This document shows positions 1-64,000 of a DNA stretch of 64,000 nt, one piece after another. Below the pieces are notes generated by a model, which was not told the DNA's origin, made no database searches, and was given only the letters and a program-made list of their open reading frames with translations. Origin of the DNA: Paenibacillus sp. BIHB 4019. GTDB taxonomy: Bacteria > Bacillota > Bacilli > Paenibacillales > Paenibacillaceae. The translations under genes and the position numbers were made by a program. The stretch lies in assembly GCF_002741035.1 (NCBI RefSeq), contig NZ_CP016808.1, positions 2,976,001 to 3,040,000 on the forward strand. Reading direction: 5' to 3'. Within the stretch, counting starts at the first letter, position 1. Every line of letters starts with the position of its first letter.

Positions 1-188
1 CGCGTCAAAATGAGTATGAGGCGCCCATTAGTTGCTCCTGAGTCCGCGAGTACCGCCGAAAACCTTAATCTGGTTAATATAGCGTCGTCTGTGTCCGCCA
101 AATTTCCGCTGCCGACCATGCCCGGTTATTAAGCCGCTTCATATCCTCTCCGCATACATATCCGAATGAGTAAGCCTACAGCTTTGAT

Positions 189-305
189 GCATCTAAACCT
201 TTCTGCGTTTATCTAAGCCTATCTAAGTCTATCGGCATTTATATGTGGCTATAGATGTCTATCTAAACCTATCTAAGCCTGTCTAAACATGTCTAAACCT
301 GCCTA
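189..305. repeat. Degenerate 10-bp tandem repeats (TCTAAACCTA-like)
   Basis: About ten imperfect copies of a decamer close to TCTAAACCTA run through this stretch, interrupted near 225-260. The right-hand copy of the long repeat has only about four copies at 6060-6092, so the array has expanded or contracted since duplication. It is a simple-sequence array with no coding potential. Confidence 0.65.
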
Positions 306-316
306 TCCCCAAACGT

Positions 317-483
317 CTACTCCGTCACAAGAATACGTGGCATTGCTTATTCGATTACTTTCGACGATGCCCATGAGCCAAGCACCCCCCCCGAAAAATG
401 CTAAGGCAAGAGACCACAAGCACGCCGCCTGTCGAATAGGTTTTGCATAGGTTTCTAGCTCGAATAATCGCTTGCTTGGTTAT
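317..483 (-). pseudogene. Remnant of an ABC transporter operon (ATPase start fused to permease end), copy A
   Basis: Read on the - strand from 483, the first codons give a sequence close to [19 protein letters not shown], the usual N-terminus of a bacitracin/MacB-type ABC ATPase, but the start codon is now ATA. The frame then jumps, without the Walker motifs, to a segment ending SSKVI...PRILVTE and a stop, which resembles the C-terminus of the partner FtsX-like permease. An eight-C run at 385-392 breaks the frame. It is a dead remnant of the same operon as 6097-6384, with a larger internal deletion. Confidence 0.6.
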
Positions 484-590
484 GCGTATTTCTCCCAAAA
501 GTTTGTCTTAACCCCATTCTAAATAAGCAATATTTAAAAAGGCTTATCAAGTTATTAATACATCCTTACAGTTCTCTAAGTCGAAGATAT

Positions 591-662
591 GCTGAAATCG
601 ACATCATCACAGTAGAATAATATAAACGAAAAGGCCTAGCGTCCATGGGCAATGCAACCTAA
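591..662 (+). pseudogene. Fragments of the acetyltransferase gene and of the dockerin-gene 3' end
   Basis: Bases 591-640 match 7095-7145 inside the intact acetyltransferase gene, covering AEIDIMTVEKYKRKGL, but with an in-frame TAA. Directly after it, 645-662 is an 18-base exact copy of the last codons and stop of the dockerin gene (2295-2312). The two scraps side by side suggest that a longer duplicated unit once stood here and was mostly deleted. Neither piece is functional. Confidence 0.65.
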
Positions 663-698
663 ACATCAGAGTTTAAGTGTTTGTTAAGTGCTTGCTGT

Positions 699-704
699 TA
701 CAAT
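699..704 (+). promoter_or_regulatory. Possible -10 element of the NHL-dockerin gene
   Basis: TACAAT lies 52 bases before the chosen start, in the context GCTTGCTGTTACAATG. The surroundings resemble the region upstream of the dockerin gene at 12865, read on the - strand (GCTTGTTTTACAATAAAG). No good -35 box is visible. Weak prediction based on similarity only. Confidence 0.3.
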
Positions 705-755
705 GTTCGACAAATCCCATCATAACTGATGAATCAAGGAGGAGGACAGTTTCAG

Positions 756-2312
756 ATGCTATCGAAAGGAACAAAAAGGGTGAAGGAATTGACCAGATGC
801 GTTGCTGCGGTAATCGTCTTTGTATTATTGGCCGCATTAGCGCTACCGTCCCAAGAGGCGAATGCCGCGGTTGGTCCCCTGTACCTCAACTCACCGCAAG
901 ATATCAAATTCTACACTTACAACGGCATAACGGAGATGTACATCGCCGACACGGGTAATAACCGGGTCATTCGGGCGGATCAGGACGGGCTGGCGAATTT
1001 GATTGTTCCCGTTAATAATCCGACGGCAGTCGCTGTCGACCAAGGCGGCAATATTTACGTTGCCGAATCGGGCTTGACCGCGGGCCTGCATGCGTTTAAC
1101 CGGGACGGAGGACTGCTTTCGCTAGTGAAGCATAACGGGCAGGCGATGGACAATCCCATCGATTTAATCACCCAGATGATGGTCCCCGTCGTCCAAAACT
1201 ATCCGAAGCTTATGAACATCAAAAGTCTTATCGTTAGACAGAAAATTAACCCGAACAACCAGCAAGTGTACACAGATGCCAATTTCTATTATGAAAGCTA
1301 CGGAACAATCAGTTATTTTCCTGCGACATATGGCATGGTTAATACAAAAGCTAGTCTTCGACTGGATCTGAGCGGCTCGAGCCGCGGCAGCTCCGGTCAA
1401 GGAGAGCCGGGCTTCGCGCTTCACTTTGACGGTAAACTCTGGGATTCTGGCGGCCACTACGTCGACTTGGATTCTGTCTTTAACACGTTTCCAGGGGATG
1501 GCTACTCGACGGGGGAAATCGCGGTCGATTTCATCGGAGAGATGTTTTACGTGGTTATGAACAAGACGAAAATCTATCGTACTTCCTATAACGGCGCTTC
1601 CTACTCAAATCGCCCAACACTTCAGCCCTGGCTCAACCTGACCGACGATTACAGCATTAGCGAGCCGCATGCCCTTGCCATCGGTCCCGACAATAAGCTG
1701 TATGTGACGGATGCGCCGCAAAATCGCATTGTCGTTCTTAATTTGGATGATACCGGCACCTTTAATCGGGTGCTTAGCTTGACCTCCGAGCTGAACGATC
1801 CTCCGATCGCCGGCTCTTTCATTAAACGAGGCAAGAAAGGCCATGCGATTGCCTTGAACGGCTCGGATTTCCTGAACTATTATTCCGATCCGAACGGACA
1901 TGCGATGAAGGGAATTCGCGTCGTTACGCTGCCGGCTCACGGCACGCTCAGCCTCGCAGGAGTTCCTGTTCAGGCCGAACAAGCGATTGCTGAGGCCTCG
2001 TTGAACGGCTTGATATTCACGCCCGATGCAGCTTGGGGAGGTACGACCTTCTTCGAATGGCTGGCTCTGGATTCCGGCGGGACGTATTCCGAAACGGCCG
2101 GCAAGGTGGAGCTTATCATAGGGCTGAAGGGAGATGCCAACGGGGACGGAGCCGTAACGCCTGCGGACGCGCTGCTCATCACCAAATATCTAAAAGGGAA
2201 AATTACGCTGACGGCAGATCAGCTCGAAGCACTCGACATGGATGAAGACGGCGAAGTGACCGAAGCGGATGCTACCTTGATTATGAATATCTATATGGGC
2301 AATGCAACCTAA
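756..2312 (+). CDS. Secreted NHL-repeat protein with C-terminal dockerin
   Basis: This gene encodes a 518-residue exported protein. I chose ATG 756 because AAGGAGGAGGA lies at 737-747; an upstream in-frame ATG at 729 lacks such a site. After a basic N-terminus there is a signal peptide ending near ANA-AVG. Residues 40-340 hold NHL-type beta-propeller motifs (IADTGNNRV, PTAVAVDQGGNIYVAESG, PHALAIGPDNKLYVTDAPQNR). An Ig/cadherin-like segment follows at about 365-455. The C-terminus is a dockerin: two calcium loops, DANGDGAVTPAD and DMDEDGEVTEAD, each followed by a helix. No catalytic domain is visible. It is followed after 20 bases by the cohesin-SLH gene, so the pair is probably one operon. 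Likely role (inference): a wall-displayed adhesive or binding protein held by a cohesin. Confidence 0.85.
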   Translation: MLSKGTKRVKELTRCVAAVIVFVLLAALALPSQEANAAVGPLYLNSPQDIKFYTYNGITEMYIADTGNNRVIRADQDGLANLIVPVNNPTAVAVDQGGNIYVAESGLTAGLHAFNRDGGLLSLVKHNGQAMDNPIDLITQMMVPVVQNYPKLMNIKSLIVRQKINPNNQQVYTDANFYYESYGTISYFPATYGMVNTKASLRLDLSGSSRGSSGQGEPGFALHFDGKLWDSGGHYVDLDSVFNTFPGDGYSTGEIAVDFIGEMFYVVMNKTKIYRTSYNGASYSNRPTLQPWLNLTDDYSISEPHALAIGPDNKLYVTDAPQNRIVVLNLDDTGTFNRVLSLTSELNDPPIAGSFIKRGKKGHAIALNGSDFLNYYSDPNGHAMKGIRVVTLPAHGTLSLAGVPVQAEQAIAEASLNGLIFTPDAAWGGTTFFEWLALDSGGTYSETAGKVELIIGLKGDANGDGAVTPADALLITKYLKGKITLTADQLEALDMDEDGEVTEADATLIMNIYMGNAT

Positions 2313-2332
2313 GAAACCTTGAGGTGAATACA

Positions 2333-5300
2333 TTGAACTACTCTTATGCTAACCGATCTGGATTGCGCGGCAGGTTCAGCGCTTTCCTTGCTTTGTTGCT
2401 GGTGTTGGCGCTGCTGGTGCCGGCGCTCCCGATAGCATCCGCTGCCCCGTCGGGTACGCCATCCGTGCGTGTCGGCACGGTGGCAGGAGCGCCGGGTGAT
2501 TATATCGATGTGCCGGTTTTCTTCGACTCAAATAGCTCCGATCTGTATGTCTACCGGTCGGACATTGCGATTAATTACGATCCGAACGTGCTCGAACCGG
2601 TGGCAGGAGAGGAAGCAGCTATTAGCGGGCTGGTCAAAGCAATCGACTCCAACGCGTTTTTGCTCGTAGACAATGCAACAACTGGAAGTCTGAAGCTTAA
2701 GTTGACGCTTACCGGTTTTATCGAAGACTCCAGCGAGCTGTTCACGCTGCGGTTTAAAATCAAGGAAGGCGCGCCAGCAGGCGACTCTGGCCTGACGCTC
2801 GTTCAGGGTCAGCTTTACGAGGACATCGCTCCGGTATCCGCCGATCTCGTAAGCGGGAAGGTGACCGTGTCTCTATCTGGAAATGTGTCTATTGAAATCG
2901 GCTCGGCGTCGATCATGGAAGGAGAAGCAGGCATCGTCTCCGTGCCGGTGAAGGCGATGACGCTTGATAAGGCGGTAGCCTCCTACGGCATTCGAATTAA
3001 GTTCGATCCAGACGTTTTAAGCTTTGATGGAATTGTGGAACAAGGCTTGATGTCGAACTATAACAATACCGACGGCTGGTTGATTGTTTCTTGGCTGGAT
3101 CTGACGGGCGGAGATAGCCCGATTCCAGCTTCTCAGGATGCTCAGAACCTGTTCACGATCAAGTTCGCAGTTGAAGATGACGCGCCGATCGGCGATCACG
3201 CCCTGACTATCGAGTCGCCGACTGACGTGCGGGAGCTGACGTTTACAGACGTGCATGCCGTGGAGATGAACAAGACTGTTGCAAACGGCAAAGTTTCCGT
3301 TGTGGTTCCCCCCGCAGCGCCGGCATCGGTCACCGCGACTCCGGGTGATGGCAAGATCGGGCTGGCCTGGCCGGCCGTTCCGATGGCGGAAACGTATAAA
3401 GTATACCTTTACGAGGGAGTGGCTGGGCCAGAAAACGTCACTGACTGGGTGGAAATTGCTGGTGGGGTCAGCACCAATGCGTATACTGCAGAGGGACTGA
3501 CTAACGGTACATCCTACGTATTTGCAGTCAAGTCGGTCAACCTTGCCGGGGCATCCGGTCTGAGCCCGGCTTCGGAGGCTGTTGCTCCTGTGCCAGCTCC
3601 TGGAGCGCCGAAGGATTTTAATGCCACGCCAGGCAATGGGACGGCACTCATCTCCTTCGCGAAGCCGGTCGGTACGGTCGGCGAGCCGATATTGAAGTAC
3701 CGCGTCGAAGTGCTGCTAGACAGCGACATCGTTTCGGTGAAGGAAGTGCCTGAAAGCGGCGAGAGTTTGTACAGCGCGAGCTTTGATAGCTTGTCTAACG
3801 GAAAAACGTACACGATTCGCATCTACGCGGTGAACGTTGCCGGAGATTCTGCGCCGCTGGTCGGCACGGTTCGTCCGGTGGCGAAGCCGATGGCTCCATC
3901 TATCCTGTCGGTTGTGCCGGGCAATGGACAAGTACAGGTTACCTTGGGCGCGCCGGCCAATGTGAACGAGGCGCCGGTAGACCGTTTTATTGTGACGTCT
4001 AATCCAGGCGACATCTCTGTCACAGTTGGTGGGGACCAATTATCGGCCGTTATCACCGGGCTCACAAACGGCACGTCCTATACCTTCAAGGCCGTGGCCC
4101 AAAATGCTGCGGGGATCTCCGATCCGTCCGCAGCATCACAAGCTGTCATACCGACGGCGCCGATAACGGGCAGCGGTGGCGGCGGAGCTTCGACGTCGAC
4201 ACAGCAAATTAAACTCGAAGTCAGCGATGGCAGCGGCAAGGGTGGCGTCGTAGCCAGCACGACCATCGCAAGAACGACCCTTGCGGACGGCCGCAAGAAA
4301 GACGAAGTGACACTGACGTCGGCACAAGCGGAGCAGGCGGTTAAGCAATTGAAGGAAGCCGGCTCGTCTACAGCCAGAATCGTCATTCCCGATGAGAAGG
4401 ACGAGGTAGCCGATTTGAATGTCAAGCTGCCGGCAGAGGCTGCGAAGCAGTTTGCTGCGCAAGGCGTTGATTTGCAAATCTGGACCAACAATGGTGGCAT
4501 TCTCATCCCAAGCCGCTCCTTGCAAGGCTTGCAGGAGGAAGTGTATTTCCATATCGTACCGATCAAGGCAGCCGCCGAACGCAAGCAGGTGGAAGAGCGC
4601 CTCAAAGGCGAACCAACGCTTCTTCGACTAGCGACGGCGGACGGCTTGCAGTTGATTGGTCGGCCAATGAAGATCGAGACGAATATGAGCAGTCGCGAGG
4701 TGACTCTTGAGCTTCCGGTAGGCGAGGATTTGCCGAGAGCGGAGCTGGAGAAGCTGGGCGTTTTCATCGAGCACAGCGACGGTACGAAGGAATGGGTGAA
4801 GGGCGAACAAGTCGGCTATAACGGAACGGACAAACCGGGCATCCGGTTTACGATTACTAAGTTCAGCACCTTCTCCATCGTGAAGTTGAATGTGGATAGC
4901 CTGTCTCATACGGCTTACATTCAAGGATACAGCGATGGTACGTTCCGTCCGAATCAAGCGGTTCGGCGGGTGGAAATGGCGGCGCTGCTATCCAGAGCGA
5001 TGCCGGAGACTGCTACAGGAGTAGCGGATGCGGCTTACTCCGATCTGCCGTCCGCTGCATGGGCGAAGCAGGCGATCTCACAAGCGACGGCGCAGGGCTA
5101 CATGCAGGGCTCTGGCGGTCGATTCATGCCGGACAAGCTGATTACCCGCGCGGAAATGGCAGTGATCGTCGATCGCTTGCTGAAGAGTGAAATGTCAGAG
5201 GGCGATGCTCCCTCGTCATTCAAGGATACTGACAGCCATTGGGCGGCCGGAGCAATCAGGCGAGTAAGCGCAGCTGGCATCATGTCCGGCTCTGGAGGCG

Positions 5301-5509
5301 GTCTGTTCCGTCCGAACGACTCGCTGACGCGTGCAGAAGCGGTCGTCATTCTGAACCGCGTGCTGGAGCGCGGTCCGCTAACGGGCGAGAGAGCTGCTTG
5401 GAAGGACGTTCCGGAAAGTCATTGGGCGTTCGGACACATTCAGGAGGCGTCCACGGATCACCGCTTCACCCGGAACTCGGGTGGCGGAGAGCAGTCTCTA
5501 GGCAATTAA
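2333..5509 (+). CDS. S-layer-anchored scaffoldin-like protein: two cohesins, three Fn3, SLH
   Basis: About 1058 residues. The TTG at 2333 is preferred over the in-frame GTG at 2324 because GAGGTGA (2321-2327) is well placed for it. A signal peptide ends near ASA-APS. Residues ~45-180 and ~185-330 are two cohesin-type beta-sandwich modules, each with the bounded-protein features VPV, INYDP/IKFDP and LFTL/LFTI. Three fibronectin type III domains follow (~332-605), then a ~220-residue domain also found ahead of SLH in the other surface proteins here, then three SLH motifs (~850-1058; DGTFRPN, GGRFMPDKLITRAE, GGLFRPNDSLTRAE). It is the natural partner of the dockerin protein encoded just upstream. 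SLH binding to pyruvylated wall polymer is known for the family; the pairing is inference. Confidence 0.85.
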   Translation: MNYSYANRSGLRGRFSAFLALLLVLALLVPALPIASAAPSGTPSVRVGTVAGAPGDYIDVPVFFDSNSSDLYVYRSDIAINYDPNVLEPVAGEEAAISGLVKAIDSNAFLLVDNATTGSLKLKLTLTGFIEDSSELFTLRFKIKEGAPAGDSGLTLVQGQLYEDIAPVSADLVSGKVTVSLSGNVSIEIGSASIMEGEAGIVSVPVKAMTLDKAVASYGIRIKFDPDVLSFDGIVEQGLMSNYNNTDGWLIVSWLDLTGGDSPIPASQDAQNLFTIKFAVEDDAPIGDHALTIESPTDVRELTFTDVHAVEMNKTVANGKVSVVVPPAAPASVTATPGDGKIGLAWPAVPMAETYKVYLYEGVAGPENVTDWVEIAGGVSTNAYTAEGLTNGTSYVFAVKSVNLAGASGLSPASEAVAPVPAPGAPKDFNATPGNGTALISFAKPVGTVGEPILKYRVEVLLDSDIVSVKEVPESGESLYSASFDSLSNGKTYTIRIYAVNVAGDSAPLVGTVRPVAKPMAPSILSVVPGNGQVQVTLGAPANVNEAPVDRFIVTSNPGDISVTVGGDQLSAVITGLTNGTSYTFKAVAQNAAGISDPSAASQAVIPTAPITGSGGGGASTSTQQIKLEVSDGSGKGGVVASTTIARTTLADGRKKDEVTLTSAQAEQAVKQLKEAGSSTARIVIPDEKDEVADLNVKLPAEAAKQFAAQGVDLQIWTNNGGILIPSRSLQGLQEEVYFHIVPIKAAAERKQVEERLKGEPTLLRLATADGLQLIGRPMKIETNMSSREVTLELPVGEDLPRAELEKLGVFIEHSDGTKEWVKGEQVGYNGTDKPGIRFTITKFSTFSIVKLNVDSLSHTAYIQGYSDGTFRPNQAVRRVEMAALLSRAMPETATGVADAAYSDLPSAAWAKQAISQATAQGYMQGSGGRFMPDKLITRAEMAVIVDRLLKSEMSEGDAPSSFKDTDSHWAAGAIRRVSAAGIMSGSGGGLFRPNDSLTRAEAVVILNRVLERGPLTGERAAWKDVPESHWAFGHIQEASTDHRFTRNSGGGEQSLGN

Positions 5510-5569
5510 TAGAGCAACCGGCTTAATATTTATGAAGCTAATGTTTTTAGAATGCTTTTAAAAAAGAAC

Positions 5570-5622
5570 AAAATAAAACAAGACAAGACGCAATTGTTTA
5601 GCGTCTTGTCTTGTTTTATTTT
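5570..5622 (+). terminator. Rho-independent terminator of the dockerin/cohesin operon
   Basis: A perfect 22-bp stem with a 9-base loop (5592-5600) lies 60 bases after the cohesin gene. The A-rich left arm and T-rich right arm would let it work in both directions. Confidence 0.9.
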
Positions 5623-5667
5623 AAGTACATAAAAAGCAAAAGCGATAGGTTTATTGTCAACAGTACA

Positions 5668-5770
5668 TTAGACAGCTTTTTTAAGGGCTGTAAGGCGATA
5701 TTGAGCAGGTGTCAGGTATCCCAGCGTTCCGTGAATTCAACGTACGTCGTTGTTTTGGCATTGTAGAGCC
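5668..5770 (-). pseudogene. IS3-family transposase C-terminal remnant
   Basis: Read on the - strand, the frame ends IHGTLGYLTPAQYRLTALKK-AV and a stop, the typical tail of IS3-family (OrfB, DDE) transposases. A TGA stop sits just before IHG and the upstream part is gone. Sequence after the stop (TGTACTGTTGAC) could be a trace of the IS end. It is a short dead fragment. Confidence 0.6.
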
Positions 5771-5861
5771 AACGTTTTGAAGGACTGAGGAGCCGCAATT
5801 TTAGCATTTTATGCGATCTCAGCCTGTGAGCGGACAGGAAATCCGTTATTGTCCCCATAAT

Positions 5862-6470
5862 CGCGTGAAAATGAGTATGAGGGGCTCATTAGCGGCTCCT
5901 GAGTCCGCGAGTACCGCGAAAAACCCTAATCTGGCTAAAATAGCGTCGTCTGTGTCCGTCAAATTTCCGCTGCCGACTTAGCCCGGTTATTAAGCCACTT
6001 CATATCGTCTCCGCATACATATCCGAACGAGCAAGCCTCCAGTTTTGATGCATCTATGCTTATTTAAACCTATCTAAACCTATCTAAACCTAACGTCTAC
6101 TCCGTCACGAGAATACGCGGCGTAGCTTGTTTAATCACTTTCGATGAGGCCCATGAGCCAAGCACCGCCGAGAAAATGCTCAGGCACGAGACGACGGGCA
6201 CGTCACATAATCCAGGCCGCTTAGCAAGTACAGCAGCGTCGACTTGCCGGAACCGAAGTTGCCCATAATGACAGTGAATTCGCCCTCATAAATGTCTAAA
6301 TCCACGGTTGGCATGATATTGCTCGCCGCCTGTCGAATAGGTTTTACATAGGTTTCTAGCTCAAATAATCGCTTGCTTGGTCATTTATATCTCTCCCAAA
6401 GGCTTGTCTTAACCCTATTATAATTACGCACTAAATAAAGGCTTATCGAGTTATTAATAATTCATTACAG
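5862..6470. repeat. Right copy (B) of the decayed long direct repeat
   Basis: It is collinear with 1-570 in the same orientation. Copy B is longer because it retains the ATPase Walker A part of the ABC remnant, and it leads directly into the intact acetyltransferase gene. It therefore looks closer to the ancestral arrangement than copy A. Confidence 0.8.
6097..6384 (-). pseudogene. Remnant of an ABC transporter operon (ATPase start fused to permease end), copy B
   Basis: The - strand ATG at 6384-6382 follows a GGGAGAGA site and gives MTKQAII, then a TGA, then [17 protein letters not shown]. After a frame change it reads [15 protein letters not shown] and the Walker A region [18 protein letters not shown], an ABC ATPase start of the MacB/bacitracin-exporter type. 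The ATPase breaks off after about 70 codons and, in another frame, joins the end of an FtsX-like permease ([20 protein letters not shown] then PRILVTE and stop). A nonsense codon, a frameshift and a large deletion show it is dead. Confidence 0.75.
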
Positions 6471-6500
6471 TGAAGTGCTCTTCACAAGGAGGGGGATTCT

Positions 6501-7301
6501 ATGCAGGAGCTAACAGCAGCAGAGTTTAATATGGTTAATCCAATGCTTGAAAAGTTAGGAAATAAAGCGGTCTATGCTTTATCGGTAATCCAGCAGCTTC
6601 AACCAGGAAAGGTGTTAGTAAACAATAAGAAAAATCCTACAGCCGCATTCATAACGAGTGTTGGTGGATTCTATTGTTTATTGGGAGCTGCAAACGATGT
6701 TCTATTTAATGAGGGGGTTATACGGTTCCTAAACGATAGAGACAGCCATTCTATTCGCTTTTATGCTCTAGCTTTATTTTCAACGGATTGGGAACTGCTG
6801 CTAGATGGAGAAAAACTAATAAATGCGGCCAAGATTAAAAGGGCTTATTTCCAATTTAACAAGGAAAAATTTCTTCAAACTTATTGCGATTATCCGTTTG
6901 TGCTCAATGCTGAATTCAACGATGAAGGATTAAATCTAGAAATAGCTAACCAATATCGAGAGGACTTTTATCCGTATTATAAAATAGTTTGGGATTCGGC
7001 CCAACAATTTATCGATAATGGTGTCGGTCATTTTGTGACAAAAGACGATAAGATTGTCAGTGTTTGTTCCTCTCCCTATGTTGGAGGCGGTTACGCTGAA
7101 ATCGACATCATGACAGTAGAAAAATATAAACGAAAAGGGCTCGCTGCGTGGGCTGGTGTCCATTTTATTAAGGAGTGTCTTAATAAAGGACTGACACCAA
7201 ACTGGTGCTGTCATTCCGATAACTCGGAGTCCTTAAGTGTCGCCCAAAAGCTTTGTTTTGAGCAAATAGACGAGCATCCTATGTATTGGTACAACGGTTA
7301 A
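6501..7301 (+). CDS. GNAT-family acetyltransferase (ZmaR-like GNAT_acetyltran family)
   Basis: 266 residues; ATG 6501 follows AAGGAGGGGG (6487-6496). The C-terminal third has the acetyl-CoA-binding core: AEIDIMTVEKYKRKGLA is the A-motif, with the Q/RxxGxG/A site reduced to KRKGLA, followed by CCHSDNSESLSVAQKLCF, the usual B-motif. The N-terminal two thirds match the extended family that includes the zwittermicin A resistance enzyme in general layout only. The substrate is unknown. The gene is more AT-rich than its neighbours and sits next to decayed repeats, so it may have been acquired. A broken copy of its middle lies at 591-640. Confidence 0.75.
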   Translation: MQELTAAEFNMVNPMLEKLGNKAVYALSVIQQLQPGKVLVNNKKNPTAAFITSVGGFYCLLGAANDVLFNEGVIRFLNDRDSHSIRFYALALFSTDWELLLDGEKLINAAKIKRAYFQFNKEKFLQTYCDYPFVLNAEFNDEGLNLEIANQYREDFYPYYKIVWDSAQQFIDNGVGHFVTKDDKIVSVCSSPYVGGGYAEIDIMTVEKYKRKGLAAWAGVHFIKECLNKGLTPNWCCHSDNSESLSVAQKLCFEQIDEHPMYWYNG

Positions 7302-7339
7302 CCATTATGCGATTAGCAGAGGGGAATAGTGAAATAAAA

Positions 7340-7590
7340 AACGGTGCCACTGCCGTTATTGCTTCTGAATTCAATGGAGCCGCCATAAGCTGCTCCTTGT
7401 TCGCATCCAACTGGGCCTCTATACGAATCGTATCGCCTGGGGAGGATGCTTTAAGCGCATTCGCCACGAAGTGAGCAAGCATTTGCTCAATACGCGCGTG
7501 GTCGATAGCGATCAGTACGGTCTCATGCAGCTGCAATCGCCAAATAGCTTGCGCCGCAGCTGCGCCAATGGAGACTGGCTCTGCCAGCCG
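7340..7590 (-). pseudogene. Histidine-kinase ATPase-domain remnant
   Basis: Immediately after the stop of the L,D-transpeptidase gene, and in the same frame, the - strand reads PVSIGAAAAQAIWRLQLHE, then IDHARIEQMLAHFVANALKA and SSPGDTIRIEAQLD. This is the N-box region of a HATPase_c domain (normally NLLxNAxK). There is no start codon with a ribosome site, no dimerisation domain and no D/G boxes after it, and the tail is degenerate. I read it as a fragment left by a rearrangement. Confidence 0.5.
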
Positions 7591-7929
7591 TTACTCCCGA
7601 ATGGTCACACGGGTATTAATCGGAACCAAATGGGCGAGAGCGACAACGTCGTCATTGTACATGCGGATGCAGCCATGCGATACCATGCGTCCGATAGAGG
7701 AAGGATCATTGTTGCCATGAATGCCGTAATGCGGCTTGGACAATCCCATCCAGAAAGCGCCGAATGGCCCGCCGGGATTAGGTTGTTTATTAATAATCGT
7801 AAATTCGCCGAGCGGCGATTGCGTCAGCATTTTGCCGATGCCAACAGGATAGGCGTTTACAACCATATTGCCATCGAGCAAATACAGCCTGCGGTCAGAT
7901 AGATCAACGATAATGCGGTATGAAGGCAT
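7591..7929 (-). CDS. Small L,D-transpeptidase (YkuD domain)
   Basis: 112 residues, start after AAGGAGGG. It is nearly a bare YkuD catalytic domain: [17 protein letters not shown] at the start, then [26 protein letters not shown] and the active-site motif SHGCIRMYN with the nucleophilic cysteine. Such enzymes make 3-3 cross-links in peptidoglycan or attach proteins to it. It has no signal peptide or LysM domain, unlike longer homologues, but short leaderless forms are common in Bacillales. A histidine-kinase scrap follows in frame after its stop. Confidence 0.88.
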
Positions 7930-8040
7930 GAAAGGTTTCCCTCCTTTGCTTCTATCCTATGTAAGAGGGGGAGGGAGGGCATTAGGCATTGTCCTATAGG
8001 CATGAAATCGCGGTGATTCGGATGTATTCTTCCTATAGCA

Positions 8041-8072
8041 ATGAGGGCTGCCATATAGTTGGCAGCCCTCAT
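8041..8072 (-). terminator. Hairpin between uraA and the L,D-transpeptidase gene
   Basis: A perfect 13-bp stem with a 6-base loop lies 30 bases past the uraA stop. The T-run is on the + side, so efficiency as a terminator on the - strand is uncertain. Confidence 0.6.
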
Positions 8073-8102
8073 TTTTAAGAAAAGCGTGTATTGCGTCAGC
8101 GG

Positions 8103-9416
8103 CTAATGCCCCGATGCCTCATGATCGTTGGACAGCTTCAGCACATCAAACAGCTTGAACAGCAGGCTTAGCAAAATCGCTACGACTGTCGCAAGCGCCA
8201 TGCCGGAGATGGAGAAATCGCCGAGCTTAATGGTGACGCCGCTGAGTCCGGTTACCATAACAACCGTCGTCAGAAACAGATTAGTCGGCTTGCTGTAATC
8301 GACCTTTGATTCCACGAGCATCCGGAAGCCGGATGCGGCGATAACGCCGAACAGAAGCAGGGAAACACCGCCCATAACAGGAGTCGGAATGCCCGAAATG
8401 AGCGCCGAGAATTTTCCTGAAAAAGAGAGCACAATGGCGATGACAGCAGCGCCGCCAATGACAAAGGTCGAATAAACCTTCGTGATCGCGAGTACGCCGA
8501 TATTTTCGCCGTAGGTCGTATTAGGCGTGGAGCCGACGAAGCCGGAGATCATCGTTGAAATGCCGTTGCCCAGCATGGAGCGGCTGAGTCCTGGGTCCTT
8601 CGACAAATCCTTTTCGACGATATTGCTCGTTACGACCAGATGGCCGATATGCTCGGCTATGACGACGAGCGCAGCGGGAGCGATGGCAAGAATGGCTGCC
8701 CACTGGAAGACTGGCATCGTAAACTGAGGAGACTGCAGCCAGCCGCTTTCACTAACGCCGGAAAAGTCAGTCATGCCCATAAATTGTGCAAGGACATAGC
8801 CGGACACGATTCCAATAAGAATCGGAATAATCTTCATAAACCCGCGGAACAGCACCGAGCCAAACACGGTTATAGCCAGCGTAATGGTAGACAATGCGAC
8901 CGTTGAACCGTCCATCGTCCAGTTTGCCGGGTCTTTATAGTTGTCTGGCATAATCCAGCCAGCCATTTTCGCAGCGACCGGAATGAGCTCCAGCCCGATA
9001 ATCGCTACAATCGCGCCCATCGCCGCAGGAGGGAAAACGACGTTAATCCAGCCCGTTCCCGCATAATGAATAATCAAGGCGACAAGTGTGAAAATAACGC
9101 CTGCGGCAATAAAACCGCCCAACGCTGCGGCATAATTGCCCGGCTCACCAGCTGCATGTTGGCCGATTACCGCTCCGGCAGGAGTGATAAAGGCAAAGCT
9201 GGAGCCAAGATAAGCGGGGATTTTGCCTTTGCAAATCCATAAATAAAGCAAGGTGCCGATTCCGTTCATAAGCAGGCACACAGCCGGATCGACGCCGAGC
9301 AAATTCGGCACAAGCACGGTGGAGCCGAACATGGCGAATAGATGCTGCAAGCTCAGCATCAGGCTCTGCCCTAGCGGAGGGCGATCCATAATTCCAATTG
9401 CATTACGGTTTTTCAT
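8103..9416 (-). CDS. uraA: Uracil permease, NCS2 family
   Basis: 437 residues, the usual length. It is a polytopic membrane protein that imports uracil with protons. The sequence follows E. coli UraA closely: RPPLGQSLMLSLQHLFAMFG at the start, then NGIGTLLYL, CKGKIPAYLGSSFAFI, VIAEHIGHLVVTSNIV with the substrate-binding Glu and His, GSTPNTTYGENIGV, and PVMGGVSLLLFGVIAASG. The start follows GGGAGGA. The gene stands alone, with no pyr genes beside it and no attenuator recognised upstream. In Bacillus the orthologue is called pyrP. Confidence 0.92.
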   Translation of the reverse strand: MKNRNAIGIMDRPPLGQSLMLSLQHLFAMFGSTVLVPNLLGVDPAVCLLMNGIGTLLYLWICKGKIPAYLGSSFAFITPAGAVIGQHAAGEPGNYAAALGGFIAAGVIFTLVALIIHYAGTGWINVVFPPAAMGAIVAIIGLELIPVAAKMAGWIMPDNYKDPANWTMDGSTVALSTITLAITVFGSVLFRGFMKIIPILIGIVSGYVLAQFMGMTDFSGVSESGWLQSPQFTMPVFQWAAILAIAPAALVVIAEHIGHLVVTSNIVEKDLSKDPGLSRSMLGNGISTMISGFVGSTPNTTYGENIGVLAITKVYSTFVIGGAAVIAIVLSFSGKFSALISGIPTPVMGGVSLLLFGVIAASGFRMLVESKVDYSKPTNLFLTTVVMVTGLSGVTIKLGDFSISGMALATVVAILLSLLFKLFDVLKLSNDHEASGH

Positions 9417-9497
9417 AAACCATTGATCCTCCCGAGTGTTCTATGTCTATAATCCTTGTCGATTCTACCTAGTTCGGCGAAGGTTGGCAAGCTTTTT

Positions 9498-9889
9498 TTC
9501 AAAATAGAGAGAAAGTATGATCTTTCCGCCCTACCTCTCTATTTCTCGGAATGAAACGCGCCGCGCCGCCAAAGGACGGCCACAGCCGTTTCACCTTGAA
9601 ATATAGGGAAGGAGCTGATCTTTCCATCCTTCCTCTCTATTTCTCGGAATGAAACGCGCCGTGCCGCCAAAGTATGGCCACAGCCGTTTCACCTTGAAAT
9701 ATAGGGAAGGAGCTGATCTTTTCATCCTTCCTCTCTATTTCTCGGAATGAAACGCGCGGTGCCGCCAAAGGACGGCCACAGCCGTTTCACCTTGAAATAT
9801 AGGGAAGGAGCTGATCTTTCCATCCTTCCTCTCTATTTCTCGGAATGAAACGCGCCGCGCCGCCAAAGGGCGGCCACAGCCGTTTCACC
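9498..9889. repeat. Four tandem 98-bp repeats, each predicted to form two hairpins
   Basis: The unit boundaries fall at 9596, 9694 and 9792, giving an exact 98-base period; the first unit is the most diverged. Each unit has one AT-rich inverted repeat (GAAATATAGGGAAGGA against TCCTTCCTCTCTATTTC) and one GC-rich inverted repeat with GAAACG / CGTTTC ends around a GCCGCCAAAG loop. A single diverged copy of the same two-hairpin layout lies at 29622-29723. There is no coding potential. Confidence 0.9.
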
Positions 9890-9900
9890 TTGGACGGAGC

Positions 9901-9943
9901 AAAAAAAAGAGACTGGAGCCGTCCTCAGAGCGGACTCCAGCCT
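9901..9943 (-). terminator. Terminator of the large dockerin gene
   Basis: On the - strand, a stem CTGGAG/CTCCAG extended by CGG/CCG is followed by an eight-T run. It lies 80 bases past the stop at 10022. Confidence 0.85.
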
Positions 9944-10021
9944 GATGCCGTTAGCTATACGAGCCTTGCACCGTGTTGGTTTTCAAGGCAGTGCAAGCCA
10001 TCCTTGCCGTGTTATCGTTAT

Positions 10022-12865
10022 TTACGACGTGTGATACCCAATATACTGGTACGTCCCTTTAGGATAATAGGACCACTGGCTGGTATCGTACAAGCTCTTG
10101 CCGATTTGACCTGACTTGCGGACCATTGTACCGCCGCTTGGGAACAGGCTGCTGGTTAAAGCTCCGTTTGAGCTGATATCGCCAACTACATCAACGACCA
10201 CGCCGTTTTTCTTAAGGGCTAGGCCACTAACCGTAATGTTCCATTCCGGAGAAAACTTATCTTCATAATTGAAATAATATGCCGAGGTTATATCCATATA
10301 ATCGTAAAATGCAGTGTCTATAATAATGGTAAGTCCGTTTTGAGTGAGCATAGGAAGAGCGATCTCATGCTCGTAATATTGCCCATTTGTAGTTTGACGT
10401 CCGTAAACAAACAAGCTATAGCCTGTAAGGTCGCTGCTGTTGCTATAAATTTCGACGGCTGACCGGTTTCCATTCTCAAGTAGAAACTCGGCAATGTAAA
10501 CAGGCGAGGTTGTAAAGCTCGGAGCGTCGGCAGCGGTTGTAAACGTCCACTGCGTCTTCGAGCTCATTCCCGTCGATGCAAGACCATTGCTGTCTTTAAA
10601 GCTTCCGGCAGCAAACTTTACATAATAGGCGGTCGCGCCTGAGAGCCCGGCAACTTGGACATTTGCCGTATTGGCGCTGAACGTCACCTTGGATGGGTCA
10701 TTGAGAGCGATGCTAGCGGCAACGGTATCGTCTGATGCTTTATACACGGTAAGCGTTTGGCCTGCTGCGGCTGTAACGGGCCGATTAAACGTAAGCGAAA
10801 GCGTCAAATTTTTATTCGTATTTATCGCTTGGTTGGCAGGAGACAGGCTGGTAATTTCCAGTTCATCCGTTGCTGCAATAAGCATGTCAGCAGTCTTAAG
10901 CGTGCGTCCGCTAGTCAAAGCGCTTGCCTTGGCTGTAATGCTGAAGTTTGTAATATCCGTATCAAAGTCGGTGCCATCGTAATCTACCGATAGCCAAATT
11001 TCATTGGGGGATAAAGGCAACACATCGAGTATGGTCATGCCTTGTGGAGCATGGTTCAACTCAAAGTCGCCCGTGCCTGCCGCCGAATTGAACGTATCCT
11101 CCTCTAATGCAACAGCGAAAATAGCCCCGCCGGAAGCTCGCAGTTGATCCTCCGTCAAATCCTCAAGATCAACAGCAGTTAATTTCCGCGTATCTGCGGT
11201 CATGAACGTCCAAGCTGCATCATCGCTGATGCCTGCAAAGGCATTGCCATGCACATCTGTAAATGCGCCTTCCTCAACCTCTACGTAATAAGCAGTTATG
11301 CTCGTGAATTGAAAAAGTTGTGAAGAGGGATGGAGAATCGCTTTACCGCCTTGAATTGTAACCTGATCTGGTTCAGATACGATGTAGGTTTGCACGATCG
11401 TATCGTCTGTGGCCCGCCGAATCGTAATTTTTTTGCCTGTGACCGGAACGATATCCTCGTTAAAGGATAGTGAAGGCTCGGCTAACAAAGCATAATTCGC
11501 CTCCTGATTTGCAGGAGAGGTCTCCACGAGCAGAGGAGCGGCGACATCGGCAGTTGCAAAGCTCCAAGCTGAAGAACTGCTGATGCCTTCAAAGGCATTG
11601 CCCGCCTGATCGATGAATGCGCCAGCGTCAATCGTGACGGAATAGCTTGTCTCGCTGTCTAGATCGGCATGCTTAATCGATATATTTTTGCCATCTATGA
11701 TGATATGACTAGCATCGTCTGCATCGTAGGCCAAAACATCAAGCGGATTCGCCGTATTTGTAATATAGATTTTTTTACCGGAAACAGCTGTAACGGGTTT
11801 ATTCATTGTCAGCTCCAAATCGGCAGCTACGCTAATGTCAACCGCGGAATGAGCCGGAACCCGGTTCTGTATATAGGGTGCGGACGTATCTGGCACTACC
11901 GTGCTGGTGGCCAGCAAGTGGGATAGCCCATCGGTTATGCCTGCCGCCGCAACTGGTGTAGCTTCTACAAATAAGTAGAAGCCGACGTCTTCTGACGCTA
12001 TGGGATAGGCTGGCGAAGTTGCGCCGGCAATGGCCGTGCGGTCCGAGCCATCTGCCTGCGTGCCGCGATACCATTGGAAGCGGGAAGCGGCTTCGGCGTC
12101 ATTTTCAGCATCAAAATAATCGTATTGCACCGTCATCATTTCGCCTGCTTTCAGCAAGCCAGCGAGCGAAGCGCCGTGCAGCACAGGAGCATCGTTGATA
12201 GAGCTGAGCGTGATGATGTAATTGGAGCTGGTTGCCGAGGAGCCTTTGCCCGCATAGCTGCTTAGCAGCTTGGTTGCGTCCGCAGCGGTGACAACGCCGT
12301 CACGGTTAATATCGAGCAGATTAATCTCTTCCGGCGTCAGTACAACGCCGCTGTTCACGACCTTCATAATGTACAGGGCGTCCGCAGCAGTGACAACACC
12401 GTCGCCAGTCGTATCCCCGATGCGGGTTACGGTCAACTGGAACTGCTCCGTCAGTTTTTCAAGCGTTGGGGTTTGCGCTTCAAGCGTAATCGTAGTTGTC
12501 CCCGCCGATATAATCTCTAATTCTGTATAAAGCTGATAAGCATTTGCCGTAGCAACGGCGGAATCGCTGGACGAGGCTGTCAGCTGGGAAAGGCCCGCAA
12601 CACCGGAGAACAGCACACTTGCATCCAAGGAAATACGGGAGCTGTGATGCTCGATAGCCGCACCAAATGGGGCGGTAGAATCCGAGGAAGGCTTAATCCA
12701 GGGAATATCTTTGTTGACGATCGGGGTGAAAAAGTTGGAGGTTGCCGGAGTGGCATTCGCTCCATTTGGCAGCGGCAGAGCGGTCCCCAGCATGGTCGCG
12801 CACAAAATAATCGCAGGTCCTTTGCTGCGGGAGAAATGAGTCATTTTACGCCAATAATTATTCAT
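10022..12865 (-). CDS. Secreted dockerin protein with Ig-like (Big_5) repeats and lamin-tail domain
   Basis: 947 residues; start after AAGGAGA. The signal peptide ends near NA-TPA. Residues ~45-148 form a Big_2-like domain, followed by an internal dockerin at ~150-207 (DTTGDGVVTAAD and DINRDGVVTAAD). A domain with YFDAENDAEAASRFQWYRG at ~215-325 resembles the A9/AIR9-type Ig fold. Next come SbsA-type Ig-like domains (Big_5) near 328-435, 436-545 and 656-765, with a less clear domain between the last two. The last ~175 residues (PVYIAEFLLENGN..AVEIYSN..DLTGYSLFVYG) look like a lamin-tail domain. It shares its first ~325 residues with the two other dockerin proteins of this cluster. No enzyme domain is seen. 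Probable wall-displayed protein held by a neighbouring cohesin (inference). Confidence 0.82.
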   Translation of the reverse strand: MNNYWRKMTHFSRSKGPAIILCATMLGTALPLPNGANATPATSNFFTPIVNKDIPWIKPSSDSTAPFGAAIEHHSSRISLDASVLFSGVAGLSQLTASSSDSAVATANAYQLYTELEIISAGTTTITLEAQTPTLEKLTEQFQLTVTRIGDTTGDGVVTAADALYIMKVVNSGVVLTPEEINLLDINRDGVVTAADATKLLSSYAGKGSSATSSNYIITLSSINDAPVLHGASLAGLLKAGEMMTVQYDYFDAENDAEAASRFQWYRGTQADGSDRTAIAGATSPAYPIASEDVGFYLFVEATPVAAAGITDGLSHLLATSTVVPDTSAPYIQNRVPAHSAVDISVAADLELTMNKPVTAVSGKKIYITNTANPLDVLAYDADDASHIIIDGKNISIKHADLDSETSYSVTIDAGAFIDQAGNAFEGISSSSAWSFATADVAAPLLVETSPANQEANYALLAEPSLSFNEDIVPVTGKKITIRRATDDTIVQTYIVSEPDQVTIQGGKAILHPSSQLFQFTSITAYYVEVEEGAFTDVHGNAFAGISDDAAWTFMTADTRKLTAVDLEDLTEDQLRASGGAIFAVALEEDTFNSAAGTGDFELNHAPQGMTILDVLPLSPNEIWLSVDYDGTDFDTDITNFSITAKASALTSGRTLKTADMLIAATDELEITSLSPANQAINTNKNLTLSLTFNRPVTAAAGQTLTVYKASDDTVAASIALNDPSKVTFSANTANVQVAGLSGATAYYVKFAAGSFKDSNGLASTGMSSKTQWTFTTAADAPSFTTSPVYIAEFLLENGNRSAVEIYSNSSDLTGYSLFVYGRQTTNGQYYEHEIALPMLTQNGLTIIIDTAFYDYMDITSAYYFNYEDKFSPEWNITVSGLALKKNGVVVDVVGDISSNGALTSSLFPSGGTMVRKSGQIGKSLYDTSQWSYYPKGTYQYIGYHTS

Positions 12866-12923
12866 TCGTCCAGTTCTCCTTATAAGAGGATTGATAAGAT
12901 ATTGTCTTTATTGTAAAACAAGC

Positions 12924-12943
12924 GGTTGAACGGATTCTGAATC
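12924..12943 (-). promoter_or_regulatory. Conserved box upstream of dockerin genes, copy 1
   Basis: GGTTGAACGGATTCTGAATC (as on +) lies about 60 bases before the start at 12865, just upstream of a possible - strand -10 (TACAAT, 12910-12915). A near-identical box stands at 19872-19890 upstream of the dockerin gene at 19814. A shared regulator or promoter element is inferred. Confidence 0.4.
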
Positions 12944-12970
12944 TTTTTGTCGAATATAGCCGAAGTAAAA

Positions 12971-13004
12971 GGCTGCAAAATTCTAGCGATAGAATTTTGC
13001 AGCC
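12971..13004 (-). terminator. Terminator of the cohesin-SLH gene (copy 2)
   Basis: A perfect 15-bp stem (GGCTGCAAAATTCTA) with a 4-base loop, followed on the - strand by TTTT, lies 25 bases past the stop at 13029. Confidence 0.9.
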
Positions 13005-13028
13005 GGCTTGAAATCATGCAGATCAAGC

Positions 13029-14957
13029 TTAACCGTTAATTAGACCAGCTTTGACAAGCAGGCGTTTCACGATAGCAGCAGTCTCTGCCCGTGTTACATT
13101 GGAATCCGGGTTCAGAGCGCCATCGGCGCCTTGGACAATGCCGTTTTTCAAAGCGCTGGCAACAGCGGCTTTCGCATATTCGGACACAGATGCGCTGTCC
13201 TCGTAAACGGCCAGCAGGCTGTTAATTTCAGCGGCATCGCTGACTTGTGCTAATGAAGTGAGCGCAAGGGCACGGTTCAAAATAATCATCGCTTCTTCGC
13301 GAGTAATCAAGCCGTTTGGACGGAAGGTGCCGTCCGAATAGCCGCTGATCAGCTTGCTCGAAACCGCGAGCTTCACTTCATTTTCGTACCAGCTGCCTGC
13401 CTTCACATCGGAGAAGGAAACCGCTGTGCTGCCGGAAGCGGCATGGATGCCGAGTGCGCGCAGCAAGGTTGCCGTGAACTCAGCGCGAGTAATGGAAGCG
13501 TTCGGTGCAAATTCAGTTCCCGATACGCCCTTCATGATCAGGCGGGAGCCGAGATCGTTGACGTCATTTTTGCTCCAGTGATTTTCAACATCCTTGAACG
13601 AAGCCGGGGTATAAACGACTGCATAGCTGCTGTTCGTCAAGCTGTTGATGCTCGCCCAATACGTGCTGCCTGTAACGGAAATATGTGTAGGAACATGGTG
13701 CAAGGTGCCATCAGAACCAAGTACGACGCCCGTTGTAATCGCTGTGCCGTCAGAGCCGGCAGGAAGAGCGATTGCACGTTCTACATAATGATTAAACTGG
13801 TTAACGACAATGCTTTTGCCGTTGTAATGCGCGATGACTTCAAAGTCTACTGGCGTGCCAACAACGCTCAGCCCTTGCTTGGAGGCTTGGGATTTTACTG
13901 CGTTTGCCGCTGAGCTATCCGCTGTTGTAATCGAAATCGTGATTTTAATATCCGACAGGGCAACCGAAGCGCCGACCTGTGCGGAAATGCTGTCAATGTT
14001 GATATCGCTAGCAGGCAGCGTATAAGTAGCCGTAGGCGTTTGAACTTTAACGGAAGCACCGCGACCTTCCAATTCTTTCACCAGTTGGCCGTTCAGCTCG
14101 CCAGTTACGATAGCGGCAGTTGTATCTTGAACGGGAAGCACCAGCTCTTTAATGCCGGAGGTGCTAATTTGTTTGATTACTTTATCGTTGTCTACTTCAA
14201 GCAGCACTGATTTGCGTCCATTTTGTACAGAAGACTTCGATGTCGCAAATTGTGGCTGCTCCTTGCCGTCGATGTAGACGATGACCGGTGTCGATGTTGT
14301 TGTCGGCGCCGGTGTGCTTGTAGCAGGTGTCGGTGTTGTCGAACCGCCGCCAGAGCCAGAGCCTGGGTCTGGATTGTTCGGAGAGTCCTTGTAAACGACA
14401 ATTTCTCCGCCTGCCAGTGTAGACGGCACCTTATAAGAGGAACTGCGGTAAATGGCCCAATTTTCATCTTTGGACGTATCAACAGTCAAATTATAAGTTC
14501 CTGTCGTTTCGCTGCTAAGCGCTTTAATTTCAATAGTAAACAGCTGCTGCGGGTCATGAATACGCGAGTTTCCGCCAGTGGAATCGATCCAGATCGCCCG
14601 GACCCAGCCAGCCGTATTATTGAAGTTGGACTGGAAATAGCCCGTATCAGAGGGGCTGCCGTCTTCTGGAGCAACTTCACCATAGGTAGGCGTGATGCTG
14701 ACGATGCTGAAAATAGCAGGATCGAAATCGATTTGCATGTTATAAGCACCAACGCCATCGCCAGCACTCGTCAGCATGACAGGCACGCTTCCTGATTGTC
14801 CAACTGCAACTCGGGTATTCGTAATCGTAACCTGCGCAGGGGCGCTAGATTCAGCGTGTGCGGCAGCTGGAAGAAGAACGGCTGGCAACACGAGCAGGCA
14901 GCTCAGTATGAGCAGCAGAAGGCGTCTTGCAGGAGCTTGCTTCAATAATGTTTGCAT
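13029..14957 (-). CDS. Cohesin-SLH cell-surface anchoring protein, copy 2
   Basis: 642 residues from ATG 14957, chosen because GGAGGT stands 6 bases before it and the signal peptide (RRLLLLILSCLL...AHA-ESS) then begins normally; longer upstream starts run into the previous gene. Residues ~40-185 are one cohesin (GAYNMQIDFDPAIFSIVSI, NTAGWVRAIWIDSTGG, QLFTIEIKALS). A Gly/Thr/Pro linker follows, then the ~220-residue domain common to these surface proteins, then three SLH motifs (~450-642; FKDVENHWSKNDV, YSDGTFRPNGLITREEA, LNPDSNVTRAETAAIVKRL). It lies 71 bases after the dockerin gene at 15029 and is a close paralogue of 16485-18407. Role (inference): displays the dockerin partner on the S-layer/wall. 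Confidence 0.88.
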   Translation of the reverse strand: MQTLLKQAPARRLLLLILSCLLVLPAVLLPAAAHAESSAPAQVTITNTRVAVGQSGSVPVMLTSAGDGVGAYNMQIDFDPAIFSIVSITPTYGEVAPEDGSPSDTGYFQSNFNNTAGWVRAIWIDSTGGNSRIHDPQQLFTIEIKALSSETTGTYNLTVDTSKDENWAIYRSSSYKVPSTLAGGEIVVYKDSPNNPDPGSGSGGGSTTPTPATSTPAPTTTSTPVIVYIDGKEQPQFATSKSSVQNGRKSVLLEVDNDKVIKQISTSGIKELVLPVQDTTAAIVTGELNGQLVKELEGRGASVKVQTPTATYTLPASDINIDSISAQVGASVALSDIKITISITTADSSAANAVKSQASKQGLSVVGTPVDFEVIAHYNGKSIVVNQFNHYVERAIALPAGSDGTAITTGVVLGSDGTLHHVPTHISVTGSTYWASINSLTNSSYAVVYTPASFKDVENHWSKNDVNDLGSRLIMKGVSGTEFAPNASITRAEFTATLLRALGIHAASGSTAVSFSDVKAGSWYENEVKLAVSSKLISGYSDGTFRPNGLITREEAMIILNRALALTSLAQVSDAAEINSLLAVYEDSASVSEYAKAAVASALKNGIVQGADGALNPDSNVTRAETAAIVKRLLVKAGLING

Positions 14958-15028
14958 AATAACCTCCATGATAGTAAGGGTAGATGTGTGGAGCCTGGGT
15001 ATTTTGACCTTTGATAGTCTTGACACTG

Positions 15029-16369
15029 TTAACCTACAAATTGGGTTGTGAACATCCATTCAGAAAGTGAGACGCCTGCAAAATCATTTCCGTCCATATC
15101 TTCAAAGGCGCCATCATCAATGATAATGCTGAATTGTGTATCGGATGGCAGGAACATGGTTAAACCGACAATGGTAACCGTATTTCCGCTAATGAGAACG
15201 TGCGCTGGATAATCGGATGGAAAGCTCAGCACTTCAGTGTTAGTTGAGGTATCAATAAATCTGATCTCTTTACCAACAACAGCGGAAATGTCTCTATTAA
15301 ATGTAAAAACAATATTGTCATTTTGATTAACATTGACGCTTCCGTTTACAGGGGTGCGGCTTACAATGAAAGGAGCAGCGCTTGCTACGGCAGCATTTGA
15401 CTTCAAGAGGACAGCCTGGCCCGTCAGCAGATCACCAGATGCGGCAACCGGCGTAACCTCAGCGAACACATAATGATTGACATCGTCTTGCTGAAGGCTG
15501 TAAGTAGTCGCCGTTTCACCGAGGATTTCCACCCGGTCAGAGCCGTCAGCTTGATTACCGCGGAACCATTTCGTGCGGGTATTGCCCTCGGCATCATTTT
15601 CGGCGTCAAAATAGCTGTAATGCGCAGTAACGGTCTGGCCAGACACCCATGAGTCAACACTTAAGGAAGTGTTGTACACAGCAGGAGCATCGTCAATGGA
15701 GCTTAACGTGACAATATATTTTTCAGTTGAGTCCAGGGAGGTTTTGCCGGTATAGAGATTCATCAGCGCCGTGACATCTGCCATGGAGACGCTGCCGTCG
15801 CGGTCGATATCGTACAGATTGGCGTCGCCCGGGGTCAGGACGGTATTCCGCTCTATCCCTCTAGCGATCAGAAGCGCATCTGCTGCTGTAACCATGCCGT
15901 CCTTGTTCGTATCCGCAAAGCGGTCTACCGTCACTTGGAAATGCTCCGTCAGCTTTTCATTTCCGGCTGTAACGCCTTCAATTCTGATTTGAGTTGTACC
16001 AGCAGCTAAAATTTCAACGTCTATGTAAGGCAGCTGCACATTAACCGATGCGACATTTGTATCGCTGGACCAAGCGGTTAACGTAGTGATGTTGGCTGCC
16101 TGAGGGAATAGCTTCGTCGTATCCAGCATAATGGAGGAGTCATACGTAATAATCTGCGATCCCGTGCTAGGGACAGGACTGTAATTAGAAGTAGGCTTGA
16201 CCCATTGTATATCGTTGTTTACAACAGGCAGGAAGTAGTTCGATGGTCCAGATGCTGCATGCGCCAGAGTTGACAATGACAAGCTTGTTCCTAGTACAGC
16301 GGTGCACAACAATAGCGAGGGACCTTTGCTGCGTGAAAAACCAGCCATTTTACGCAAAGAATGCTTCAT
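15029..16369 (-). CDS. Secreted dockerin protein with Ig-like domains, copy 2
   Basis: 446 residues; AAAGGAGA precedes the start by about 10 bases. A signal peptide ends near AHA-ASG. Residues ~42-150 are a Big_2-like domain, ~151-208 a dockerin (DTNKDGMVTAAD and DIDRDGSVSMAD), ~217-325 an A9-like Ig domain (YFDAENDAEGNTRTKWFRG), and ~330-446 an SbsA-type Ig domain (PVNGSVNVNQNDNIVFTFNR, ending EWMFTT). The dockerin is internal rather than terminal. The gene heads a two-gene unit with the cohesin-SLH gene at 13029. Only about 60 bases separate its start from the terminator of the preceding unit, so its promoter must be compact or it relies on read-through. Confidence 0.85.
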   Translation of the reverse strand: MKHSLRKMAGFSRSKGPSLLLCTAVLGTSLSLSTLAHAASGPSNYFLPVVNNDIQWVKPTSNYSPVPSTGSQIITYDSSIMLDTTKLFPQAANITTLTAWSSDTNVASVNVQLPYIDVEILAAGTTQIRIEGVTAGNEKLTEHFQVTVDRFADTNKDGMVTAADALLIARGIERNTVLTPGDANLYDIDRDGSVSMADVTALMNLYTGKTSLDSTEKYIVTLSSIDDAPAVYNTSLSVDSWVSGQTVTAHYSYFDAENDAEGNTRTKWFRGNQADGSDRVEILGETATTYSLQQDDVNHYVFAEVTPVAASGDLLTGQAVLLKSNAAVASAAPFIVSRTPVNGSVNVNQNDNIVFTFNRDISAVVGKEIRFIDTSTNTEVLSFPSDYPAHVLISGNTVTIVGLTMFLPSDTQFSIIIDDGAFEDMDGNDFAGVSLSEWMFTTQFVG

Positions 16370-16428
16370 TTGTCTTAAGTCTCCTTTGTTCCGAGAATCT
16401 TGTCTAATTCAAGCAGCTGAGTTTGAAA

Positions 16429-16462
16429 AGCTGTAAGATTCCAAGCTCAGAATCTTACAGCT
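16429..16462 (-). terminator. Terminator of the cohesin-SLH gene (copy 1)
   Basis: A perfect 13-bp stem (AGCTGTAAGATTC) with an 8-base loop, followed on the - strand by TTTT, lies 23 bases past the stop at 16485. Confidence 0.9.
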
Positions 16463-16484
16463 ATATAACAAGCTTGCTAGCGGC

Positions 16485-18407
16485 TTAGCCGTTAATCAGG
16501 CCAGCCTTGACGAGCAGGCGCTTCACAATAGCAGCCGTTTCGGCACGGGTTACGTTGGAATCCGGGTTCAGAGAACCGTCAGCTCCCTGCACAATGCCGT
16601 TTTTCAAAGCGCTGGCAACAGCGGCTTTCGCATATCCCGACACCGAGGAGCTGTCCCCGTAAGCATCCAGCAGGCTGTCGATTTCAGCAGCATCGCTGAC
16701 GGTTGGCAAAGTTGTAAGCGCAAGAGCGCGGTTCAAAATAATCATCGCTTCTTCACGGGTAATCAAGCCGTTTGGACGGAAGGTGCCGTCCGAATAGCCG
16801 CTGATCAGCTTGTTTGATACAGCAAGCTTCACTTCATTTTCATACCAGCTGCCTGCCTTTACATCAGAGAAGGAAACCGAAGTGCTGACGGAAGCCTTAT
16901 GAATGCCAAGTGCGCGCAGCAGGGTTGCTGTAAACTCAGCGCGTGTAATGGAAGCATTCGGTGCGAACTCCGTGCTCGATACGCCCTTCATGATCAGGCG
17001 GGAGCCGAGATCGTTGACGTCATTTTTGCTCCAGTGATTTTCAACATCCTTGAACGAAGCAGGCGCATACACGATCGCATAGCTGCTGTTCGTCAAGCTG
17101 TTGATGTTTGCAAAATACGTGCTGCCCGTTACGGATATATAGGTTGGCACATGACGCAGCGTGCCATCTTCGCCAAGCACGACGCCCGTTGTCATCTTCG
17201 AGCCGTCTGCGCCGGCAGGCAGAGTGATTGAGCGTTCTACATAATGATTAAATTGGCCGATGCTGATGTTTTGTCCATTGTACTGCGCAATGACTTCAAA
17301 GTTTACCGGAGCGCCAACGACGCTTACGCCTTGTTTGGATGCTTGGCTTTGTACAGTATTGATGGTTGCATTGTCTGCTGCAGTAATAGAAATGATGATT
17401 TTAATATCGGACAGCTTCACCGTTGTACCGACTTGTGCGGAAATCGCATCAATGTTGATGTCGCTCGCAGGCAAGGTGTAGCTAGCTGCAGGCGTCTCGA
17501 TTTTAACAGTTGCGCCGCGTTTCTCCAGTTCCTTCACCAGTTGGCCGTTCAATCCTCCGTTGACGACAGCGACTGTGCTGTCTTGAATCGGAAGCACGAG
17601 CTCTTTAATGCCTGTTGTGTCGATTTGCTTAAGAACCTTTTCATTGTCTACGTCCAGCTGTACCGTTTTGCGGCCGTTCTGCACAGAGGTTTGAGCCGTT
17701 GCATATTGCTGCTCCTTGCCGTCGATGTATACAATAACCGGAGTTGTTGTAGTTGTCGGAGCTGGTGTGTTTGTAGCAGGAGTCGTAGTGGAACCTCCGC
17801 CTGACGAGCCTGAACCTGAACCAGATCCTGAGTTTGCCTTAGAAATGACGATTTCTCCGCCATCAACGGTAGAAGGCGTTGTATACGATGGGCTGCGGTA
17901 GAACGCCCATTTCTCAGCGTTCGTCGTATCTACAGTCAGGTGATACGTTCCTGTCGTTTCGCTGCTGAGCGATTTAACCTCAATAGCGAATAGCTGGATA
18001 GGATCGTTAATGCGCGAGTTTCCGCCCGTAGAGTCTATCCAGATGGCGCGTGCCCAGCCTGCCGTATTGTCAAAGTTGGACTGAAAATAGCCTGTAGCTG
18101 ATGGAGCGCCGTTTTCTGGCGCCACTTCACCATGTGTAGGCGTAATGCTGACGATGCTTAGCACGGAAGGATCGAAGTCGATTTGCATATTGTAAGCGCC
18201 GACGCCGTCCCCTGGATCTGTGAGCATGACGGGCACGGTTGCTGATTGTCCAGCTGTCACATTGGTATTCGTAATCGTAACCTTCGCAGGGGCATCTGAT
18301 GCAGCATGTGCGGCAGAAGGGACAAAAAAAGCTGGCAAAATGAGCAGGCAGCTCAGCATGAGCAGCAGAAAGCGTTTAGCAGGAGCTTGTCTCAATAATG
18401 GTTGCAT
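16485..18407 (-). CDS. Cohesin-SLH cell-surface anchoring protein, copy 1
   Basis: 640 residues from ATG 18407 behind GGAGGT, the same arrangement as in its paralogue at 14957. The signal peptide ends AHA-ASD. One cohesin covers ~40-185 (AYNMQIDFDPSVLSIVSI, TAGWARAIWIDSTGG, QLFAIEVKSLS), then a Gly/Ser/Thr/Pro linker, the shared pre-SLH domain, and three SLH motifs ending MKGVSSTEFAPNASITRAEF ... VTRAETAAIVKRLL. The SLH region is almost identical to that of copy 2, while linker and cohesin have diverged slightly more. It follows the dockerin gene at 18480 by 72 bases. Confidence 0.88.
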   Translation of the reverse strand: MQPLLRQAPAKRFLLLMLSCLLILPAFFVPSAAHAASDAPAKVTITNTNVTAGQSATVPVMLTDPGDGVGAYNMQIDFDPSVLSIVSITPTHGEVAPENGAPSATGYFQSNFDNTAGWARAIWIDSTGGNSRINDPIQLFAIEVKSLSSETTGTYHLTVDTTNAEKWAFYRSPSYTTPSTVDGGEIVISKANSGSGSGSGSSGGGSTTTPATNTPAPTTTTTPVIVYIDGKEQQYATAQTSVQNGRKTVQLDVDNEKVLKQIDTTGIKELVLPIQDSTVAVVNGGLNGQLVKELEKRGATVKIETPAASYTLPASDINIDAISAQVGTTVKLSDIKIIISITAADNATINTVQSQASKQGVSVVGAPVNFEVIAQYNGQNISIGQFNHYVERSITLPAGADGSKMTTGVVLGEDGTLRHVPTYISVTGSTYFANINSLTNSSYAIVYAPASFKDVENHWSKNDVNDLGSRLIMKGVSSTEFAPNASITRAEFTATLLRALGIHKASVSTSVSFSDVKAGSWYENEVKLAVSNKLISGYSDGTFRPNGLITREEAMIILNRALALTTLPTVSDAAEIDSLLDAYGDSSSVSGYAKAAVASALKNGIVQGADGSLNPDSNVTRAETAAIVKRLLVKAGLING

Positions 18408-18479
18408 AATAACCTCCATGAAAGTAAGAATAGATGGATGAAGCTTGATTATTTGTTAAGTTCGCAAGCTGTTGGAGTA

Positions 18480-19814
18480 TTAGCTCGGGTAGTCGGTAGT
18501 AAATTCCCATTCTCCTTGATCGAAGCCTGCATAATAATTACCGTTTGCATCTTTAAAGGAACCATGATCAATTAAAAGAACAAAGTGCGTACCGTATGAC
18601 AGTTTTCCAGCCAGGTGTTTAATAGTAACGGTTTTTCCAACAACCTCAATATTGTAATCATCATCGGCAAGATAGTCTAATACAATGCTGTCTATTCCAG
18701 AATGATAAAAACGAATGTGCTTACCAGGAACAGCCGTAACCTCTCTATCGAAAGTGAAGACAATATCAGCATTTCTATCGACATTTACACTGTAATTTTC
18801 GGGTGTAAGGCTAACAATGGTAGGAGTAGCACTCAATACGATAGAATCGGGCTTCAATAGGACCGTTTCGCCCGTCAGCAGATCGCCGGATTCGGCAACT
18901 GGCGTCACTTCTGCGAACACATAATAATTTAGATCGGTTTGCTGAAGAGTATAGCTGTTCGACGTTGCGCCTATGATTTCCGTACGGTCCGAGCCATCTG
19001 CTTGCAGGCCGCGGAACCATTTAAAGCGGCTATTGCCTTCGAAGTCATTTTCAGGATCAAAATAACTGTATTGCGTAGTCACCGTTTGGCCTGGTGCCCA
19101 TGCATCAGCGCTTAAATAGCCGTTATATATAGCTGGAGCATCGTCAATGGCGCTTAAGGTGACGATATATTTTTTAGATGAGTCTAGAACGGTTTTGCCA
19201 GTGTAGAGGTCCATTAAGGCGGAAGCGTCCGCTGCCGTTACGGATCTGTCGCGGTCGATATCATATAAATTGAAGTCTCCGTCAGTAAGGGGAGAATTTC
19301 TGCTTAGCTCCCGAACGATGTGAAAGGCATCCGCTGACGTAATCATGCCGTCTTTATTCGTATCGGCGAAGAGGTCTACCGTCACGCGAAAGTGTTCGGT
19401 CAGCTTTTCATTTTCAGAGGTAACGCCTTCAACCCTGATTTCAGTCGTTCCCGGGCCGAATATTTCCATCTCAAGGTTGGGTGAATAAGCGTTCGCAGAC
19501 GCGACGCTCGTATCGCTGGAAGCAGCAGTTAACATCGTTATGACGGTTGATGGAGGGAAGAGCTTCAGTGAATCCAATGAGAAGTAGCTGCCATAAACGT
19601 CAATGGTTGAGCCCATTCCCGCATTCGCATTGGAATCATTTTTAACCCAGTGCAAATCATTGTTTACTACAGGAAGAAAGTAGTTAGAAGGTTCTGAAAT
19701 TGCATATGCCGGAGCAGATAGTGACAAAGTGGTCCCCAATACTGCAGCACAAACAAAAAGCGATGGGCCCTTTTTCAGGGATAATGCGGTCAATTTGCGC
19801 CAATAATCGTTCAT
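18480..19814 (-). CDS. Secreted dockerin protein with Ig-like domains, copy 1
   Basis: 444 residues from ATG 19814, which has AAGGAG about 10 bases upstream and makes the N-terminus (MNDYWRKLTALS) match that of the 12865 protein; an upstream in-frame ATG at 19859 lacks this. Layout: signal peptide, Big_2-like domain, internal dockerin at ~150-207, A9-like domain (YFDPENDFEGNSRFKWFRG), and one SbsA-type Ig domain. The first calcium loop is DTNKDGMITSAD. The second is DIDRDRSVTAAD, in which the normally invariant glycine is arginine, so calcium binding at this loop may be altered. It is the first gene of the first dockerin/cohesin unit. Confidence 0.85.
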   Translation of the reverse strand: MNDYWRKLTALSLKKGPSLFVCAAVLGTTLSLSAPAYAISEPSNYFLPVVNNDLHWVKNDSNANAGMGSTIDVYGSYFSLDSLKLFPPSTVITMLTAASSDTSVASANAYSPNLEMEIFGPGTTEIRVEGVTSENEKLTEHFRVTVDLFADTNKDGMITSADAFHIVRELSRNSPLTDGDFNLYDIDRDRSVTAADASALMDLYTGKTVLDSSKKYIVTLSAIDDAPAIYNGYLSADAWAPGQTVTTQYSYFDPENDFEGNSRFKWFRGLQADGSDRTEIIGATSNSYTLQQTDLNYYVFAEVTPVAESGDLLTGETVLLKPDSIVLSATPTIVSLTPENYSVNVDRNADIVFTFDREVTAVPGKHIRFYHSGIDSIVLDYLADDDYNIEVVGKTVTIKHLAGKLSYGTHFVLLIDHGSFKDANGNYYAGFDQGEWEFTTDYPS

Positions 19815-19871
19815 TTGTCCGAGTCTCCTTGTTGCGAATAGTAGGATGCTTAGCTTCATTTTACTTTTTAG

Positions 19872-19890
19872 GGCTGAACCGATTCTGAAC
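19872..19890 (-). promoter_or_regulatory. Conserved box upstream of dockerin genes, copy 2
   Basis: GGCTGAACCGATTCTGAAC (as on +) matches the box at 12924-12943 at about 16 of 18 positions and lies at the same distance upstream of its gene. The middle dockerin gene (start 16369) lacks a full copy. Confidence 0.4.
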
Positions 19891-19965
19891 GGATGTGTCT
19901 AATTGGAAAGAATGAAGTAGAAAAACGTCGAATAATGTTGAAATGAAAAAAGAAAAACACAAAAA

Positions 19966-19999
19966 AACCGTCAATATCTGCAAGCAGAATTTAACGGTT
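19966..19999 (-). terminator. Terminator of exoA
   Basis: On the - strand, AACCGT/ACGGTT arms with an inner TTCTGC/GCAGA stem are followed by seven T, 18 bases past the stop at 20018. Confidence 0.8.
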
Positions 20000-20017
20000 C
20001 AAATGATTATTTCTTCA

Positions 20018-20773
20018 TTAAATGTCCATGCTCAGCAGCACTGGACAATGATCGCTTCCCATAATAGCGGAATCAATGGCCGCATCCTTCAGCAGCGGAG
20101 CTAGTCGCTCTGAAATCAGAAAATAGTCAATCCGCCAGCCGACATTCCGCTCGCGAACCTTGGGCATGTAGGACCACCATGTGTAGGCATCGGTGCGGTC
20201 TGGGTAGAGGTGGCGAAAGCTGTCGATAAAACCGGCCGCCAGCAGCTCGGACATTTTGCCGCGTTCTTCCGGAGTAAAGCCGGAATTGCCGTGGTTGGCT
20301 TTGGCGTTTTTGAGATCGATTTCCTGATGGGCGACGTTGAGATCGCCGCAGACAATGACGGGCTTCACCGCATCAAGCTGCTGCAAATACATGCGGAAGC
20401 GATCTTCCCATTCCAGTCGATAGTCCAGCCGCAGCAAATCGCGCTTGGCATTAGGCGTATATACATTAACTAAATAGAAGCCTTCAAATTCCAGCGTCAA
20501 AATGCGGCCTTCCGGCTCTTCGTTTTCTTCAATGCCATAGCGGACGGAAAGCGGCGGTTTTTTCGTAAACACAGCCGTGCCGGAATAGCCCTTCTTCACG
20601 GCATAGTTCCAGTAGTCCGAATACGCCTCGCCAAGCTCCAGCGAAATTTGCCCCTCTTGCAGCTTCGTCTCCTGCAGGCAGAAAATATCCGCGTCCATCT
20701 CGGCAAAATAATTATTAAACCCTTTATTCACACAGGCTCTCAGCCCGTTAACATTCCATGAGACCAGCTTCAA
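20018..20773 (-). CDS. exoA: Exodeoxyribonuclease III / AP endonuclease
   Basis: 251 residues, as in B. subtilis ExoA. The start is TTG behind GAGGAGAGG. It incises DNA at abasic sites in base-excision repair and removes 3' blocks. Motifs of the EEP nuclease fold are complete: SWNVNGLRA, CLQETKLQ (metal-binding Glu), NVYTPN, CGDLNVAH (catalytic Asp and Asn), WRIDYFLIS and SDHCPV (catalytic His). The metallophosphoesterase gene at 20831 lies 57 bases upstream on the same strand, possibly co-transcribed. Confidence 0.95.
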   Translation of the reverse strand: MKLVSWNVNGLRACVNKGFNNYFAEMDADIFCLQETKLQEGQISLELGEAYSDYWNYAVKKGYSGTAVFTKKPPLSVRYGIEENEEPEGRILTLEFEGFYLVNVYTPNAKRDLLRLDYRLEWEDRFRMYLQQLDAVKPVIVCGDLNVAHQEIDLKNAKANHGNSGFTPEERGKMSELLAAGFIDSFRHLYPDRTDAYTWWSYMPKVRERNVGWRIDYFLISERLAPLLKDAAIDSAIMGSDHCPVLLSMDI

Positions 20774-20830
20774 TGCGGAACCTCTCCTCTGTTGGCAATT
20801 ATATAAGTATAGCTAAAAGCAGTGCTTCAA

Positions 20831-21628
20831 CTAAGCGGGCAGCAGGATGAAAACTTTGCCGTCGGCATTCAAAATCTGGCTTCCATTGCTAAGCGTGGCA
20901 TAGGGAAGCTCCCAGTGCGAATGCCCGCAAAATACGAGCGTCTCTGGTAATTGTTCAAGCGCAGCGCGAATGGCGCTGCTCCCCTCAAGTCCAAGTGCCG
21001 GCTCATCCGGTCCCTGGTGCAAAAGCAAAGCGTGGGGCTGCTTCATAATAAGCCTGCGAAGCCACTTCACATAATCGTGCTGGGACATGCGATTAGGCTT
21101 GTCCGCTCGTCCGATAATGCCGCCAAGACCAGCAAGGCGGAGTCCTAAAATTTCGGTCAAGGCTGGCAGGTCCATGTGATGCATGCAATCGCTAGCGGCG
21201 AGCATATTCATATGCGCAGACTCCATTATATCATGGTTGCCGGGTACACCTGCGACCCAGCCGAATGTATCACCGAAAGCGAGCCAGACGGGAAGGGGGT
21301 TGCCGCTGCTGCCCCTTTTGCCAGCATCTCCATATAAATCGCCGCACAACAGAGCAATCATACGCCGTGGAGAAAGATGGGGAAATTCAATCGCCATTAA
21401 TAGCGCTAAATATTCGGGCAGCAGCTCGCCAAGCTGCACCTCGCATCCATCATCGCTGGCAACGCCCTGCAAATCGGAAGTGACAATCAGGGCATCTATA
21501 TGCTCTGGCAGACCAGACACAAAGCCTTGATAGACCGGCAGCAGGGCAGTATAGACTCCGCCGCCAGCCGCCGCTGTTTGATAGGGAAAGCTTTCAATAG
21601 GTTCGGGAAGTATTCGCTCGATTTTCAT
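20831..21628 (-). CDS. Calcineurin-like metallophosphoesterase
   Basis: About 265 residues from ATG 21628; an in-frame TTG at 21655 gives a longer form, and the ribosome site (GAAGGGGG) does not settle the choice. Metal-binding motifs appear in order but spread out: IVTSDLQG (in place of the usual DxH), GDLYGD, GNHDIMES, and GHSHWELP near the C-terminus. It is cytosolic with no signal peptide. The second motif is followed by an insert that carries local sequence (GKRGSSGNP), and the substrate is unknown. It probably shares a transcript with exoA. Confidence 0.75.
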   Translation of the reverse strand: MKIERILPEPIESFPYQTAAAGGGVYTALLPVYQGFVSGLPEHIDALIVTSDLQGVASDDGCEVQLGELLPEYLALLMAIEFPHLSPRRMIALLCGDLYGDAGKRGSSGNPLPVWLAFGDTFGWVAGVPGNHDIMESAHMNMLAASDCMHHMDLPALTEILGLRLAGLGGIIGRADKPNRMSQHDYVKWLRRLIMKQPHALLLHQGPDEPALGLEGSSAIRAALEQLPETLVFCGHSHWELPYATLSNGSQILNADGKVFILLPA

Positions 21629-21733
21629 AGTCGGTGAGGCTGCCCCCTTCTGCAACTAAAAATGACTCATGCCGTTTCATTGGAATTTAGGGTCAATATA
21701 CCATGATTGCGAGTAGCGGGCAACTTAGGAGAT

Positions 21734-21763
21734 TTGATCATTTTTACTAGGGTGCGTTATGAT
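21734..21763 (+). promoter_or_regulatory. Probable promoter of uppP
   Basis: TTGATC (21734-21739), an 18-base spacer and TATGAT (21758-21763). It overlaps the upstream in-frame ATG at 21759, which supports translation from 21798 instead. Confidence 0.55.
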
Positions 21764-21797
21764 AGGGGAGGTAAATACAAGCGAAAAAGGAGACGGT

Positions 21798-22610
21798 ATG
21801 GACAATTTCGTATTATGGTTGAAGTATTTGATTCTCGGTATTATTCAGGGCTTTACAGAGCCGATCCCTGTATCATCAAGCGGACATTTAATTATCGCCC
21901 AGCAGCTGCTCGGGGTTGAACAGCGAGGGCTGGCATTTGAAATTTTAACGAACACGGCATCGCTGATTGCGATTGGCTACATTTTCCGCCAGGACATTAA
22001 TCGGCTAGTTGTTAACACTATCAAGTATATGAGAACACGGGACAAAGCTTATAAAAGCGACTTCCTGTTCGCTATGTATGTCGTCATTGGAACCGTGCCG
22101 GCCGTCATTATCGGGCTGCTGTTCAAGGATCAAATCGAATCCTATTTCTCCTCCGTGCGTACGGTGGCGATATCGCTGCTCATAACCGGTGTGGCGCTCT
22201 GGCTCATCCGCAATTTGCGAGGGCGCAAGCGGGATGGCGACCTGAAGGTCAAGGACGCTTTAATTGTAGGCTTAGCGCAGGCGGTCGCGCTCATTCCCGG
22301 CATTAGCCGCTCCGGCTCAACCGTCATTACATCCATTGCGGTCGGCATGAAGCAGGAGACGGCGCTGCGGTTCTCATTTATGCTGTACATACCGATTAGC
22401 TTGGGCGGCTTGGTGCTAGGCATCTCGGATATCGCGAATGATCCTAACCGTACTACGCTGATGATTCCTTATCTCATTGCCTTTATCGCGACCTTAATTG
22501 TGACCTATTTCTCAATGCGCTGGTTCATGAACATTATGGCGCGCGGCAATTTAAAATATTTCTCCTATTATTGCTTTGTCGCAGGCATCCTGCTGCTCAT
22601 TTTCCTCTAG
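21798..22610 (+). CDS. uppP: Undecaprenyl-diphosphate phosphatase (BacA family)
   Basis: 270 residues from ATG 21798, with AAAGGAGA at 21785-21792. It is a polytopic membrane enzyme that recycles undecaprenyl pyrophosphate, the lipid carrier for peptidoglycan and other wall polymers, and can give bacitracin resistance. Two family signatures are present: the Glu/Ser-rich loop [14 protein letters not shown] near the N-terminus and [10 protein letters not shown] with the catalytic Arg and Ser in the middle. The end ([14 protein letters not shown]) is also typical. It stands alone with its own promoter and terminator. Confidence 0.93.
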
Positions 22611-23198
22611 AACGACTGCTGGAGGAGAAGGCGCATAAGTCCGGACAAAAAGGTTTGAGAGGCTGGTATCCGAATAGGGATGCCAGCTTTTTTTTGTAAA
22701 TATAAGCATGGCGGGGGTTTATGCAGGCCTTCGAATAAAAAAAGAGAAAAGCGAGGCGCGATTTTGTTGCTTTCAACAGAATTTACAACTTTTTCCTGTT
22801 TAGGCTGAGTAGAAAATCGTAATTTCTTTATGAAAAACGCACAATATCTAAATTCAGGAAGAAATATAATTAAAAAATATATTGAATTAATTATATAATT
22901 AAATGACAGGTGTGAATATTTATTTAAGGATTTAAATAAATGTTATCCCCTCTTATATGTTAATACTTGACTAACATTATCTCTTAAATCGAACTAGATG
23001 TTAAAAAAAGAGAGAAAGATCAATAAAAAGTATTGTAACTCTTTTCTTAATGATATAAAATGTGACATAGATTGAGTCTCATGATGTCACATTCGAACAG
23101 CTAGATTCGCCTGATAATGCCGAGCTAAGCCTATCATTATTTTCAGAATTATCAATTTAATTAACGCTCGAAATTATAATTCGTTAGGGTGATTAAAT
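22611..23198. other. AT-rich intergenic region upstream of the oligopeptide operon
   Basis: No gene is seen. Apart from the uppP terminator, it is markedly AT-rich from 22780 to 23190. TTGTAA (23033-23038) and TATAAA (23054-23059) could form a weak promoter with a short 15-base spacer. No riboswitch or T-box was recognised. Confidence 0.6.
22661..22695 (+). terminator. Terminator of uppP
   Basis: Stem GGCTGGTATCC / GGATGCCAGC with one mismatch, followed by eight T. Confidence 0.88.
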
Positions 23199-24215
23199 GT
23201 GAGTGAGGAATTGCTGAGAATGGAGCATTTAACGACGTCCTTTCGGATCGCTGATCGCTATTATGCAGCAGTGGATGACGTTACGTTATCGGTCAGAAAA
23301 AATGAAATTTTAGCGATTGTTGGCGAATCCGGCTCGGGGAAAAGCGCATTGGCCTTTTCGATTATGGGACTCCATACGCGAGCGAAAATCGAAGGGCATA
23401 TTTATTATAAGGGGCAGGATTTGGCTCATCTGCCTCCAAGCAAATTAAACAAGCTGCGTGGCAAGGAGATGGGCATGATTTTTCAGGACCCGCTGTCTGC
23501 TCTCAATCCGCTCATGATTGTTGGCAGCCAGATTGAGGAGGCTTTGCTGCTCCATAACGACAAGCTGACGGCGGAGCAGCGCAAGGCGAAGGTGCTGGAA
23601 TTGCTCGATAAGGTAGGCATCCCCCGCCCTGAGCATACGTATCAGCAATATCCGCATGAGCTGTCCGGCGGAATGAGGCAGCGCGTCGTCATTGCGATTG
23701 CGATTGCCAATGAGCCGGAGCTGCTCATTGCCGATGAGCCGACGACGGCGCTTGATGTGACGATCCAGCTGCAAATTTTGGAGCTGATCCGCAAGTTGAA
23801 GAGTGATATTGGCGCGGGCATTATCCTCATCACCCATGATCTTGGCGTTGTGGCGGAAATGGCGGATCGGGTAGCCGTTATGTATGCAGGACAGATTGTG
23901 GAAATCGCTGATATTTATACGCTCATCTCAAATGCGCAGCATCCATATACGAAGTCGCTGCTCAGCTCGATTCCGGCGGTCAGCGCCGAGAAGTCCCGGC
24001 TGCATGTCATTCAAGGCATTGTGCCCTCCTTGCAGAAGCTGCCCCGCGAGGGCTGCCGCTTCCGCTCCCGCATTCCATGGATGGAGGAGGCGGCACATGA
24101 GGCGGAGCCTGCGATGCACGAAGTAAGTCCCGGTCATTTCGTCCGCTGCACCTGCTATCGGACTTTTTATTTTCCTAAAGTGGACGGGAAGGGGGCTGAC
24201 TATGGCGCTTCTTGA
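23199..24215 (+). CDS. oppD: Oligopeptide ABC transporter ATP-binding protein (OppD/DppD type)
   Basis: 338 residues; GTG start with AGGGTGA upstream. It is a cytoplasmic ATPase of a peptide importer, with Walker A GESGSGKSALAF, Q-loop MIFQDPLSALNP, signature LSGGMRQRVVIA, Walker B LLIADEPTTALD and H-loop ITHDLGVV. The C-terminal oligopeptide/dipeptide extension is present (HPYTKSLLSSIPAVSAEKSRL) but its cysteine cluster is reduced: GCRFRSRIPW replaces the usual CPF/HPRCP form, leaving two or three cysteines. It is the first gene of a five-gene operon and overlaps the next by 14 bases. Confidence 0.88.
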   Translation: MSEELLRMEHLTTSFRIADRYYAAVDDVTLSVRKNEILAIVGESGSGKSALAFSIMGLHTRAKIEGHIYYKGQDLAHLPPSKLNKLRGKEMGMIFQDPLSALNPLMIVGSQIEEALLLHNDKLTAEQRKAKVLELLDKVGIPRPEHTYQQYPHELSGGMRQRVVIAIAIANEPELLIADEPTTALDVTIQLQILELIRKLKSDIGAGIILITHDLGVVAEMADRVAVMYAGQIVEIADIYTLISNAQHPYTKSLLSSIPAVSAEKSRLHVIQGIVPSLQKLPREGCRFRSRIPWMEEAAHEAEPAMHEVSPGHFVRCTCYRTFYFPKVDGKGADYGAS

Positions 24216-25140
24216 TATTAAAGATTTAAAGGTGCATTTTCCGATTCGCGGCGGCTTGTTCGGCAGAACGGTTGGCGAGGTCAAAGCGGTAGACGGCGTA
24301 AGCTTGTCCATTGAGCAGGGAAGCACCTACGGACTCGTTGGCGAGTCCGGCTCGGGCAAGACGACGACGGGGCGGGCGGTTATCGGCCTGAATGCGATTA
24401 CGTCCGGCAGCGTCATATTCGAAGGCAAGGATTTGAACGAAGGCGGCAAGCGGGGCTTGCTGAATGCCCGCCGCGATATTCAAATGATTTTTCAAGATCC
24501 CTATTCCTCGCTTAATCCAAAGAAGCGCGTCATCGACATTGTGGCGGAGCCGCTGCGCAACTTCGAGCGGCTGTCTGAGCAGGAGGAGAAACGGCGCGTG
24601 CGCGAGCTGCTGGAGCAAGTAGGCTTAAGCGCAGAGACGATCTATAAATATCCGCATGAGTTTTCCGGCGGCCAGCGGCAGCGGATCGGCATCGCCAGGG
24701 CGATTGCCTTAAAGCCGAAGCTGATCATTGCCGATGAGCCCGTATCGGCGCTGGACGTATCCGTACAGGCGCAGGTGCTTAATTTTATGCAGGACATCCA
24801 GAAGGAATTAAACCTCACGTACTTGTTTATCAGCCATGACCTTGGCATTATCCGGCATATGTGCGATCACATCGGCATTATGTACAAGGGAAGACATGTT
24901 GAGCAAGGCACAACCTCAGATATTTTTCATAACCCTCAGCATATTTACACCAAGAGGCTTCTTGCAGCCATTCCAGATATCGACCCTACACAAAGAGAGA
25001 AACAGCGACAGTTTAGAGCAGAGGTAAAAGCCGAATATGATCAAGCCTACAGAGACTATTTCGACGAAGAGGGCCTGGCCTATTCATTAAGGCCGATCTC
25101 AAGCACGCATCTAGTAGCTCTGCCTGGGAAAGGTGGATAG
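24202..25140 (+). CDS. oppF: Oligopeptide ABC transporter ATP-binding protein (OppF/DppF type)
   Basis: 312 residues, second ATPase of the importer. Walker A GESGSGKTTTGRA, Q-loop MIFQDPYSSLNPKKR, signature FSGGQRQRIGIARA, Walker B LIIADEPVSALD and H-loop FISHDLGIIRHM are all intact. The C-terminus lacks the cysteine-containing SGCPFHPRC module found in most OppF proteins and instead ends in a charged tail (REKQRQFRAEVKAEYDQAYR). It overlaps oppD and is followed two bases later by the first permease gene. Confidence 0.88.
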   Translation: MALLDIKDLKVHFPIRGGLFGRTVGEVKAVDGVSLSIEQGSTYGLVGESGSGKTTTGRAVIGLNAITSGSVIFEGKDLNEGGKRGLLNARRDIQMIFQDPYSSLNPKKRVIDIVAEPLRNFERLSEQEEKRRVRELLEQVGLSAETIYKYPHEFSGGQRQRIGIARAIALKPKLIIADEPVSALDVSVQAQVLNFMQDIQKELNLTYLFISHDLGIIRHMCDHIGIMYKGRHVEQGTTSDIFHNPQHIYTKRLLAAIPDIDPTQREKQRQFRAEVKAEYDQAYRDYFDEEGLAYSLRPISSTHLVALPGKGG

Positions 25141-25142
25141 CG

Positions 25143-26105
25143 ATGTGGAAAACGATTGTTCGCCGTATATTCATTATGATTCCGCAGTTATTTTTACTCA
25201 GCATTCTCGTCTTTTTGCTCGCTAAAGCGATGCCCGGCGATGCGCTCACAGGCCTTGTTGATCCAAGCCTTGATCCTGCGGCGCTGGAAGCGCAGCGAGA
25301 GCGGCTTGGTCTGAACGATCCGTGGCATGTGCAGTACTGGAACTGGATGGTCCATGCGCTCCAGGGCGACTTTGGACAATCGTTCCGCTTCAAAATGCCC
25401 GTGTCCGAGCTCATTAGCCAGCGCATTTTCAATACGATCTGGCTGTCGGCCGCGACGCTGATTTTGACTTATTTAATTGCGATTCCGCTCGGTATCACGA
25501 GCGGCCGCTACAACGATACTTGGGCGGACCGCCTAATTACGGGCTATACGTATTTGGGCTTTGCTGCGCCGCTGTTTATTTTTGGCTTGGTTATGCTGTG
25601 GCTGTTCGGCTTCCACTTTGACTGGTTCCCGACAGGCGGCAGCGTTAAGCCGGGGGTAGAGCCCGGCACGACTGCTTATGTATTTAGCAAAATCTATCAT
25701 TTGCTGCTCCCGGCTCTATCGATGGCGCTGATTACGACCGTAACGACGGTGCAACTGCTGCGCAGCGAAATTATTGATACGAAGCAGCGCGATTTTATTT
25801 TGACCGCAAGGGCTAAGGGGGCCTCGGAGTCCCGAGTCTATAACCGCCATATTTTGCGCAACTCGCTGCTGCCGATTGCCGCCTTTTTCGGCTATGAGAT
25901 TACGGGCTTGATCGGCGGCACTGTATTTATCGAGAGCATCTTCAGCTATCCCGGCATGGGCCAGCTGTTTCTCAGCTCCATCTCCTTGCGGGATTTCAGC
26001 GTCGTGACGGCGCTGGTGCTGCTGTATGGGCTCGCATCAATTTTGGGAGCGTTAATATCGGATTTGATTTTGAGCATCGTCGATCCCCGGATTCGGATCA
26101 AATAA
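25143..26105 (+). CDS. oppB: Oligopeptide ABC transporter permease (OppB/DppB type)
   Basis: 320 residues, integral membrane subunit with about six transmembrane helices. The N-terminal IVRRIFIMIPQLFLLSILVF helix, the periplasmic RLGLNDPWHVQYWNW segment, and the EAA loop (DFILTARAKGASESRVYNRH) that contacts the ATPases are all typical. It ends IVDPRIRIK. It pairs with the permease at 26127 to form the channel. Confidence 0.9.
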   Translation: MWKTIVRRIFIMIPQLFLLSILVFLLAKAMPGDALTGLVDPSLDPAALEAQRERLGLNDPWHVQYWNWMVHALQGDFGQSFRFKMPVSELISQRIFNTIWLSAATLILTYLIAIPLGITSGRYNDTWADRLITGYTYLGFAAPLFIFGLVMLWLFGFHFDWFPTGGSVKPGVEPGTTAYVFSKIYHLLLPALSMALITTVTTVQLLRSEIIDTKQRDFILTARAKGASESRVYNRHILRNSLLPIAAFFGYEITGLIGGTVFIESIFSYPGMGQLFLSSISLRDFSVVTALVLLYGLASILGALISDLILSIVDPRIRIK

Positions 26106-26126
26106 GCGCGTTGGGAGGCTTAAACT

Positions 26127-27017
26127 ATGAGCAAGCTTGCAACCGCCGAGGCGGACCGAAGCCCCTCCGGCTGGAAAATCATCTGGCGGGAAATTGTCCG
26201 CGACAAGGTGGCGTTTGCTTCCTTTCTTTTTCTAGGACTCATTATCGTCTTTGTGTACGGTATTTCGCTTGTGCTGGATCAGAAGCAGATCGTGACCGTC
26301 GATTTGTTCTCGCTGTACAAGCCGCCTTCCGCCGATTTTTGGCTGGGGACGGATTATGGCGGGCGCGACGTGTTCGGGCAGCTGATTATCGGCACGCGCA
26401 ACTCCTTGTCCATCGGCATTATTGTGACGCTGATGACGGGGATTATCGGCATTCTGATCGGGCTGCTGTCGGGTTATTTTGGCGGCAGCGTAGACAATGT
26501 ATTTATGCGCTTCGTCGATTTCTTTATGATTTTGCCGACGCTCATGATCGTTATTGCGTTCGTGACCGCCGTGCCCAAATACAGCATTGTTTCGTTCTCG
26601 CTCATAATGACGGCCTTTCTGTGGATGGGCATTGCCCGGCTGATTCGCTCAAAGGCGCTGCAGGAACGGGAGCTGGATTACATTCAAGCGTCCAGAACGC
26701 TCGGTTCCTCCCATTTGAAAATCATGTTTACGCAGCTGCTGCCGAATCTCAGCTCCATCATTATTGTAACGATGACGCTGAATCTGGCAGCGAACATCGG
26801 TCTTGAATCCGGCCTTTCCTTTCTTGGCTTTGGCTTTCCTGAAAGTACGCCGAGCCTCGGTACCTTAGTCAGCTATGCGAGAAACCCGCAAACCCTGGAG
26901 AGCAGATGGTGGATCTGGTTACCCGCGTCAGTGCTGATTTTGGTATTGATGTTGAGTATAAATAATGTTGGTCAAGCGCTGAAGCGTGCGACGGACGCAA
27001 GACAAAGAAAAGGTTAA
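26127..27017 (+). CDS. oppC: Oligopeptide ABC transporter permease (OppC/DppC type)
   Basis: 296 residues. The cytosolic N-terminus, one helix (VAFASFLFLGLIIVFVYGIS), the OppC-specific segment ADFWLGTDYGGRDVFGQLI and the EAA loop ERELDYIQASRTLGSSHLKI are present. The C-terminus ends NNVGQALKRATDARQRKG. The gene follows oppB by 21 bases and precedes the binding-protein gene by 20. Confidence 0.9.
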   Translation: MSKLATAEADRSPSGWKIIWREIVRDKVAFASFLFLGLIIVFVYGISLVLDQKQIVTVDLFSLYKPPSADFWLGTDYGGRDVFGQLIIGTRNSLSIGIIVTLMTGIIGILIGLLSGYFGGSVDNVFMRFVDFFMILPTLMIVIAFVTAVPKYSIVSFSLIMTAFLWMGIARLIRSKALQERELDYIQASRTLGSSHLKIMFTQLLPNLSSIIIVTMTLNLAANIGLESGLSFLGFGFPESTPSLGTLVSYARNPQTLESRWWIWLPASVLILVLMLSINNVGQALKRATDARQRKG

Positions 27018-27037
27018 TAAAAGGAGGAGATGGTGTA

Positions 27038-28882
27038 ATGGGAAAGGGTAAGGGGACAAAGTATGTATTCGTTTCGCTGATGCTTGTGCTTGCGCTAATG
27101 CTGGGGGCATGTACATCAAATGGCGGAAGTGGGGCAGCCGAGAGCGCAAGTCCTGGAGCGAGCGCCGAACCTGCGGCTAGTGCAAGTGCAGCACCAACTG
27201 AAGAGGATGGCCTTTTTTCCATTGAGGATTTTAACAAGGTGAAGATTAATGAAGGAACGGCGCTGAAGGGCGGCTCCGTCACTTACGGCTTGGTGTCCGA
27301 TACGCCATTTGAAGGTACGCTGAACTACAATTTCTATTCGGGCAACCCGGATGCGATGGTCCTCCAATGGTTTGACGAGGGACTATTAACTTGGGATGCG
27401 AACTACGTCTATACGAATGATGGCGCAGCTACCTATGAGGTTGCTGAGGATGGCCGCACGTTTACCTTTACGATTCACGACAATGTGAACTGGCAGGACG
27501 GCAAGCCGGTAACAGCTGAAGATTGGCTGTTCGCGCATGAGATAATCGGTCACAAGGACTATGATGGTCCGCGCTACGATTCCAATTTTACGAACATTGA
27601 AGGCATGCAGGAATACCATGACGGCAAAGCCAAAACGATTTCCGGCATTAAGGTGCTTGGAGACAAGCAGCTGCAAATTACGTATATTCAGTCTACTCCG
27701 TCTCTACTGACGGGCGGCGTTTGGATATATCCGTTGGCGAAGCATATTTTTGGCGATATGGACGTAGCGAAAATTTCCGCTTCCAAGGAAGTGCGCGAGA
27801 AGCCGATCGGCTTCGGACCTTTTAAAGTGAAATCAATTGTACCAGGCGAGTCGGTCGTGTTCGAGAAAAATGCCGAATACTGGCGCGGCGAACCTGCTTT
27901 GGATGAGGTTGTGCTGAAGGTCATCAACCCGACGACGGTTGTGCAGCAGCTTGAGAGCGGCGGCGTTGATCTCGTCGATTCGTTCCCGGTTGACCAATAT
28001 CCGGACAATGCGGGCATGTCGAACGTCGAGTTCCTAGGCATGATTGATCGCGCATATACGTATATCGGCTTTAAGCTTGGCACTTGGGATAAAGAAGCAA
28101 AAGTCGTTAAGCCGAATGACAAGGCGAAAATGGGCGATGTGAATTTGCGCAAGGCGATGTGGCAGGCAGTGGACAATGATGCAGTCGGCAAAAAGTTCTA
28201 TCACGGCCTGCGCTGGAATGCGACGACGCTTATTCCGCCGTCCCACCCAGAGTTCCATGACTCCACCAATAAAGGCGTAACCTACGATCCGGAGGCGGCG
28301 AAAAAGCTGCTGGACGACGCGGGCTACAAATTAAACGGCGAATTCCGCACGAATCCAGATGGCAGCGAGCTGGTCATCAATTTTATTTCAATGACAGGCG
28401 GAGATATTGCTGAGCCGCTGGCCCGTTATTATGTGCAGTCATGGGCGGCAATCGGCCTTAATGTCAATCTGGAAATGGTCGAGTTCAACTCCTTCTATGA
28501 CCGTGTAGGCAACAATGGGGACGACGATCCTGCGGTTGATGTTTATCAGGCGGCGTGGTCGGTTGGCATCGATGTAGACCCTGCTGGTCTATATGGCAGA
28601 GATGCGATTTATAACTTCCCGCGTTTTGAGACGGAGGAGAATAGCAGGCTGCTCGCCGAGGGCGTATCGGAGAAAGCCTTTGATGTAGAGGTGCGCAAAG
28701 GCATTTATAAAGAATGGCAGCAGTATATGGTCGATCAGGTTCCGGTATTCCCGACCCTATACCGCTCCGAGCTTGTTCCGGTGAATAAGCGTATTATGAA
28801 CTATGCAATCGGCGATGGCACCGGCATTTATTTGCATCAGCTGGCTGTCTCGCAAGATAAACCGTTTGTAGCGGCGAAATAG
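27038..28882 (+). CDS. oppA: Oligopeptide-binding lipoprotein (SBP_bac_5)
   Basis: 614 residues. The lipobox LMLGAC near residue 25 predicts a membrane-anchored lipoprotein, followed by a Ser/Ala-rich linker. The extracellular part is a family 5 solute-binding protein: FTIHDNVNWQDGKPVTAEDWL, PIGFGPFKVKSIVPGESVVF, NLRKAMWQAVDNDAVGKKF and DPEAAKKLLDDAGY are characteristic segments. It captures peptides, or possibly another ligand such as an oligosaccharide, for the upstream transporter. It is the last gene of the operon, where such proteins are often more strongly expressed. Confidence 0.9.
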   Translation: MGKGKGTKYVFVSLMLVLALMLGACTSNGGSGAAESASPGASAEPAASASAAPTEEDGLFSIEDFNKVKINEGTALKGGSVTYGLVSDTPFEGTLNYNFYSGNPDAMVLQWFDEGLLTWDANYVYTNDGAATYEVAEDGRTFTFTIHDNVNWQDGKPVTAEDWLFAHEIIGHKDYDGPRYDSNFTNIEGMQEYHDGKAKTISGIKVLGDKQLQITYIQSTPSLLTGGVWIYPLAKHIFGDMDVAKISASKEVREKPIGFGPFKVKSIVPGESVVFEKNAEYWRGEPALDEVVLKVINPTTVVQQLESGGVDLVDSFPVDQYPDNAGMSNVEFLGMIDRAYTYIGFKLGTWDKEAKVVKPNDKAKMGDVNLRKAMWQAVDNDAVGKKFYHGLRWNATTLIPPSHPEFHDSTNKGVTYDPEAAKKLLDDAGYKLNGEFRTNPDGSELVINFISMTGGDIAEPLARYYVQSWAAIGLNVNLEMVEFNSFYDRVGNNGDDDPAVDVYQAAWSVGIDVDPAGLYGRDAIYNFPRFETEENSRLLAEGVSEKAFDVEVRKGIYKEWQQYMVDQVPVFPTLYRSELVPVNKRIMNYAIGDGTGIYLHQLAVSQDKPFVAAK

Positions 28883-28948
28883 CGTATAATAGAGCTTAGA
28901 GTAGCAAACAAGATAATCGGAGGGCCTCAGTTGCCCACCCGTTAGACA

Positions 28949-28993
28949 AGGGCTGTTCACTAGGGCGGAGGATTCCGCCTTGGGGAGCAGCCC
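28949..28993 (+). terminator. Possible hairpin terminator after the oligopeptide operon
   Basis: GGGCTG/CAGCCC and inner GGGCGGA/TCCGCC arms could form a long stem 67 bases past the oppA stop. No T-run follows, so function is doubtful. Confidence 0.35.
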
Positions 28994-29103
28994 GCTTTGC
29001 GGTTGCAGGGGGAGGACGCGGCTGCGCTCTTTTCAAACGGAGGCGGGAATGCTACAATCTCTGAAACTATAGCTTTGAAAATGGGGAAAGGCAGGTAACG
29101 AAT

Positions 29104-29622
29104 ATGAGCAATCGGCCTTCTAGAAATGACTTTAATCCTTATTATGAAACGTATATTGAAAAAGTGCCGGAAGGCAGCATCAATGATGTGCTGCTTGAGG
29201 CGCAGCAGGCGACAAGCGAGCTGCTGGCAAGCATTCCGGAGGAGCGCGGCAGTTTTAAATACGCAGAAGGCAAATGGAGCATGAAGGAAGTCATTGGCCA
29301 TATTAATGATACCGAGCGCGTGATGAGCTATCGCCTGCTGCGGATTTCACGGGGCGATTCGACGCCGCTGCCTGGTTTTGATCAGGATGTGTTTGTAGCG
29401 GGTGCGCGGTTTAATGAGTATACGATCGAGGAGCTTGCTGAAGAGTATCGGGCGATCAGGCAATCGACGCTTAAGCTGCTCGACAAGCTTACCGATGAGG
29501 AGCTGTCACGGCGCGGCAGCGCAAGCGATTCCGAGGTAACGGCATTAGCGCTCGCCTACATTATCGCCGGTCACGAGCTGCACCATTTGAACGTATTGAA
29601 GGAACGATATTTAATTGACTAG
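29104..29622 (+). CDS. DinB-family protein (DinB_2, YfiT-like)
   Basis: 172 residues, four-helix-bundle DinB superfamily. The three metal-ligand histidines typical of the family can be placed at GHINDTERVM and the GHELHHLNVLKERY end. These proteins are thought to be metal-dependent and may transfer thiols such as bacillithiol, but the substrate here is unknown. It is monocistronic and its stop is inside the left end of the two-hairpin repeat at 29622-29723. Confidence 0.82.
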   Translation: MSNRPSRNDFNPYYETYIEKVPEGSINDVLLEAQQATSELLASIPEERGSFKYAEGKWSMKEVIGHINDTERVMSYRLLRISRGDSTPLPGFDQDVFVAGARFNEYTIEELAEEYRAIRQSTLKLLDKLTDEELSRRGSASDSEVTALALAYIIAGHELHHLNVLKERYLID

Positions 29623-29723
29623 AAATATATGCATTTATAAGTTGTGCACTTATAAATGGGCTTATATTTCATCGCGAAACGGAAGCCTTGCCGCCAAAGG
29701 AAGGCTTCAGCCGTTTACACTTG
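29622..29723. repeat. Solitary copy of the two-hairpin repeat element
   Basis: It has the same order of parts as the 98-bp units at 9498-9889: an AT-rich palindrome (GAAATATA..CATTTATAAG against CTTATAAATG..TATATTTC), then ATCGCGAAACGG, a GC-rich hairpin (AAGCCTT / AAGGCTT around GCCGCCAAAGG), and CCGTTT. The stem sequences differ from the tandem copies but still pair, which suggests that structure is conserved. Confidence 0.7.
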
Positions 29724-29754
29724 CCTAAATAACAGTCACCAAAGGAGCTCTATG

Positions 29755-31200
29755 ATGAGTGAAGCAAGCTTTAAGGATTATCAATTAAGTGAAGACATTA
29801 CCCGGGCGCTGGACAGCTTAGGCTACAAGCAGCCGACGATTGTGCAACGCGAAGTCATTCCGATTGCGCTGAGCAAGCGCGATCTTACGGTCAAGTCGCA
29901 TACCGGCAGCGGCAAGACGGCAGCCTATGGCATTCCCATTTGCGAAATGGTGGATTGGGACGAAAATCGCCCGCAGGCGCTCGTTCTTACACCGACACGC
30001 GAGCTTGCTGATCAAGTAACCGAGGACATCACGAATATAGGCCGATACAAAAGAATTAAAGCGACGGCGATTTATGGCAAGCAGCCCTTTGCCCCGCAGC
30101 GCATGCAGCTGACGCAAAAAAATCATGTGGTCGTCGGTACGCCTGGGCGCATTATGGACCATATCGAAAAAGACACGATCGATCTGGAGAAGCTGCGCTT
30201 CCTCGTCATTGACGAGGCGGACGAAATGCTGAGCATGGGCTTCATCGAGCAGCTGGAAATGATTATTCAGGAGTTGCCGAAGGATCGAGTGACGCTGCTA
30301 TTCTCCGCTACGCTGCCGAAGGATGTAGAGCGGCTGTGCCATCGCTATATGAATGATCCGGTGGATATTGCGATTAAAGCTGAGGGCGCCGCGAAAGCCG
30401 AAATCGATCATTCGTTGTATATCGTGCGGGATAACCGCAAGCTGCAATTGCTGCAGGATGTGACGGTAATGGAAAACCCGGACAGCTGCATCATTTTTTG
30501 CCGGACGCAGTTGAATGTCGATGAGGTGCATCATGAACTGACCCAGCTCGGTTATCCGATTGGCAAAATTCATGGCGGCATGGAGCAGGATGATCGAAAT
30601 CGCGTAATGGGAGAATACCGCAGAGGCGAGTTCCGTTATTTGGTGGCGACTGATGTAGCAGCGCGGGGCATTGATATTGATCGAATTACCCATGTGATTA
30701 ACTACGATTTTCCGATGGAGAAGGAAAGCTTTGTCCACCGTGCAGGCCGAACTGGACGAGCAGGCAACAAGGGCAAGGCGATCTCGTTCGTGACGCCAAA
30801 TGAGGATTCTTTTCTCGCTAATGTTGAGGCGTACATCGGGTTTAAAATCCGGCAGGCGGAAGCTCCGCCTGAAGATGTGGTGGACAGCCGCAGGGAAAGC
30901 TTTGAGCTGAAGCTGAAAACAAGTCCGGAATTGAAGCAGGACAAGAAGTCACAGCTCAGCGCAGACATCCTCAAGCTTCATTTCAACGGAGGCAAGAAAA
31001 ATAAGCTCAGAGCGGTTGATTTCGTCGGCACCATTGCGAAAATCGAGGGCATGACGGCCGTAGATATCGGCATCATTACGATTGAGGACAATAAGACGTA
31101 TGTGGAAATTTTGAATGGCAAAGGCAGCCTCGTGCTGCAAGCGATGAAAAACACGACGGTCAAAGGCAAGCTGCTTAAAGTACAGCCTGCTCGGAAATAA
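29755..31200 (+). CDS. dbpA: DEAD-box RNA helicase, DbpA/YxiN type
   Basis: 481 residues from ATG 29755 (ATG 29752 is equally possible), with AAAGGAG at 29741-29747. Longer upstream starts would run through the repeat element. Helicase motifs are complete: [14 protein letters not shown] (Q motif), [14 protein letters not shown] (I), PTRELADQ (Ia), TPGRIMDH (Ib), VIDEADEM (II), FSATLP (III), [17 protein letters not shown] (V) and [10 protein letters not shown] (VI). The last ~70 residues form the DbpA RNA-binding domain ([16 protein letters not shown] ... [11 protein letters not shown]), which in YxiN/DbpA targets the 23S rRNA hairpin 92 region in ribosome assembly. Confidence 0.93.
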
Positions 31201-31205
31201 CAGGT

Positions 31206-31300
31206 AAAACCGATGGCGATCAGCAGCAAAGGCAGCGGGAAGGGCGTACTAAGCAAGGCGCTCCTCCCAGCCATTATGCTTCATCGTTATCGGTTTTTTT
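31206..31300 (+). terminator. Probable terminator of dbpA
   Basis: AAAACCGATGGCGAT pairs with ATCGTTATCGGTTT across a GC-rich interior and is followed by T residues. The loop is long. Confidence 0.55.
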
Positions 31301-31340
31301 ATTGAGAAAGCAAAAAGCCCCGACTGACAAAGTTGAGCTT

Positions 31341-31375
31341 TTGACATTTGTATTGGGCTGGTCCATATGATATGG
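31341..31375 (+). promoter_or_regulatory. Promoter and possible operator of the TetR gene
   Basis: TTGACA (31341-31346) and TATGAT (31366-31371) have a 19-base spacer. The -10 is embedded in a perfect short palindrome CCATAT-G-ATATGG (31363-31375), a candidate autoregulatory site. Confidence 0.45.
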
Positions 31376-31409
31376 TTGAAGCAGCAAAACGAACAAAGAG
31401 GGGATTACA

Positions 31410-31997
31410 ATGGCAAATGAAACGCCGCTAACGAAGGAAGCCATATTGGACGCAGCGGAACAGGTGCTTCGGAGATACGGCCCCGATAAAACGTCGGTTA
31501 CGGACATCGCGAAGTTTCTTCAGGTCAGCCATGGCACCTTATATCGGCATTTTGCGAACAAGGCTGCGCTTCGAGAGACAGTTACCGAGAGATGGCTGGA
31601 TAAGAGCGTATCCGAGCCTCTGGAAGGGATTGCATCTGCAACAGGCGGCAGCGCTGCTGTACAATTGCGCTCATGGCTTGAAGCGCTTATGGAGAAGAAG
31701 CGGATGTATGCGCTTGAGGATGCAGAGATGTTTGCGATGTATTCAGCGGTAACGCTGGAAGCCGTTGATTTAATTGCGGCGCATGTCGATCACTTGGTCA
31801 ATCAGATTGCCATCATTGTAGAACGCGGCATGCACAGCGGCGAGTTTAATCAAGGCGATGCGCATGCGACGGCAAGGGCTATTTTTCTGGCGACGACGAA
31901 ATTTCATCATCCGGCTTTTGTGCGCGAATGGTCGAGCAAGAAAATAGCTCAGGACTTTGATGCGGTATGGAGCTTGCTGCTTGCCGGATTACAATAA
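31410..31997 (+). CDS. TetR/AcrR-family transcriptional regulator
   Basis: 195 residues behind AGAGGGGA. The N-terminal HTH is clear: ILDAAEQVLRRYGPDKTSVTDIAKFLQVSHGTLYRHFANK. The C-terminal ligand-binding half (residues ~80-195) resembles the AefR/YbiH-type C-terminal region without a specific ligand signature. The neighbouring SDR gene, which has its own promoter and shares a TTGACATTTG sequence with this promoter, is the most likely target. It is separated from it by a terminator. Confidence 0.88.
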   Translation: MANETPLTKEAILDAAEQVLRRYGPDKTSVTDIAKFLQVSHGTLYRHFANKAALRETVTERWLDKSVSEPLEGIASATGGSAAVQLRSWLEALMEKKRMYALEDAEMFAMYSAVTLEAVDLIAAHVDHLVNQIAIIVERGMHSGEFNQGDAHATARAIFLATTKFHHPAFVREWSSKKIAQDFDAVWSLLLAGLQ

Positions 31998-32058
31998 ATA
32001 CGCCTTTAGAAACAGATCGGATTATTCCGGCAGCCGTTTCTAACAGGCGTATTTTTTT
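31996..32058 (+). terminator. Terminator of the TetR gene
   Basis: AAATACGCCT..AGAAAC pairs with GTTTCT..AGGCGTATTT, followed by seven T. It starts at the stop codon. Confidence 0.85.
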
Positions 32059-32099
32059 GCGCTTAAATCGTATAAATGACAAAAAATAATATTTGTTAT

Positions 32100-32128
32100 T
32101 TGACATTTGATAGGTGTCAGCATATACT
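32100..32128 (+). promoter_or_regulatory. Promoter of the SDR gene with overlapping inverted repeat
   Basis: TTGACA (32100-32105), a 17-base spacer and TATACT (32123-32128) make a near-consensus SigA promoter. TGACA (32101-32105) and TGTCA (32115-32119) are inverted arms spaced 9 bases apart, and TTGACATTTG recurs at the TetR promoter (31341). A TetR operator is inferred. Confidence 0.6.
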
Positions 32129-32178
32129 CGAATCAACAACAACGAGGAACGATTCCTCGACAAAGGATGGGACCATAG

Positions 32179-32922
32179 ATGGAGAAAAGTTTAACGGGCA
32201 AAGTGGCATTAGTTACGGGCGCATCGAGAGGCATTGGGCAGAAAATCGCTGAGCATTTGGCACGGCATGGAGCCAAGGTAGTTGTCAATTATGCAAGCAG
32301 CTCGGCAAAGGCGGACGAGGTAGTCGCTGGAATTAAACGCAATGGCGGGGAAGCGACAGCAATTGGAGCGGATATTAGCAAGGTGGCGGAGATTGAAGAG
32401 CTGTTCCGCAAAGCATTGGAAGCCTATGCTCAGATAGACATTTTGGTTAACAATGCAGGCATTATGATTAACAAGCCGCTCGCAAGCATAACGGAAGAGG
32501 ATTTTGACAAGCAGTTTGAGATTAATGTCAAAGGCACCTTTTTTGCCATTCAGCAGGCAGCGCTGCATATGAAGGAAAACGGGCGCATCATTAATTTCTC
32601 AACGTCGGTGGCGGGCCATATGTTCCCGGCTTACAGCACCTACGCAGGAACGAAAGGCGCGGTGGAGCAGTTTACCCGCCAGCTTGCGAAGGAGCTTGGT
32701 CCGAAGGGCATTACGATCAATGCCATTGCTCCAGGACCTGTAAACACGGAACTGTTCAAGGCAGGGAAGACGGAGGAGCAGATAACGGCGATCAGCAATG
32801 CCAATGCCTTTGGACGGCTGGGCGAGCCGGAGGACATTTCACAGGTAGTGCTGTTTCTGGCAAGCAAGGAGTCGCAGTGGGTAACCGGTCAAACGCTGCG
32901 CGTGAATGGCGGATTTATTTAA
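32179..32922 (+). CDS. Short-chain dehydrogenase/reductase (SDR, FabG-like)
   Basis: 247 residues of the classical SDR family. NAD(P)-binding TGASRGIG, the NNAG motif (LVNNAGIM), catalytic Ser in NFSTSVAG, YAGTK with the catalytic Tyr and Lys, and PGPVNTELF are all present. The end (GQTLRVNGGFI) is the usual C-terminus. Basic residues after the glycine motif favour NADP(H). The substrate is unknown. It sits downstream of a TetR gene, an arrangement common for inducible SDR enzymes. Confidence 0.9.
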   Translation: MEKSLTGKVALVTGASRGIGQKIAEHLARHGAKVVVNYASSSAKADEVVAGIKRNGGEATAIGADISKVAEIEELFRKALEAYAQIDILVNNAGIMINKPLASITEEDFDKQFEINVKGTFFAIQQAALHMKENGRIINFSTSVAGHMFPAYSTYAGTKGAVEQFTRQLAKELGPKGITINAIAPGPVNTELFKAGKTEEQITAISNANAFGRLGEPEDISQVVLFLASKESQWVTGQTLRVNGGFI

Positions 32923-32980
32923 AAGGATAGTTTGAAGCCCTCTCGCAGCTATGTTATGGTTCGTATAAAAGGAGAGGACG

Positions 32981-33835
32981 ATGATGCAGCATCTGAATCA
33001 AATCGTGCGGCTTTTGGAAGAGGATACGCTTACCAACATAACACTTCTGAAAATGATTGAGGCTTATGAGGCATCCATCATTATCCAATTCATTGAAGGC
33101 TCTGAACCGTCGCAATGGGGGCTGCTCCTGCTGCTTCCAGTCGAAGCATATCCCTATGATCAGCAAACATATCCTGAAGCTGACTATATCGCTTTTGTCG
33201 CGTATACGGAGCAGTCGCTGCTGCCCGAACTGCTCACAGCTGTTCCCGCAGGTACCCGCCTCGTATTCAAGCTCCAGAAGGATGAGTATCGGGAACAGCT
33301 TGCCAACTATTACGAGTTGGAACAGGCGAGAGCTTATATTTCCTATACGAGCCAAGACGAGCTTACAAGCAGCAGCGTGCAGCATCATAAGCTGCATAAG
33401 CCGATTCATAAGGCGATTAGAAATGAAGATGTTGTGAAGCATGAGGCGCTGGCAGAGGAGCTGCTGCCGCTGCTTTGCAGCAACGGCTATACGCCAGAGG
33501 AGCTTCGCGGCTATTTTGCTGCAGGCGCCTATTCCTTCGTTATATACCGGGACGGCGAGGCTGCTGCCGGATGCTTTATTTTTCGCAACTATAATGAAAT
33601 TTGGGAAATTGCAGGTGTCCATACGCGGGAGCACTGGCGCGGGCAAGGCTTGGCGAGGCAGCTTGTGGCTGCCGCCCTGGAGCAATTGCGGCAGTTAGGG
33701 CTGAGGCCGAGATATCATGTGCTGGAGACGAACGCCGCCTCGATTCGGCTAGCGGAGTCGCTGGGACTCCTGCCCTTCATGAAGCTGACGCATCATACGA
33801 TGCGAAGCCCCGCCGCGGTACCGCAGCAAATTTAG
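32981..33835 (+). CDS. GNAT-family N-acetyltransferase
   Basis: 284 residues; GGAGAGG lies 4-10 bases upstream, and ATG 32984 is an alternative start. The C-terminal ~100 residues form the acetyltransferase core: AAGCFIFRNYNEIWEIAGVH, the acetyl-CoA loop REHWRGQGLARQLVAAAL, and LETNAASIRLAESLGLLPF. The N-terminal half is acidic and unrecognised. The acceptor is unknown. Confidence 0.85.
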   Translation: MMQHLNQIVRLLEEDTLTNITLLKMIEAYEASIIIQFIEGSEPSQWGLLLLLPVEAYPYDQQTYPEADYIAFVAYTEQSLLPELLTAVPAGTRLVFKLQKDEYREQLANYYELEQARAYISYTSQDELTSSSVQHHKLHKPIHKAIRNEDVVKHEALAEELLPLLCSNGYTPEELRGYFAAGAYSFVIYRDGEAAAGCFIFRNYNEIWEIAGVHTREHWRGQGLARQLVAAALEQLRQLGLRPRYHVLETNAASIRLAESLGLLPFMKLTHHTMRSPAAVPQQI

Positions 33836-33846
33836 GCGAATCAACA

Positions 33847-33884
33847 AAAGCCCGCCCTTCAACGCTAGCTGAAGGGCGGGCTTT
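33847..33884. terminator. Bidirectional terminator between convergent genes
   Basis: A perfect 15-bp stem (AAAGCCCGCCCTTCA) with an 8-base loop serves the GNAT gene on + and can serve the lipoprotein gene on -. Confidence 0.88.
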
Positions 33885-33929
33885 GCTGCCGCGTTATTTT
33901 TCAATATCGTGTTTGCGCTTCGTCAAATC

Positions 33930-36323
33930 TTATAACTCCAGCAGCACGTAGCTGCCCATATAAAACAATTCAGCGTCGTCATATTGATCCGGTACCTCTT
34001 CCCATACGATATCCCAGGTGTCATCCAGCATTTCCGAATAATCGACCTCAGGGGAAAGGCGCAAAATAATTTGATCCTGCCCGCTTTGCACGAGCTTTGT
34101 CAGCTCCATGCGATATTGCTTATTGGAGGTGACCTCGAGACCATTTTTCACATAGTAGTCGTATTTATTGCTATCGCCGGTATATTGGTCGAGCTCATCG
34201 TCCAGCCAATAAGACACATCCTCTACGTATTCCTCGTTAATGGCGGTCGCATCGTTCGCGTTATAGAGCATATAAGGAACATCTGAATTGGTCGCATTGT
34301 TGGTCGGATCGACGTTCAGCCATTCCTCGCCAATTTTGACCTTGTTCCATGCATGGGGAACGCCATCCAAATAGCCGGTTACGACAATCGTCTCCACGCC
34401 AGCGAGCTCGTTCAGCAGCTTGTAGGTGTAGGCATAGCTCATACAGACGCCGAGTTTATTGACCATTATGCCGTAGGTGCTGTAAGCATCATAAAACTCC
34501 GGGTCCACCTTGCGAAAATCATATTTATACGCATTATCCAGCGCGTCATCATCGTACACCGTCGTATCGTTCAAATAATCATAGATCGCCAGCCGTTTTT
34601 CCTCGTCGTTCATTTCTGGCGTAATCGTGGCTGCAATAATGCGCTCGGCCTCCTGCATAATTTCCCGCTGCTTTGCGCGCATCTCCTTGACTGGATTCTC
34701 GTAGGACACATAAAGCGAAAGTGTGCGGTAATCGTAGCCGTAGCTTGCCAGCCCGATAATATATGGGTTTTGGTACATGACCTTCTCGACGACGTCAATG
34801 AGAACCTCGGTGTTTTGCGCTTCGGGAAAGGACATGAGCGAAATGTCTTCCTCTCCGGTCATCAAGTTGCGGGCCAAATATTCCTCTAGCGCCGAGTCGG
34901 CAGAAATATGCAGCTTCTCCAGCAGCTTGTCGGTTGGAACCTTTGCTTTATCGCCCTTGGCGACGACGAGGCGCGTATTCTCGATTTGCCGATCAATCAG
35001 GTTGTCGGTAGTCGAAGCCGCTTTGGTGTAGCGGGAAATAATAGTCGGCACATTGGCATCCGGTATAAAATAGGTCGTATTTTCCGGCTGGACGTAGCCG
35101 GTATTAGCTGTATTATCGGCTTGCTCATCCTCGTCCTCATACCAGGAGGCTACATAATCAATATCCTCAGGGGTGACGTCTTCCACCCAGACGACGCCTG
35201 TCAGCGCTGTGCCTTTAATGGAATAAGGAATGCGCAAGGGGCTGGACGGCTCAAGGACAAGCGCATCCGTTTCATACACGATGTCCTTAAAGCTGATAGA
35301 GCCATCCGTATGCTTGACCTCGACGCTGTATGGCAGATCATCTACGTATTCATAGGTATTGCCGAACAATTCTCCTTCATATTCGTCGGTAACCTCCGTC
35401 GGAAGCTGGCTCGACAAATCGGCCGTCACGACGGGGGCGCTGAAGTTGGATTCCTTGCCGTTGGAGACGGCTGTGACATAAAAGTTTCCCTTTACACCAG
35501 TATTTTGAGCGAGTGTAAAGCTCTCGCCCGTATCCATCTCTAATTGGTCGTAAGTGGTATCGCCAAAATCTTCGAGCTCCGTTCCTTTGACCCGCTCAAT
35601 CAGGACAGGGGTCTCCAAATAAAAGGCGGATTTTTTGCCCGGAGCGCTTGTGGTGCCATCCGTTTTCCGAGCTTTGGGGAAGGTCTGGTACACCTTGTAT
35701 TCGCTGACCCCGGTTATTTTATCCCATAAGAGCTTTAGCCTGCCATCCTCGCTTATTTCATAGGTGAGATTCGGAACGGGCAGCTTGGACTTCACCGTGA
35801 ATGGGATAATGAGCGGCTTCTCCAGCTTTTGGGGCGTAGTGGAAGCCATGTCATAATCAATGCGGAGATAATAAATCGGCGCATTTCCCCAGCCTAATGG
35901 ATCAGAGGAGGAAGCGGAAGGAAGCGGCAGCACACCTGAATCCAGCGGCTCGACCGTAATGATGCTTTGGTTGCCCTCCACAGGAGTGACCCGGTTGAAG
36001 GAAGCCATTTGGCTGGAGGGCAGCGCCTGCCGGTCTGTGTGAACCGTAATCGTTTCTTCCCGCTTTAAATTATCGAGCTGCGTCAAATCGGATTGAAAAT
36101 GAAAATCGAATTTCATATCTTTGGCAACATTGTAGAGCGGCATAATCGGCTTATTGCTCGTTTCGCCGTATTTTTGCTTTAATTGCTGCACGGAAAACTT
36201 CTCCGGCGTCTGCCAAGCATATTTAAGCAGCTTAATGCTGGAATTGAAGCCATTTGCGGCATCTGACATGCAGCCCGTCAGCAGCAGGCTCATGAGCAGC
36301 AGGCTGAGCAGCATTTTTTTCAT
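33930..36323 (-). CDS. Transglutaminase-like domain lipoprotein
   Basis: 797 residues, start after GGAGGAG. Signal peptide with lipobox LLLTGC predicts a membrane lipoprotein. The middle has an Fn3-like segment (LTYEISEDGRLKLLWDKITG). The C-terminal part is a transglutaminase-core fold with the complete triad: Cys in LGVCMSYAYTYKLL (~626), His in GVPHAWNKVKI (~658) and Asp in WLNVDPTN (~670). Bacterial proteins of this type are usually peptidases or cross-linking enzymes of the envelope; the activity here is unknown. It stands alone. Confidence 0.85.
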   Translation of the reverse strand: MKKMLLSLLLMSLLLTGCMSDAANGFNSSIKLLKYAWQTPEKFSVQQLKQKYGETSNKPIMPLYNVAKDMKFDFHFQSDLTQLDNLKREETITVHTDRQALPSSQMASFNRVTPVEGNQSIITVEPLDSGVLPLPSASSSDPLGWGNAPIYYLRIDYDMASTTPQKLEKPLIIPFTVKSKLPVPNLTYEISEDGRLKLLWDKITGVSEYKVYQTFPKARKTDGTTSAPGKKSAFYLETPVLIERVKGTELEDFGDTTYDQLEMDTGESFTLAQNTGVKGNFYVTAVSNGKESNFSAPVVTADLSSQLPTEVTDEYEGELFGNTYEYVDDLPYSVEVKHTDGSISFKDIVYETDALVLEPSSPLRIPYSIKGTALTGVVWVEDVTPEDIDYVASWYEDEDEQADNTANTGYVQPENTTYFIPDANVPTIISRYTKAASTTDNLIDRQIENTRLVVAKGDKAKVPTDKLLEKLHISADSALEEYLARNLMTGEEDISLMSFPEAQNTEVLIDVVEKVMYQNPYIIGLASYGYDYRTLSLYVSYENPVKEMRAKQREIMQEAERIIAATITPEMNDEEKRLAIYDYLNDTTVYDDDALDNAYKYDFRKVDPEFYDAYSTYGIMVNKLGVCMSYAYTYKLLNELAGVETIVVTGYLDGVPHAWNKVKIGEEWLNVDPTNNATNSDVPYMLYNANDATAINEEYVEDVSYWLDDELDQYTGDSNKYDYYVKNGLEVTSNKQYRMELTKLVQSGQDQIILRLSPEVDYSEMLDDTWDIVWEEVPDQYDDAELFYMGSYVLLEL

Positions 36324-36663
36324 TGCGCAGGTCTCCTCCGGGAAGTGATGAAATCATATAGTTAGCAATATGAAAATTTTACCTTGTTAAATTAAATTAT
36401 TCAATTCATTTCATAGCCATGACAAAAAGGGCGGATTCCATTTGTGCCAAATGCTGCATATTGATGGGCGCTATACACAGCATTAGCCGTGAGAAAAGGT
36501 GAAAAACGTACTTTTCAGCCTGCTTATTCTATTTTTAATATCAATCATTATGAATTGAACAAAAAATTAAACGACTGGCATAAATAATCCCATTGTGTAG
36601 CGGGGCGCTATGCTATTTAATTATTACGAACCAATGAAAACGCATACATTTAGGAGGGGGAAC
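36324..36663. other. AT-rich intergenic region
   Basis: It separates the divergent lipoprotein and GH43 genes. No gene, hairpin or convincing promoter is seen; the AT-rich stretch 36360-36600 probably holds both promoters. Confidence 0.5.
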
Positions 36664-39600
36664 ATGAAGCGAAGAAAAATAGCAGCGGTGCTGCTGGTAG
36701 CGGCCATGCTGCTCAGCACGCTGACGGGGCTTGCGCCCCGCGCGGTTTGGGCAACGGAGGAGGAGCCTGCTTATTTGGAGGAAGGGGTGTCGGCAGCGGA
36801 GTCGGTGTACCAGCCCGGCTTGATTTTACACTATGACATGAAGACGACGGCAACCGATGCAGGGCAGACCATTGTGAAAAATGTAGCTGGCGGAACAGCC
36901 GCATATGACGGCATTTTCCGCAATCCATCGAATGGCCAGCTTGTGGCGAATGGCACTGCTGGTTTTGCTGGCTTTAACGGAGGCGCAGCTTCCGCGAACA
37001 GCGGCTATATTGAAATACCGAAAGGCGCAGGCGGCGAGGATCTGCTGAGCGGCTTAACCGATGTCACGATTTCCTCGCTCGTCAACTGGGAGAACGACGG
37101 CACGAATCGCTGGATATTCGGATTCGGTGCTACGACAAGCGATCCCGAGAACGGCAACAAATATTTGTTTGCTACGCCGCGTCATGGCAGCACGGGCAAT
37201 TATGCGGCTGCCGGCATATCGAAAAGCGGCTGGCGCAATGAAGCGCTTTGGAAAGGGGCTACTACCCTTGCAGCGGGAGCCTGGAAGCAGGTGACGGTCG
37301 TTTTTTCCGGTGCAGCGGATACGATAACGCTGTATATTGACGGCGTGAAGGCATCCTCCGGCTCGGCGAAGGGCATTAAGCTTGCCGATATTATCAATAC
37401 GGGGACGAACTATTCCGGCTATATCGGCAAATCTATTTTCGCGGGCGATGCGTTCTATCGCGGCTTGGTAGGCGACTTCCGCGTCTACAATTATGCGCTG
37501 AACGATCAGCAGGCGGCTGACCTGTATACGCAGGCTTCCAGCACGATTACGGACCTCAAGCAGCTTGTGCTGACAGCGGCAGCGGATGCGCTCGCTCCAG
37601 CGGCTATGCTTGCCTCAGGCGATGTGAGCGCTGATGCGGTTACGAAAAATTTGACGCTGCCGGCAGCTGGCCGCAATGGCGTAGCGATTGCATGGAGCTC
37701 CAGCGATGCGGCAGTTATTGCCGCAGATGGAAAGGTGACGCGTCCAGCGTCGTCAGAAGCGGATAAGTCGGTGCAGCTAACCGCGAGCCTGACGTATCAG
37801 GGGCTTTCCATGCAGCGGGTGCTGAGCTTTAAAGTATTAAAGGAATTTTCTGAAAGCGCTATCGCAGAGGCGGATGCGGCGGCGTTAATCATCCGTAATC
37901 TGGATCAGGTTAAGGGCCATTTGACGCTGCCGCAGCTTGGAGGGAACGGCTCCAGCATCGAGTGGGAATCGAGTGATCCGGCGGTTGTGAAAGGCTCGGC
38001 GCAGGCGGCAGGCGATGCGTCGCAGCTGGGCAGAGTGCTGCGTCCCGCAGATAAGGATGCCGTCGTTACGCTCAAGGCCACGGTGAAAAAAGGCAGCGCA
38101 AGCACACAGCGGCTGTTCCAGCTAACCGTGAAGCAGGCTCCGCCGAGCCTCGATTATGACGCGTATTTCTTTGCTTATTTTACCGGCGAGTATGAGGGCG
38201 GAGAGGAAATTTCCTTTGCGACAGCCGAAGACCCGCTCAAATGGCGGGCGCTGAATAACGGCCAGTCGATTATTCAATCGACGCTGGGCGAGAAGGGGCT
38301 GCGCGATCCGTTCATTATGCGCTCGCATGAGGGCGATAAGTTTTATTTGCTGGCGACGGATTTGCGCATGGGCGAAAGCACGAATTTTGACCAGGCGCAA
38401 ATAACGGGCAGCCATTCGATTATGATTTGGGAATCTGACGATCTCGTCAACTGGAGCGAGCAGCGGATGGTCGAGGTCGCGCCGAAAAACGGCGGCAACA
38501 CGTGGGCGCCGGAGGCGATCTATGACGAGAAGACCGGACAATACGTCGTATTCTGGGCTTCTTCGATGAAGGTTGCCGATACGTATGGCAAATACGCCAG
38601 CGGCCGCCCATCGGGTCAGTACAACGTTATGTATTACGCGACGACGCGGGATTTTTATACGTTTTCCGAGCCAAAGGTGTATATGGATGAAGCATTCCCG
38701 ACGATCGATACGACGATGCTTCAGGAGGGCAAAGACCTGTATCGTTTTACGAAATCGGAAATCGGCTACAAAGTGTTTTATGAGAAGGCAGCTAACGTCT
38801 TTGAAGATGTTGACGGCATTGCGGCCAATGGCTACCAGTTTACAGCGATTGCCGGTACGAAAAATGGCAACCAGGGACGCATCGGCCATGGCAGCAACAA
38901 TGAAGGGCCAACCGTATTCAAGGATATTCGGGAGGACAAATGGTATATGTTCCTCGATTCTTGGCCGTATCATGTACGTGTATCAACCAATCTGGAGGAC
39001 GGGGCGCAGTTTAGGGATAATTTGCTCGCTGCTGATCAATATGCACTTCCGCCAGGGCCGCGCCATGGCACGGTCATTCCGGTAACGCGGACGGAATACG
39101 ATGCGCTGCAGGCGAAATACGGCTTGCCTGGTCCAGCGGAAAAGGAGCAGCCAGTCGTGCATTATACGTTCGACAGCAGCAGCGTAACCGGTACGCTTGT
39201 GAAGGATATGTCCGGGCAGGGGCACAATGCGACGCTCGTTGGCGGAGCTACCATTAACGAGACGGATAAAATAGGCAGCTCTGGCAGCTCGGTAGAGCTG
39301 GACGGCACAACAGGCTATGTAAAGCTGCCGGACAATCTGGTGCGCGATTTGAATTTGGAGAAGACGACAATCGCCACTTGGGTAAAGGCGGATCAGAACA
39401 AGCTGAACCAGCGGATTTTCGACTTTGCTTCGGATACGGGCAGAGCGGCTAACCGCAATACGATGTATTTGAGCACTACAGGCGATACTGGCGGTCTTGA
39501 ATTTGCTATCGTGACGCCATTTACAGAGAAGTTCTCAAGTGAATCGACGCTGCTTGGCGCGAGCTATAAATATGCGCTTCGAGCAGCGACGCCAGCGGCA

Positions 39601-42600
39601 AGTGCTTGGCATCATGTAGCCGTATCCATTGACGGCTTCGAGGCGGTCATGTATGTGGACGGAAAAGAAGTGTCGCGCAGCAGCACCTTTAACGTAGAGC
39701 CACGCATGCTGCTGCAAACTTCGATGAACAATATTGGAAAATCCCGAAATGCGAGCCACGGCTTGTTTGATGGCAAGCTGGACGACTTCCGCATTTATAA
39801 TCGGGCGCTGACGAAGGAGCAGGTTGCTGCGCTTGCAGCGGACTTGCCGGAAACGCCGGGAGGCGGCGAGCAGCCGGAAACGCCGAAGGCGATCGTCCAT
39901 TATGATATGGGCCAAGTCGACGGCACGACGGTGAAGGATTTGGCTGGAAGCTTTAATGGCACTTGGGTCAATTCGCAAAATGCAGAGCGGATATATGCCG
40001 GGCAGACGGGCGTTATCAGCTTCACAGGCGGCACGACCAGCTCCTATATTGAGCTGCCAAAAGGGGTGACCGATGGCCTGACCGATACGACGGTATCGAT
40101 GCTGATGAACTGGAGCGGCAAGGCTGGGGCCGAATGGGCTTTCGCATTAGGGCAGAACAGCACCAAATATATGTATTTTACACCGCGCTATAATACATCG
40201 GCGGCGAATGCGCGGGCGGGCATTGCGACAAATTCATGGAATAACGAGGTAGCCGCGCAGCACACGGCTGGTCTGACAACCAATCAGTGGAAGCTGGTAA
40301 CAGCGGTTTTATCTGAAAAAGAGCAGACGCTAACGCTTTATATTGACGGCGTAATGGTAGGAGCAACTGCAACGGGCGGCAAAACTATGGCCCAGATTCA
40401 AAATGCAGGCGGCATCAGCGGTTATATTGGCAAATCCTTTTATGCATCCGATCCCTATTTCGGCGGCATGATCGCTGATTTCAAACTGTTCAACGGCGCT
40501 TTGAGCGGGGCAGAGATTGGGGCTCTACAGCGGGAGGCTGCGGCGAAGATCGCTGCGCTTGACGGGCTAACGCTGGAATATGCAGCGAACCAGCTGGATT
40601 ACAGCGCTTTTCTGAATGGAAATGCGAGCAAGGACAGCATTCGCACGAATTTGAAGCTTCCGGCAAGCGGCGGACATGGCACAACGATTACTTGGGTGTC
40701 TGGCACGCCGAGCGTCATATCGAATACCGGTGCTGTCACGCGTCCTGCGAGCGAAGCAGGCAACCAGAGCGTCACGCTGACAGCTACGATTACAGATGGG
40801 TCCAAATCGGTGACGCGCAGCTTCACGGTTACCGTGGAGAAGGATACGAGCCTCATGGAGAAAGCGCTGCTGGATGCGCAAAGCCTAATCGTCCATAACT
40901 TGGCCGATGTTCGCGGACATTTGACGCTGCAAGTGAAGGGCGCGAATGGATCGGCCATTGTGTGGGCCAGCGAGCAGCCTCATGTTATAACGGCGACAGG
41001 CGAGGTTACACGTCCCGCGCATGGCAAGCAGGCTGTAACCGTTAAGCTGACCGCCATGATAACGAATGGCGCAACCTCGATTTCGAAAGCGTTCATAGCG
41101 ACAGTGAAGCCGCTTCCTGCGCCAGCCGACTATAAAGGCTATGCGTTCACCTATTTTACGGGGGAAGGCTCGGCGAGCGGCGAGCAAATTTATTTTGCAC
41201 TCAGCAAAGGTAATGATGCGTTGCACTGGCAGGAGCTGAATGGCGGGCAACCAGCGATTACGTCGAATTTGGGTGAAAAGGGCCTGCGTGATCCGTTCAT
41301 CATCCGTTCCCCAGAGGGCGACAAGTTTTATTTAATCGCGACCGATTTGAAAATTTACGGCAATGGCGATTGGGGCGCTGCCCAGACGAGCGGAAGCCGC
41401 TCGATTATGGTATGGGAATCGACGGATCTAGTGAATTGGTCGAACCAGCGAATGGTAGAGGTATCTCCGCCAGAGGCCGGGAATACTTGGGCTCCGGAAG
41501 CGTTCTATGACGAGGAGACCGGTGAATATGCCGTCTTTTGGGCATCGAAAATGTATGCTGACGAAAGCCACAGCACAGGTACGCATCAGCGCATGATGGT
41601 GGCGAAAACCCGCGACTTCTACACATTCTCAGAGCCGGTCGAGTATATGAACGATGGCTACTCGATTATTGATACGACGATGATTGGACATGATGGCAAA
41701 GTTTATCGTTTTACGAAGGATGAGCGCAGCAATAACAGTTCGACGCCGAATGGAAAGTTTATTTTTCAGGAGTCGGGCAGCAGTGTCTTTGACAGCAGCT
41801 TTAAGGTAATCAAGGAGGGCATCGGACGCGGACAAATTTCACAAGGCGAAGGGCCGACCGTATTCAAGTCCAACACCGAGGAAAAATGGTATATGTTCAT
41901 TGATGAATTTGGCGGCCGAGGTTATGTGCCGTTCGAGACAACGGACCTCGATTCGGGCGAGTGGAAAATATCGACGAATTATGAGCTGCCGTCACGCCCG
42001 CGCCACGGCACGGTCATTCCAGTGACACAAGCGGAATATGACCGCCTGCTTGTAAGCGTACCGAAGGCTGGGCAGTCCGAGTCTGGCACGAAAGTAACCG
42101 GTGTGCAGCTTGCGCCTTCAGCACTTGCACTGAAAACAGGGGAAGGAGCGCAATTGACAGCAAATGTCGCGCCTCTGGCTGCGGCGAATAAGTCTGTCGT
42201 CTGGTCGAGCAGCAATCCGGCTGTAGCAATGGTGGATGCAGCAGGTTATGTGCGTGGGGTAGGAGAAGGTACCGCCTATATTAGCGTGGCAACCGTAGAT
42301 GGCGGATTTATTGCCATATCGGAAGTGACGGTAAGCGCAGGTGAAGATAACGGTGGAGTGACGCCAACGCCGACGCCAACACCGACACCGACACCGACAC
42401 CAGGAACGACGCCAACACCGACACCAGGAACGACGCCAACACCGACACCAGGAACGACGCCAACACCGACACCAGGAACGACGCCGACACCGACCGTACC
42501 AAGCCCAAGTCCAACACCGACCATACCGGGCTCGACGACTGGTCCGACACCGACGCCGGTCATATCGATTCCGTCGACGGCACCGGGTACAACGCCAACG

Positions 42601-43182
42601 ATACCGAGTCCCAAACCGAGTACGGGGCCTAGCCCAACACCGTCTGGCGCTTTTAGCGATACAGCGAACCATTGGGCGAGCGCTTCGATTGAAAAGCTGG
42701 CGGAGAAAGGACTGATGAAGGGTTATCCGGACGGCAGCTTCAAGCCGAATGCCGCGATGAGCCGCGCTGAATTTGTGACGGTCATCTATCGCATGCTTGG
42801 CATGGATACAGTTGGAGGAGCTGGCAAAACCTTCAGCGATGTTTCGGCAGATGCTTGGTACAGCGGGGCGGTTCATGCCTTGCGTGAAGCGGGAGTCGTT
42901 AGCGGCGATGCCGCAGGCACATTCAGGCCTAACGATTCCATTACGCGGGAGGAAGCTTTTGTGCTCGTATACCGCATCGTGAAGGAAAAGCTTGCGCTCA
43001 GTGGTAATAGCGATGAACCTTTATTCACTGACGATGCAGCGATTTCAGACTGGGCGAAGGAGGCGATAGCTGCTTTGTCCGCAGCAAATGTACTGAGCGG
43101 CTACGATGATGGCACGCTCAAACCGAAGGGCAGCATTACTCGAGCGGAAGTCGCGACGATTTTGGCGGCATTCGTAGAATGA
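36664..43182 (+). CDS. Giant SLH-anchored glycoside hydrolase with two GH43 modules
   Basis: 2172 residues from ATG 36664, chosen for TAGGAGGGGG at 36651-36660. After the signal peptide (ends VWA-TEE) the order is LamG-like (~52-292), two atypical Big domains (~299-495), GH43 module 1 (~497-825), two LamG-like domains (~829-1290), two atypical Big domains (~1291-1485), GH43 module 2 (~1487-1800), Big_2 (~1809-1897), a [12 protein letters not shown] linker (~1898-1994) and three SLH motifs. Both GH43 modules keep the acidic residues: RDPF, IDTTM and EGPT. GH43 enzymes attack arabinan, arabinoxylan or related side chains; the exact substrate is not readable. SLH predicts a wall-bound enzyme. 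The gene is internally duplicated and monocistronic. Confidence 0.88.
42360..42492 (+). repeat. Tandem 24-bp repeats encoding a Pro-Thr-Gly linker
   Basis: Four near-identical 24-base units (AGGAACGACGCCAACACCGA and four more bases) encode PTPTPGTT repeats between the Big_2 and SLH parts of the GH43 protein. The unit number may vary between strains. Confidence 0.85.
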
Positions 43183-43211
43183 ACAATGGATGCTAGCTGA
43201 ATAACCAGCGA

Positions 43212-43270
43212 AATAAAAATACGGCGGAAGCTCCCGAATGTTTGTCCGGGAGCCTCCGCCGTTTTATTTT
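43212..43270 (+). terminator. Terminator of the GH43 gene
   Basis: AAAATACGGCGG..GCTCCCG pairs with CGGGAGC..CCGCCGT and TTATTTT, 30 bases past the stop. Confidence 0.9.
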
Positions 43271-43431
43271 CATAAGTGCTGCTGAAAATTTCTCGAATGA
43301 TTGTCGAGTTCAGTATGTTACGACTAAGGCGAAACTGCTGCTGCTAGACATCGCTTTTCACAAAGAGGTACAATTTAATACAGATCCTTTATGCTCGCAG
43401 CATAAAGGTCTACAAGAGAGGATGACGACAC

Positions 43432-43929
43432 ATGCCAAATTCAAATCATTTATTTGGACAAGCCCTTGTCAAATCGCTGGTGGGGGAACGCGGCCATATT
43501 CGCATCGCCCGTGCTTTGCCTGACATGGATGCCGAGTTGGCGGGACGTGTTCATCAAGCTATGCCTTACAGCATTTATCAGCTGTTGAAACATATGCATT
43601 ACTGGCAGCAATTCATGCTGGAGCATTTGGAAGGACGGAAGCCGCAGCTTCCTGCAAACGTCATGGAAAGCTGGCCAGAAGAGACGGCCCCGCAAGATGA
43701 GCTGTCTTGGCAGGCGGATATTCAGGCCTTTCTGGCTGGAGTCGACCAAGCGGTAGCTATTGCCGAAACCGCGCAGCTGGATGAGCCGCTTCTGTATTTT
43801 CCCGGCGAGACCAAGGCGGGGCTGCTGCGCAATATTGCATCCCACAATTCGTACCATCTGGGCGAAATTGTGCTGCTGCGCCGCTTCTATGGTGCTTGGC
43901 CGCCCCCAGGAGGCGGATTTCCGGCGTAA
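43432..43929 (+). CDS. DinB-family protein (DinB_2)
   Basis: 165 residues, start behind AGAGAGGA. Four-helix-bundle DinB-like protein with histidines at VHQAMPYSIYQLLKHMHYWQ and ASHNSYHLGEIVLLRR, matching the family's metal-binding pattern. It ends with a Pro/Gly-rich tail (WPPPGGGFPA) seen in related Bacillales proteins. Function unknown beyond the family. It is distantly related to the DinB-like protein at 29104. Confidence 0.82.
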   Translation: MPNSNHLFGQALVKSLVGERGHIRIARALPDMDAELAGRVHQAMPYSIYQLLKHMHYWQQFMLEHLEGRKPQLPANVMESWPEETAPQDELSWQADIQAFLAGVDQAVAIAETAQLDEPLLYFPGETKAGLLRNIASHNSYHLGEIVLLRRFYGAWPPPGGGFPA

Positions 43930-44003
43930 CGGATAGAGGCACCCATTTGCAGTTGCTTAGGGCCATAGGGGCAAACGCCATTTTTATTAGCAGCCCTAGC
44001 CCG

Positions 44004-44477
44004 TTATTTAACGACCTCAGTAAATAAGGCAGCGACAGTAGCGGCGAGCTGTTCAGGGGGAAGCTCCAGCTGCAGGCCAATTTTCCCGGCGCTGACGACG
44101 ATCGTCTCCTGCAGCTCAGCGCTGCTGTCGATAAAGGTAGGATACCGCTTTTTCATGCCAATTGGAGAACAGCCGCCGCGTATGTAGCCCGTCCACTTTT
44201 GCAAATCCTTCACTGGAAGCATTTCAAGCTTCTTCTCCCCGGCCGCTTTGGCCGCTTTCTTCATATCCAGCTCAGCCCCAACCGGAATGACAAAAATGTA
44301 AAGGCTGTTTCCGCTATGTGTGACCAGCGTTTTGAACACGCGATCCGGCGCTTTTCCAATTTTGCCCGCTACAGCACTGCCGTGGATTTTCCCATCCTCG
44401 TTATCATAGGTATGCACCTCATAAGAAATATGGTCGGCATCCAGCATTCGCATAGCATTCGTTTTGGTTACTTGCAT
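44004..44477 (-). CDS. ybaK: Cys-tRNA(Pro)/Cys-tRNA(Cys) deacylase YbaK
   Basis: 157 residues. The YbaK/EbsC trans-editing domain is complete: TKTNAMRMLDADHISYEVHTY at the start, FKTLVTHSG with the conserved Lys and Thr, VIPVGAELDMKKAAKA, and GYIRGGCSPIGMKKRYPTFI. It hydrolyses mischarged Cys-tRNA(Pro). GAGGAGG lies just before its start, inside the end of the MerR gene; the two overlap by 10 bases and are probably translationally coupled. Confidence 0.92.
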   Translation of the reverse strand: MQVTKTNAMRMLDADHISYEVHTYDNEDGKIHGSAVAGKIGKAPDRVFKTLVTHSGNSLYIFVIPVGAELDMKKAAKAAGEKKLEMLPVKDLQKWTGYIRGGCSPIGMKKRYPTFIDSSAELQETIVVSAGKIGLQLELPPEQLAATVAALFTEVVK

Positions 44478-45190
44478 GTACGGTCCTCCTCTGTGTAGAA
44501 ATCGACGTATTTCATAAGCTGGGCAGCTCCTTTAAATTGTGTGACCAGCTTTTCGTTTAAGTTTTGCAGGGCAAGCTGAAACGCCTGATCGATTTTCGAA
44601 TAGCTTTGCAGCTCGAAGGCTTTTAAGAGCTCCTTCATATTTTCGATATAATAGATCGTTTTTCTTAAGCTGCTAATGACTAAAATTTTTCTTAATTCCA
44701 CTACGTTGAAAATGCGATAGCCATTTTCTTTATCCCTTTCGGAAACGATTAATCCCTCTTTTTCCCAATGCCTTATTGCGGAGGCGTTCACCCCAGCCAT
44801 TTCGGCAACTTTGCCAATCGTCATTGCATTCGTCATTTTAACATTTCGATATTTGCTGAAATCAGCATTTTTAATCAGCATAAGAATTTCTTCAACTCTT
44901 TGTTTTTCCACTTGGTTGAGGTACAGCTGGTTGTTCACCAGCCAAAGGGCCTGCACCTGATCGCCGTTTTTTATTTTTCGCATGACCTCATAAACGGTTG
45001 GTATATCATAGCCTTGCAGCAACGAGCGAATCGTAATAAAAGCTTGAAAATGGATGGGCAAATAAGACCTATGGTTGCCTATCGTTCTCGGTACATCCGG
45101 GAGCAAGCCCTGCTCCTCATATCTTCTTAAAGTAGTCGTACTTATGTTCAGCTCATTGGCAATTTGTACAGGGGTAAACGTATTTGTCAT
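44468..45190 (-). CDS. Regulator with two MerR-type DNA-binding domains
   Basis: About 240 residues from ATG 45190, with GAGGAG 9 bases upstream. Residues ~1-70 form one MerR HTH (FTPVQIANELNISTTTLRRYEEQGLL), and a second one starts near 125 (MTIGKVAEMAGVNASAIRHWEKEGLI ... NGYRIFNVVELRKI). Most MerR proteins have one HTH plus a dimerisation helix and effector domain. Here no effector domain is recognisable beyond the helical C-terminus. It is divergent from the hydrolase gene, which has a MerR-type promoter, and is coupled to ybaK. Confidence 0.85.
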   Translation of the reverse strand: MTNTFTPVQIANELNISTTTLRRYEEQGLLPDVPRTIGNHRSYLPIHFQAFITIRSLLQGYDIPTVYEVMRKIKNGDQVQALWLVNNQLYLNQVEKQRVEEILMLIKNADFSKYRNVKMTNAMTIGKVAEMAGVNASAIRHWEKEGLIVSERDKENGYRIFNVVELRKILVISSLRKTIYYIENMKELLKAFELQSYSKIDQAFQLALQNLNEKLVTQFKGAAQLMKYVDFYTEEDRTCK

Positions 45191-45290
45191 GCGCCTGCTC
45201 CTCATTAAAGTAAAACCTTCAAGTGCTACGATAACATAAAAATGCCTGCATCGAAATCCTGCCGCTGTCTCATGAATCAAAACCGGAATA

Positions 45291-45321
45291 TTGCATGAAT
45301 GTTGTATGGTATTCATATAAG
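45291..45321 (+). promoter_or_regulatory. MerR-type promoter with 19-bp spacer and inverted repeat
   Basis: TTGCAT (45291-45296), a 19-base spacer and TATAAG (45316-45321). The spacer region carries a perfect inverted repeat ATGAAT-N10-ATTCAT (45295-45316). Long spacers with an internal inverted repeat are the hallmark of MerR-activated promoters. Confidence 0.6.
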
Positions 45322-45340
45322 CGGATTAGGAGTGAAAACC

Positions 45341-46210
45341 ATGAAAAAAATCGTAACTTTAAATGACGGCTCAAAAATGGAAGCGGGTCTAACCGGGAAC
45401 CCTTCCGGTAAAGTCATCATGCTGCCGATAGCCAAAAAACCGGTTTATGGCCAGCAGGCTGAAAGCTTGAAAAGATGGGGGGCAGACCCCGAGCTGGGGG
45501 AGCATTTTATCGAGGGACTATCCGACCAGTTTCAGGTTTTATATTTTGATTATGAAGGCCATCTTTTTGAAAATCCTCAGCCGGATCAGCTCACGCCTGA
45601 CCATATGACAAAGGATTTTCTGCTCATAGCCGATGAAATGAAGGTGGATACCTTTAGTTATTATGGCTACTCATGGCTTGCATTAGCTGGCTTGCAACTG
45701 GCGATTCGAACAAACAGATTGGAAAGCTTGATGATGGGTGGATTCCCGCCATACGAAGGGCCTTATAAAGAAATGCTGATCGTAACGGAAAAGACTCATG
45801 GGCAAGCTTTAAAGAATCCAAGCAGCTCCAAGGCTTCTATATATGAGGAAAATACGGCTCCTGATGCCATCGATTGGGATCATATCCAAATCACTCTCGA
45901 TCCAAAGCAAACCCAACAATTTGTTACCTTGTATCAAAATTTAATGGATTTTGATGATACGTCCATTCAATATGCGTTGGACTTTCCTAAACTAGCCTTC
46001 GCTGGAGAAAAGGATACGATTGTTTACGGCGAAAGCTTCGGCAGTGTAACGGTTGATATGATTGGTATTTTGCAAAAGAATAAACAGCAGCTAGAACAAT
46101 GGGGCTGGGATGTGGCTATTCTCGAGGGAGGAGGAATGGACCATACCCAAGCGATGCAGCCTAATGCTGTTCTGCCCTTGATTAAACCATGGTTGATGGA
46201 GCATTTGTAA
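45341..46210 (+). CDS. Alpha/beta hydrolase
   Basis: 289 residues from ATG 45341 with TAGGAGTG upstream. An alpha/beta-hydrolase fold is suggested by the nucleophile elbow SYYGYSWLALAGLQLA, the acid position FAGEKDTIVY and the histidine in GGGMDHTQAM. The order and spacing fit the family. It has no signal peptide, so it is cytosolic. The substrate is unknown. The divergent double-MerR gene probably controls it. Its stop is 10 bases from that of the convergent kinase gene. Confidence 0.75.
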   Translation: MKKIVTLNDGSKMEAGLTGNPSGKVIMLPIAKKPVYGQQAESLKRWGADPELGEHFIEGLSDQFQVLYFDYEGHLFENPQPDQLTPDHMTKDFLLIADEMKVDTFSYYGYSWLALAGLQLAIRTNRLESLMMGGFPPYEGPYKEMLIVTEKTHGQALKNPSSSKASIYEENTAPDAIDWDHIQITLDPKQTQQFVTLYQNLMDFDDTSIQYALDFPKLAFAGEKDTIVYGESFGSVTVDMIGILQKNKQQLEQWGWDVAILEGGGMDHTQAMQPNAVLPLIKPWLMEHL

Positions 46211-46219
46211 ATGATCTAT

Positions 46220-49200
46220 CTACCGATCCGGTATAACAAACGACACGGTTGTTCCTTCATTAACGCTGCTTACTATCGACAAGCCCTGGCCGTACAGCTG
46301 CTGCAATCGGCGATTCGTATTAGGGATGCCAATGCCAGCTTTTTCACTCAAAGCAGCATTTTGCAATTGTGCGACCATCTCCTGCTCCATTCCCTTGCCA
46401 TTGTCTTTTACTTCAATAAGGGTGAAGCCCTCCCGGCGAGTGATGGAAAGCTGAATCGTACCTCCTGTATTTCGGCTGAGGAGACCGTGCTTGACGGCAT
46501 TTTCGATCAGCGGCTGAATAGAGAGCGGGGGCAGCAGCAGGCTAATGCCCGGCTCCACCTCCCATTCAATCGACAACCGATTCCCGAACCGCGTTTTTTC
46601 AATATAGAGATAGGCTTCAACGAGCGCGAGCTCATGGGACAGCTCTACCAACTCTCCTGTATTCAGATAATCAAAGCTAATCCGTAAAAAGGACGAGAAA
46701 GCCTCACCCAGCTTGCGCATGCTTTGCGTATCTATATCGCTTAATGCCATTAACGAATTAAGGGTGTTGAATAGGAAGTGGGGCTGGATTTGCGCTTGCA
46801 AATAGGCGGCCTCCATACGCAGACGCTCATTAATGGATAGCTTTAGCGCTACCAAGGCTCTGATTCGATATTTTAACTCCAGCGCATCTACGGGCTTCGT
46901 CACGTAGTCGCTTGCTCCCGCTGAAAATCCGGTGTAAATGTCGGCTTGCTGGCTGCGTGCGGTTAGAAGCAATACGGGCAGCTCCGACATGGAAAACTGC
47001 TCTCTTACTTTCTGCGTTAATTCATAGCCGGACATTTGTGGCATCATGACGTCAGCGATAAGCAAATCCCACTGCCGTGTCCCAAGCAATTGCAGCGCTT
47101 CCCTGCCGGAACGGGCGGTTGTAAGGGTGTACGGCTCGGTCGAAAGAATGCTTGCGAGAACACTCAGATTGATCGGATCGTCGTCAACGGCAAGAATATG
47201 GGCGTACTCTTCCTTAAGCAGCGGCGCAAGGGTGGGGGCAGCCTCCATTTCCCCTGAGAAATGATGCGGGAGCAGGAAGCCGGCGGGCGTCTCCTCCATG
47301 ATTTCTGGCACTTGTCCAGAAGTTTGCGGGAACTGCGCAAGCGGAAGCTTGGCCTCATCTGCCAAAGGAAGATCAAAGCTGAACACAGAGCCTTTGCCCA
47401 ATTCGGAGCGCACCGTCAATGCTCCGCCGTGCAGCTCGACAAGCTGCTTGCAAATGCTTAAGCCCAGTCCAATGCCTTGCCCATCGCTTATTCCAAAAGC
47501 ACCTTGCTCATAAGGGAGAAAAATTTTCTCCTGCGTTTCTTTATCTATACCGAGACCCGTATCGGAAATATGAATAATCGCTTGCTTGTCGCTCATTTCG
47601 GCTGAGATGGTAATGCTTCCTTCCTCCGTATACTTGAGGGCATTATGCAGCAGGTTATATAAAATTTGAACGAGCCTTTTCTCATCAGCCAATACCAAGG
47701 GCAGCGATTCGGATATATCCATATGCAGGTTGATTGGCTTGTGCTCCTTCATGAATTGCAGCATTGCGATAACGCCGGGTGCAACAGCCTGAATGCTCAG
47801 GGGCTCCCGCTGCAAAACAATGCGTTGTTCCTGAAGCCGGGCAACATCGAGAAGATCGCCAAGCAGCTGTGACATTCGCCTGCTGATCGTAATGAGGAGC
47901 TGCATATCCTCAAGACTGCTTTTCGCAAGCCTGGTCTTCTCTTTAGTGACAACGTTATAAGCGATATTCATAATACCGTGCAGCGGCGTACGCAGCTCAT
48001 GAGACGTATTTGCTAAAAACTGGTCTTTAATTTTATCCGCTTTTTGCAGCTGATTGTTCAAATCTTTGTTTTCTCTCGCATTTCGAAAATACTTTTTAAA
48101 CCAATAGGCCGAAAAACCAATAATGGCAAAAATAATGTCAATAGGATAGTAGACGGTGGTAACATCTCTTGCATTTTCGGCAATGCTCCATAATAAGTTG
48201 GAAAGGATGCCTGCTGCGGACAACAGCAAGAAAATGATGTCATTATCTTTATTTTTTTGCAAAATCAGCGTTCCGACTATGTATATAAACCAGGCGAATG
48301 AGATGAAATTTATAATATTCAATATATTGAAATGAATAAGTCCATAAGCCATATAGACTGGCGAAATCAGAAAAATGACGGTAAAAACGACAATGGCCGC
48401 ATTGTGCGTTCGGAACCAGTTTTCTCGCAGAGGAGTCGCGTTGAAGCTTTTGAATAGCAGAAGCAGGAGCACATTTTGCCACAGCAGAGTGATCATTCTA
48501 ATCTTGAAACTCCAAGTATAGTTGATCGGCAGCCACAATAAGAGTACATTGTCGTGACCTATTAGAATTGTAATGCCTACGGATAACGTTAACAGCGCTG
48601 CGATCAACAATGTCTTATCTTGCGGACTGAACAGGTAGAGAATGCAAGCATATGCGCAATGAAGCAGCAGAATAAGAAAAATGAGCATCTGAAACCCTAT
48701 CGAGTACCAGCGAACATAATCAATCGCGGCCGCAGTCCCGAAGCGAATTGGCGTTAAAATACCGCCCTTATAAGGACTGTCGAAATTGGCTGCATGAATG
48801 ACCAATTCGATCTCTGTCGCGCCTTCAATGCCATAAGTAGAGGTGAAAGAAGCGCTTTTCGGCGTATATTCATAGGCAGATTCGGCAAGCTTGCCCATGC
48901 CCCCATTATCTTTACCGTTAAGCTCAATTTCTGATGCCGCCTGAATGTTTCTAAACCAGAATGAAACAGGAGTCTGAAGCGGATCGATCAAAATGCGAAG
49001 TCGATACGTTCCATATCCGTACGAGTTGCTAGAATGATGCGGCAGCGCGCTGCTCCAATCGCCTGGAACGACGACGTAGCTTGCATCGGATTCCGTCTCC
49101 AAAAACTCGGTGCCCGTTAAATATTTTTCAGGATAAAACTGCCATTCCCCATTCAAATTAAGCACGGGGGAATTTTCCAAATCGATACCGCGAAGATCAA

Positions 49201-49360
49201 GTACACCGCCAACGGCATGCGGCTGCTGGTCTGACATGGGAAAAAGGACAGACCATGCCCATCTCATGCTAACTAATACAGCAAAAATTAAAAGCATGAT
49301 CGTTATATATTTAAAACGTGTGATAGGTTTTGCCTGCAGGACGTTCTTCAATTTTGTCAT
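46220..49360 (-). CDS. Hybrid sensor protein with two kinase cores (7TMR-DISM, HisKA, REC, LytS-type)
   Basis: 1046 residues. Order: N-terminal helix; extracellular beta-rich 7TMR-DISM-type sensor domain (~45-230; VLNLNGEWQFYPEKYL, GYGTYRLRI); seven helices (~240-430); HisKA with phospho-acceptor His in FLANTSHELRTPLHG (~454); HATPase_c (LLHNALKY, DTGLGID, GIGLGLSICKQLVELHGG); receiver domain with Asp in LLIADVMMPQMSG (~770) and Lys in DYVTKPVD; then a LytS/His_kinase domain (QIQPHFLFNTLNSLM, ~857) with a second ATPase domain (PLIENAVKHGLL, DNGKGM). Two complete kinase modules and one receiver in one chain imply an internal phosphorelay or dual output. No response regulator gene is adjacent. 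Confidence 0.88.
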   Translation of the reverse strand: MTKLKNVLQAKPITRFKYITIMLLIFAVLVSMRWAWSVLFPMSDQQPHAVGGVLDLRGIDLENSPVLNLNGEWQFYPEKYLTGTEFLETESDASYVVVPGDWSSALPHHSSNSYGYGTYRLRILIDPLQTPVSFWFRNIQAASEIELNGKDNGGMGKLAESAYEYTPKSASFTSTYGIEGATEIELVIHAANFDSPYKGGILTPIRFGTAAAIDYVRWYSIGFQMLIFLILLLHCAYACILYLFSPQDKTLLIAALLTLSVGITILIGHDNVLLLWLPINYTWSFKIRMITLLWQNVLLLLLFKSFNATPLRENWFRTHNAAIVVFTVIFLISPVYMAYGLIHFNILNIINFISFAWFIYIVGTLILQKNKDNDIIFLLLSAAGILSNLLWSIAENARDVTTVYYPIDIIFAIIGFSAYWFKKYFRNARENKDLNNQLQKADKIKDQFLANTSHELRTPLHGIMNIAYNVVTKEKTRLAKSSLEDMQLLITISRRMSQLLGDLLDVARLQEQRIVLQREPLSIQAVAPGVIAMLQFMKEHKPINLHMDISESLPLVLADEKRLVQILYNLLHNALKYTEEGSITISAEMSDKQAIIHISDTGLGIDKETQEKIFLPYEQGAFGISDGQGIGLGLSICKQLVELHGGALTVRSELGKGSVFSFDLPLADEAKLPLAQFPQTSGQVPEIMEETPAGFLLPHHFSGEMEAAPTLAPLLKEEYAHILAVDDDPINLSVLASILSTEPYTLTTARSGREALQLLGTRQWDLLIADVMMPQMSGYELTQKVREQFSMSELPVLLLTARSQQADIYTGFSAGASDYVTKPVDALELKYRIRALVALKLSINERLRMEAAYLQAQIQPHFLFNTLNSLMALSDIDTQSMRKLGEAFSSFLRISFDYLNTGELVELSHELALVEAYLYIEKTRFGNRLSIEWEVEPGISLLLPPLSIQPLIENAVKHGLLSRNTGGTIQLSITRREGFTLIEVKDNGKGMEQEMVAQLQNAALSEKAGIGIPNTNRRLQQLYGQGLSIVSSVNEGTTVSFVIPDR

Positions 49361-49474
49361 AAATGAATAAAACCTCTTTTGATCGTTCTCTATTGTTAAT
49401 CATTTACATTATAGCATAGGATTTAGCCATTCTCTTGTCTGGCTGCTAAGAGAGCAGGTAACGACTAGCAAAAA

Positions 49475-49531
49475 GCCCTTAGAATAAACACTGGGAACCT
49501 GTGAAGGTTTTCCAGTGCTATTCTAAGGGGC
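49475..49531 (-). terminator. Terminator of the sensor-operon binding protein gene
   Basis: GCCCTTAGAATA pairs with TATTCTAAGGG, and CACTGGGAACCT pairs with the inner right arm; five T follow on the - strand. The stop codon at 49523 is inside the right arm. Confidence 0.85.
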
Positions 49532-50650
49532 GTCTAAAAGGGAGATGTCCTCCTGCGTAATTTCAAGCGTACCTGTGTCATCGAACAGGGGAAGCGTCTC
49601 GCCAGCAGCTGCTTGCAGCAGCCGCTCGATAATGCGTGTACCCCATAATTGTTCATTTTGCGACAGCGACGCTGTAATTTGTCCATTCTGAATTGCTTCC
49701 TGAATTTCCGGCATCATGCCGAACGTTAGGGAATAGCGGTTTAGACCTTGCGCTTTCCAGACGAGCACCGAGGTGGAGCCGGAGAGGGCATCCATCGATA
49801 CGAGGGCGTCAAAATGCGGATGGTCGTCGATCATTTTTTCCAGCTGCGCCAGTGCGCGGGTTTCGTTGCCTTCGTTATACAACACATCGAGCACTTGAAT
49901 GTCGGTCTGCTCATTAATATAGGTCAGCATGCCTTCGAGGCGCTCGCTCAAGCTTTTCATCCGCGTCATGCCGTTCTCGACAATAACCATTCCCCGCCCG
50001 CCCAGCAGCTCGGACAGCATATGCCCCATTTGGGCGCCCGCAGCAGCATGATCCGTTCCAATGAAGGCAGCGCGCTTGCTGCTCGGGGAATCGGATTCAA
50101 AGCAAATGACCGTAATGCCCGCCTGTACGGCCTTGTTAATGACAGGAACAAGCGCTTCCGCATCAATGGGATCAAGCGCTATGCCGTCAACCTGCGAGGC
50201 GATCATCGTCTCCATCATGCGGATTTGCTGCTCCAGATTCGCTTCATCCGGCGCCTTCACCATGAGCTTGACGCCGTGCTGAGCTGCTGCTGCTTTGGCG
50301 GATTCCGTCACCGTCTCATAATACGGATGCGCCATCGGATATATAATGCCAAAGGTAGCAGTGTCGGGTGCTGCTGTTGAAGCACTTGAAGCAACAGGGG
50401 AAGATGGGGGAGAGCCGCCATCCTGGCTGCTGGATGAGACGATGCGGGCATCTTCCGCCGTCTCATTACGACTATCGCTGCTGCTAGAGTTTCCAGCGGC
50501 AGTGCCAGCTGCCTCATGATTTGTACAGCCTGTCAGTAGCAAGGCGAGCACGAGCAGGGCTGCAAGCAAAATAGCGAGCAGGGGCCTTTGCCGAATAGCC
50601 GCAAGCCTATGGGCCAGCTTATGGGGAAATAATGATGCCTGAGCTCGCAT
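49523..50650 (-). CDS. Sugar-binding lipoprotein of the sensor operon (Peripla_BP_4)
   Basis: 375 residues from ATG 50650, with GAAGGAG about 10 bases upstream. A lipobox (ALLLTGC) follows an unusually long N-terminus, then a Ser/Ala-rich linker. The family 1-type two-lobe sugar-binding fold is clear: FGIIYPMAHPYYETVTESAK, DGIALDPIDAEALVPVI, VICFESDSPSSKRAAFIGTD, ARGMVIVENG-type turn, and NGQITASLSQNEQLWG. It is the third gene after kinase and regulator and overlaps the regulator gene by about 32 bases. In such operons (for example XylFII-LytS-YesN) the binding protein presents sugar to the kinase, so it probably acts as a sensor. Confidence 0.85.
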   Translation of the reverse strand: MRAQASLFPHKLAHRLAAIRQRPLLAILLAALLVLALLLTGCTNHEAAGTAAGNSSSSDSRNETAEDARIVSSSSQDGGSPPSSPVASSASTAAPDTATFGIIYPMAHPYYETVTESAKAAAAQHGVKLMVKAPDEANLEQQIRMMETMIASQVDGIALDPIDAEALVPVINKAVQAGITVICFESDSPSSKRAAFIGTDHAAAGAQMGHMLSELLGGRGMVIVENGMTRMKSLSERLEGMLTYINEQTDIQVLDVLYNEGNETRALAQLEKMIDDHPHFDALVSMDALSGSTSVLVWKAQGLNRYSLTFGMMPEIQEAIQNGQITASLSQNEQLWGTRIIERLLQAAAGETLPLFDDTGTLEITQEDISLLDAP

Positions 50651-52277
50651 GGTGATGCACTCCTTCTGCCGTTTGCGCACTGCCATCTTGTTCTTGCTGC
50701 TTGCGAAACTGCGTTGTCGTCATGCCGGTTACCCGCTTGAACAAATTGGAAAAATAATGGGCGTCATTATAGCCGACCTGATGGGCGATTTCATACGACT
50801 TTGCATTCGACGCCTGCAGCAGCTCCATTGCTTTGCGGATGCGCGTATGGGTTAGAAATTCAATAAAGGTCTGGCCCGTCTCTTGGCTGAACACTTTGCT
50901 AAGATGGCTGGGGCTGACGCGCACATGCTCCGCCGCATCATTCAGCGACAAATGATCATCGCCATAATGCTTCAAAATGTAGTCCTTCACCTGGCTCAGC
51001 ATTTCGGCGTATTTATCCGCGGCGCCAGCGCGCCATTGCCAGAACTGCGCCAGCAGCGTTTGGAGATAACAGCAGGCATCCTCTTGGCTGCGTACCTCGC
51101 TCATGGCCCGCTGCAGCTTATCCAGTTGCTCCTTGGGCATATCCGGATTGCGCTGAATGGATTTGGCGATATGAACAGCTTCAATCGTCAAGTCATTAAG
51201 CAAATAATAGCCGTAAAAAGCGCCGCGCCAGTCAAGCTGCTGAAGCCCAGCTGCAAAGCTGGCGACGAAAGCCTCCGTCTTGGCGGGCGTGCCAAGCTTG
51301 AGGAAGTCGATGAAGCGCTGGCGCTGGGCGACGACCGATTGCTCGGATAAGCCGGAGGCGGCATCGCGCAGCGCCTTGCGGTTTTGCCCGGAGAGCCTGC
51401 GCCAATGCTTATCATCCTCCGCCTCCAAATAGGAGGAATGGATGCCTTGCAGGCGATCTTGAATACTGCCGATGCCGACGGCTATCGTGCAGTTGGCACT
51501 GCGCTCCGCCTGCTCCTTCCAGCTGGAGGCGAACCGCGCCAGCACCTCTTGCAGCTGCGGCAGCGAATCGCTCTTGAGCAGCCAGATCGTCTCCGTCTGG
51601 CTGCGCTTATAGGACAGCGTGCCCGGCAGAAGGGAGCTGACCGCTTCGTGCAGCAGCAGCTCCGTCTGCTGCTGGGTCGCCATATGAACGCTGGCGGAGC
51701 CTTCCGGGCAGCGAATGTCCGAGATGGCGGCTGCATAATAGCTGGCCGTCAGTCCAATTGAAAGCGAGCCGGCCTGATGGATCGCTTCGGCCGTTGTAAT
51801 AAAGCCGCTGCATAAATCGCTGAGCAGCTTATGCCGCATCTGTTCTGCGCTTCCGCCTTGGGCGAGCTGCTTCTTCTCCAGCAGCTCGCGCTCATAGCGC
51901 TCGCGGTCAATGCTGCGGCTGACGTCCTGCAGCGTCCGCACGATATCGGCAGCGCTGACCGGCTTGAGGCAATATTCCTCTACGCCGACACGCAGAGCGG
52001 CACGGGCATATTCAAATTCGTCATGCCCGCTGAGAATAATGATTTTGATGTCCGGCATCCGCTCGCGGACGATGGCGCTCAGCTCCAAGCCATCCATAAA
52101 CGGCATCTTGATATCGGTAATGAGGATATCCGGCTGGCGCTGCTCAATGAGCGGCAGCGCCAGCTCGCCATCAGAGGCGTCCCCGCAAAACATAAAGCCT
52201 TCTTGCTCCCAATTGATACAGTCCCGAATGCTTTCCCTGACAAGAATTTCGTCGTCAACGAGCATAACCTTTTTCAT
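50619..52277 (-). CDS. YesN-type response regulator with AraC DNA-binding domain
   Basis: 552 residues, start after GGAGAGG. The receiver domain (~1-120) has DDE at the start, phospho-acceptor Asp in DILITDIKMPFMDGLEL, LSGHDEF and LKPV. A long linker follows. The last ~110 residues contain the AraC/XylS HTH pair (LSLNDAAEHVRVSPSHLSKVF and AKSYEIAHQVGYNDAHYFSN, then FKRVTGMTTTQFRK). The kinase gene upstream overlaps it by 23 bases, so it is the cognate regulator. The divergent YtfQ-type transporter operon is the likely target (inference). Confidence 0.93.
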   Translation of the reverse strand: MKKVMLVDDEILVRESIRDCINWEQEGFMFCGDASDGELALPLIEQRQPDILITDIKMPFMDGLELSAIVRERMPDIKIIILSGHDEFEYARAALRVGVEEYCLKPVSAADIVRTLQDVSRSIDRERYERELLEKKQLAQGGSAEQMRHKLLSDLCSGFITTAEAIHQAGSLSIGLTASYYAAAISDIRCPEGSASVHMATQQQTELLLHEAVSSLLPGTLSYKRSQTETIWLLKSDSLPQLQEVLARFASSWKEQAERSANCTIAVGIGSIQDRLQGIHSSYLEAEDDKHWRRLSGQNRKALRDAASGLSEQSVVAQRQRFIDFLKLGTPAKTEAFVASFAAGLQQLDWRGAFYGYYLLNDLTIEAVHIAKSIQRNPDMPKEQLDKLQRAMSEVRSQEDACCYLQTLLAQFWQWRAGAADKYAEMLSQVKDYILKHYGDDHLSLNDAAEHVRVSPSHLSKVFSQETGQTFIEFLTHTRIRKAMELLQASNAKSYEIAHQVGYNDAHYFSNLFKRVTGMTTTQFRKQQEQDGSAQTAEGVHHHASSGIIISP

Positions 52278-54084
52278 TCGGCTTCATCCTCTCCATTGGA
52301 ATGCGGATCGTAACCTTGGTTCCGAGCTGGTCTTCGCTTTCTACGATAACGGTATAGGCTTCCCCGTAATAGAGGCGCAGCCGCTGCTGGACGTTATGCA
52401 GGCCGAAGCCGCCGGAAACCTCCGAGCCTGTCTCCTCGGGAATATGCTGCATGCGCAGCGCCTCGCGCAGCTCGGCAAGGCGCTCCGGCTTCATGCCGAT
52501 GCCATTGTCCTCAATCATCAAATACAAGTCCGAATCTTGGCTGGCATAAGCATGTATGCGGATTAAACCTTTACCGCGTTTATTTTTAATGCCGTGATAT
52601 AACGCATTTTCAACGATGGGCTGGAGCGTCATTTTCAAAATCGGCAAGTCCTTCAGCTCCTCCGGCACATCCAGCTCATATTCCAATATGTCGCGATAGC
52701 GCATCTGCTGGATGATCAAATAGCTTTGCACATGCTCCAGCTCATCCCTCAGGGCAATCCAGTCCCGCCCCCGATTGAGGCTAATGCGGAAAAAGCGCGA
52801 CAGCGCCTGTACGAGCTGGATAACCTGCGCGCTGCGCCCGGCCTCCGCCATCCAGACGATGGAATCGAGCGTATTATAGAGAAAATGCGGATTAATTTGC
52901 GCTTGCAGCGTCCGCAGCTCTGCCTTCTGCAAATGCTCCTGCTCCTCAATGCTTTGCTTGAGCAGCTGCTTGATTTTCTCCAGCATAATGTTGAAGCTGT
53001 TGCCCAAATCGGCAATTTCGTCATGTCCGCTCGGCTGTACCTTGACCTCAAGAAAGCCGCTGGCTGCCAGCCGCATCTTGCTCTTCAGCAGCTGAATCGG
53101 CCGCGTCAGGCGGGCTGTAATGAAATAATGCAGCGTAATCGCAAACACGATGCTGAGCAGCACGCTGATAATGATCAGCTGGCGAATTTCATTCGCCTCG
53201 GCGACAATTTCCTGCAGCGGCACGGAGCCGACGATTTTCCAGCCCGTTGTAGACGAGGTTGTGAAGGCGACGAACTTCGGCCTGCCGATGCTGTAATCCA
53301 CAAAGCTGTTTTGCTGCATAGCGAGCTGCGCGCTCAGGTCGGCTGGCGGCTGGGCCTTCGCCAAGCTCGTCATGGCCGAGGGGAGGAAGATGGGATTGCC
53401 CGCCTGATCAAGGACATAGACGTAGCCGCTTTCGCCAAGCGTAATATTTTCACAGTAACGCTCGATGATGGAATCATCCAAATCAATGACGATAAAACCG
53501 ATCACCTCATGGGTAATTTGCTGCTTGACCGTTGCCATGATGGAGATGACGTTATGCTGCGAATAATGAAAGCCATCGAGACGGTCCAGCGGTGAGGCGT
53601 CCGGCGGGGGAATGTTCAATACCTCATCCGGATGGTTCAGCAAATATTGAAAATGCGGATTGCGCAGCGGATTCCTGTCCAGCTGGAACACGCCTTTACG
53701 CTCGCTTAGGCCCCGTCCATACAAGTTGACGACCGTAATGTTGAGCACACTTTCGTATTTATACGTTTCCCGGTACAAATTCATCGTTTGAATAATGGCT
53801 TTGGCATCCTCATACGTATCCGTTTGCGAAAATAAATAATGCAGCACCTGCGGGTTGTTTTCCAGCTCCAGCAGCCTTCCCGTATCCTCAAGCAGCGCAT
53901 CAATATCATTGCCAAGCTGGCCCACGACGAGCATGGTCGCTGCTTTGCTGTGATCGGATACCGCATTGTACGATTTTTGATAGGAAATGAGGCCAACGGC
54001 AATCAGCGGGACGGAGGTCAAAATAATGAACATCAGCAGCAGCTTGGCCCGAAGGCTTGAGAAAATCCAGCGCATCAGCTTCAT
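52255..54084 (-). CDS. YesM-type sensor histidine kinase
   Basis: About 609 residues from ATG 54084 (ATG 54075 and an upstream TTG at 54138 are alternatives; the ribosome site is weak). Two transmembrane helices (~10-30 and ~305-325) bracket a ~270-residue extracellular sensor that looks like a double Cache domain (YVYVLDQAGNPIFLPS). HAMP follows, then the His_kinase domain with LQAQINPHFLYNTLDSIVWM (phospho-acceptor His) and HATPase_c with ENALYHGIKNKRGKG, IEDNGIGM and GGFGLHNVQQRL. It forms an operon with the AraC-type regulator and the sugar-binding lipoprotein. Confidence 0.92.
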   Translation of the reverse strand: MKLMRWIFSSLRAKLLLMFIILTSVPLIAVGLISYQKSYNAVSDHSKAATMLVVGQLGNDIDALLEDTGRLLELENNPQVLHYLFSQTDTYEDAKAIIQTMNLYRETYKYESVLNITVVNLYGRGLSERKGVFQLDRNPLRNPHFQYLLNHPDEVLNIPPPDASPLDRLDGFHYSQHNVISIMATVKQQITHEVIGFIVIDLDDSIIERYCENITLGESGYVYVLDQAGNPIFLPSAMTSLAKAQPPADLSAQLAMQQNSFVDYSIGRPKFVAFTTSSTTGWKIVGSVPLQEIVAEANEIRQLIIISVLLSIVFAITLHYFITARLTRPIQLLKSKMRLAASGFLEVKVQPSGHDEIADLGNSFNIMLEKIKQLLKQSIEEQEHLQKAELRTLQAQINPHFLYNTLDSIVWMAEAGRSAQVIQLVQALSRFFRISLNRGRDWIALRDELEHVQSYLIIQQMRYRDILEYELDVPEELKDLPILKMTLQPIVENALYHGIKNKRGKGLIRIHAYASQDSDLYLMIEDNGIGMKPERLAELREALRMQHIPEETGSEVSGGFGLHNVQQRLRLYYGEAYTVIVESEDQLGTKVTIRIPMERMKPNEKGYAR

Positions 54085-54211
54085 AGGTTTATAGGAACCT
54101 TTCAAATTGGAAATGTATGCGATTTCAAATCTATCCAACCTTCACTATACCAAATTGCCCCAAACCTCGCTACGCACAGATGAAGGATCGACGAAATTTC
54201 CACCTTTCGCA

Positions 54212-54315
54212 CAAAAAATCAAACCATTTGCCGCCGTTGCTGGAAAATTACCCAAAAAATCAAATCGAACGGCTATCGGACTCCGTATCCCGGCCTTTTG
54301 AAAGCGTTCTATAAT
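54212..54315 (+). promoter_or_regulatory. Control region of the sugar transporter operon
   Basis: TATAAT stands at 54310-54315 without a matching -35 box, as expected for an activator-dependent promoter. Upstream, the 12-base sequence CAAAAAATCAAA occurs twice in direct orientation (54212-54223 and 54253-54264), 41 bases apart or about four helical turns. These are candidate sites for the AraC-type regulator. Confidence 0.5.
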
Positions 54316-54361
54316 GAGGGCACGCCATAAGTTGGTGAATGACAGGGGAGGTAATACAAAG

Positions 54362-55411
54362 ATGAAAAAAGCAGGAAAACTAGGCATGTCGCTGTTGATG
54401 GCGACGATGCTGCTCGTCACATCCGCTTGTGGAAGCGGCAATGGAGGAACGAATACGGCAGGAGCTGGCAATACCGGTGGGACGAGTGCTCCGGCAGCAG
54501 CGAGCAGCGAGCCAGCGGCAGCGCCGGCAGACAAAAAAGTGACGCTCGGCTTCGCTCAGGTTGGTGCCGAAAGCGGCTGGCGCACAGCGAATACGAATTC
54601 GATTAAGGAATCGGCGGCAGCGGTCGGCTATGACTTGAAGTTTTCCGATGCCCAGCAAAAACAAGAAAATCAAATTAAAGCGATCCGCTCCTACATTCAG
54701 CAAAAGGTGGACGTGATCGCATTTTCCCCGGTTGTGGAATCCGGCTGGGATACGGTATTGAAGGAAGCGAAGGATGCGGGCATTCCGGTTATATTGACAG
54801 ACCGCGCCGTTGATTCGTCGGATACGTCGCTGTACGAGACGTTTATTGGCTCCGACTTCGTAGAAGAGGGCCGCCGCGCTGGACAGTGGCTAGTAGATAA
54901 ATATAAGGATTCGACTGACGAAATCAACATTGTCGAGCTTCAGGGCACAACCGGCTCGGCGCCAGCGATTGATCGCAAAACAGGCTTTGAGGAAATCATT
55001 AAAGACCATGCCAACCTGAAGGTTATCGCTTCCCAAACGGGCGATTTCACCCGTGCGAAAGGCAACGAGGTTATGCAATCCTTCTTAAAAGCGAATAAGA
55101 AAATCGACGTTCTGTATGCTCATAATGACGACATGGCACTAGGCGCGATTCAAGCGATTGAAGCAGCAGGCCTCAAGCCGGGCGAGGACATTGTCATCAT
55201 TTCAGTCGATGGCGTTAAAGACGGCTTTGTTGCGGCAAGCGAAGGCAAAATCAACTTTATCGTCGAATGCAATCCGCTGCTCGGGCCGCAATTGATGCAG
55301 GCGGTACAGGATGTACTGGATGGCAAAACGATTGAGAAGCGTATCGTGACGGAGGAAGGCGTCTTTACTTCGGAGCAGGCGAAGGCCGCGCTGCCTGACC
55401 GGAAATACTAG
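54362..55411 (+). CDS. ytfQ: YtfQ-like sugar-binding lipoprotein (furanose sugar importer)
   Basis: 349 residues from ATG 54362, with GGGAGGT at 54346-54352. Lipobox VTSAC. The mature part follows E. coli YtfQ closely: LGFAQVGAESGWRTANTNSI, AQQKQENQIKAIRSYI, PVVESGWDTVLKEAKDAGIP, ELQGTTGSAPAIDRKTGF, SQTGDFTRAKGNEVMQSF, YAHNDDMALGAIQAIEAAGL and IISVDGVKDGF. YtfQ binds galactofuranose and related pentofuranoses, so the ligand here is probably a furanose sugar. It is the first gene of the transporter operon and is separated from the ATPase gene by an attenuator-like hairpin. Confidence 0.9.
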   Translation: MKKAGKLGMSLLMATMLLVTSACGSGNGGTNTAGAGNTGGTSAPAAASSEPAAAPADKKVTLGFAQVGAESGWRTANTNSIKESAAAVGYDLKFSDAQQKQENQIKAIRSYIQQKVDVIAFSPVVESGWDTVLKEAKDAGIPVILTDRAVDSSDTSLYETFIGSDFVEEGRRAGQWLVDKYKDSTDEINIVELQGTTGSAPAIDRKTGFEEIIKDHANLKVIASQTGDFTRAKGNEVMQSFLKANKKIDVLYAHNDDMALGAIQAIEAAGLKPGEDIVIISVDGVKDGFVAASEGKINFIVECNPLLGPQLMQAVQDVLDGKTIEKRIVTEEGVFTSEQAKAALPDRKY

Positions 55412-55431
55412 AAGCAGAGCTTAAAGCCAGC

Positions 55432-55485
55432 GAAGGAAGCCGAACAAGGCTGGTCCACGTACCAGGCGGACGGCTTCCTTTTTTC
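55432..55485 (+). terminator. Hairpin between binding-protein and ATPase genes
   Basis: GAAGGAAGCCG pairs with CGGCTTCC, followed by six T; an inner CTGGT/ACCAG stem lies in the loop. Its position suggests partial termination that leaves more binding-protein transcript. Confidence 0.75.
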
Positions 55486-55538
55486 ATCTTTTATCGTTCA
55501 TCGCACAGGCGAAATTCCAAACCAAAGGGGAGAAGAAG

Positions 55539-57059
55539 ATGGAGCGGGAACGCGAACCTATCCTGCAAATGAGCAATATCCATAAAGGCTTTCCAGGCGT
55601 AAAGGCTTTATCCGGCGTCAGCTTTCGCCTCTTTCCCGGCGAGATCCATGCGCTGATGGGCGAAAATGGGGCGGGCAAGTCAACCTTGATTAAGGTGCTG
55701 ACTGGCGTGTATTCCATTGATCACGGCACGGTGGAGCTTGCGCGTCAGCGTATGGCTATCGATAGTCCTCAAGCGGCGCAAACGGCCGGCATTAGTACGG
55801 TTTATCAGGAAGTAAATCTATGTCCGAATTTGACAGTTGCTGAAAATATTTTTATCGGCCGCGAGCCGCGTCGTTTTGGCCGTATTTTATGGAAAGAAAT
55901 GAATGCGGCAGCCGAGAAGCTGCTGCTCGAACGCTTGCAAATTCGATTGGATGTAAAGCTGCCATTATCGGCTTATTCCGTCGCCATTCAGCAGCTTGTT
56001 GCGATTGCGCGGGCGTTGAACATTTCGGCGAAGGTGCTCATCTTGGATGAGCCGACGTCGAGTTTGGACCGCAATGAAGTGAAGCAGCTGTTTGAGGTCA
56101 TGAACAAGCTGAAGGCGGAAGGGCTGGCCATTTTGTTCGTCACGCATTTTCTGGATCAGGTATATGAGGTGTCCGATCGAATAACCATTCTCCGGGGCGG
56201 AGAATTTGTAGGGGAGTATTTGGCCAAGGAGCTTCCCCGGATAGAGCTCGTATCGAAAATGATCGGCAAGGAGCTGCAGCAGCTCGATGCGCTGCCGCGT
56301 GAGAAAGAGGCGGCTGCGGCTGCCGAGTCTTCGCAGCAATTGGTTATTGAAGCGAAGGCGCTTGGCCGCAAAGGGGCAATTGAGCCGTTCGACCTCCATA
56401 TTCGCAAGGGAGAGGTCGTTGGCCTTGCCGGCTTGCTCGGCTCGGGAAGGACGGAGCTGGCGCGGCTGTTCTTCGGCGCAGATAAGCCTGATGAGGGCGC
56501 GCTGCGGGTGAACGGAGTGAAGGAGGGCATCGCTTCGCCGCGCGAGGCGATCGACCAGGGAATTGCCTTTTGCCCGGAAAACCGCAAAACAGAAGGCATT
56601 ATCGACGAGCTGACGGTTCGTGAAAATATGATTCTCGCCCTGCAGGCGACGCGCGGCTGGTTCCGCGCCATTCCCCGCAAGCGGCAGGATGAGCTGGCTG
56701 ATGAATATATCAAGGCGCTCAACATTAATCCGCCGAACCCGGAGCAGTTGATTAAGAACCTTAGCGGCGGCAACCAGCAGAAAGTCATTCTTGGCCGCTG
56801 GCTGCTGACGCAGCCGAAGCTGCTCATTCTTGATGAGCCGACGCGCGGCATTGACGTCGGCGCAAAGGCGGAAATTCAGAAGCTTGTGCTGAAGCTGTCG
56901 GGCCAAGGCATGTCGGTGCTGTTCGTCTCCTCGGAGCTGGAGGAGGTGCTGCGGGTCAGCGACCGGATCGCCGTGCTGCGGGACCATGTCGTAGTCAAGG
57001 AAATAGAAGAAGATGAAATGAGCCAGCAGCAGCTTATGCAGGCGATGGCAGGGGAGTGA
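55539..57059 (+). CDS. ytfR: Sugar ABC transporter ATP-binding protein, two NBDs (YtfR-like)
   Basis: 506 residues with two fused nucleotide-binding domains. NBD1: Walker A GENGAGKST, signature-like YSVAIQQLVAIARAL, Walker B VLILDEPTSSLD. NBD2: degenerate Walker A GLLGSGRTEL, signature LSGGNQQKVILGRWL and Walker B LLILDEPTRGIDVG, as is usual for the CUT2/RbsA type. The protein is cytosolic and energises import through the two permeases downstream. The gene is followed 6 bases later by the first permease gene. Confidence 0.93.
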   Translation: MEREREPILQMSNIHKGFPGVKALSGVSFRLFPGEIHALMGENGAGKSTLIKVLTGVYSIDHGTVELARQRMAIDSPQAAQTAGISTVYQEVNLCPNLTVAENIFIGREPRRFGRILWKEMNAAAEKLLLERLQIRLDVKLPLSAYSVAIQQLVAIARALNISAKVLILDEPTSSLDRNEVKQLFEVMNKLKAEGLAILFVTHFLDQVYEVSDRITILRGGEFVGEYLAKELPRIELVSKMIGKELQQLDALPREKEAAAAAESSQQLVIEAKALGRKGAIEPFDLHIRKGEVVGLAGLLGSGRTELARLFFGADKPDEGALRVNGVKEGIASPREAIDQGIAFCPENRKTEGIIDELTVRENMILALQATRGWFRAIPRKRQDELADEYIKALNINPPNPEQLIKNLSGGNQQKVILGRWLLTQPKLLILDEPTRGIDVGAKAEIQKLVLKLSGQGMSVLFVSSELEEVLRVSDRIAVLRDHVVVKEIEEDEMSQQQLMQAMAGE

Positions 57060-57065
57060 GCAAGC

Positions 57066-58094
57066 ATGGTGAAGCACCATTTATTTTGGCCGCTGGTGAT
57101 GCTGGGGGCGCTGTTATTATTTAATTTGCTGTATGAGCCGGATTTTTTCTCCGTGCAAATGCGGGCTGGCAAGCTGTACGGCAGCTTGATTGATATTTTG
57201 AATTTTGGCGCGCCGCTTATTCTAGTAGCTATCGGCATGACGCTCGTCATTGCCACGAAGGGCATCGACCTGTCGGTCGGCTCAATCGTGGCTATCTCAG
57301 GAGCTATGGCCTGCATGACGCTCGCCCAAGGCACGGATCAGAATATGCTGGGCCTTGTGTTTGGCGCAGTCGCCATTGCGCTTGTGCTGGCGCTTGTACT
57401 GGGCCTTTGGAACGGCATGCTGGTGGCGGCCTTCGGCATTCAGCCGATTATTGCCACGCTCATATTAATGGTCGCCGGGCGCGGCGTCGCCCAGCTCATT
57501 ACAGGCGGGCAGATTATTACCGTATCGAGCAGCGCCTATAAATTCATCGGCGCAGGCTCGCTGCTCACGCTGCCCTTCTCCATCTTTATCGCAGGCGCCG
57601 TGCTGCTGATCGCAGCGCTGCTGACGCGCAAAACCGCCCTCGGCCTGTTCATTGAGTCCGTCGGCTGCAACCCCGAAGCGAGCCGCCTGGCTGGCATTCG
57701 CTCGCGAGTCGTCATGATCGCCGTTTATATGTTTTGCGGCTTATGCGCCGGCATCGCCGGTTTGCTGCTCAGCGCAAATGTATCCAGCGCCGACGGCAAC
57801 AATGCCGGGCTGTGGTATGAGCTTGACGCGATTCTTGCCGTCGTCATTGGGGGCACCTCGCTCAGCGGCGGACGCTTTTATTTGCTCGGTACGGTCGTCG
57901 GCGCACTCATTATTCAGACGCTGACGACGACGATCTACATGATCGGCGTTCCGCCGGAAATTACGCTTGTGGTCAAAGCGTTTGTCGTGCTGCTCGTCTG
58001 CCTTATTCAATCGGAGACGTTCCGCAAGACGCTGGTGCATCGCTTTAAAACTCGCCGCTATCCGGCAGAGAGGGAGGTTAAACGCCATGCTTAA
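57066..58094 (+). CDS. ytfT: Sugar ABC transporter permease (YtfT-like)
   Basis: 342 residues, CUT2 family (RbsC-like) with 8-10 helices. Signature segments: VAIGMTLVIATKGIDLSVGS, GLWNGMLVAAFGIQPIIATLI, and AVVIGGTSLSGGRFYLLGTVVGALI. It pairs with the second permease, so the pore is likely a heterodimer as in E. coli YtfT-YjfF. It overlaps the next gene by 8 bases. Confidence 0.93.
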   Translation: MVKHHLFWPLVMLGALLLFNLLYEPDFFSVQMRAGKLYGSLIDILNFGAPLILVAIGMTLVIATKGIDLSVGSIVAISGAMACMTLAQGTDQNMLGLVFGAVAIALVLALVLGLWNGMLVAAFGIQPIIATLILMVAGRGVAQLITGGQIITVSSSAYKFIGAGSLLTLPFSIFIAGAVLLIAALLTRKTALGLFIESVGCNPEASRLAGIRSRVVMIAVYMFCGLCAGIAGLLLSANVSSADGNNAGLWYELDAILAVVIGGTSLSGGRFYLLGTVVGALIIQTLTTTIYMIGVPPEITLVVKAFVVLLVCLIQSETFRKTLVHRFKTRRYPAEREVKRHA

Positions 58095-59052
58095 ACGGCA
58101 GTATATCCCGATCGTAGTAACGGCTGCGCTGCTCGCTTTCATGTTTGCGGCTGGCTCGTTCCGCTACACCGGCTTTTTCTCGCTCCAGGTGCTGCTCAAT
58201 CTGCTCATTGACAACGCCTTTCTGCTTATCGTCGCGGTCGGCATGACCTTCGTCATCGTTTCCGGCGGCATTGACCTGTCGGTCGGCTCGGTCATTGCGC
58301 TGACGACGATGATTTCGGCAAGCCTCGTCCAGCAGCAGGGCTGGCCGCCCGCCGTCGTTATTCCGCTAGTGCTCGTGCTTGGCGCCGCCTTTGGCTGGCT
58401 GATGGGAGCCATCATCCATTATTTTAAAATCCAGCCATTCATCGTCACGCTCGCCGGCATGTTTCTGGCGCGGGGACTATGCTATGTCATTAGCATCAAT
58501 ACGATTACGATTGACCATCCGTTCTATACGAGCATGGCGCAGACGAAAATCAAGCTGCCGGGCGGCTTTTTCATCTCGATCAGCGTCATTATCGCATTGG
58601 TTGTAGTAGCCGCGGCGATTTATTTGGCGCATTACACCCGCTTCGGCCGCAATACGTATGCCCTTGGCGGCAGCGAATCCTCCGCGCTGCTAATGGGACT
58701 GCCTGTTGCCCGCACGAAAATTCTCGTGTACACCTTTAGCGGATTATGCTCCGCGCTTGCGGGCGTCGTCTTTACGTTCTATATGCTGTCAGGCTACGGC
58801 CTGCACGCGGTAGGCTTGGAGCTGGATGCCATCGCGGCGGTCGTCATTGGCGGCACGCTGCTGACAGGCGGCGTCGGCTACATCCTCGGCACCTTTTTCG
58901 GCGTATTGATTCAAGGGGTTATCCAAACGATTATCAGCTTTGAAGGCACGCTCAGCTCGTGGTGGACCAAAATCGTCATCGGCCTGCTGCTGCTGCTGTT
59001 CATCGTCCTGCAGCGCCTGCTCAGTGCAAGGCGGCAAATGCAAAAAGCTTAA
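58087..59052 (+). CDS. yjfF: Sugar ABC transporter permease (YjfF-like)
   Basis: 321 residues from ATG 58087, just behind GGGAGGT and overlapping the stop of the previous gene by 8 bases; longer upstream starts would run deep into that gene. CUT2 permease motifs: VAVGMTFVIVSGGIDLSVGS, IQPFIVTLAGMFLARGLCYV, and AVVIGGTLLTGGVGYILGTF. It completes the importer with YtfT. Confidence 0.92.
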   Translation: MLKRQYIPIVVTAALLAFMFAAGSFRYTGFFSLQVLLNLLIDNAFLLIVAVGMTFVIVSGGIDLSVGSVIALTTMISASLVQQQGWPPAVVIPLVLVLGAAFGWLMGAIIHYFKIQPFIVTLAGMFLARGLCYVISINTITIDHPFYTSMAQTKIKLPGGFFISISVIIALVVVAAAIYLAHYTRFGRNTYALGGSESSALLMGLPVARTKILVYTFSGLCSALAGVVFTFYMLSGYGLHAVGLELDAIAAVVIGGTLLTGGVGYILGTFFGVLIQGVIQTIISFEGTLSSWWTKIVIGLLLLLFIVLQRLLSARRQMQKA

Positions 59053-59209
59053 TAGAACGCGGTTCAAGGGTGCAGCGCAACGATTCGACGTTGTTCGCGG
59101 CACCCCCTGAGTCGTTTCGACCATGACAAAGCGCCCTGTATCCATTACAATACGATCAGCAAGCTGGAAGGGCATGGACGCTTTTACTGGCTGAACCGGA
59201 GGGAGCCTT

Positions 59210-60289
59210 ATGCAAAGACAAGCTGTATTTGTGAAAATAATTTATGCAATCGCTTTCTTAATGCTGTTAAGCAGCTGCCAGCTTTCAGCCCCAGCTCCTT
59301 CATCCTCGGGGATAGGCCATGCGCTCCAGTCTGGAACGGGTATAGGAGAGCGCGCAGAAGGCGGCACGCTGCCTGAAGCAACGGGAATCGAGCTCATTCA
59401 GCCAGTGAGGCCGATTGTTCTTGGTTTCTCCCAGCTTGGTTCAGAGAGCGAATGGCGAATGGCCAATACCAATTCGGTCAAAGAGGCGGCAAAAGAGGCC
59501 GGAATCGAGCTGTTGTTCGAAAATGCGGAGCAATCACAGGAAAAGCAGTTTGAAGCGATTCGTTCCTTCATTAAGCGCAAGGTCGATGTCATTGCCATTG
59601 CTCCGGTCGTGCATTCGGGCTGGGATGAGATTTTAACCGAGGTGAAGCAGGCGGGCATTCCGCTTATTATATCTGACCGATCCGTTGATGTGGGCGATAC
59701 CTCGCTTTATGTGACGCATATTGGGGCAGATTTATATGAAGAAGGACGCAAGGCGGGCAAATATTTGGTCGATAAAATGCGGGATGCTGCCGAGACGGTT
59801 CAAATTGTCGAGCTGCGGGGAACGGAAGGCTCTTCCCCCTCGATCCAGCGCGGACAGGGCTTTCGGGATATTGTGCTGAAGCAGCCGGGCTATAAAATGA
59901 TGGCCAGCGTCGACGCTGATTTTACTTTTGAACGGGGCAAGGAAGCGATGGGCACGCTCCTTGAACAATATGGCAGTGAAATGGACGTGCTGTTCGCCCA
60001 AAACGATGATATGGCGCTTGGCGCAATTGAAGCGATTGAGGAATATGGGCTGCGGCCAGGCGTTGATATTGTCATTATTTCAGTGGATGGGACACGGCGG
60101 GCGTTCATGATGCTGGGGGAGGGTAAAATTAACTGCATCGTTGAATGCAATCCGCTGCTTGGCCCGAACATGATGCAGGCGGTGCAGGAGCTCGTTGCCG
60201 GGCGCACGCTGCCGAAGCGAATCGTGCCACAGGAAAGCGTGTATACGGAGCAAATGGCGAAGAAGGAAACCCCGTTTCGGAAATATTAG
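59210..60289 (+). CDS. Second YtfQ-like sugar-binding lipoprotein
   Basis: 359 residues with a lipobox (MLLSSC). It is a clear paralogue of the protein at 54362: LGFSQLGSESEWRMANTNSV, ENAEQSQEKQFEAIRSFI, APVVHSGWDEILTEVKQAGI, VELRGTEGSSPSIQRGQGF, FAQNDDMALGAIEAIEEYGL and NPLLGPNMMQAVQELV. Ligand-contact segments such as QQKQEN have changed (EQSQEK), so specificity may differ. It is the last gene of the operon, 157 bases after the second permease. It may extend the sugar range of the same importer or serve as a sensor. Confidence 0.88.
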   Translation: MQRQAVFVKIIYAIAFLMLLSSCQLSAPAPSSSGIGHALQSGTGIGERAEGGTLPEATGIELIQPVRPIVLGFSQLGSESEWRMANTNSVKEAAKEAGIELLFENAEQSQEKQFEAIRSFIKRKVDVIAIAPVVHSGWDEILTEVKQAGIPLIISDRSVDVGDTSLYVTHIGADLYEEGRKAGKYLVDKMRDAAETVQIVELRGTEGSSPSIQRGQGFRDIVLKQPGYKMMASVDADFTFERGKEAMGTLLEQYGSEMDVLFAQNDDMALGAIEAIEEYGLRPGVDIVIISVDGTRRAFMMLGEGKINCIVECNPLLGPNMMQAVQELVAGRTLPKRIVPQESVYTEQMAKKETPFRKY

Positions 60290-60302
60290 ACCTATCCTAT
60301 AC

Positions 60303-60360
60303 AGCACAAGGCAGTTCCCGTCAGCGTAAAAGCTGTGCGGAAACTGCCTTGTGTCGTTTT
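60303..60360. terminator. Bidirectional terminator between the sugar operon and the CheW-like gene
   Basis: CACAAGGCAGTTCCCG pairs with CGGAAACTGCCTTGTG with few mismatches, followed by TCGTTTT. It also serves the convergent gene, which ends at 60363. Confidence 0.88.
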
Positions 60361-60362
60361 CC

Positions 60363-60776
60363 CTATATGGTTTTGGTAGAGGCGAGGAACAGCTTTACAT
60401 GCAGAATCGGAATAACCCGGTTATCCAGCCTGAAAGCTTGGTGGAAAATGTCCTTCTCTGAAGAATCCGGCACAGGTTCAATGTCGGCTTCTTCAATCGA
60501 AGCGGTATTTTCGATATCATCGACGAGCAGTGCTACTTTGGCTTGCCTGAGCAAAATGATTTTTTGATAGCTGTCCGGGGCCTGTCCAAACAGATTAAAT
60601 TTTTTGCGCAAGTTAATAATAGTGTAGAGGCCGCCACGAATGTTGGCCACGCCACCATGCCACGGCTCGGCGAAAGGAAGTGGTGTTCCTTCTACGGCTG
60701 CTTGAATTTCATCAATTTCCGAAAAATGGACAGCAAAAGATTTGTTGGCCACGTTGAAAATAATAAAGTCGCTCAT
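60363..60776 (-). CDS. CheW-like domain protein
   Basis: 137 residues from ATG 60776, behind AAGGAGAC. The whole protein is one CheW-like SH3-type domain: FIIFNVANKSFAVHFSEIDEI, GTPLPFAEPWHGGVANIRGG, NLRKKFNLFG, and KVALLVDDIENTASIEEADIEPVP. CheW links chemoreceptors to the CheA kinase. This one stands alone, far from any visible chemotaxis gene, so it may be an auxiliary coupling protein. Confidence 0.85.
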   Translation of the reverse strand: MSDFIIFNVANKSFAVHFSEIDEIQAAVEGTPLPFAEPWHGGVANIRGGLYTIINLRKKFNLFGQAPDSYQKIILLRQAKVALLVDDIENTASIEEADIEPVPDSSEKDIFHQAFRLDNRVIPILHVKLFLASTKTI

Positions 60777-60877
60777 TAGAGATAGTCTCCTTGCCGTGTT
60801 TGGTATGCTTCGAGCAATTCCTATCTCTATTATATTATATCGTTCGACAAGCTGCATATAGCTTTCAAAATAATGAT

Positions 60878-60913
60878 TTGACATTGCAAGTAACCTGTAA
60901 CTATAATAGTTAC
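60878..60913 (+). promoter_or_regulatory. Consensus promoter overlapped by a perfect 17-bp palindrome
   Basis: TTGACA (60878-60883), an 18-base spacer and TATAAT (60902-60907). The -10 lies inside the palindrome GTAACTATAATAGTTAC (60897-60913), with 8-bp arms. A repressor bound there would block polymerase. The pattern resembles HxlR/YodB-type operators (inference). Confidence 0.7.
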
Positions 60914-60973
60914 ATAAAGCGGACCGCTTTTTTGAAAAAAATAAACCTTATTTATATTCAGGAGGAATAGACA

Positions 60974-61615
60974 ATGAAAATAGCAGTGATTGGCGCAACA
61001 GGTAAAGCCGGAAGCTTGATCATTCAAGAGGCGGCGGCAAGAGGACATGAGGTGACAGCAATTGTCAGAACGGCATCGAAGTTTGCACAGCCCAATGCAG
61101 CCGTATTGGAGAAAGATGCGTTCCAGCTGACAGCAGCAGATTTGAAAGCTTTTGACATCGTCGTCAACGCATTCGGCGCACCGCAAGGCGAGGAAACGAA
61201 GCATGTAGAGCTCGGCAAAGTTCTGATTGAAGCGCTCAAAGGCGCACCGGAAACCCGCTTGATCGTAGTCGGCGGAGCGGGCAGCCTGTTCGTGGATGAA
61301 GCAAAAACGACGCGCATGCTCGAAACAGAGCATTTCCCGAAAGAATATTATGCGACAGCCTTTAACCAAGGCAGCAACTTGAATGACCTGGAAAGCTCGA
61401 CGGGCATCAAGTGGACGTTCGTTAGCCCGGCAGCCTTTTTCAACCCCGATGGCAAACGCACAGGCTCTTACACCAAAGGCAAGGACAACTTCTTCTTTAA
61501 CGCCAAAGGCGACAGCTACATCAGCTACGCCGACTATGCAATTGCCATTGTGGATGAAGCGGAGCAAGCGAACCATGTGAACGAGCGTTTCGCAGTCGTA
61601 GCGGAAGCGGAATAA
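60974..61615 (+). CDS. NAD(P)-dependent oxidoreductase, YwnB-like
   Basis: 213 residues behind AGGAGGA. The Rossmann start MKIAVIGATGKAGSLIIQEA carries the GxxGxxG nucleotide-binding motif of atypical SDRs (NAD(P)H-binding, NmrA/YwnB-like), followed by RGHEVTAIVR and VVNAFGAP. The substrate is unknown; relatives include quinone- or thiol-stress-inducible reductases. It is monocistronic with a strong promoter and embedded operator. Confidence 0.85.
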   Translation: MKIAVIGATGKAGSLIIQEAAARGHEVTAIVRTASKFAQPNAAVLEKDAFQLTAADLKAFDIVVNAFGAPQGEETKHVELGKVLIEALKGAPETRLIVVGGAGSLFVDEAKTTRMLETEHFPKEYYATAFNQGSNLNDLESSTGIKWTFVSPAAFFNPDGKRTGSYTKGKDNFFFNAKGDSYISYADYAIAIVDEAEQANHVNERFAVVAEAE

Positions 61616-61668
61616 GCAAAAGGAATAGATCATTCCGACATTCTAATAGGTAATAGCTTCTCTAGAAA

Positions 61669-61704
61669 AAACAGCCCGAACGGACGCATCCGTTCGGGCT
61701 GTTT
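61669..61704. terminator. Bidirectional terminator
   Basis: A perfect 16-bp stem (AAACAGCCCGAACGGA) with a 4-base loop lies between the oxidoreductase gene and the convergent SLH gene. Confidence 0.92.
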
Positions 61705-61746
61705 GCATGTCTCTGGCAGCTGCGATAGCAGCTTGACGCTTCACGG

Positions 61747-63999
61747 CTAGCCTTCGAGTCCGTCGATTTTGCCGAGCACGATCAGCGTTCGAATGAGCAC
61801 AGCCGCCGCTTGCGCACGCGAAGTTTCTCGCTGCGGCTCGTAGCGGCTGCCGCCAGTGCCGGTCATAATGCCAAGCTCGGCAATGCTGCGTACCGCCTCC
61901 AAATACGCCGGCTTCACGCTGGCAATATCTTTGTAGCCGTTGACGTTGATAACGCCGCCGTCTGCATGGCCGGCAGGGAGCTCCTCAGCTTTGGAAATAG
62001 CTGCCGCAACCATGTCCGCCATTTGCTCGCGGGTAAGCGGCTGGCTGTCCACGGCATAGGACGCCGGGAGCGCATTTGCGCCGAGCGCCCGTGTCAGCAT
62101 TGCTGTGAATTCCGCTCGCGTTACAGTCCGCTCAGGAGCAAACTTGCCGCCGCCGATGCCGTTTACCAGCCCCTTCGCTGCGGCCAGCCGGGCCAGCGGT
62201 TCGCCCCAATGCTTAGACATGTCACTGAAGACGACGTTATTCTCCGTAACGACATACGTGCCGTCAGACGCAGAACGGATCGCTGCGAACGAGATGCCGC
62301 CGATATTCAGCTTGCGGGCGGGAACGAATGCGAGCTGCTTGGTTGCTTCGTCAAAGCGGAAGGCCCCCCAATATTCCGGTATCTCCTTCATGTCGCCAGT
62401 CAGCGGAAGGAGAATTGTCATTTCGGAGCTGAATGTGGCCAATGCTCGCAGCACCATGCCAGTCTTGGCATTGATTATATCCATGCGAGCATGGACTGGA
62501 GCTCCGAGCAGCTTGCCGTCAGGCAAGCTGCTCGTAAGTGTGCCTCGCAGCGCAGAATCGCCGGATTTATCGGTCAAGGTGAGTTTAAAGCTGATGTCCT
62601 GAGCGCCAAGCTTGTTTTCGGCAAGCAGCTCCTGCAGCCCGGGTATTAGCGAAGCAAGCTGAACCGGGATGCGGTAGCTGCCATATGGCGCCTTAATCTC
62701 AAGAAGAAAAGCTTCATTTTTACTCGCGAAGCCTGCAAGCACGCTTGCCGGAATGCTGGCATAGACGGCGCTGCTGCCAGTATGCGGCGAAGCCTCCAGC
62801 ACAGCAATCGGCTTCGTCGTGTCGATGGTGCTCGCCGGAACGAGAGTGCCGTTCAGATTGATGCCTGCCACGGCAGCAGGTGAGGATGTGCCCCCGCTGA
62901 TGCCGCCTCCGCTTATCGGCGATGGGGTGGGCGCAGGAGTAACTGTTGGAGTGGGACTAGCCGTTGGGCTTGGCGTGGCCGCTGCTCTAGTCACGGTTAC
63001 GGTGTACGTCTTCGTTGTTCCAATTTGCGCAGTCACTTTCACTTCAATAATATTAGCGCCCTCAGTCAAGGGCAGCGGGCCGAAAGGCGCGCCGCTGGCG
63101 GCAGCCTCACCGTTAATCGTGACCGCTGCCGTACTGGCCGATACCTCTGGCGTAACCGTAATCTCGCTCACATTGCTGCTTACAGCTGCTGTATAAACCG
63201 TCGTACTCTCATCAAACACTGGATTAAGAGAGCCGTCTGACAATGCAAGATGGCTAAGGTTCGCGTCGGTGGACAGCGGAATAGCGCTCACTTCATTGGA
63301 CGCGGAGCTGTCCCGCCCGGCAAAAGCAGCTTTAACCGAATAATAATAGGTCATGCCATTGGTCAATCCGGTTACTGTGCGGGAATAGACGGAGCTGCCG
63401 ACAGTAGCGATCTCGGCTCCGCTGCTCCCCATCGTCTGGCTCTGATAAATTTTATAACCGATTGCGCCGTTTACCGGCTCCCAGGCCAAATCAGCCTGCA
63501 TATCCCCAGCTATAGCAGGCTGCATAACAGGCACACTGGACACCCGAATGACTTGAGTGGAAGCTAAAGGAATAAGCCAAACGTTGAGGCCGTCAAACAT
63601 GGCGGAATACATGGGATTAGCATTAACGCCTGCCGGCCAATCCGAGAAGCCCTCCATTTCGCCAGTCGTTGTGTCAATTCTGAATAATTGGCTGTAGGAG
63701 CTGGCCTTTACCCAAATATATCGCCCGTCAAAGGCGCTTTCGCCCAATAGGCTTCCGGCTTTATTGAAGCCAGCGGGCCAATCGTCATAGCCGGTCATTT
63801 CGCCGGTGCTCGTATCCAGCTTCACGACCTGGTTTGCGCTATAGGGGGTCATCCACATGCTGTCTCCGTCAAATATGGCTCCGTTGAAAGCATAAGCCCC
63901 TTTCACAAAGCCGCTAGGCCAGTCGTCGTAGGCGGTCATATCTCCCGTAGCTGTGTCGACCTTGATAACGCTGCTCGCCGTATTAGGAACGAGCCACAA
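61747..63999 (-). CDS. SLH-domain cell-surface protein (5' end beyond the window)
   Basis: At least 750 residues; the start lies past the right edge. Visible order: repeats of about 50 residues (SGFVKGAYAFNGAIFDGDSMWM, TGEMTGYDDWPAGFNKAG, and a third) that look like propeller blades; an Fn3 domain (ADLAWEPVNGAIGYKIYQSQ); a cadherin-like beta-sandwich domain (LSHLALSDGSLNPVFDESTT, ending TKTYTVTVTRA); a Pro/Thr/Ser linker; a domain related to the pre-SLH domain of the cohesin proteins; and an SLH region of which motifs 1 and 3 are clear (FSDMSKHWGE ... GGKFAPERTVTRAEF) and motif 2 is degenerate. It has no cohesin or dockerin in the visible part. Its partners are unknown. Confidence 0.85.
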   Translation of the reverse strand: MWLVPNTASSVIKVDTATGDMTAYDDWPSGFVKGAYAFNGAIFDGDSMWMTPYSANQVVKLDTSTGEMTGYDDWPAGFNKAGSLLGESAFDGRYIWVKASSYSQLFRIDTTTGEMEGFSDWPAGVNANPMYSAMFDGLNVWLIPLASTQVIRVSSVPVMQPAIAGDMQADLAWEPVNGAIGYKIYQSQTMGSSGAEIATVGSSVYSRTVTGLTNGMTYYYSVKAAFAGRDSSASNEVSAIPLSTDANLSHLALSDGSLNPVFDESTTVYTAAVSSNVSEITVTPEVSASTAAVTINGEAAASGAPFGPLPLTEGANIIEVKVTAQIGTTKTYTVTVTRAAATPSPTASPTPTVTPAPTPSPISGGGISGGTSSPAAVAGINLNGTLVPASTIDTTKPIAVLEASPHTGSSAVYASIPASVLAGFASKNEAFLLEIKAPYGSYRIPVQLASLIPGLQELLAENKLGAQDISFKLTLTDKSGDSALRGTLTSSLPDGKLLGAPVHARMDIINAKTGMVLRALATFSSEMTILLPLTGDMKEIPEYWGAFRFDEATKQLAFVPARKLNIGGISFAAIRSASDGTYVVTENNVVFSDMSKHWGEPLARLAAAKGLVNGIGGGKFAPERTVTRAEFTAMLTRALGANALPASYAVDSQPLTREQMADMVAAAISKAEELPAGHADGGVINVNGYKDIASVKPAYLEAVRSIAELGIMTGTGGSRYEPQRETSRAQAAAVLIRTLIVLGKIDGLEG

Positions 64000-64000
64000 A

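Follow-up and report, generated by a model that had tools for sequence, protein, structure and literature searches.

The window, the whole stretch of 64,000 nucleotides analysed (bases 2976001-3040000 of a single-contig genome of 7,246,671 bases), holds within 19 kb four genes for proteins with a dockerin, here called cargoes (D1, D3, D5 and D7), and three genes for SLH proteins with four cohesins in total, here called anchors (A2, A4 and A6); the nearest named relatives of A6 and D5 are Paenibacillus proteins. A plus-strand pair, D1-A2, extends to 5509 and is separated from a five-gene minus-strand series by unrelated genes, including a GNAT acetyltransferase (Pfam) and a permease (named by eye). 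A previous sequence-only reading of this DNA had described one 19-kb locus of such modules and pairs; the modules and pairs are borne out, but not a single array, as the two groups lie on different strands with unrelated genes between them. As that reading had noted, the dockerin gene is directly followed by a cohesin-SLH gene in three cases, and the intervening gaps measure 11-20, 60-72 and 71 bp, according to which start codon is taken. Its start codons look right by eye, and ribosome-binding-like sequences precede 756, 14957 and 18407.

All four dockerins score above the Pfam Dockerin_1 (PF00404) cut-off of 22.9 bits and possess two calcium loops with Asp/Asn ligands, the features of type I dockerins. 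D1 (756..2312, plus strand), the ORF of which opens at 729 with a GGAGG-type site before 756, consists of an NHL beta-propeller (41.6 bits), a cadherin-like region (Cadherin_4, 21.2 bits, under the cut-off of 25.1) and a C-terminal dockerin of type B (48.8 bits; types are defined below). The minus-strand cargoes D7 (18480..19814, before A6; dockerin 30.4 bits), D5 (15029..16369, before A4; 36.2 bits) and D3 (10022..12865, the third cargo of the series, after A4; 37.3 bits) share an internal type A dockerin, an AIR9-type Ig domain (in D7 at 27.4 bits, just under the cut-off of 27.5) and one to three Big_5 Ig-like domains each by Pfam, three of them in D3, where ligand position 3 of loop 1 is a Thr. 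The NHL and Ig-like domains reported earlier are hence recovered, while a lamin-tail domain proposed for the end of D3 was rejected, with no Pfam match even at E 5. In agreement with the earlier claim, Pfam gives no enzyme match in the four cargoes. They also show no SLH matches, and cohesin and dockerin never occur together in any of the seven window proteins (Pfam), so that a monovalent adaptor scaffoldin is not present among them. The predicted model of D5 (pLDDT 82.6) places dockerin helices at residues 162-173 and 196-206; the matches listed in fold searches of D5 were filled by its Ig domains and do not include the dockerin.

Each anchor carries three SLH stretches (Pfam). A2 (2333..5509, plus strand) has two cohesin stretches (75.8 bits), three fn3 domains (83.4 bits) and SLH domains (108.5 bits), the first SLH motif being VRRVE. 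A4 (13029..14957, minus strand) has one cohesin (49.6 bits) and its SLH domains score 123.3 bits, and A6 (16485..18407, minus strand; Pfam run from start 18419) has one cohesin at 43.2 bits, the Pfam cut-off being 24.1. The sequence-only reading had staked its case on the cohesin-like regions matching cohesin profiles, and the match holds for the family model (PF00963, above the curated cut-off), for a profile of the anchor cohesins against solved structures (6kgc_A, E 1.8e-15) and for the predicted fold; the A4 cohesin as a single query finds no solved structure at E 0.05. In a fold search with the predicted A6 model (pLDDT 84.8, pTM 0.64), residues 40-190 match cohesins and residues 450-637 match SLH trimers. 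Between the two, at residues about 220-445, lies a block of pLDDT 75-94 that is conserved among anchors. SLH trimers with TRAE-type motifs and a CsaB in the genome, both features of SLH-anchored wall proteins, are present, and the N-termini look signal-peptide-like by eye. Elsewhere in the window, the product of 36610-43182 is an SLH protein of 2190 aa that combines laminin-G-like domains, atrophied Ig domains and a GH32 N-terminal-like match.

Strong hairpins are predicted after A2, A6, A4 and D3, with gap fold energies of -31.8 to -47.7, whereas folding is weak (-0.4 to -9.8) in the three window gaps that separate a cargo from an anchor, a pattern that fits two-gene transcripts. The terminator-like hairpin after A2 (5570..5622, plus strand) has a 22-bp stem and a loop of 9, and is missing from a terminator scan with a loop limit of 8; the one between A4 and D3 (12971..13004, minus strand; 15-bp stem, TTTT) is found by scan and fold, and the A6-D5 gap (16370..16484, minus strand) folds into a 14-bp stem with a short T run. 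These hairpins rest on stem length and draw no support from scan counts, as terminator-like sites lie below shuffled sequence in two scans (5 versus 11.5 and 3 versus 6.8); promoter-like sites are at chance (12 versus 11.8 and 5 versus 5.5), and no promoter is claimed. A single transcript over the 19 kb was rejected, since the strands differ and hairpins follow A2, A6, A4 and D3.

The minus-strand series occupies a genomic slot bounded by 20018-20773 (exonuclease-like by eye) and 8103-9416 (permease-like by eye), the flanking gene products being 93-95% identical in three relatives. While the window and one relative (G047) harbour the order D-A-D-A-D in this slot, two others (G002 and G048) possess a single D-A. 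A4 and A6 are 79% identical and D5 and D7 60%; the cargo-anchor pair has been duplicated as a unit.

Recurrence of the gene pair

In the 7.25-Mb genome, Pfam detects 11 cohesin stretches in 9 ORFs and 6 dockerins, the same 6 being recovered by a second dockerin profile. Five of the six dockerin ORFs adjoin a cohesin-SLH gene (A2, A4, A6 or 835395-838583), far above a background of about 0.2% of genes with a dockerin neighbour, estimated on the assumption of about 6,500 genes, so the adjacency is more than chance. The order is reversed at the second locus, where anchor 835395-838583 precedes the cargo 833527-835305 (dockerin, BNR-like matches and a B-repeat), which lies 89 bp downstream; this cargo, D3 and a subtilase have no cohesin-SLH gene directly after them. 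Cohesin-like modules without a dockerin neighbour occur in 664883-667606, 1024086-1025429, 1703521-1705128 and 496399-500124, the last a cohesin-SLH ORF (cohesin 28.5 bits) with no dockerin within the 14 kb examined. The subtilase, 563571-567530, bears the sixth dockerin and a weak cohesin (25.5 bits, cut-off 24.1); at 1,024 bp from it, an SLH ORF (561233-562546, 437 aa) has a cohesin at 20 bits by our own profile and none by Pfam. Three relatives possess a dockerin ORF of like size (1317-1325 aa; compared by size only, unaligned) with an SLH gene 56-198 bp downstream, which in two of the three has a cohesin by our own profile. Perhaps a protease is displayed here by the same principle. The non-cellulosomal character claimed earlier is upheld, as Pfam gives no glycoside hydrolase match in any of the six dockerin ORFs (five lack any enzyme match, one is the subtilase), and a primary scaffoldin with many cohesins was not found, with at most two cohesin stretches per ORF genome-wide.

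Of 51 genus genomes, 41 contain dockerins and 44 contain cohesins. Of the best 54 genus cohesin places, 46 are ORFs that carry a dockerin in cis, 7 are cohesin-SLH anchors and 1 is a lone cohesin. Each of the seven anchors has a trans dockerin gene beside it (six upstream, one downstream); the seven also occur in pre-selected genus regions, the rank order itself being independent of pairing. From the best 40 dockerin places, 39 were resolved into 25 cis and 14 trans, with a cohesin-SLH gene within 400 bp on either side of 12 of the 14 trans dockerins versus 8 of the 25 cis. A trans pair is present in 14 of 20 selected genus regions (15 pairs) and in none of L037-L041 and L043; cis proteins next to an SLH gene are seen at L037, L039 and L041, while L038 has a dockerin ORF and a cis ORF after an SLH ORF, L040 has a dockerin but no SLH, and L043 has only a cohesin. 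With respect to the 46 cis ORFs, 18 have an SLH gene beside them, 15 of those with a cohesin. Neighbouring cis cohesin-dockerin genes are seen at genus loci L154, L157, L159, L166, L169 and L172, and head-to-tail chains of such proteins are conceivable.

In the family, the anchor-cohesin profile matches 193 of 394 genomes in 16 of 19 genera, a figure in which weak matches are included and which does not count pairs. The best 60 out-of-genus ORFs span six genera besides that of the window; SLH domains are present in 59, and a same-strand dockerin gene lies immediately upstream of 58, at -68 to 276 bp, two of these having a second dockerin gene downstream. As survey ORFs begin at the first possible start codon, overlaps are upper limits; for example, A4 and D5 apparently overlap by 31 bp by longest ORF and are 71 bp apart from the likely A4 start. 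Of the remaining two, L134 has neither SLH nor dockerin, and L105 has an SLH-bearing anchor with a shortened dockerin ORF (9107-9700) 539 bp upstream, which stops after the first calcium loop and is possibly a broken cargo gene. As the profile was built from paired anchors, 58 of 60 speaks for the relatives of those anchors, and the domain profiles of this and of the best-54 and best-40 surveys were trained partly on paired loci. Because dockerin neighbours guided the choice of the out-of-genus loci, the 46 out of 285 other ORFs above 200 aa that also adjoin a dockerin there cannot serve as a background; SLH ORFs without cohesin number only two there, neither beside a dockerin. In named genomes, nine loci in Paenibacillus and Cohnella all have a dockerin gene beside the match (eight upstream, one downstream), the anchor ORF being resolved in eight, and at least three of the loci may coincide with loci counted elsewhere.

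A class-wide sample gave matches in 25 of 398 genomes, 8 of them outside the family. The sole out-of-family match below E 1e-20, in a genome of another family (G441), is a cargo-anchor pair with a gap of 0 bp. No dockerin accompanies another, weaker cohesin-SLH ORF in that genome (1749 aa), and the two further weaker places that were checked hold no pair. The locus comparison across Paenibacillus genomes called for by the sequence-only reading thus finds a paired arrangement that recurs across the family: it is widespread in Paenibacillaceae and kept in seven genera. In this respect the arrangement is not unusual, as had been supposed, while it does appear undescribed in the titles and abstracts of the open-access literature searched; the pairing is claimed as new only relative to that literature.

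Pair types and cargo repertoire

Seventy-eight pairs were compared, 4 from this genome, 15 from 10 further genomes of the genus that were picked for the proximity of their modules, and 59 rank-ordered from outside the genus. The dockerin gene is upstream in 76. Type A (33 pairs) joins one cohesin to an internal dockerin and type B (40 pairs) two to four cohesins to a C-terminal dockerin, a split that holds in 73 of the 78 with 5 outside either type; many pairs are close kin, their cohesins forming 52, 36 and 14 single-linkage clusters at 90, 70 and 50% identity. With L105 left out of the ligand and distance analysis, Asp occupies loop positions 1 and 12 in all 77 paired dockerins, and position 3 of loop 1 is Asn or Asp in 71. 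Dockerin and cohesin distances correlate beyond the SLH region (partial r 0.61 for type A and 0.46 for type B), a value reached by 0 of 500 permutations in each type, which however ignore descent. In type A the dockerin is tracked by the rest of the cargo (r 0.95) more closely than by the cohesin (r 0.91), and shared history may therefore explain much of the correlation.

The 59 out-of-genus partners, chosen by their dockerin, display Flg_new_2 (21), AIR9 Ig (17), Flg_new (14), Big_5 (9), DUF6242 (8), CBM_X2 (7), NHL (5) and fn3 (5) by Pfam, with 6 of 6, 23 of 23 and 25 of 29 families listed for partner subsets of 26, 16 and 17 members. No clear catalytic domain is among the matches listed for these partners. 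Enzyme-named families occur as single or double matches (Peptidase_M26_N, alpha-mannosidase jelly-roll, DPPIV_N with two, SGL, strictosidine-synthase-like), and FtsX, US22 and TRAP_beta are also among the matches. Ten further partners (1 own, 9 genus) show propellers, Ig-like and PKD-like domains, B-repeats, GLUG, beta-helix, F5/8 type C, CBM9 (one partner) and SbsC C-terminal domains. Of the 33 type B partners from outside the genus, 21 contain a divergent InlB B-repeat match. At L083, L085 and the second locus of this genome, the B-repeat match ends 2-5 residues from the dockerin match; in our own comparison, a B-repeat beside a dockerin recalls the X-module of type II dockerins as described in an excerpt of PMC5141474.

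Probable docking at the cell wall

Cumulatively, these findings support the reading of a cohesin/dockerin surface system on SLH anchors, and the gene pair is probably a two-gene surface-display module with a dockerin cargo encoded upstream and a cohesin wall anchor downstream. The upstream gene would give a secreted cargo with one calcium-binding dockerin, and the downstream gene a secreted anchor in which one to four cohesins occupy one end and SLH domains the other. SLH domains bind pyruvylated secondary wall polymer. Outside the cell, the anchor cohesin would grip, in a calcium-dependent way, the dockerin of the neighbouring gene's product, and each cargo would consequently be held on the wall non-covalently. 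The dockerin may be held by the cohesin strand 8-3-6-5 face, which is known from type II complexes (PMC5141474, excerpt). As the window cargoes consist of propeller and Ig-like domains with no enzyme match, a surface coat or adhesive layer is their likeliest role, judged from domain types alone.

A variant of this reading, to which slightly less than an even chance is given, is that docking is promiscuous within each type, with a shared pool of anchors and a gene pairing that only balances dosage. The greater identity between A4 and A6 (79%) than between D5 and D7 (60%), the existence of D3, a third type A cargo not followed by an anchor, and the split into single-cohesin/internal and multi-cohesin/C-terminal pairs fit such a pool, whereas pairing kept gene by gene across seven genera and the residual dockerin-cohesin correlation within types, though shared history could cause the latter, point to specificity for the neighbour. 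Going beyond the two-gene module, a general plug-in system of the outer surface, with private lock-and-key pairs gained by tandem duplication, cargoes diversifying faster than anchors, and multi-cohesin anchors and cis proteins linking chains or a second coat, is rather unlikely; if true, docking would be a wider means of dressing the cell, with the cellulosome as one of its specialised outcomes.

That the cohesin-like modules are non-binding spacers and the pairs co-expressed wall proteins with separate functions is improbable: the four ORFs of this genome with such modules and no dockerin neighbour would suit it, but no SLH match is found in the window cargoes themselves, the cohesin of the anchor is similar to ones whose structures were solved bound to dockerins, and adjacency far exceeds the estimated background. 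A reduced or degenerate cellulosome, the anchors of which once held, or still hold, carbohydrate enzymes with dockerins made by the same cell, would share the module families, the CBM_X2 of 7 of 59 partners and the CBM9 of 1 of 10 genus-level partners, and has a counterpart in the glycoside hydrolase-bearing cohesin-dockerin proteins of P. guangzhouensis (PMC11557425, excerpt), but it is improbable and was rejected, with no dockerin-bearing glycoside hydrolase match genome-wide, at most two cohesins per ORF and no clear catalytic domain among the matches listed for the 59 out-of-genus partners.

The two-gene display module favoured here has several relatives among known systems. Fold-search matches of A6 include the non-cellulosomal cohesins 2xdh from Archaeoglobus and 2vo8 and 2w1n from C. 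perfringens, as well as the S-layer/SLH proteins Sap (3pyw) and SpaA-SLH entries. The former cohesins are scattered or enzyme-borne modules, in contrast to the repeated cargo-then-anchor gene pair found here; compared with S-layer/SLH surface proteins, the cargo has no SLH domain and would be held via the cohesin. The S1 protein of P. curdlanolyticus has no cohesin-dockerin modules in the account excerpted from PMC6823336. The anchors resemble the SLH-anchoring scaffoldins of cellulosomes, as outlined in part of PMC11557425, in combining at least one cohesin with SLH domains on one protein, in a dockerin-bearing partner and in the cohesin fold. Unlike there, the likely partner comes from the adjacent gene and has no enzyme match by Pfam, and unlike in cellulosomes, neither a multi-cohesin primary scaffoldin nor a dockerin-bearing glycoside hydrolase was detected in this genome. 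An excerpt of PMC5817068 describes cellulosomes as confined to Lachnospiraceae and Clostridiaceae. In the same genus as the present organism, Paenibacillus guangzhouensis has 35 cohesin proteins, 28 of them with cohesin and dockerin in cis and many with GH domains, five SLH-anchoring scaffoldins and only one dockerin outside a scaffoldin; SLH anchors are common to both, and gene pairing is not described in section 15 of that work (PMC11557425).

With respect to the family, the pair in seven genera and in one genome of another family provides dozens of naturally occurring candidate pairs linked at the gene level. The main setting in which cohesin-dockerin docking is known is the cellulosome; with these pairs the role of non-cellulosomal docking becomes directly testable. 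They may also supply new orthogonal docking pairs for protein engineering. For the bacteria themselves, the docking parts of the cellulosome look to have been reused to place proteins on the outside of the cell, which offers a concrete hypothesis of the way in which large non-enzymatic proteins may be displayed.
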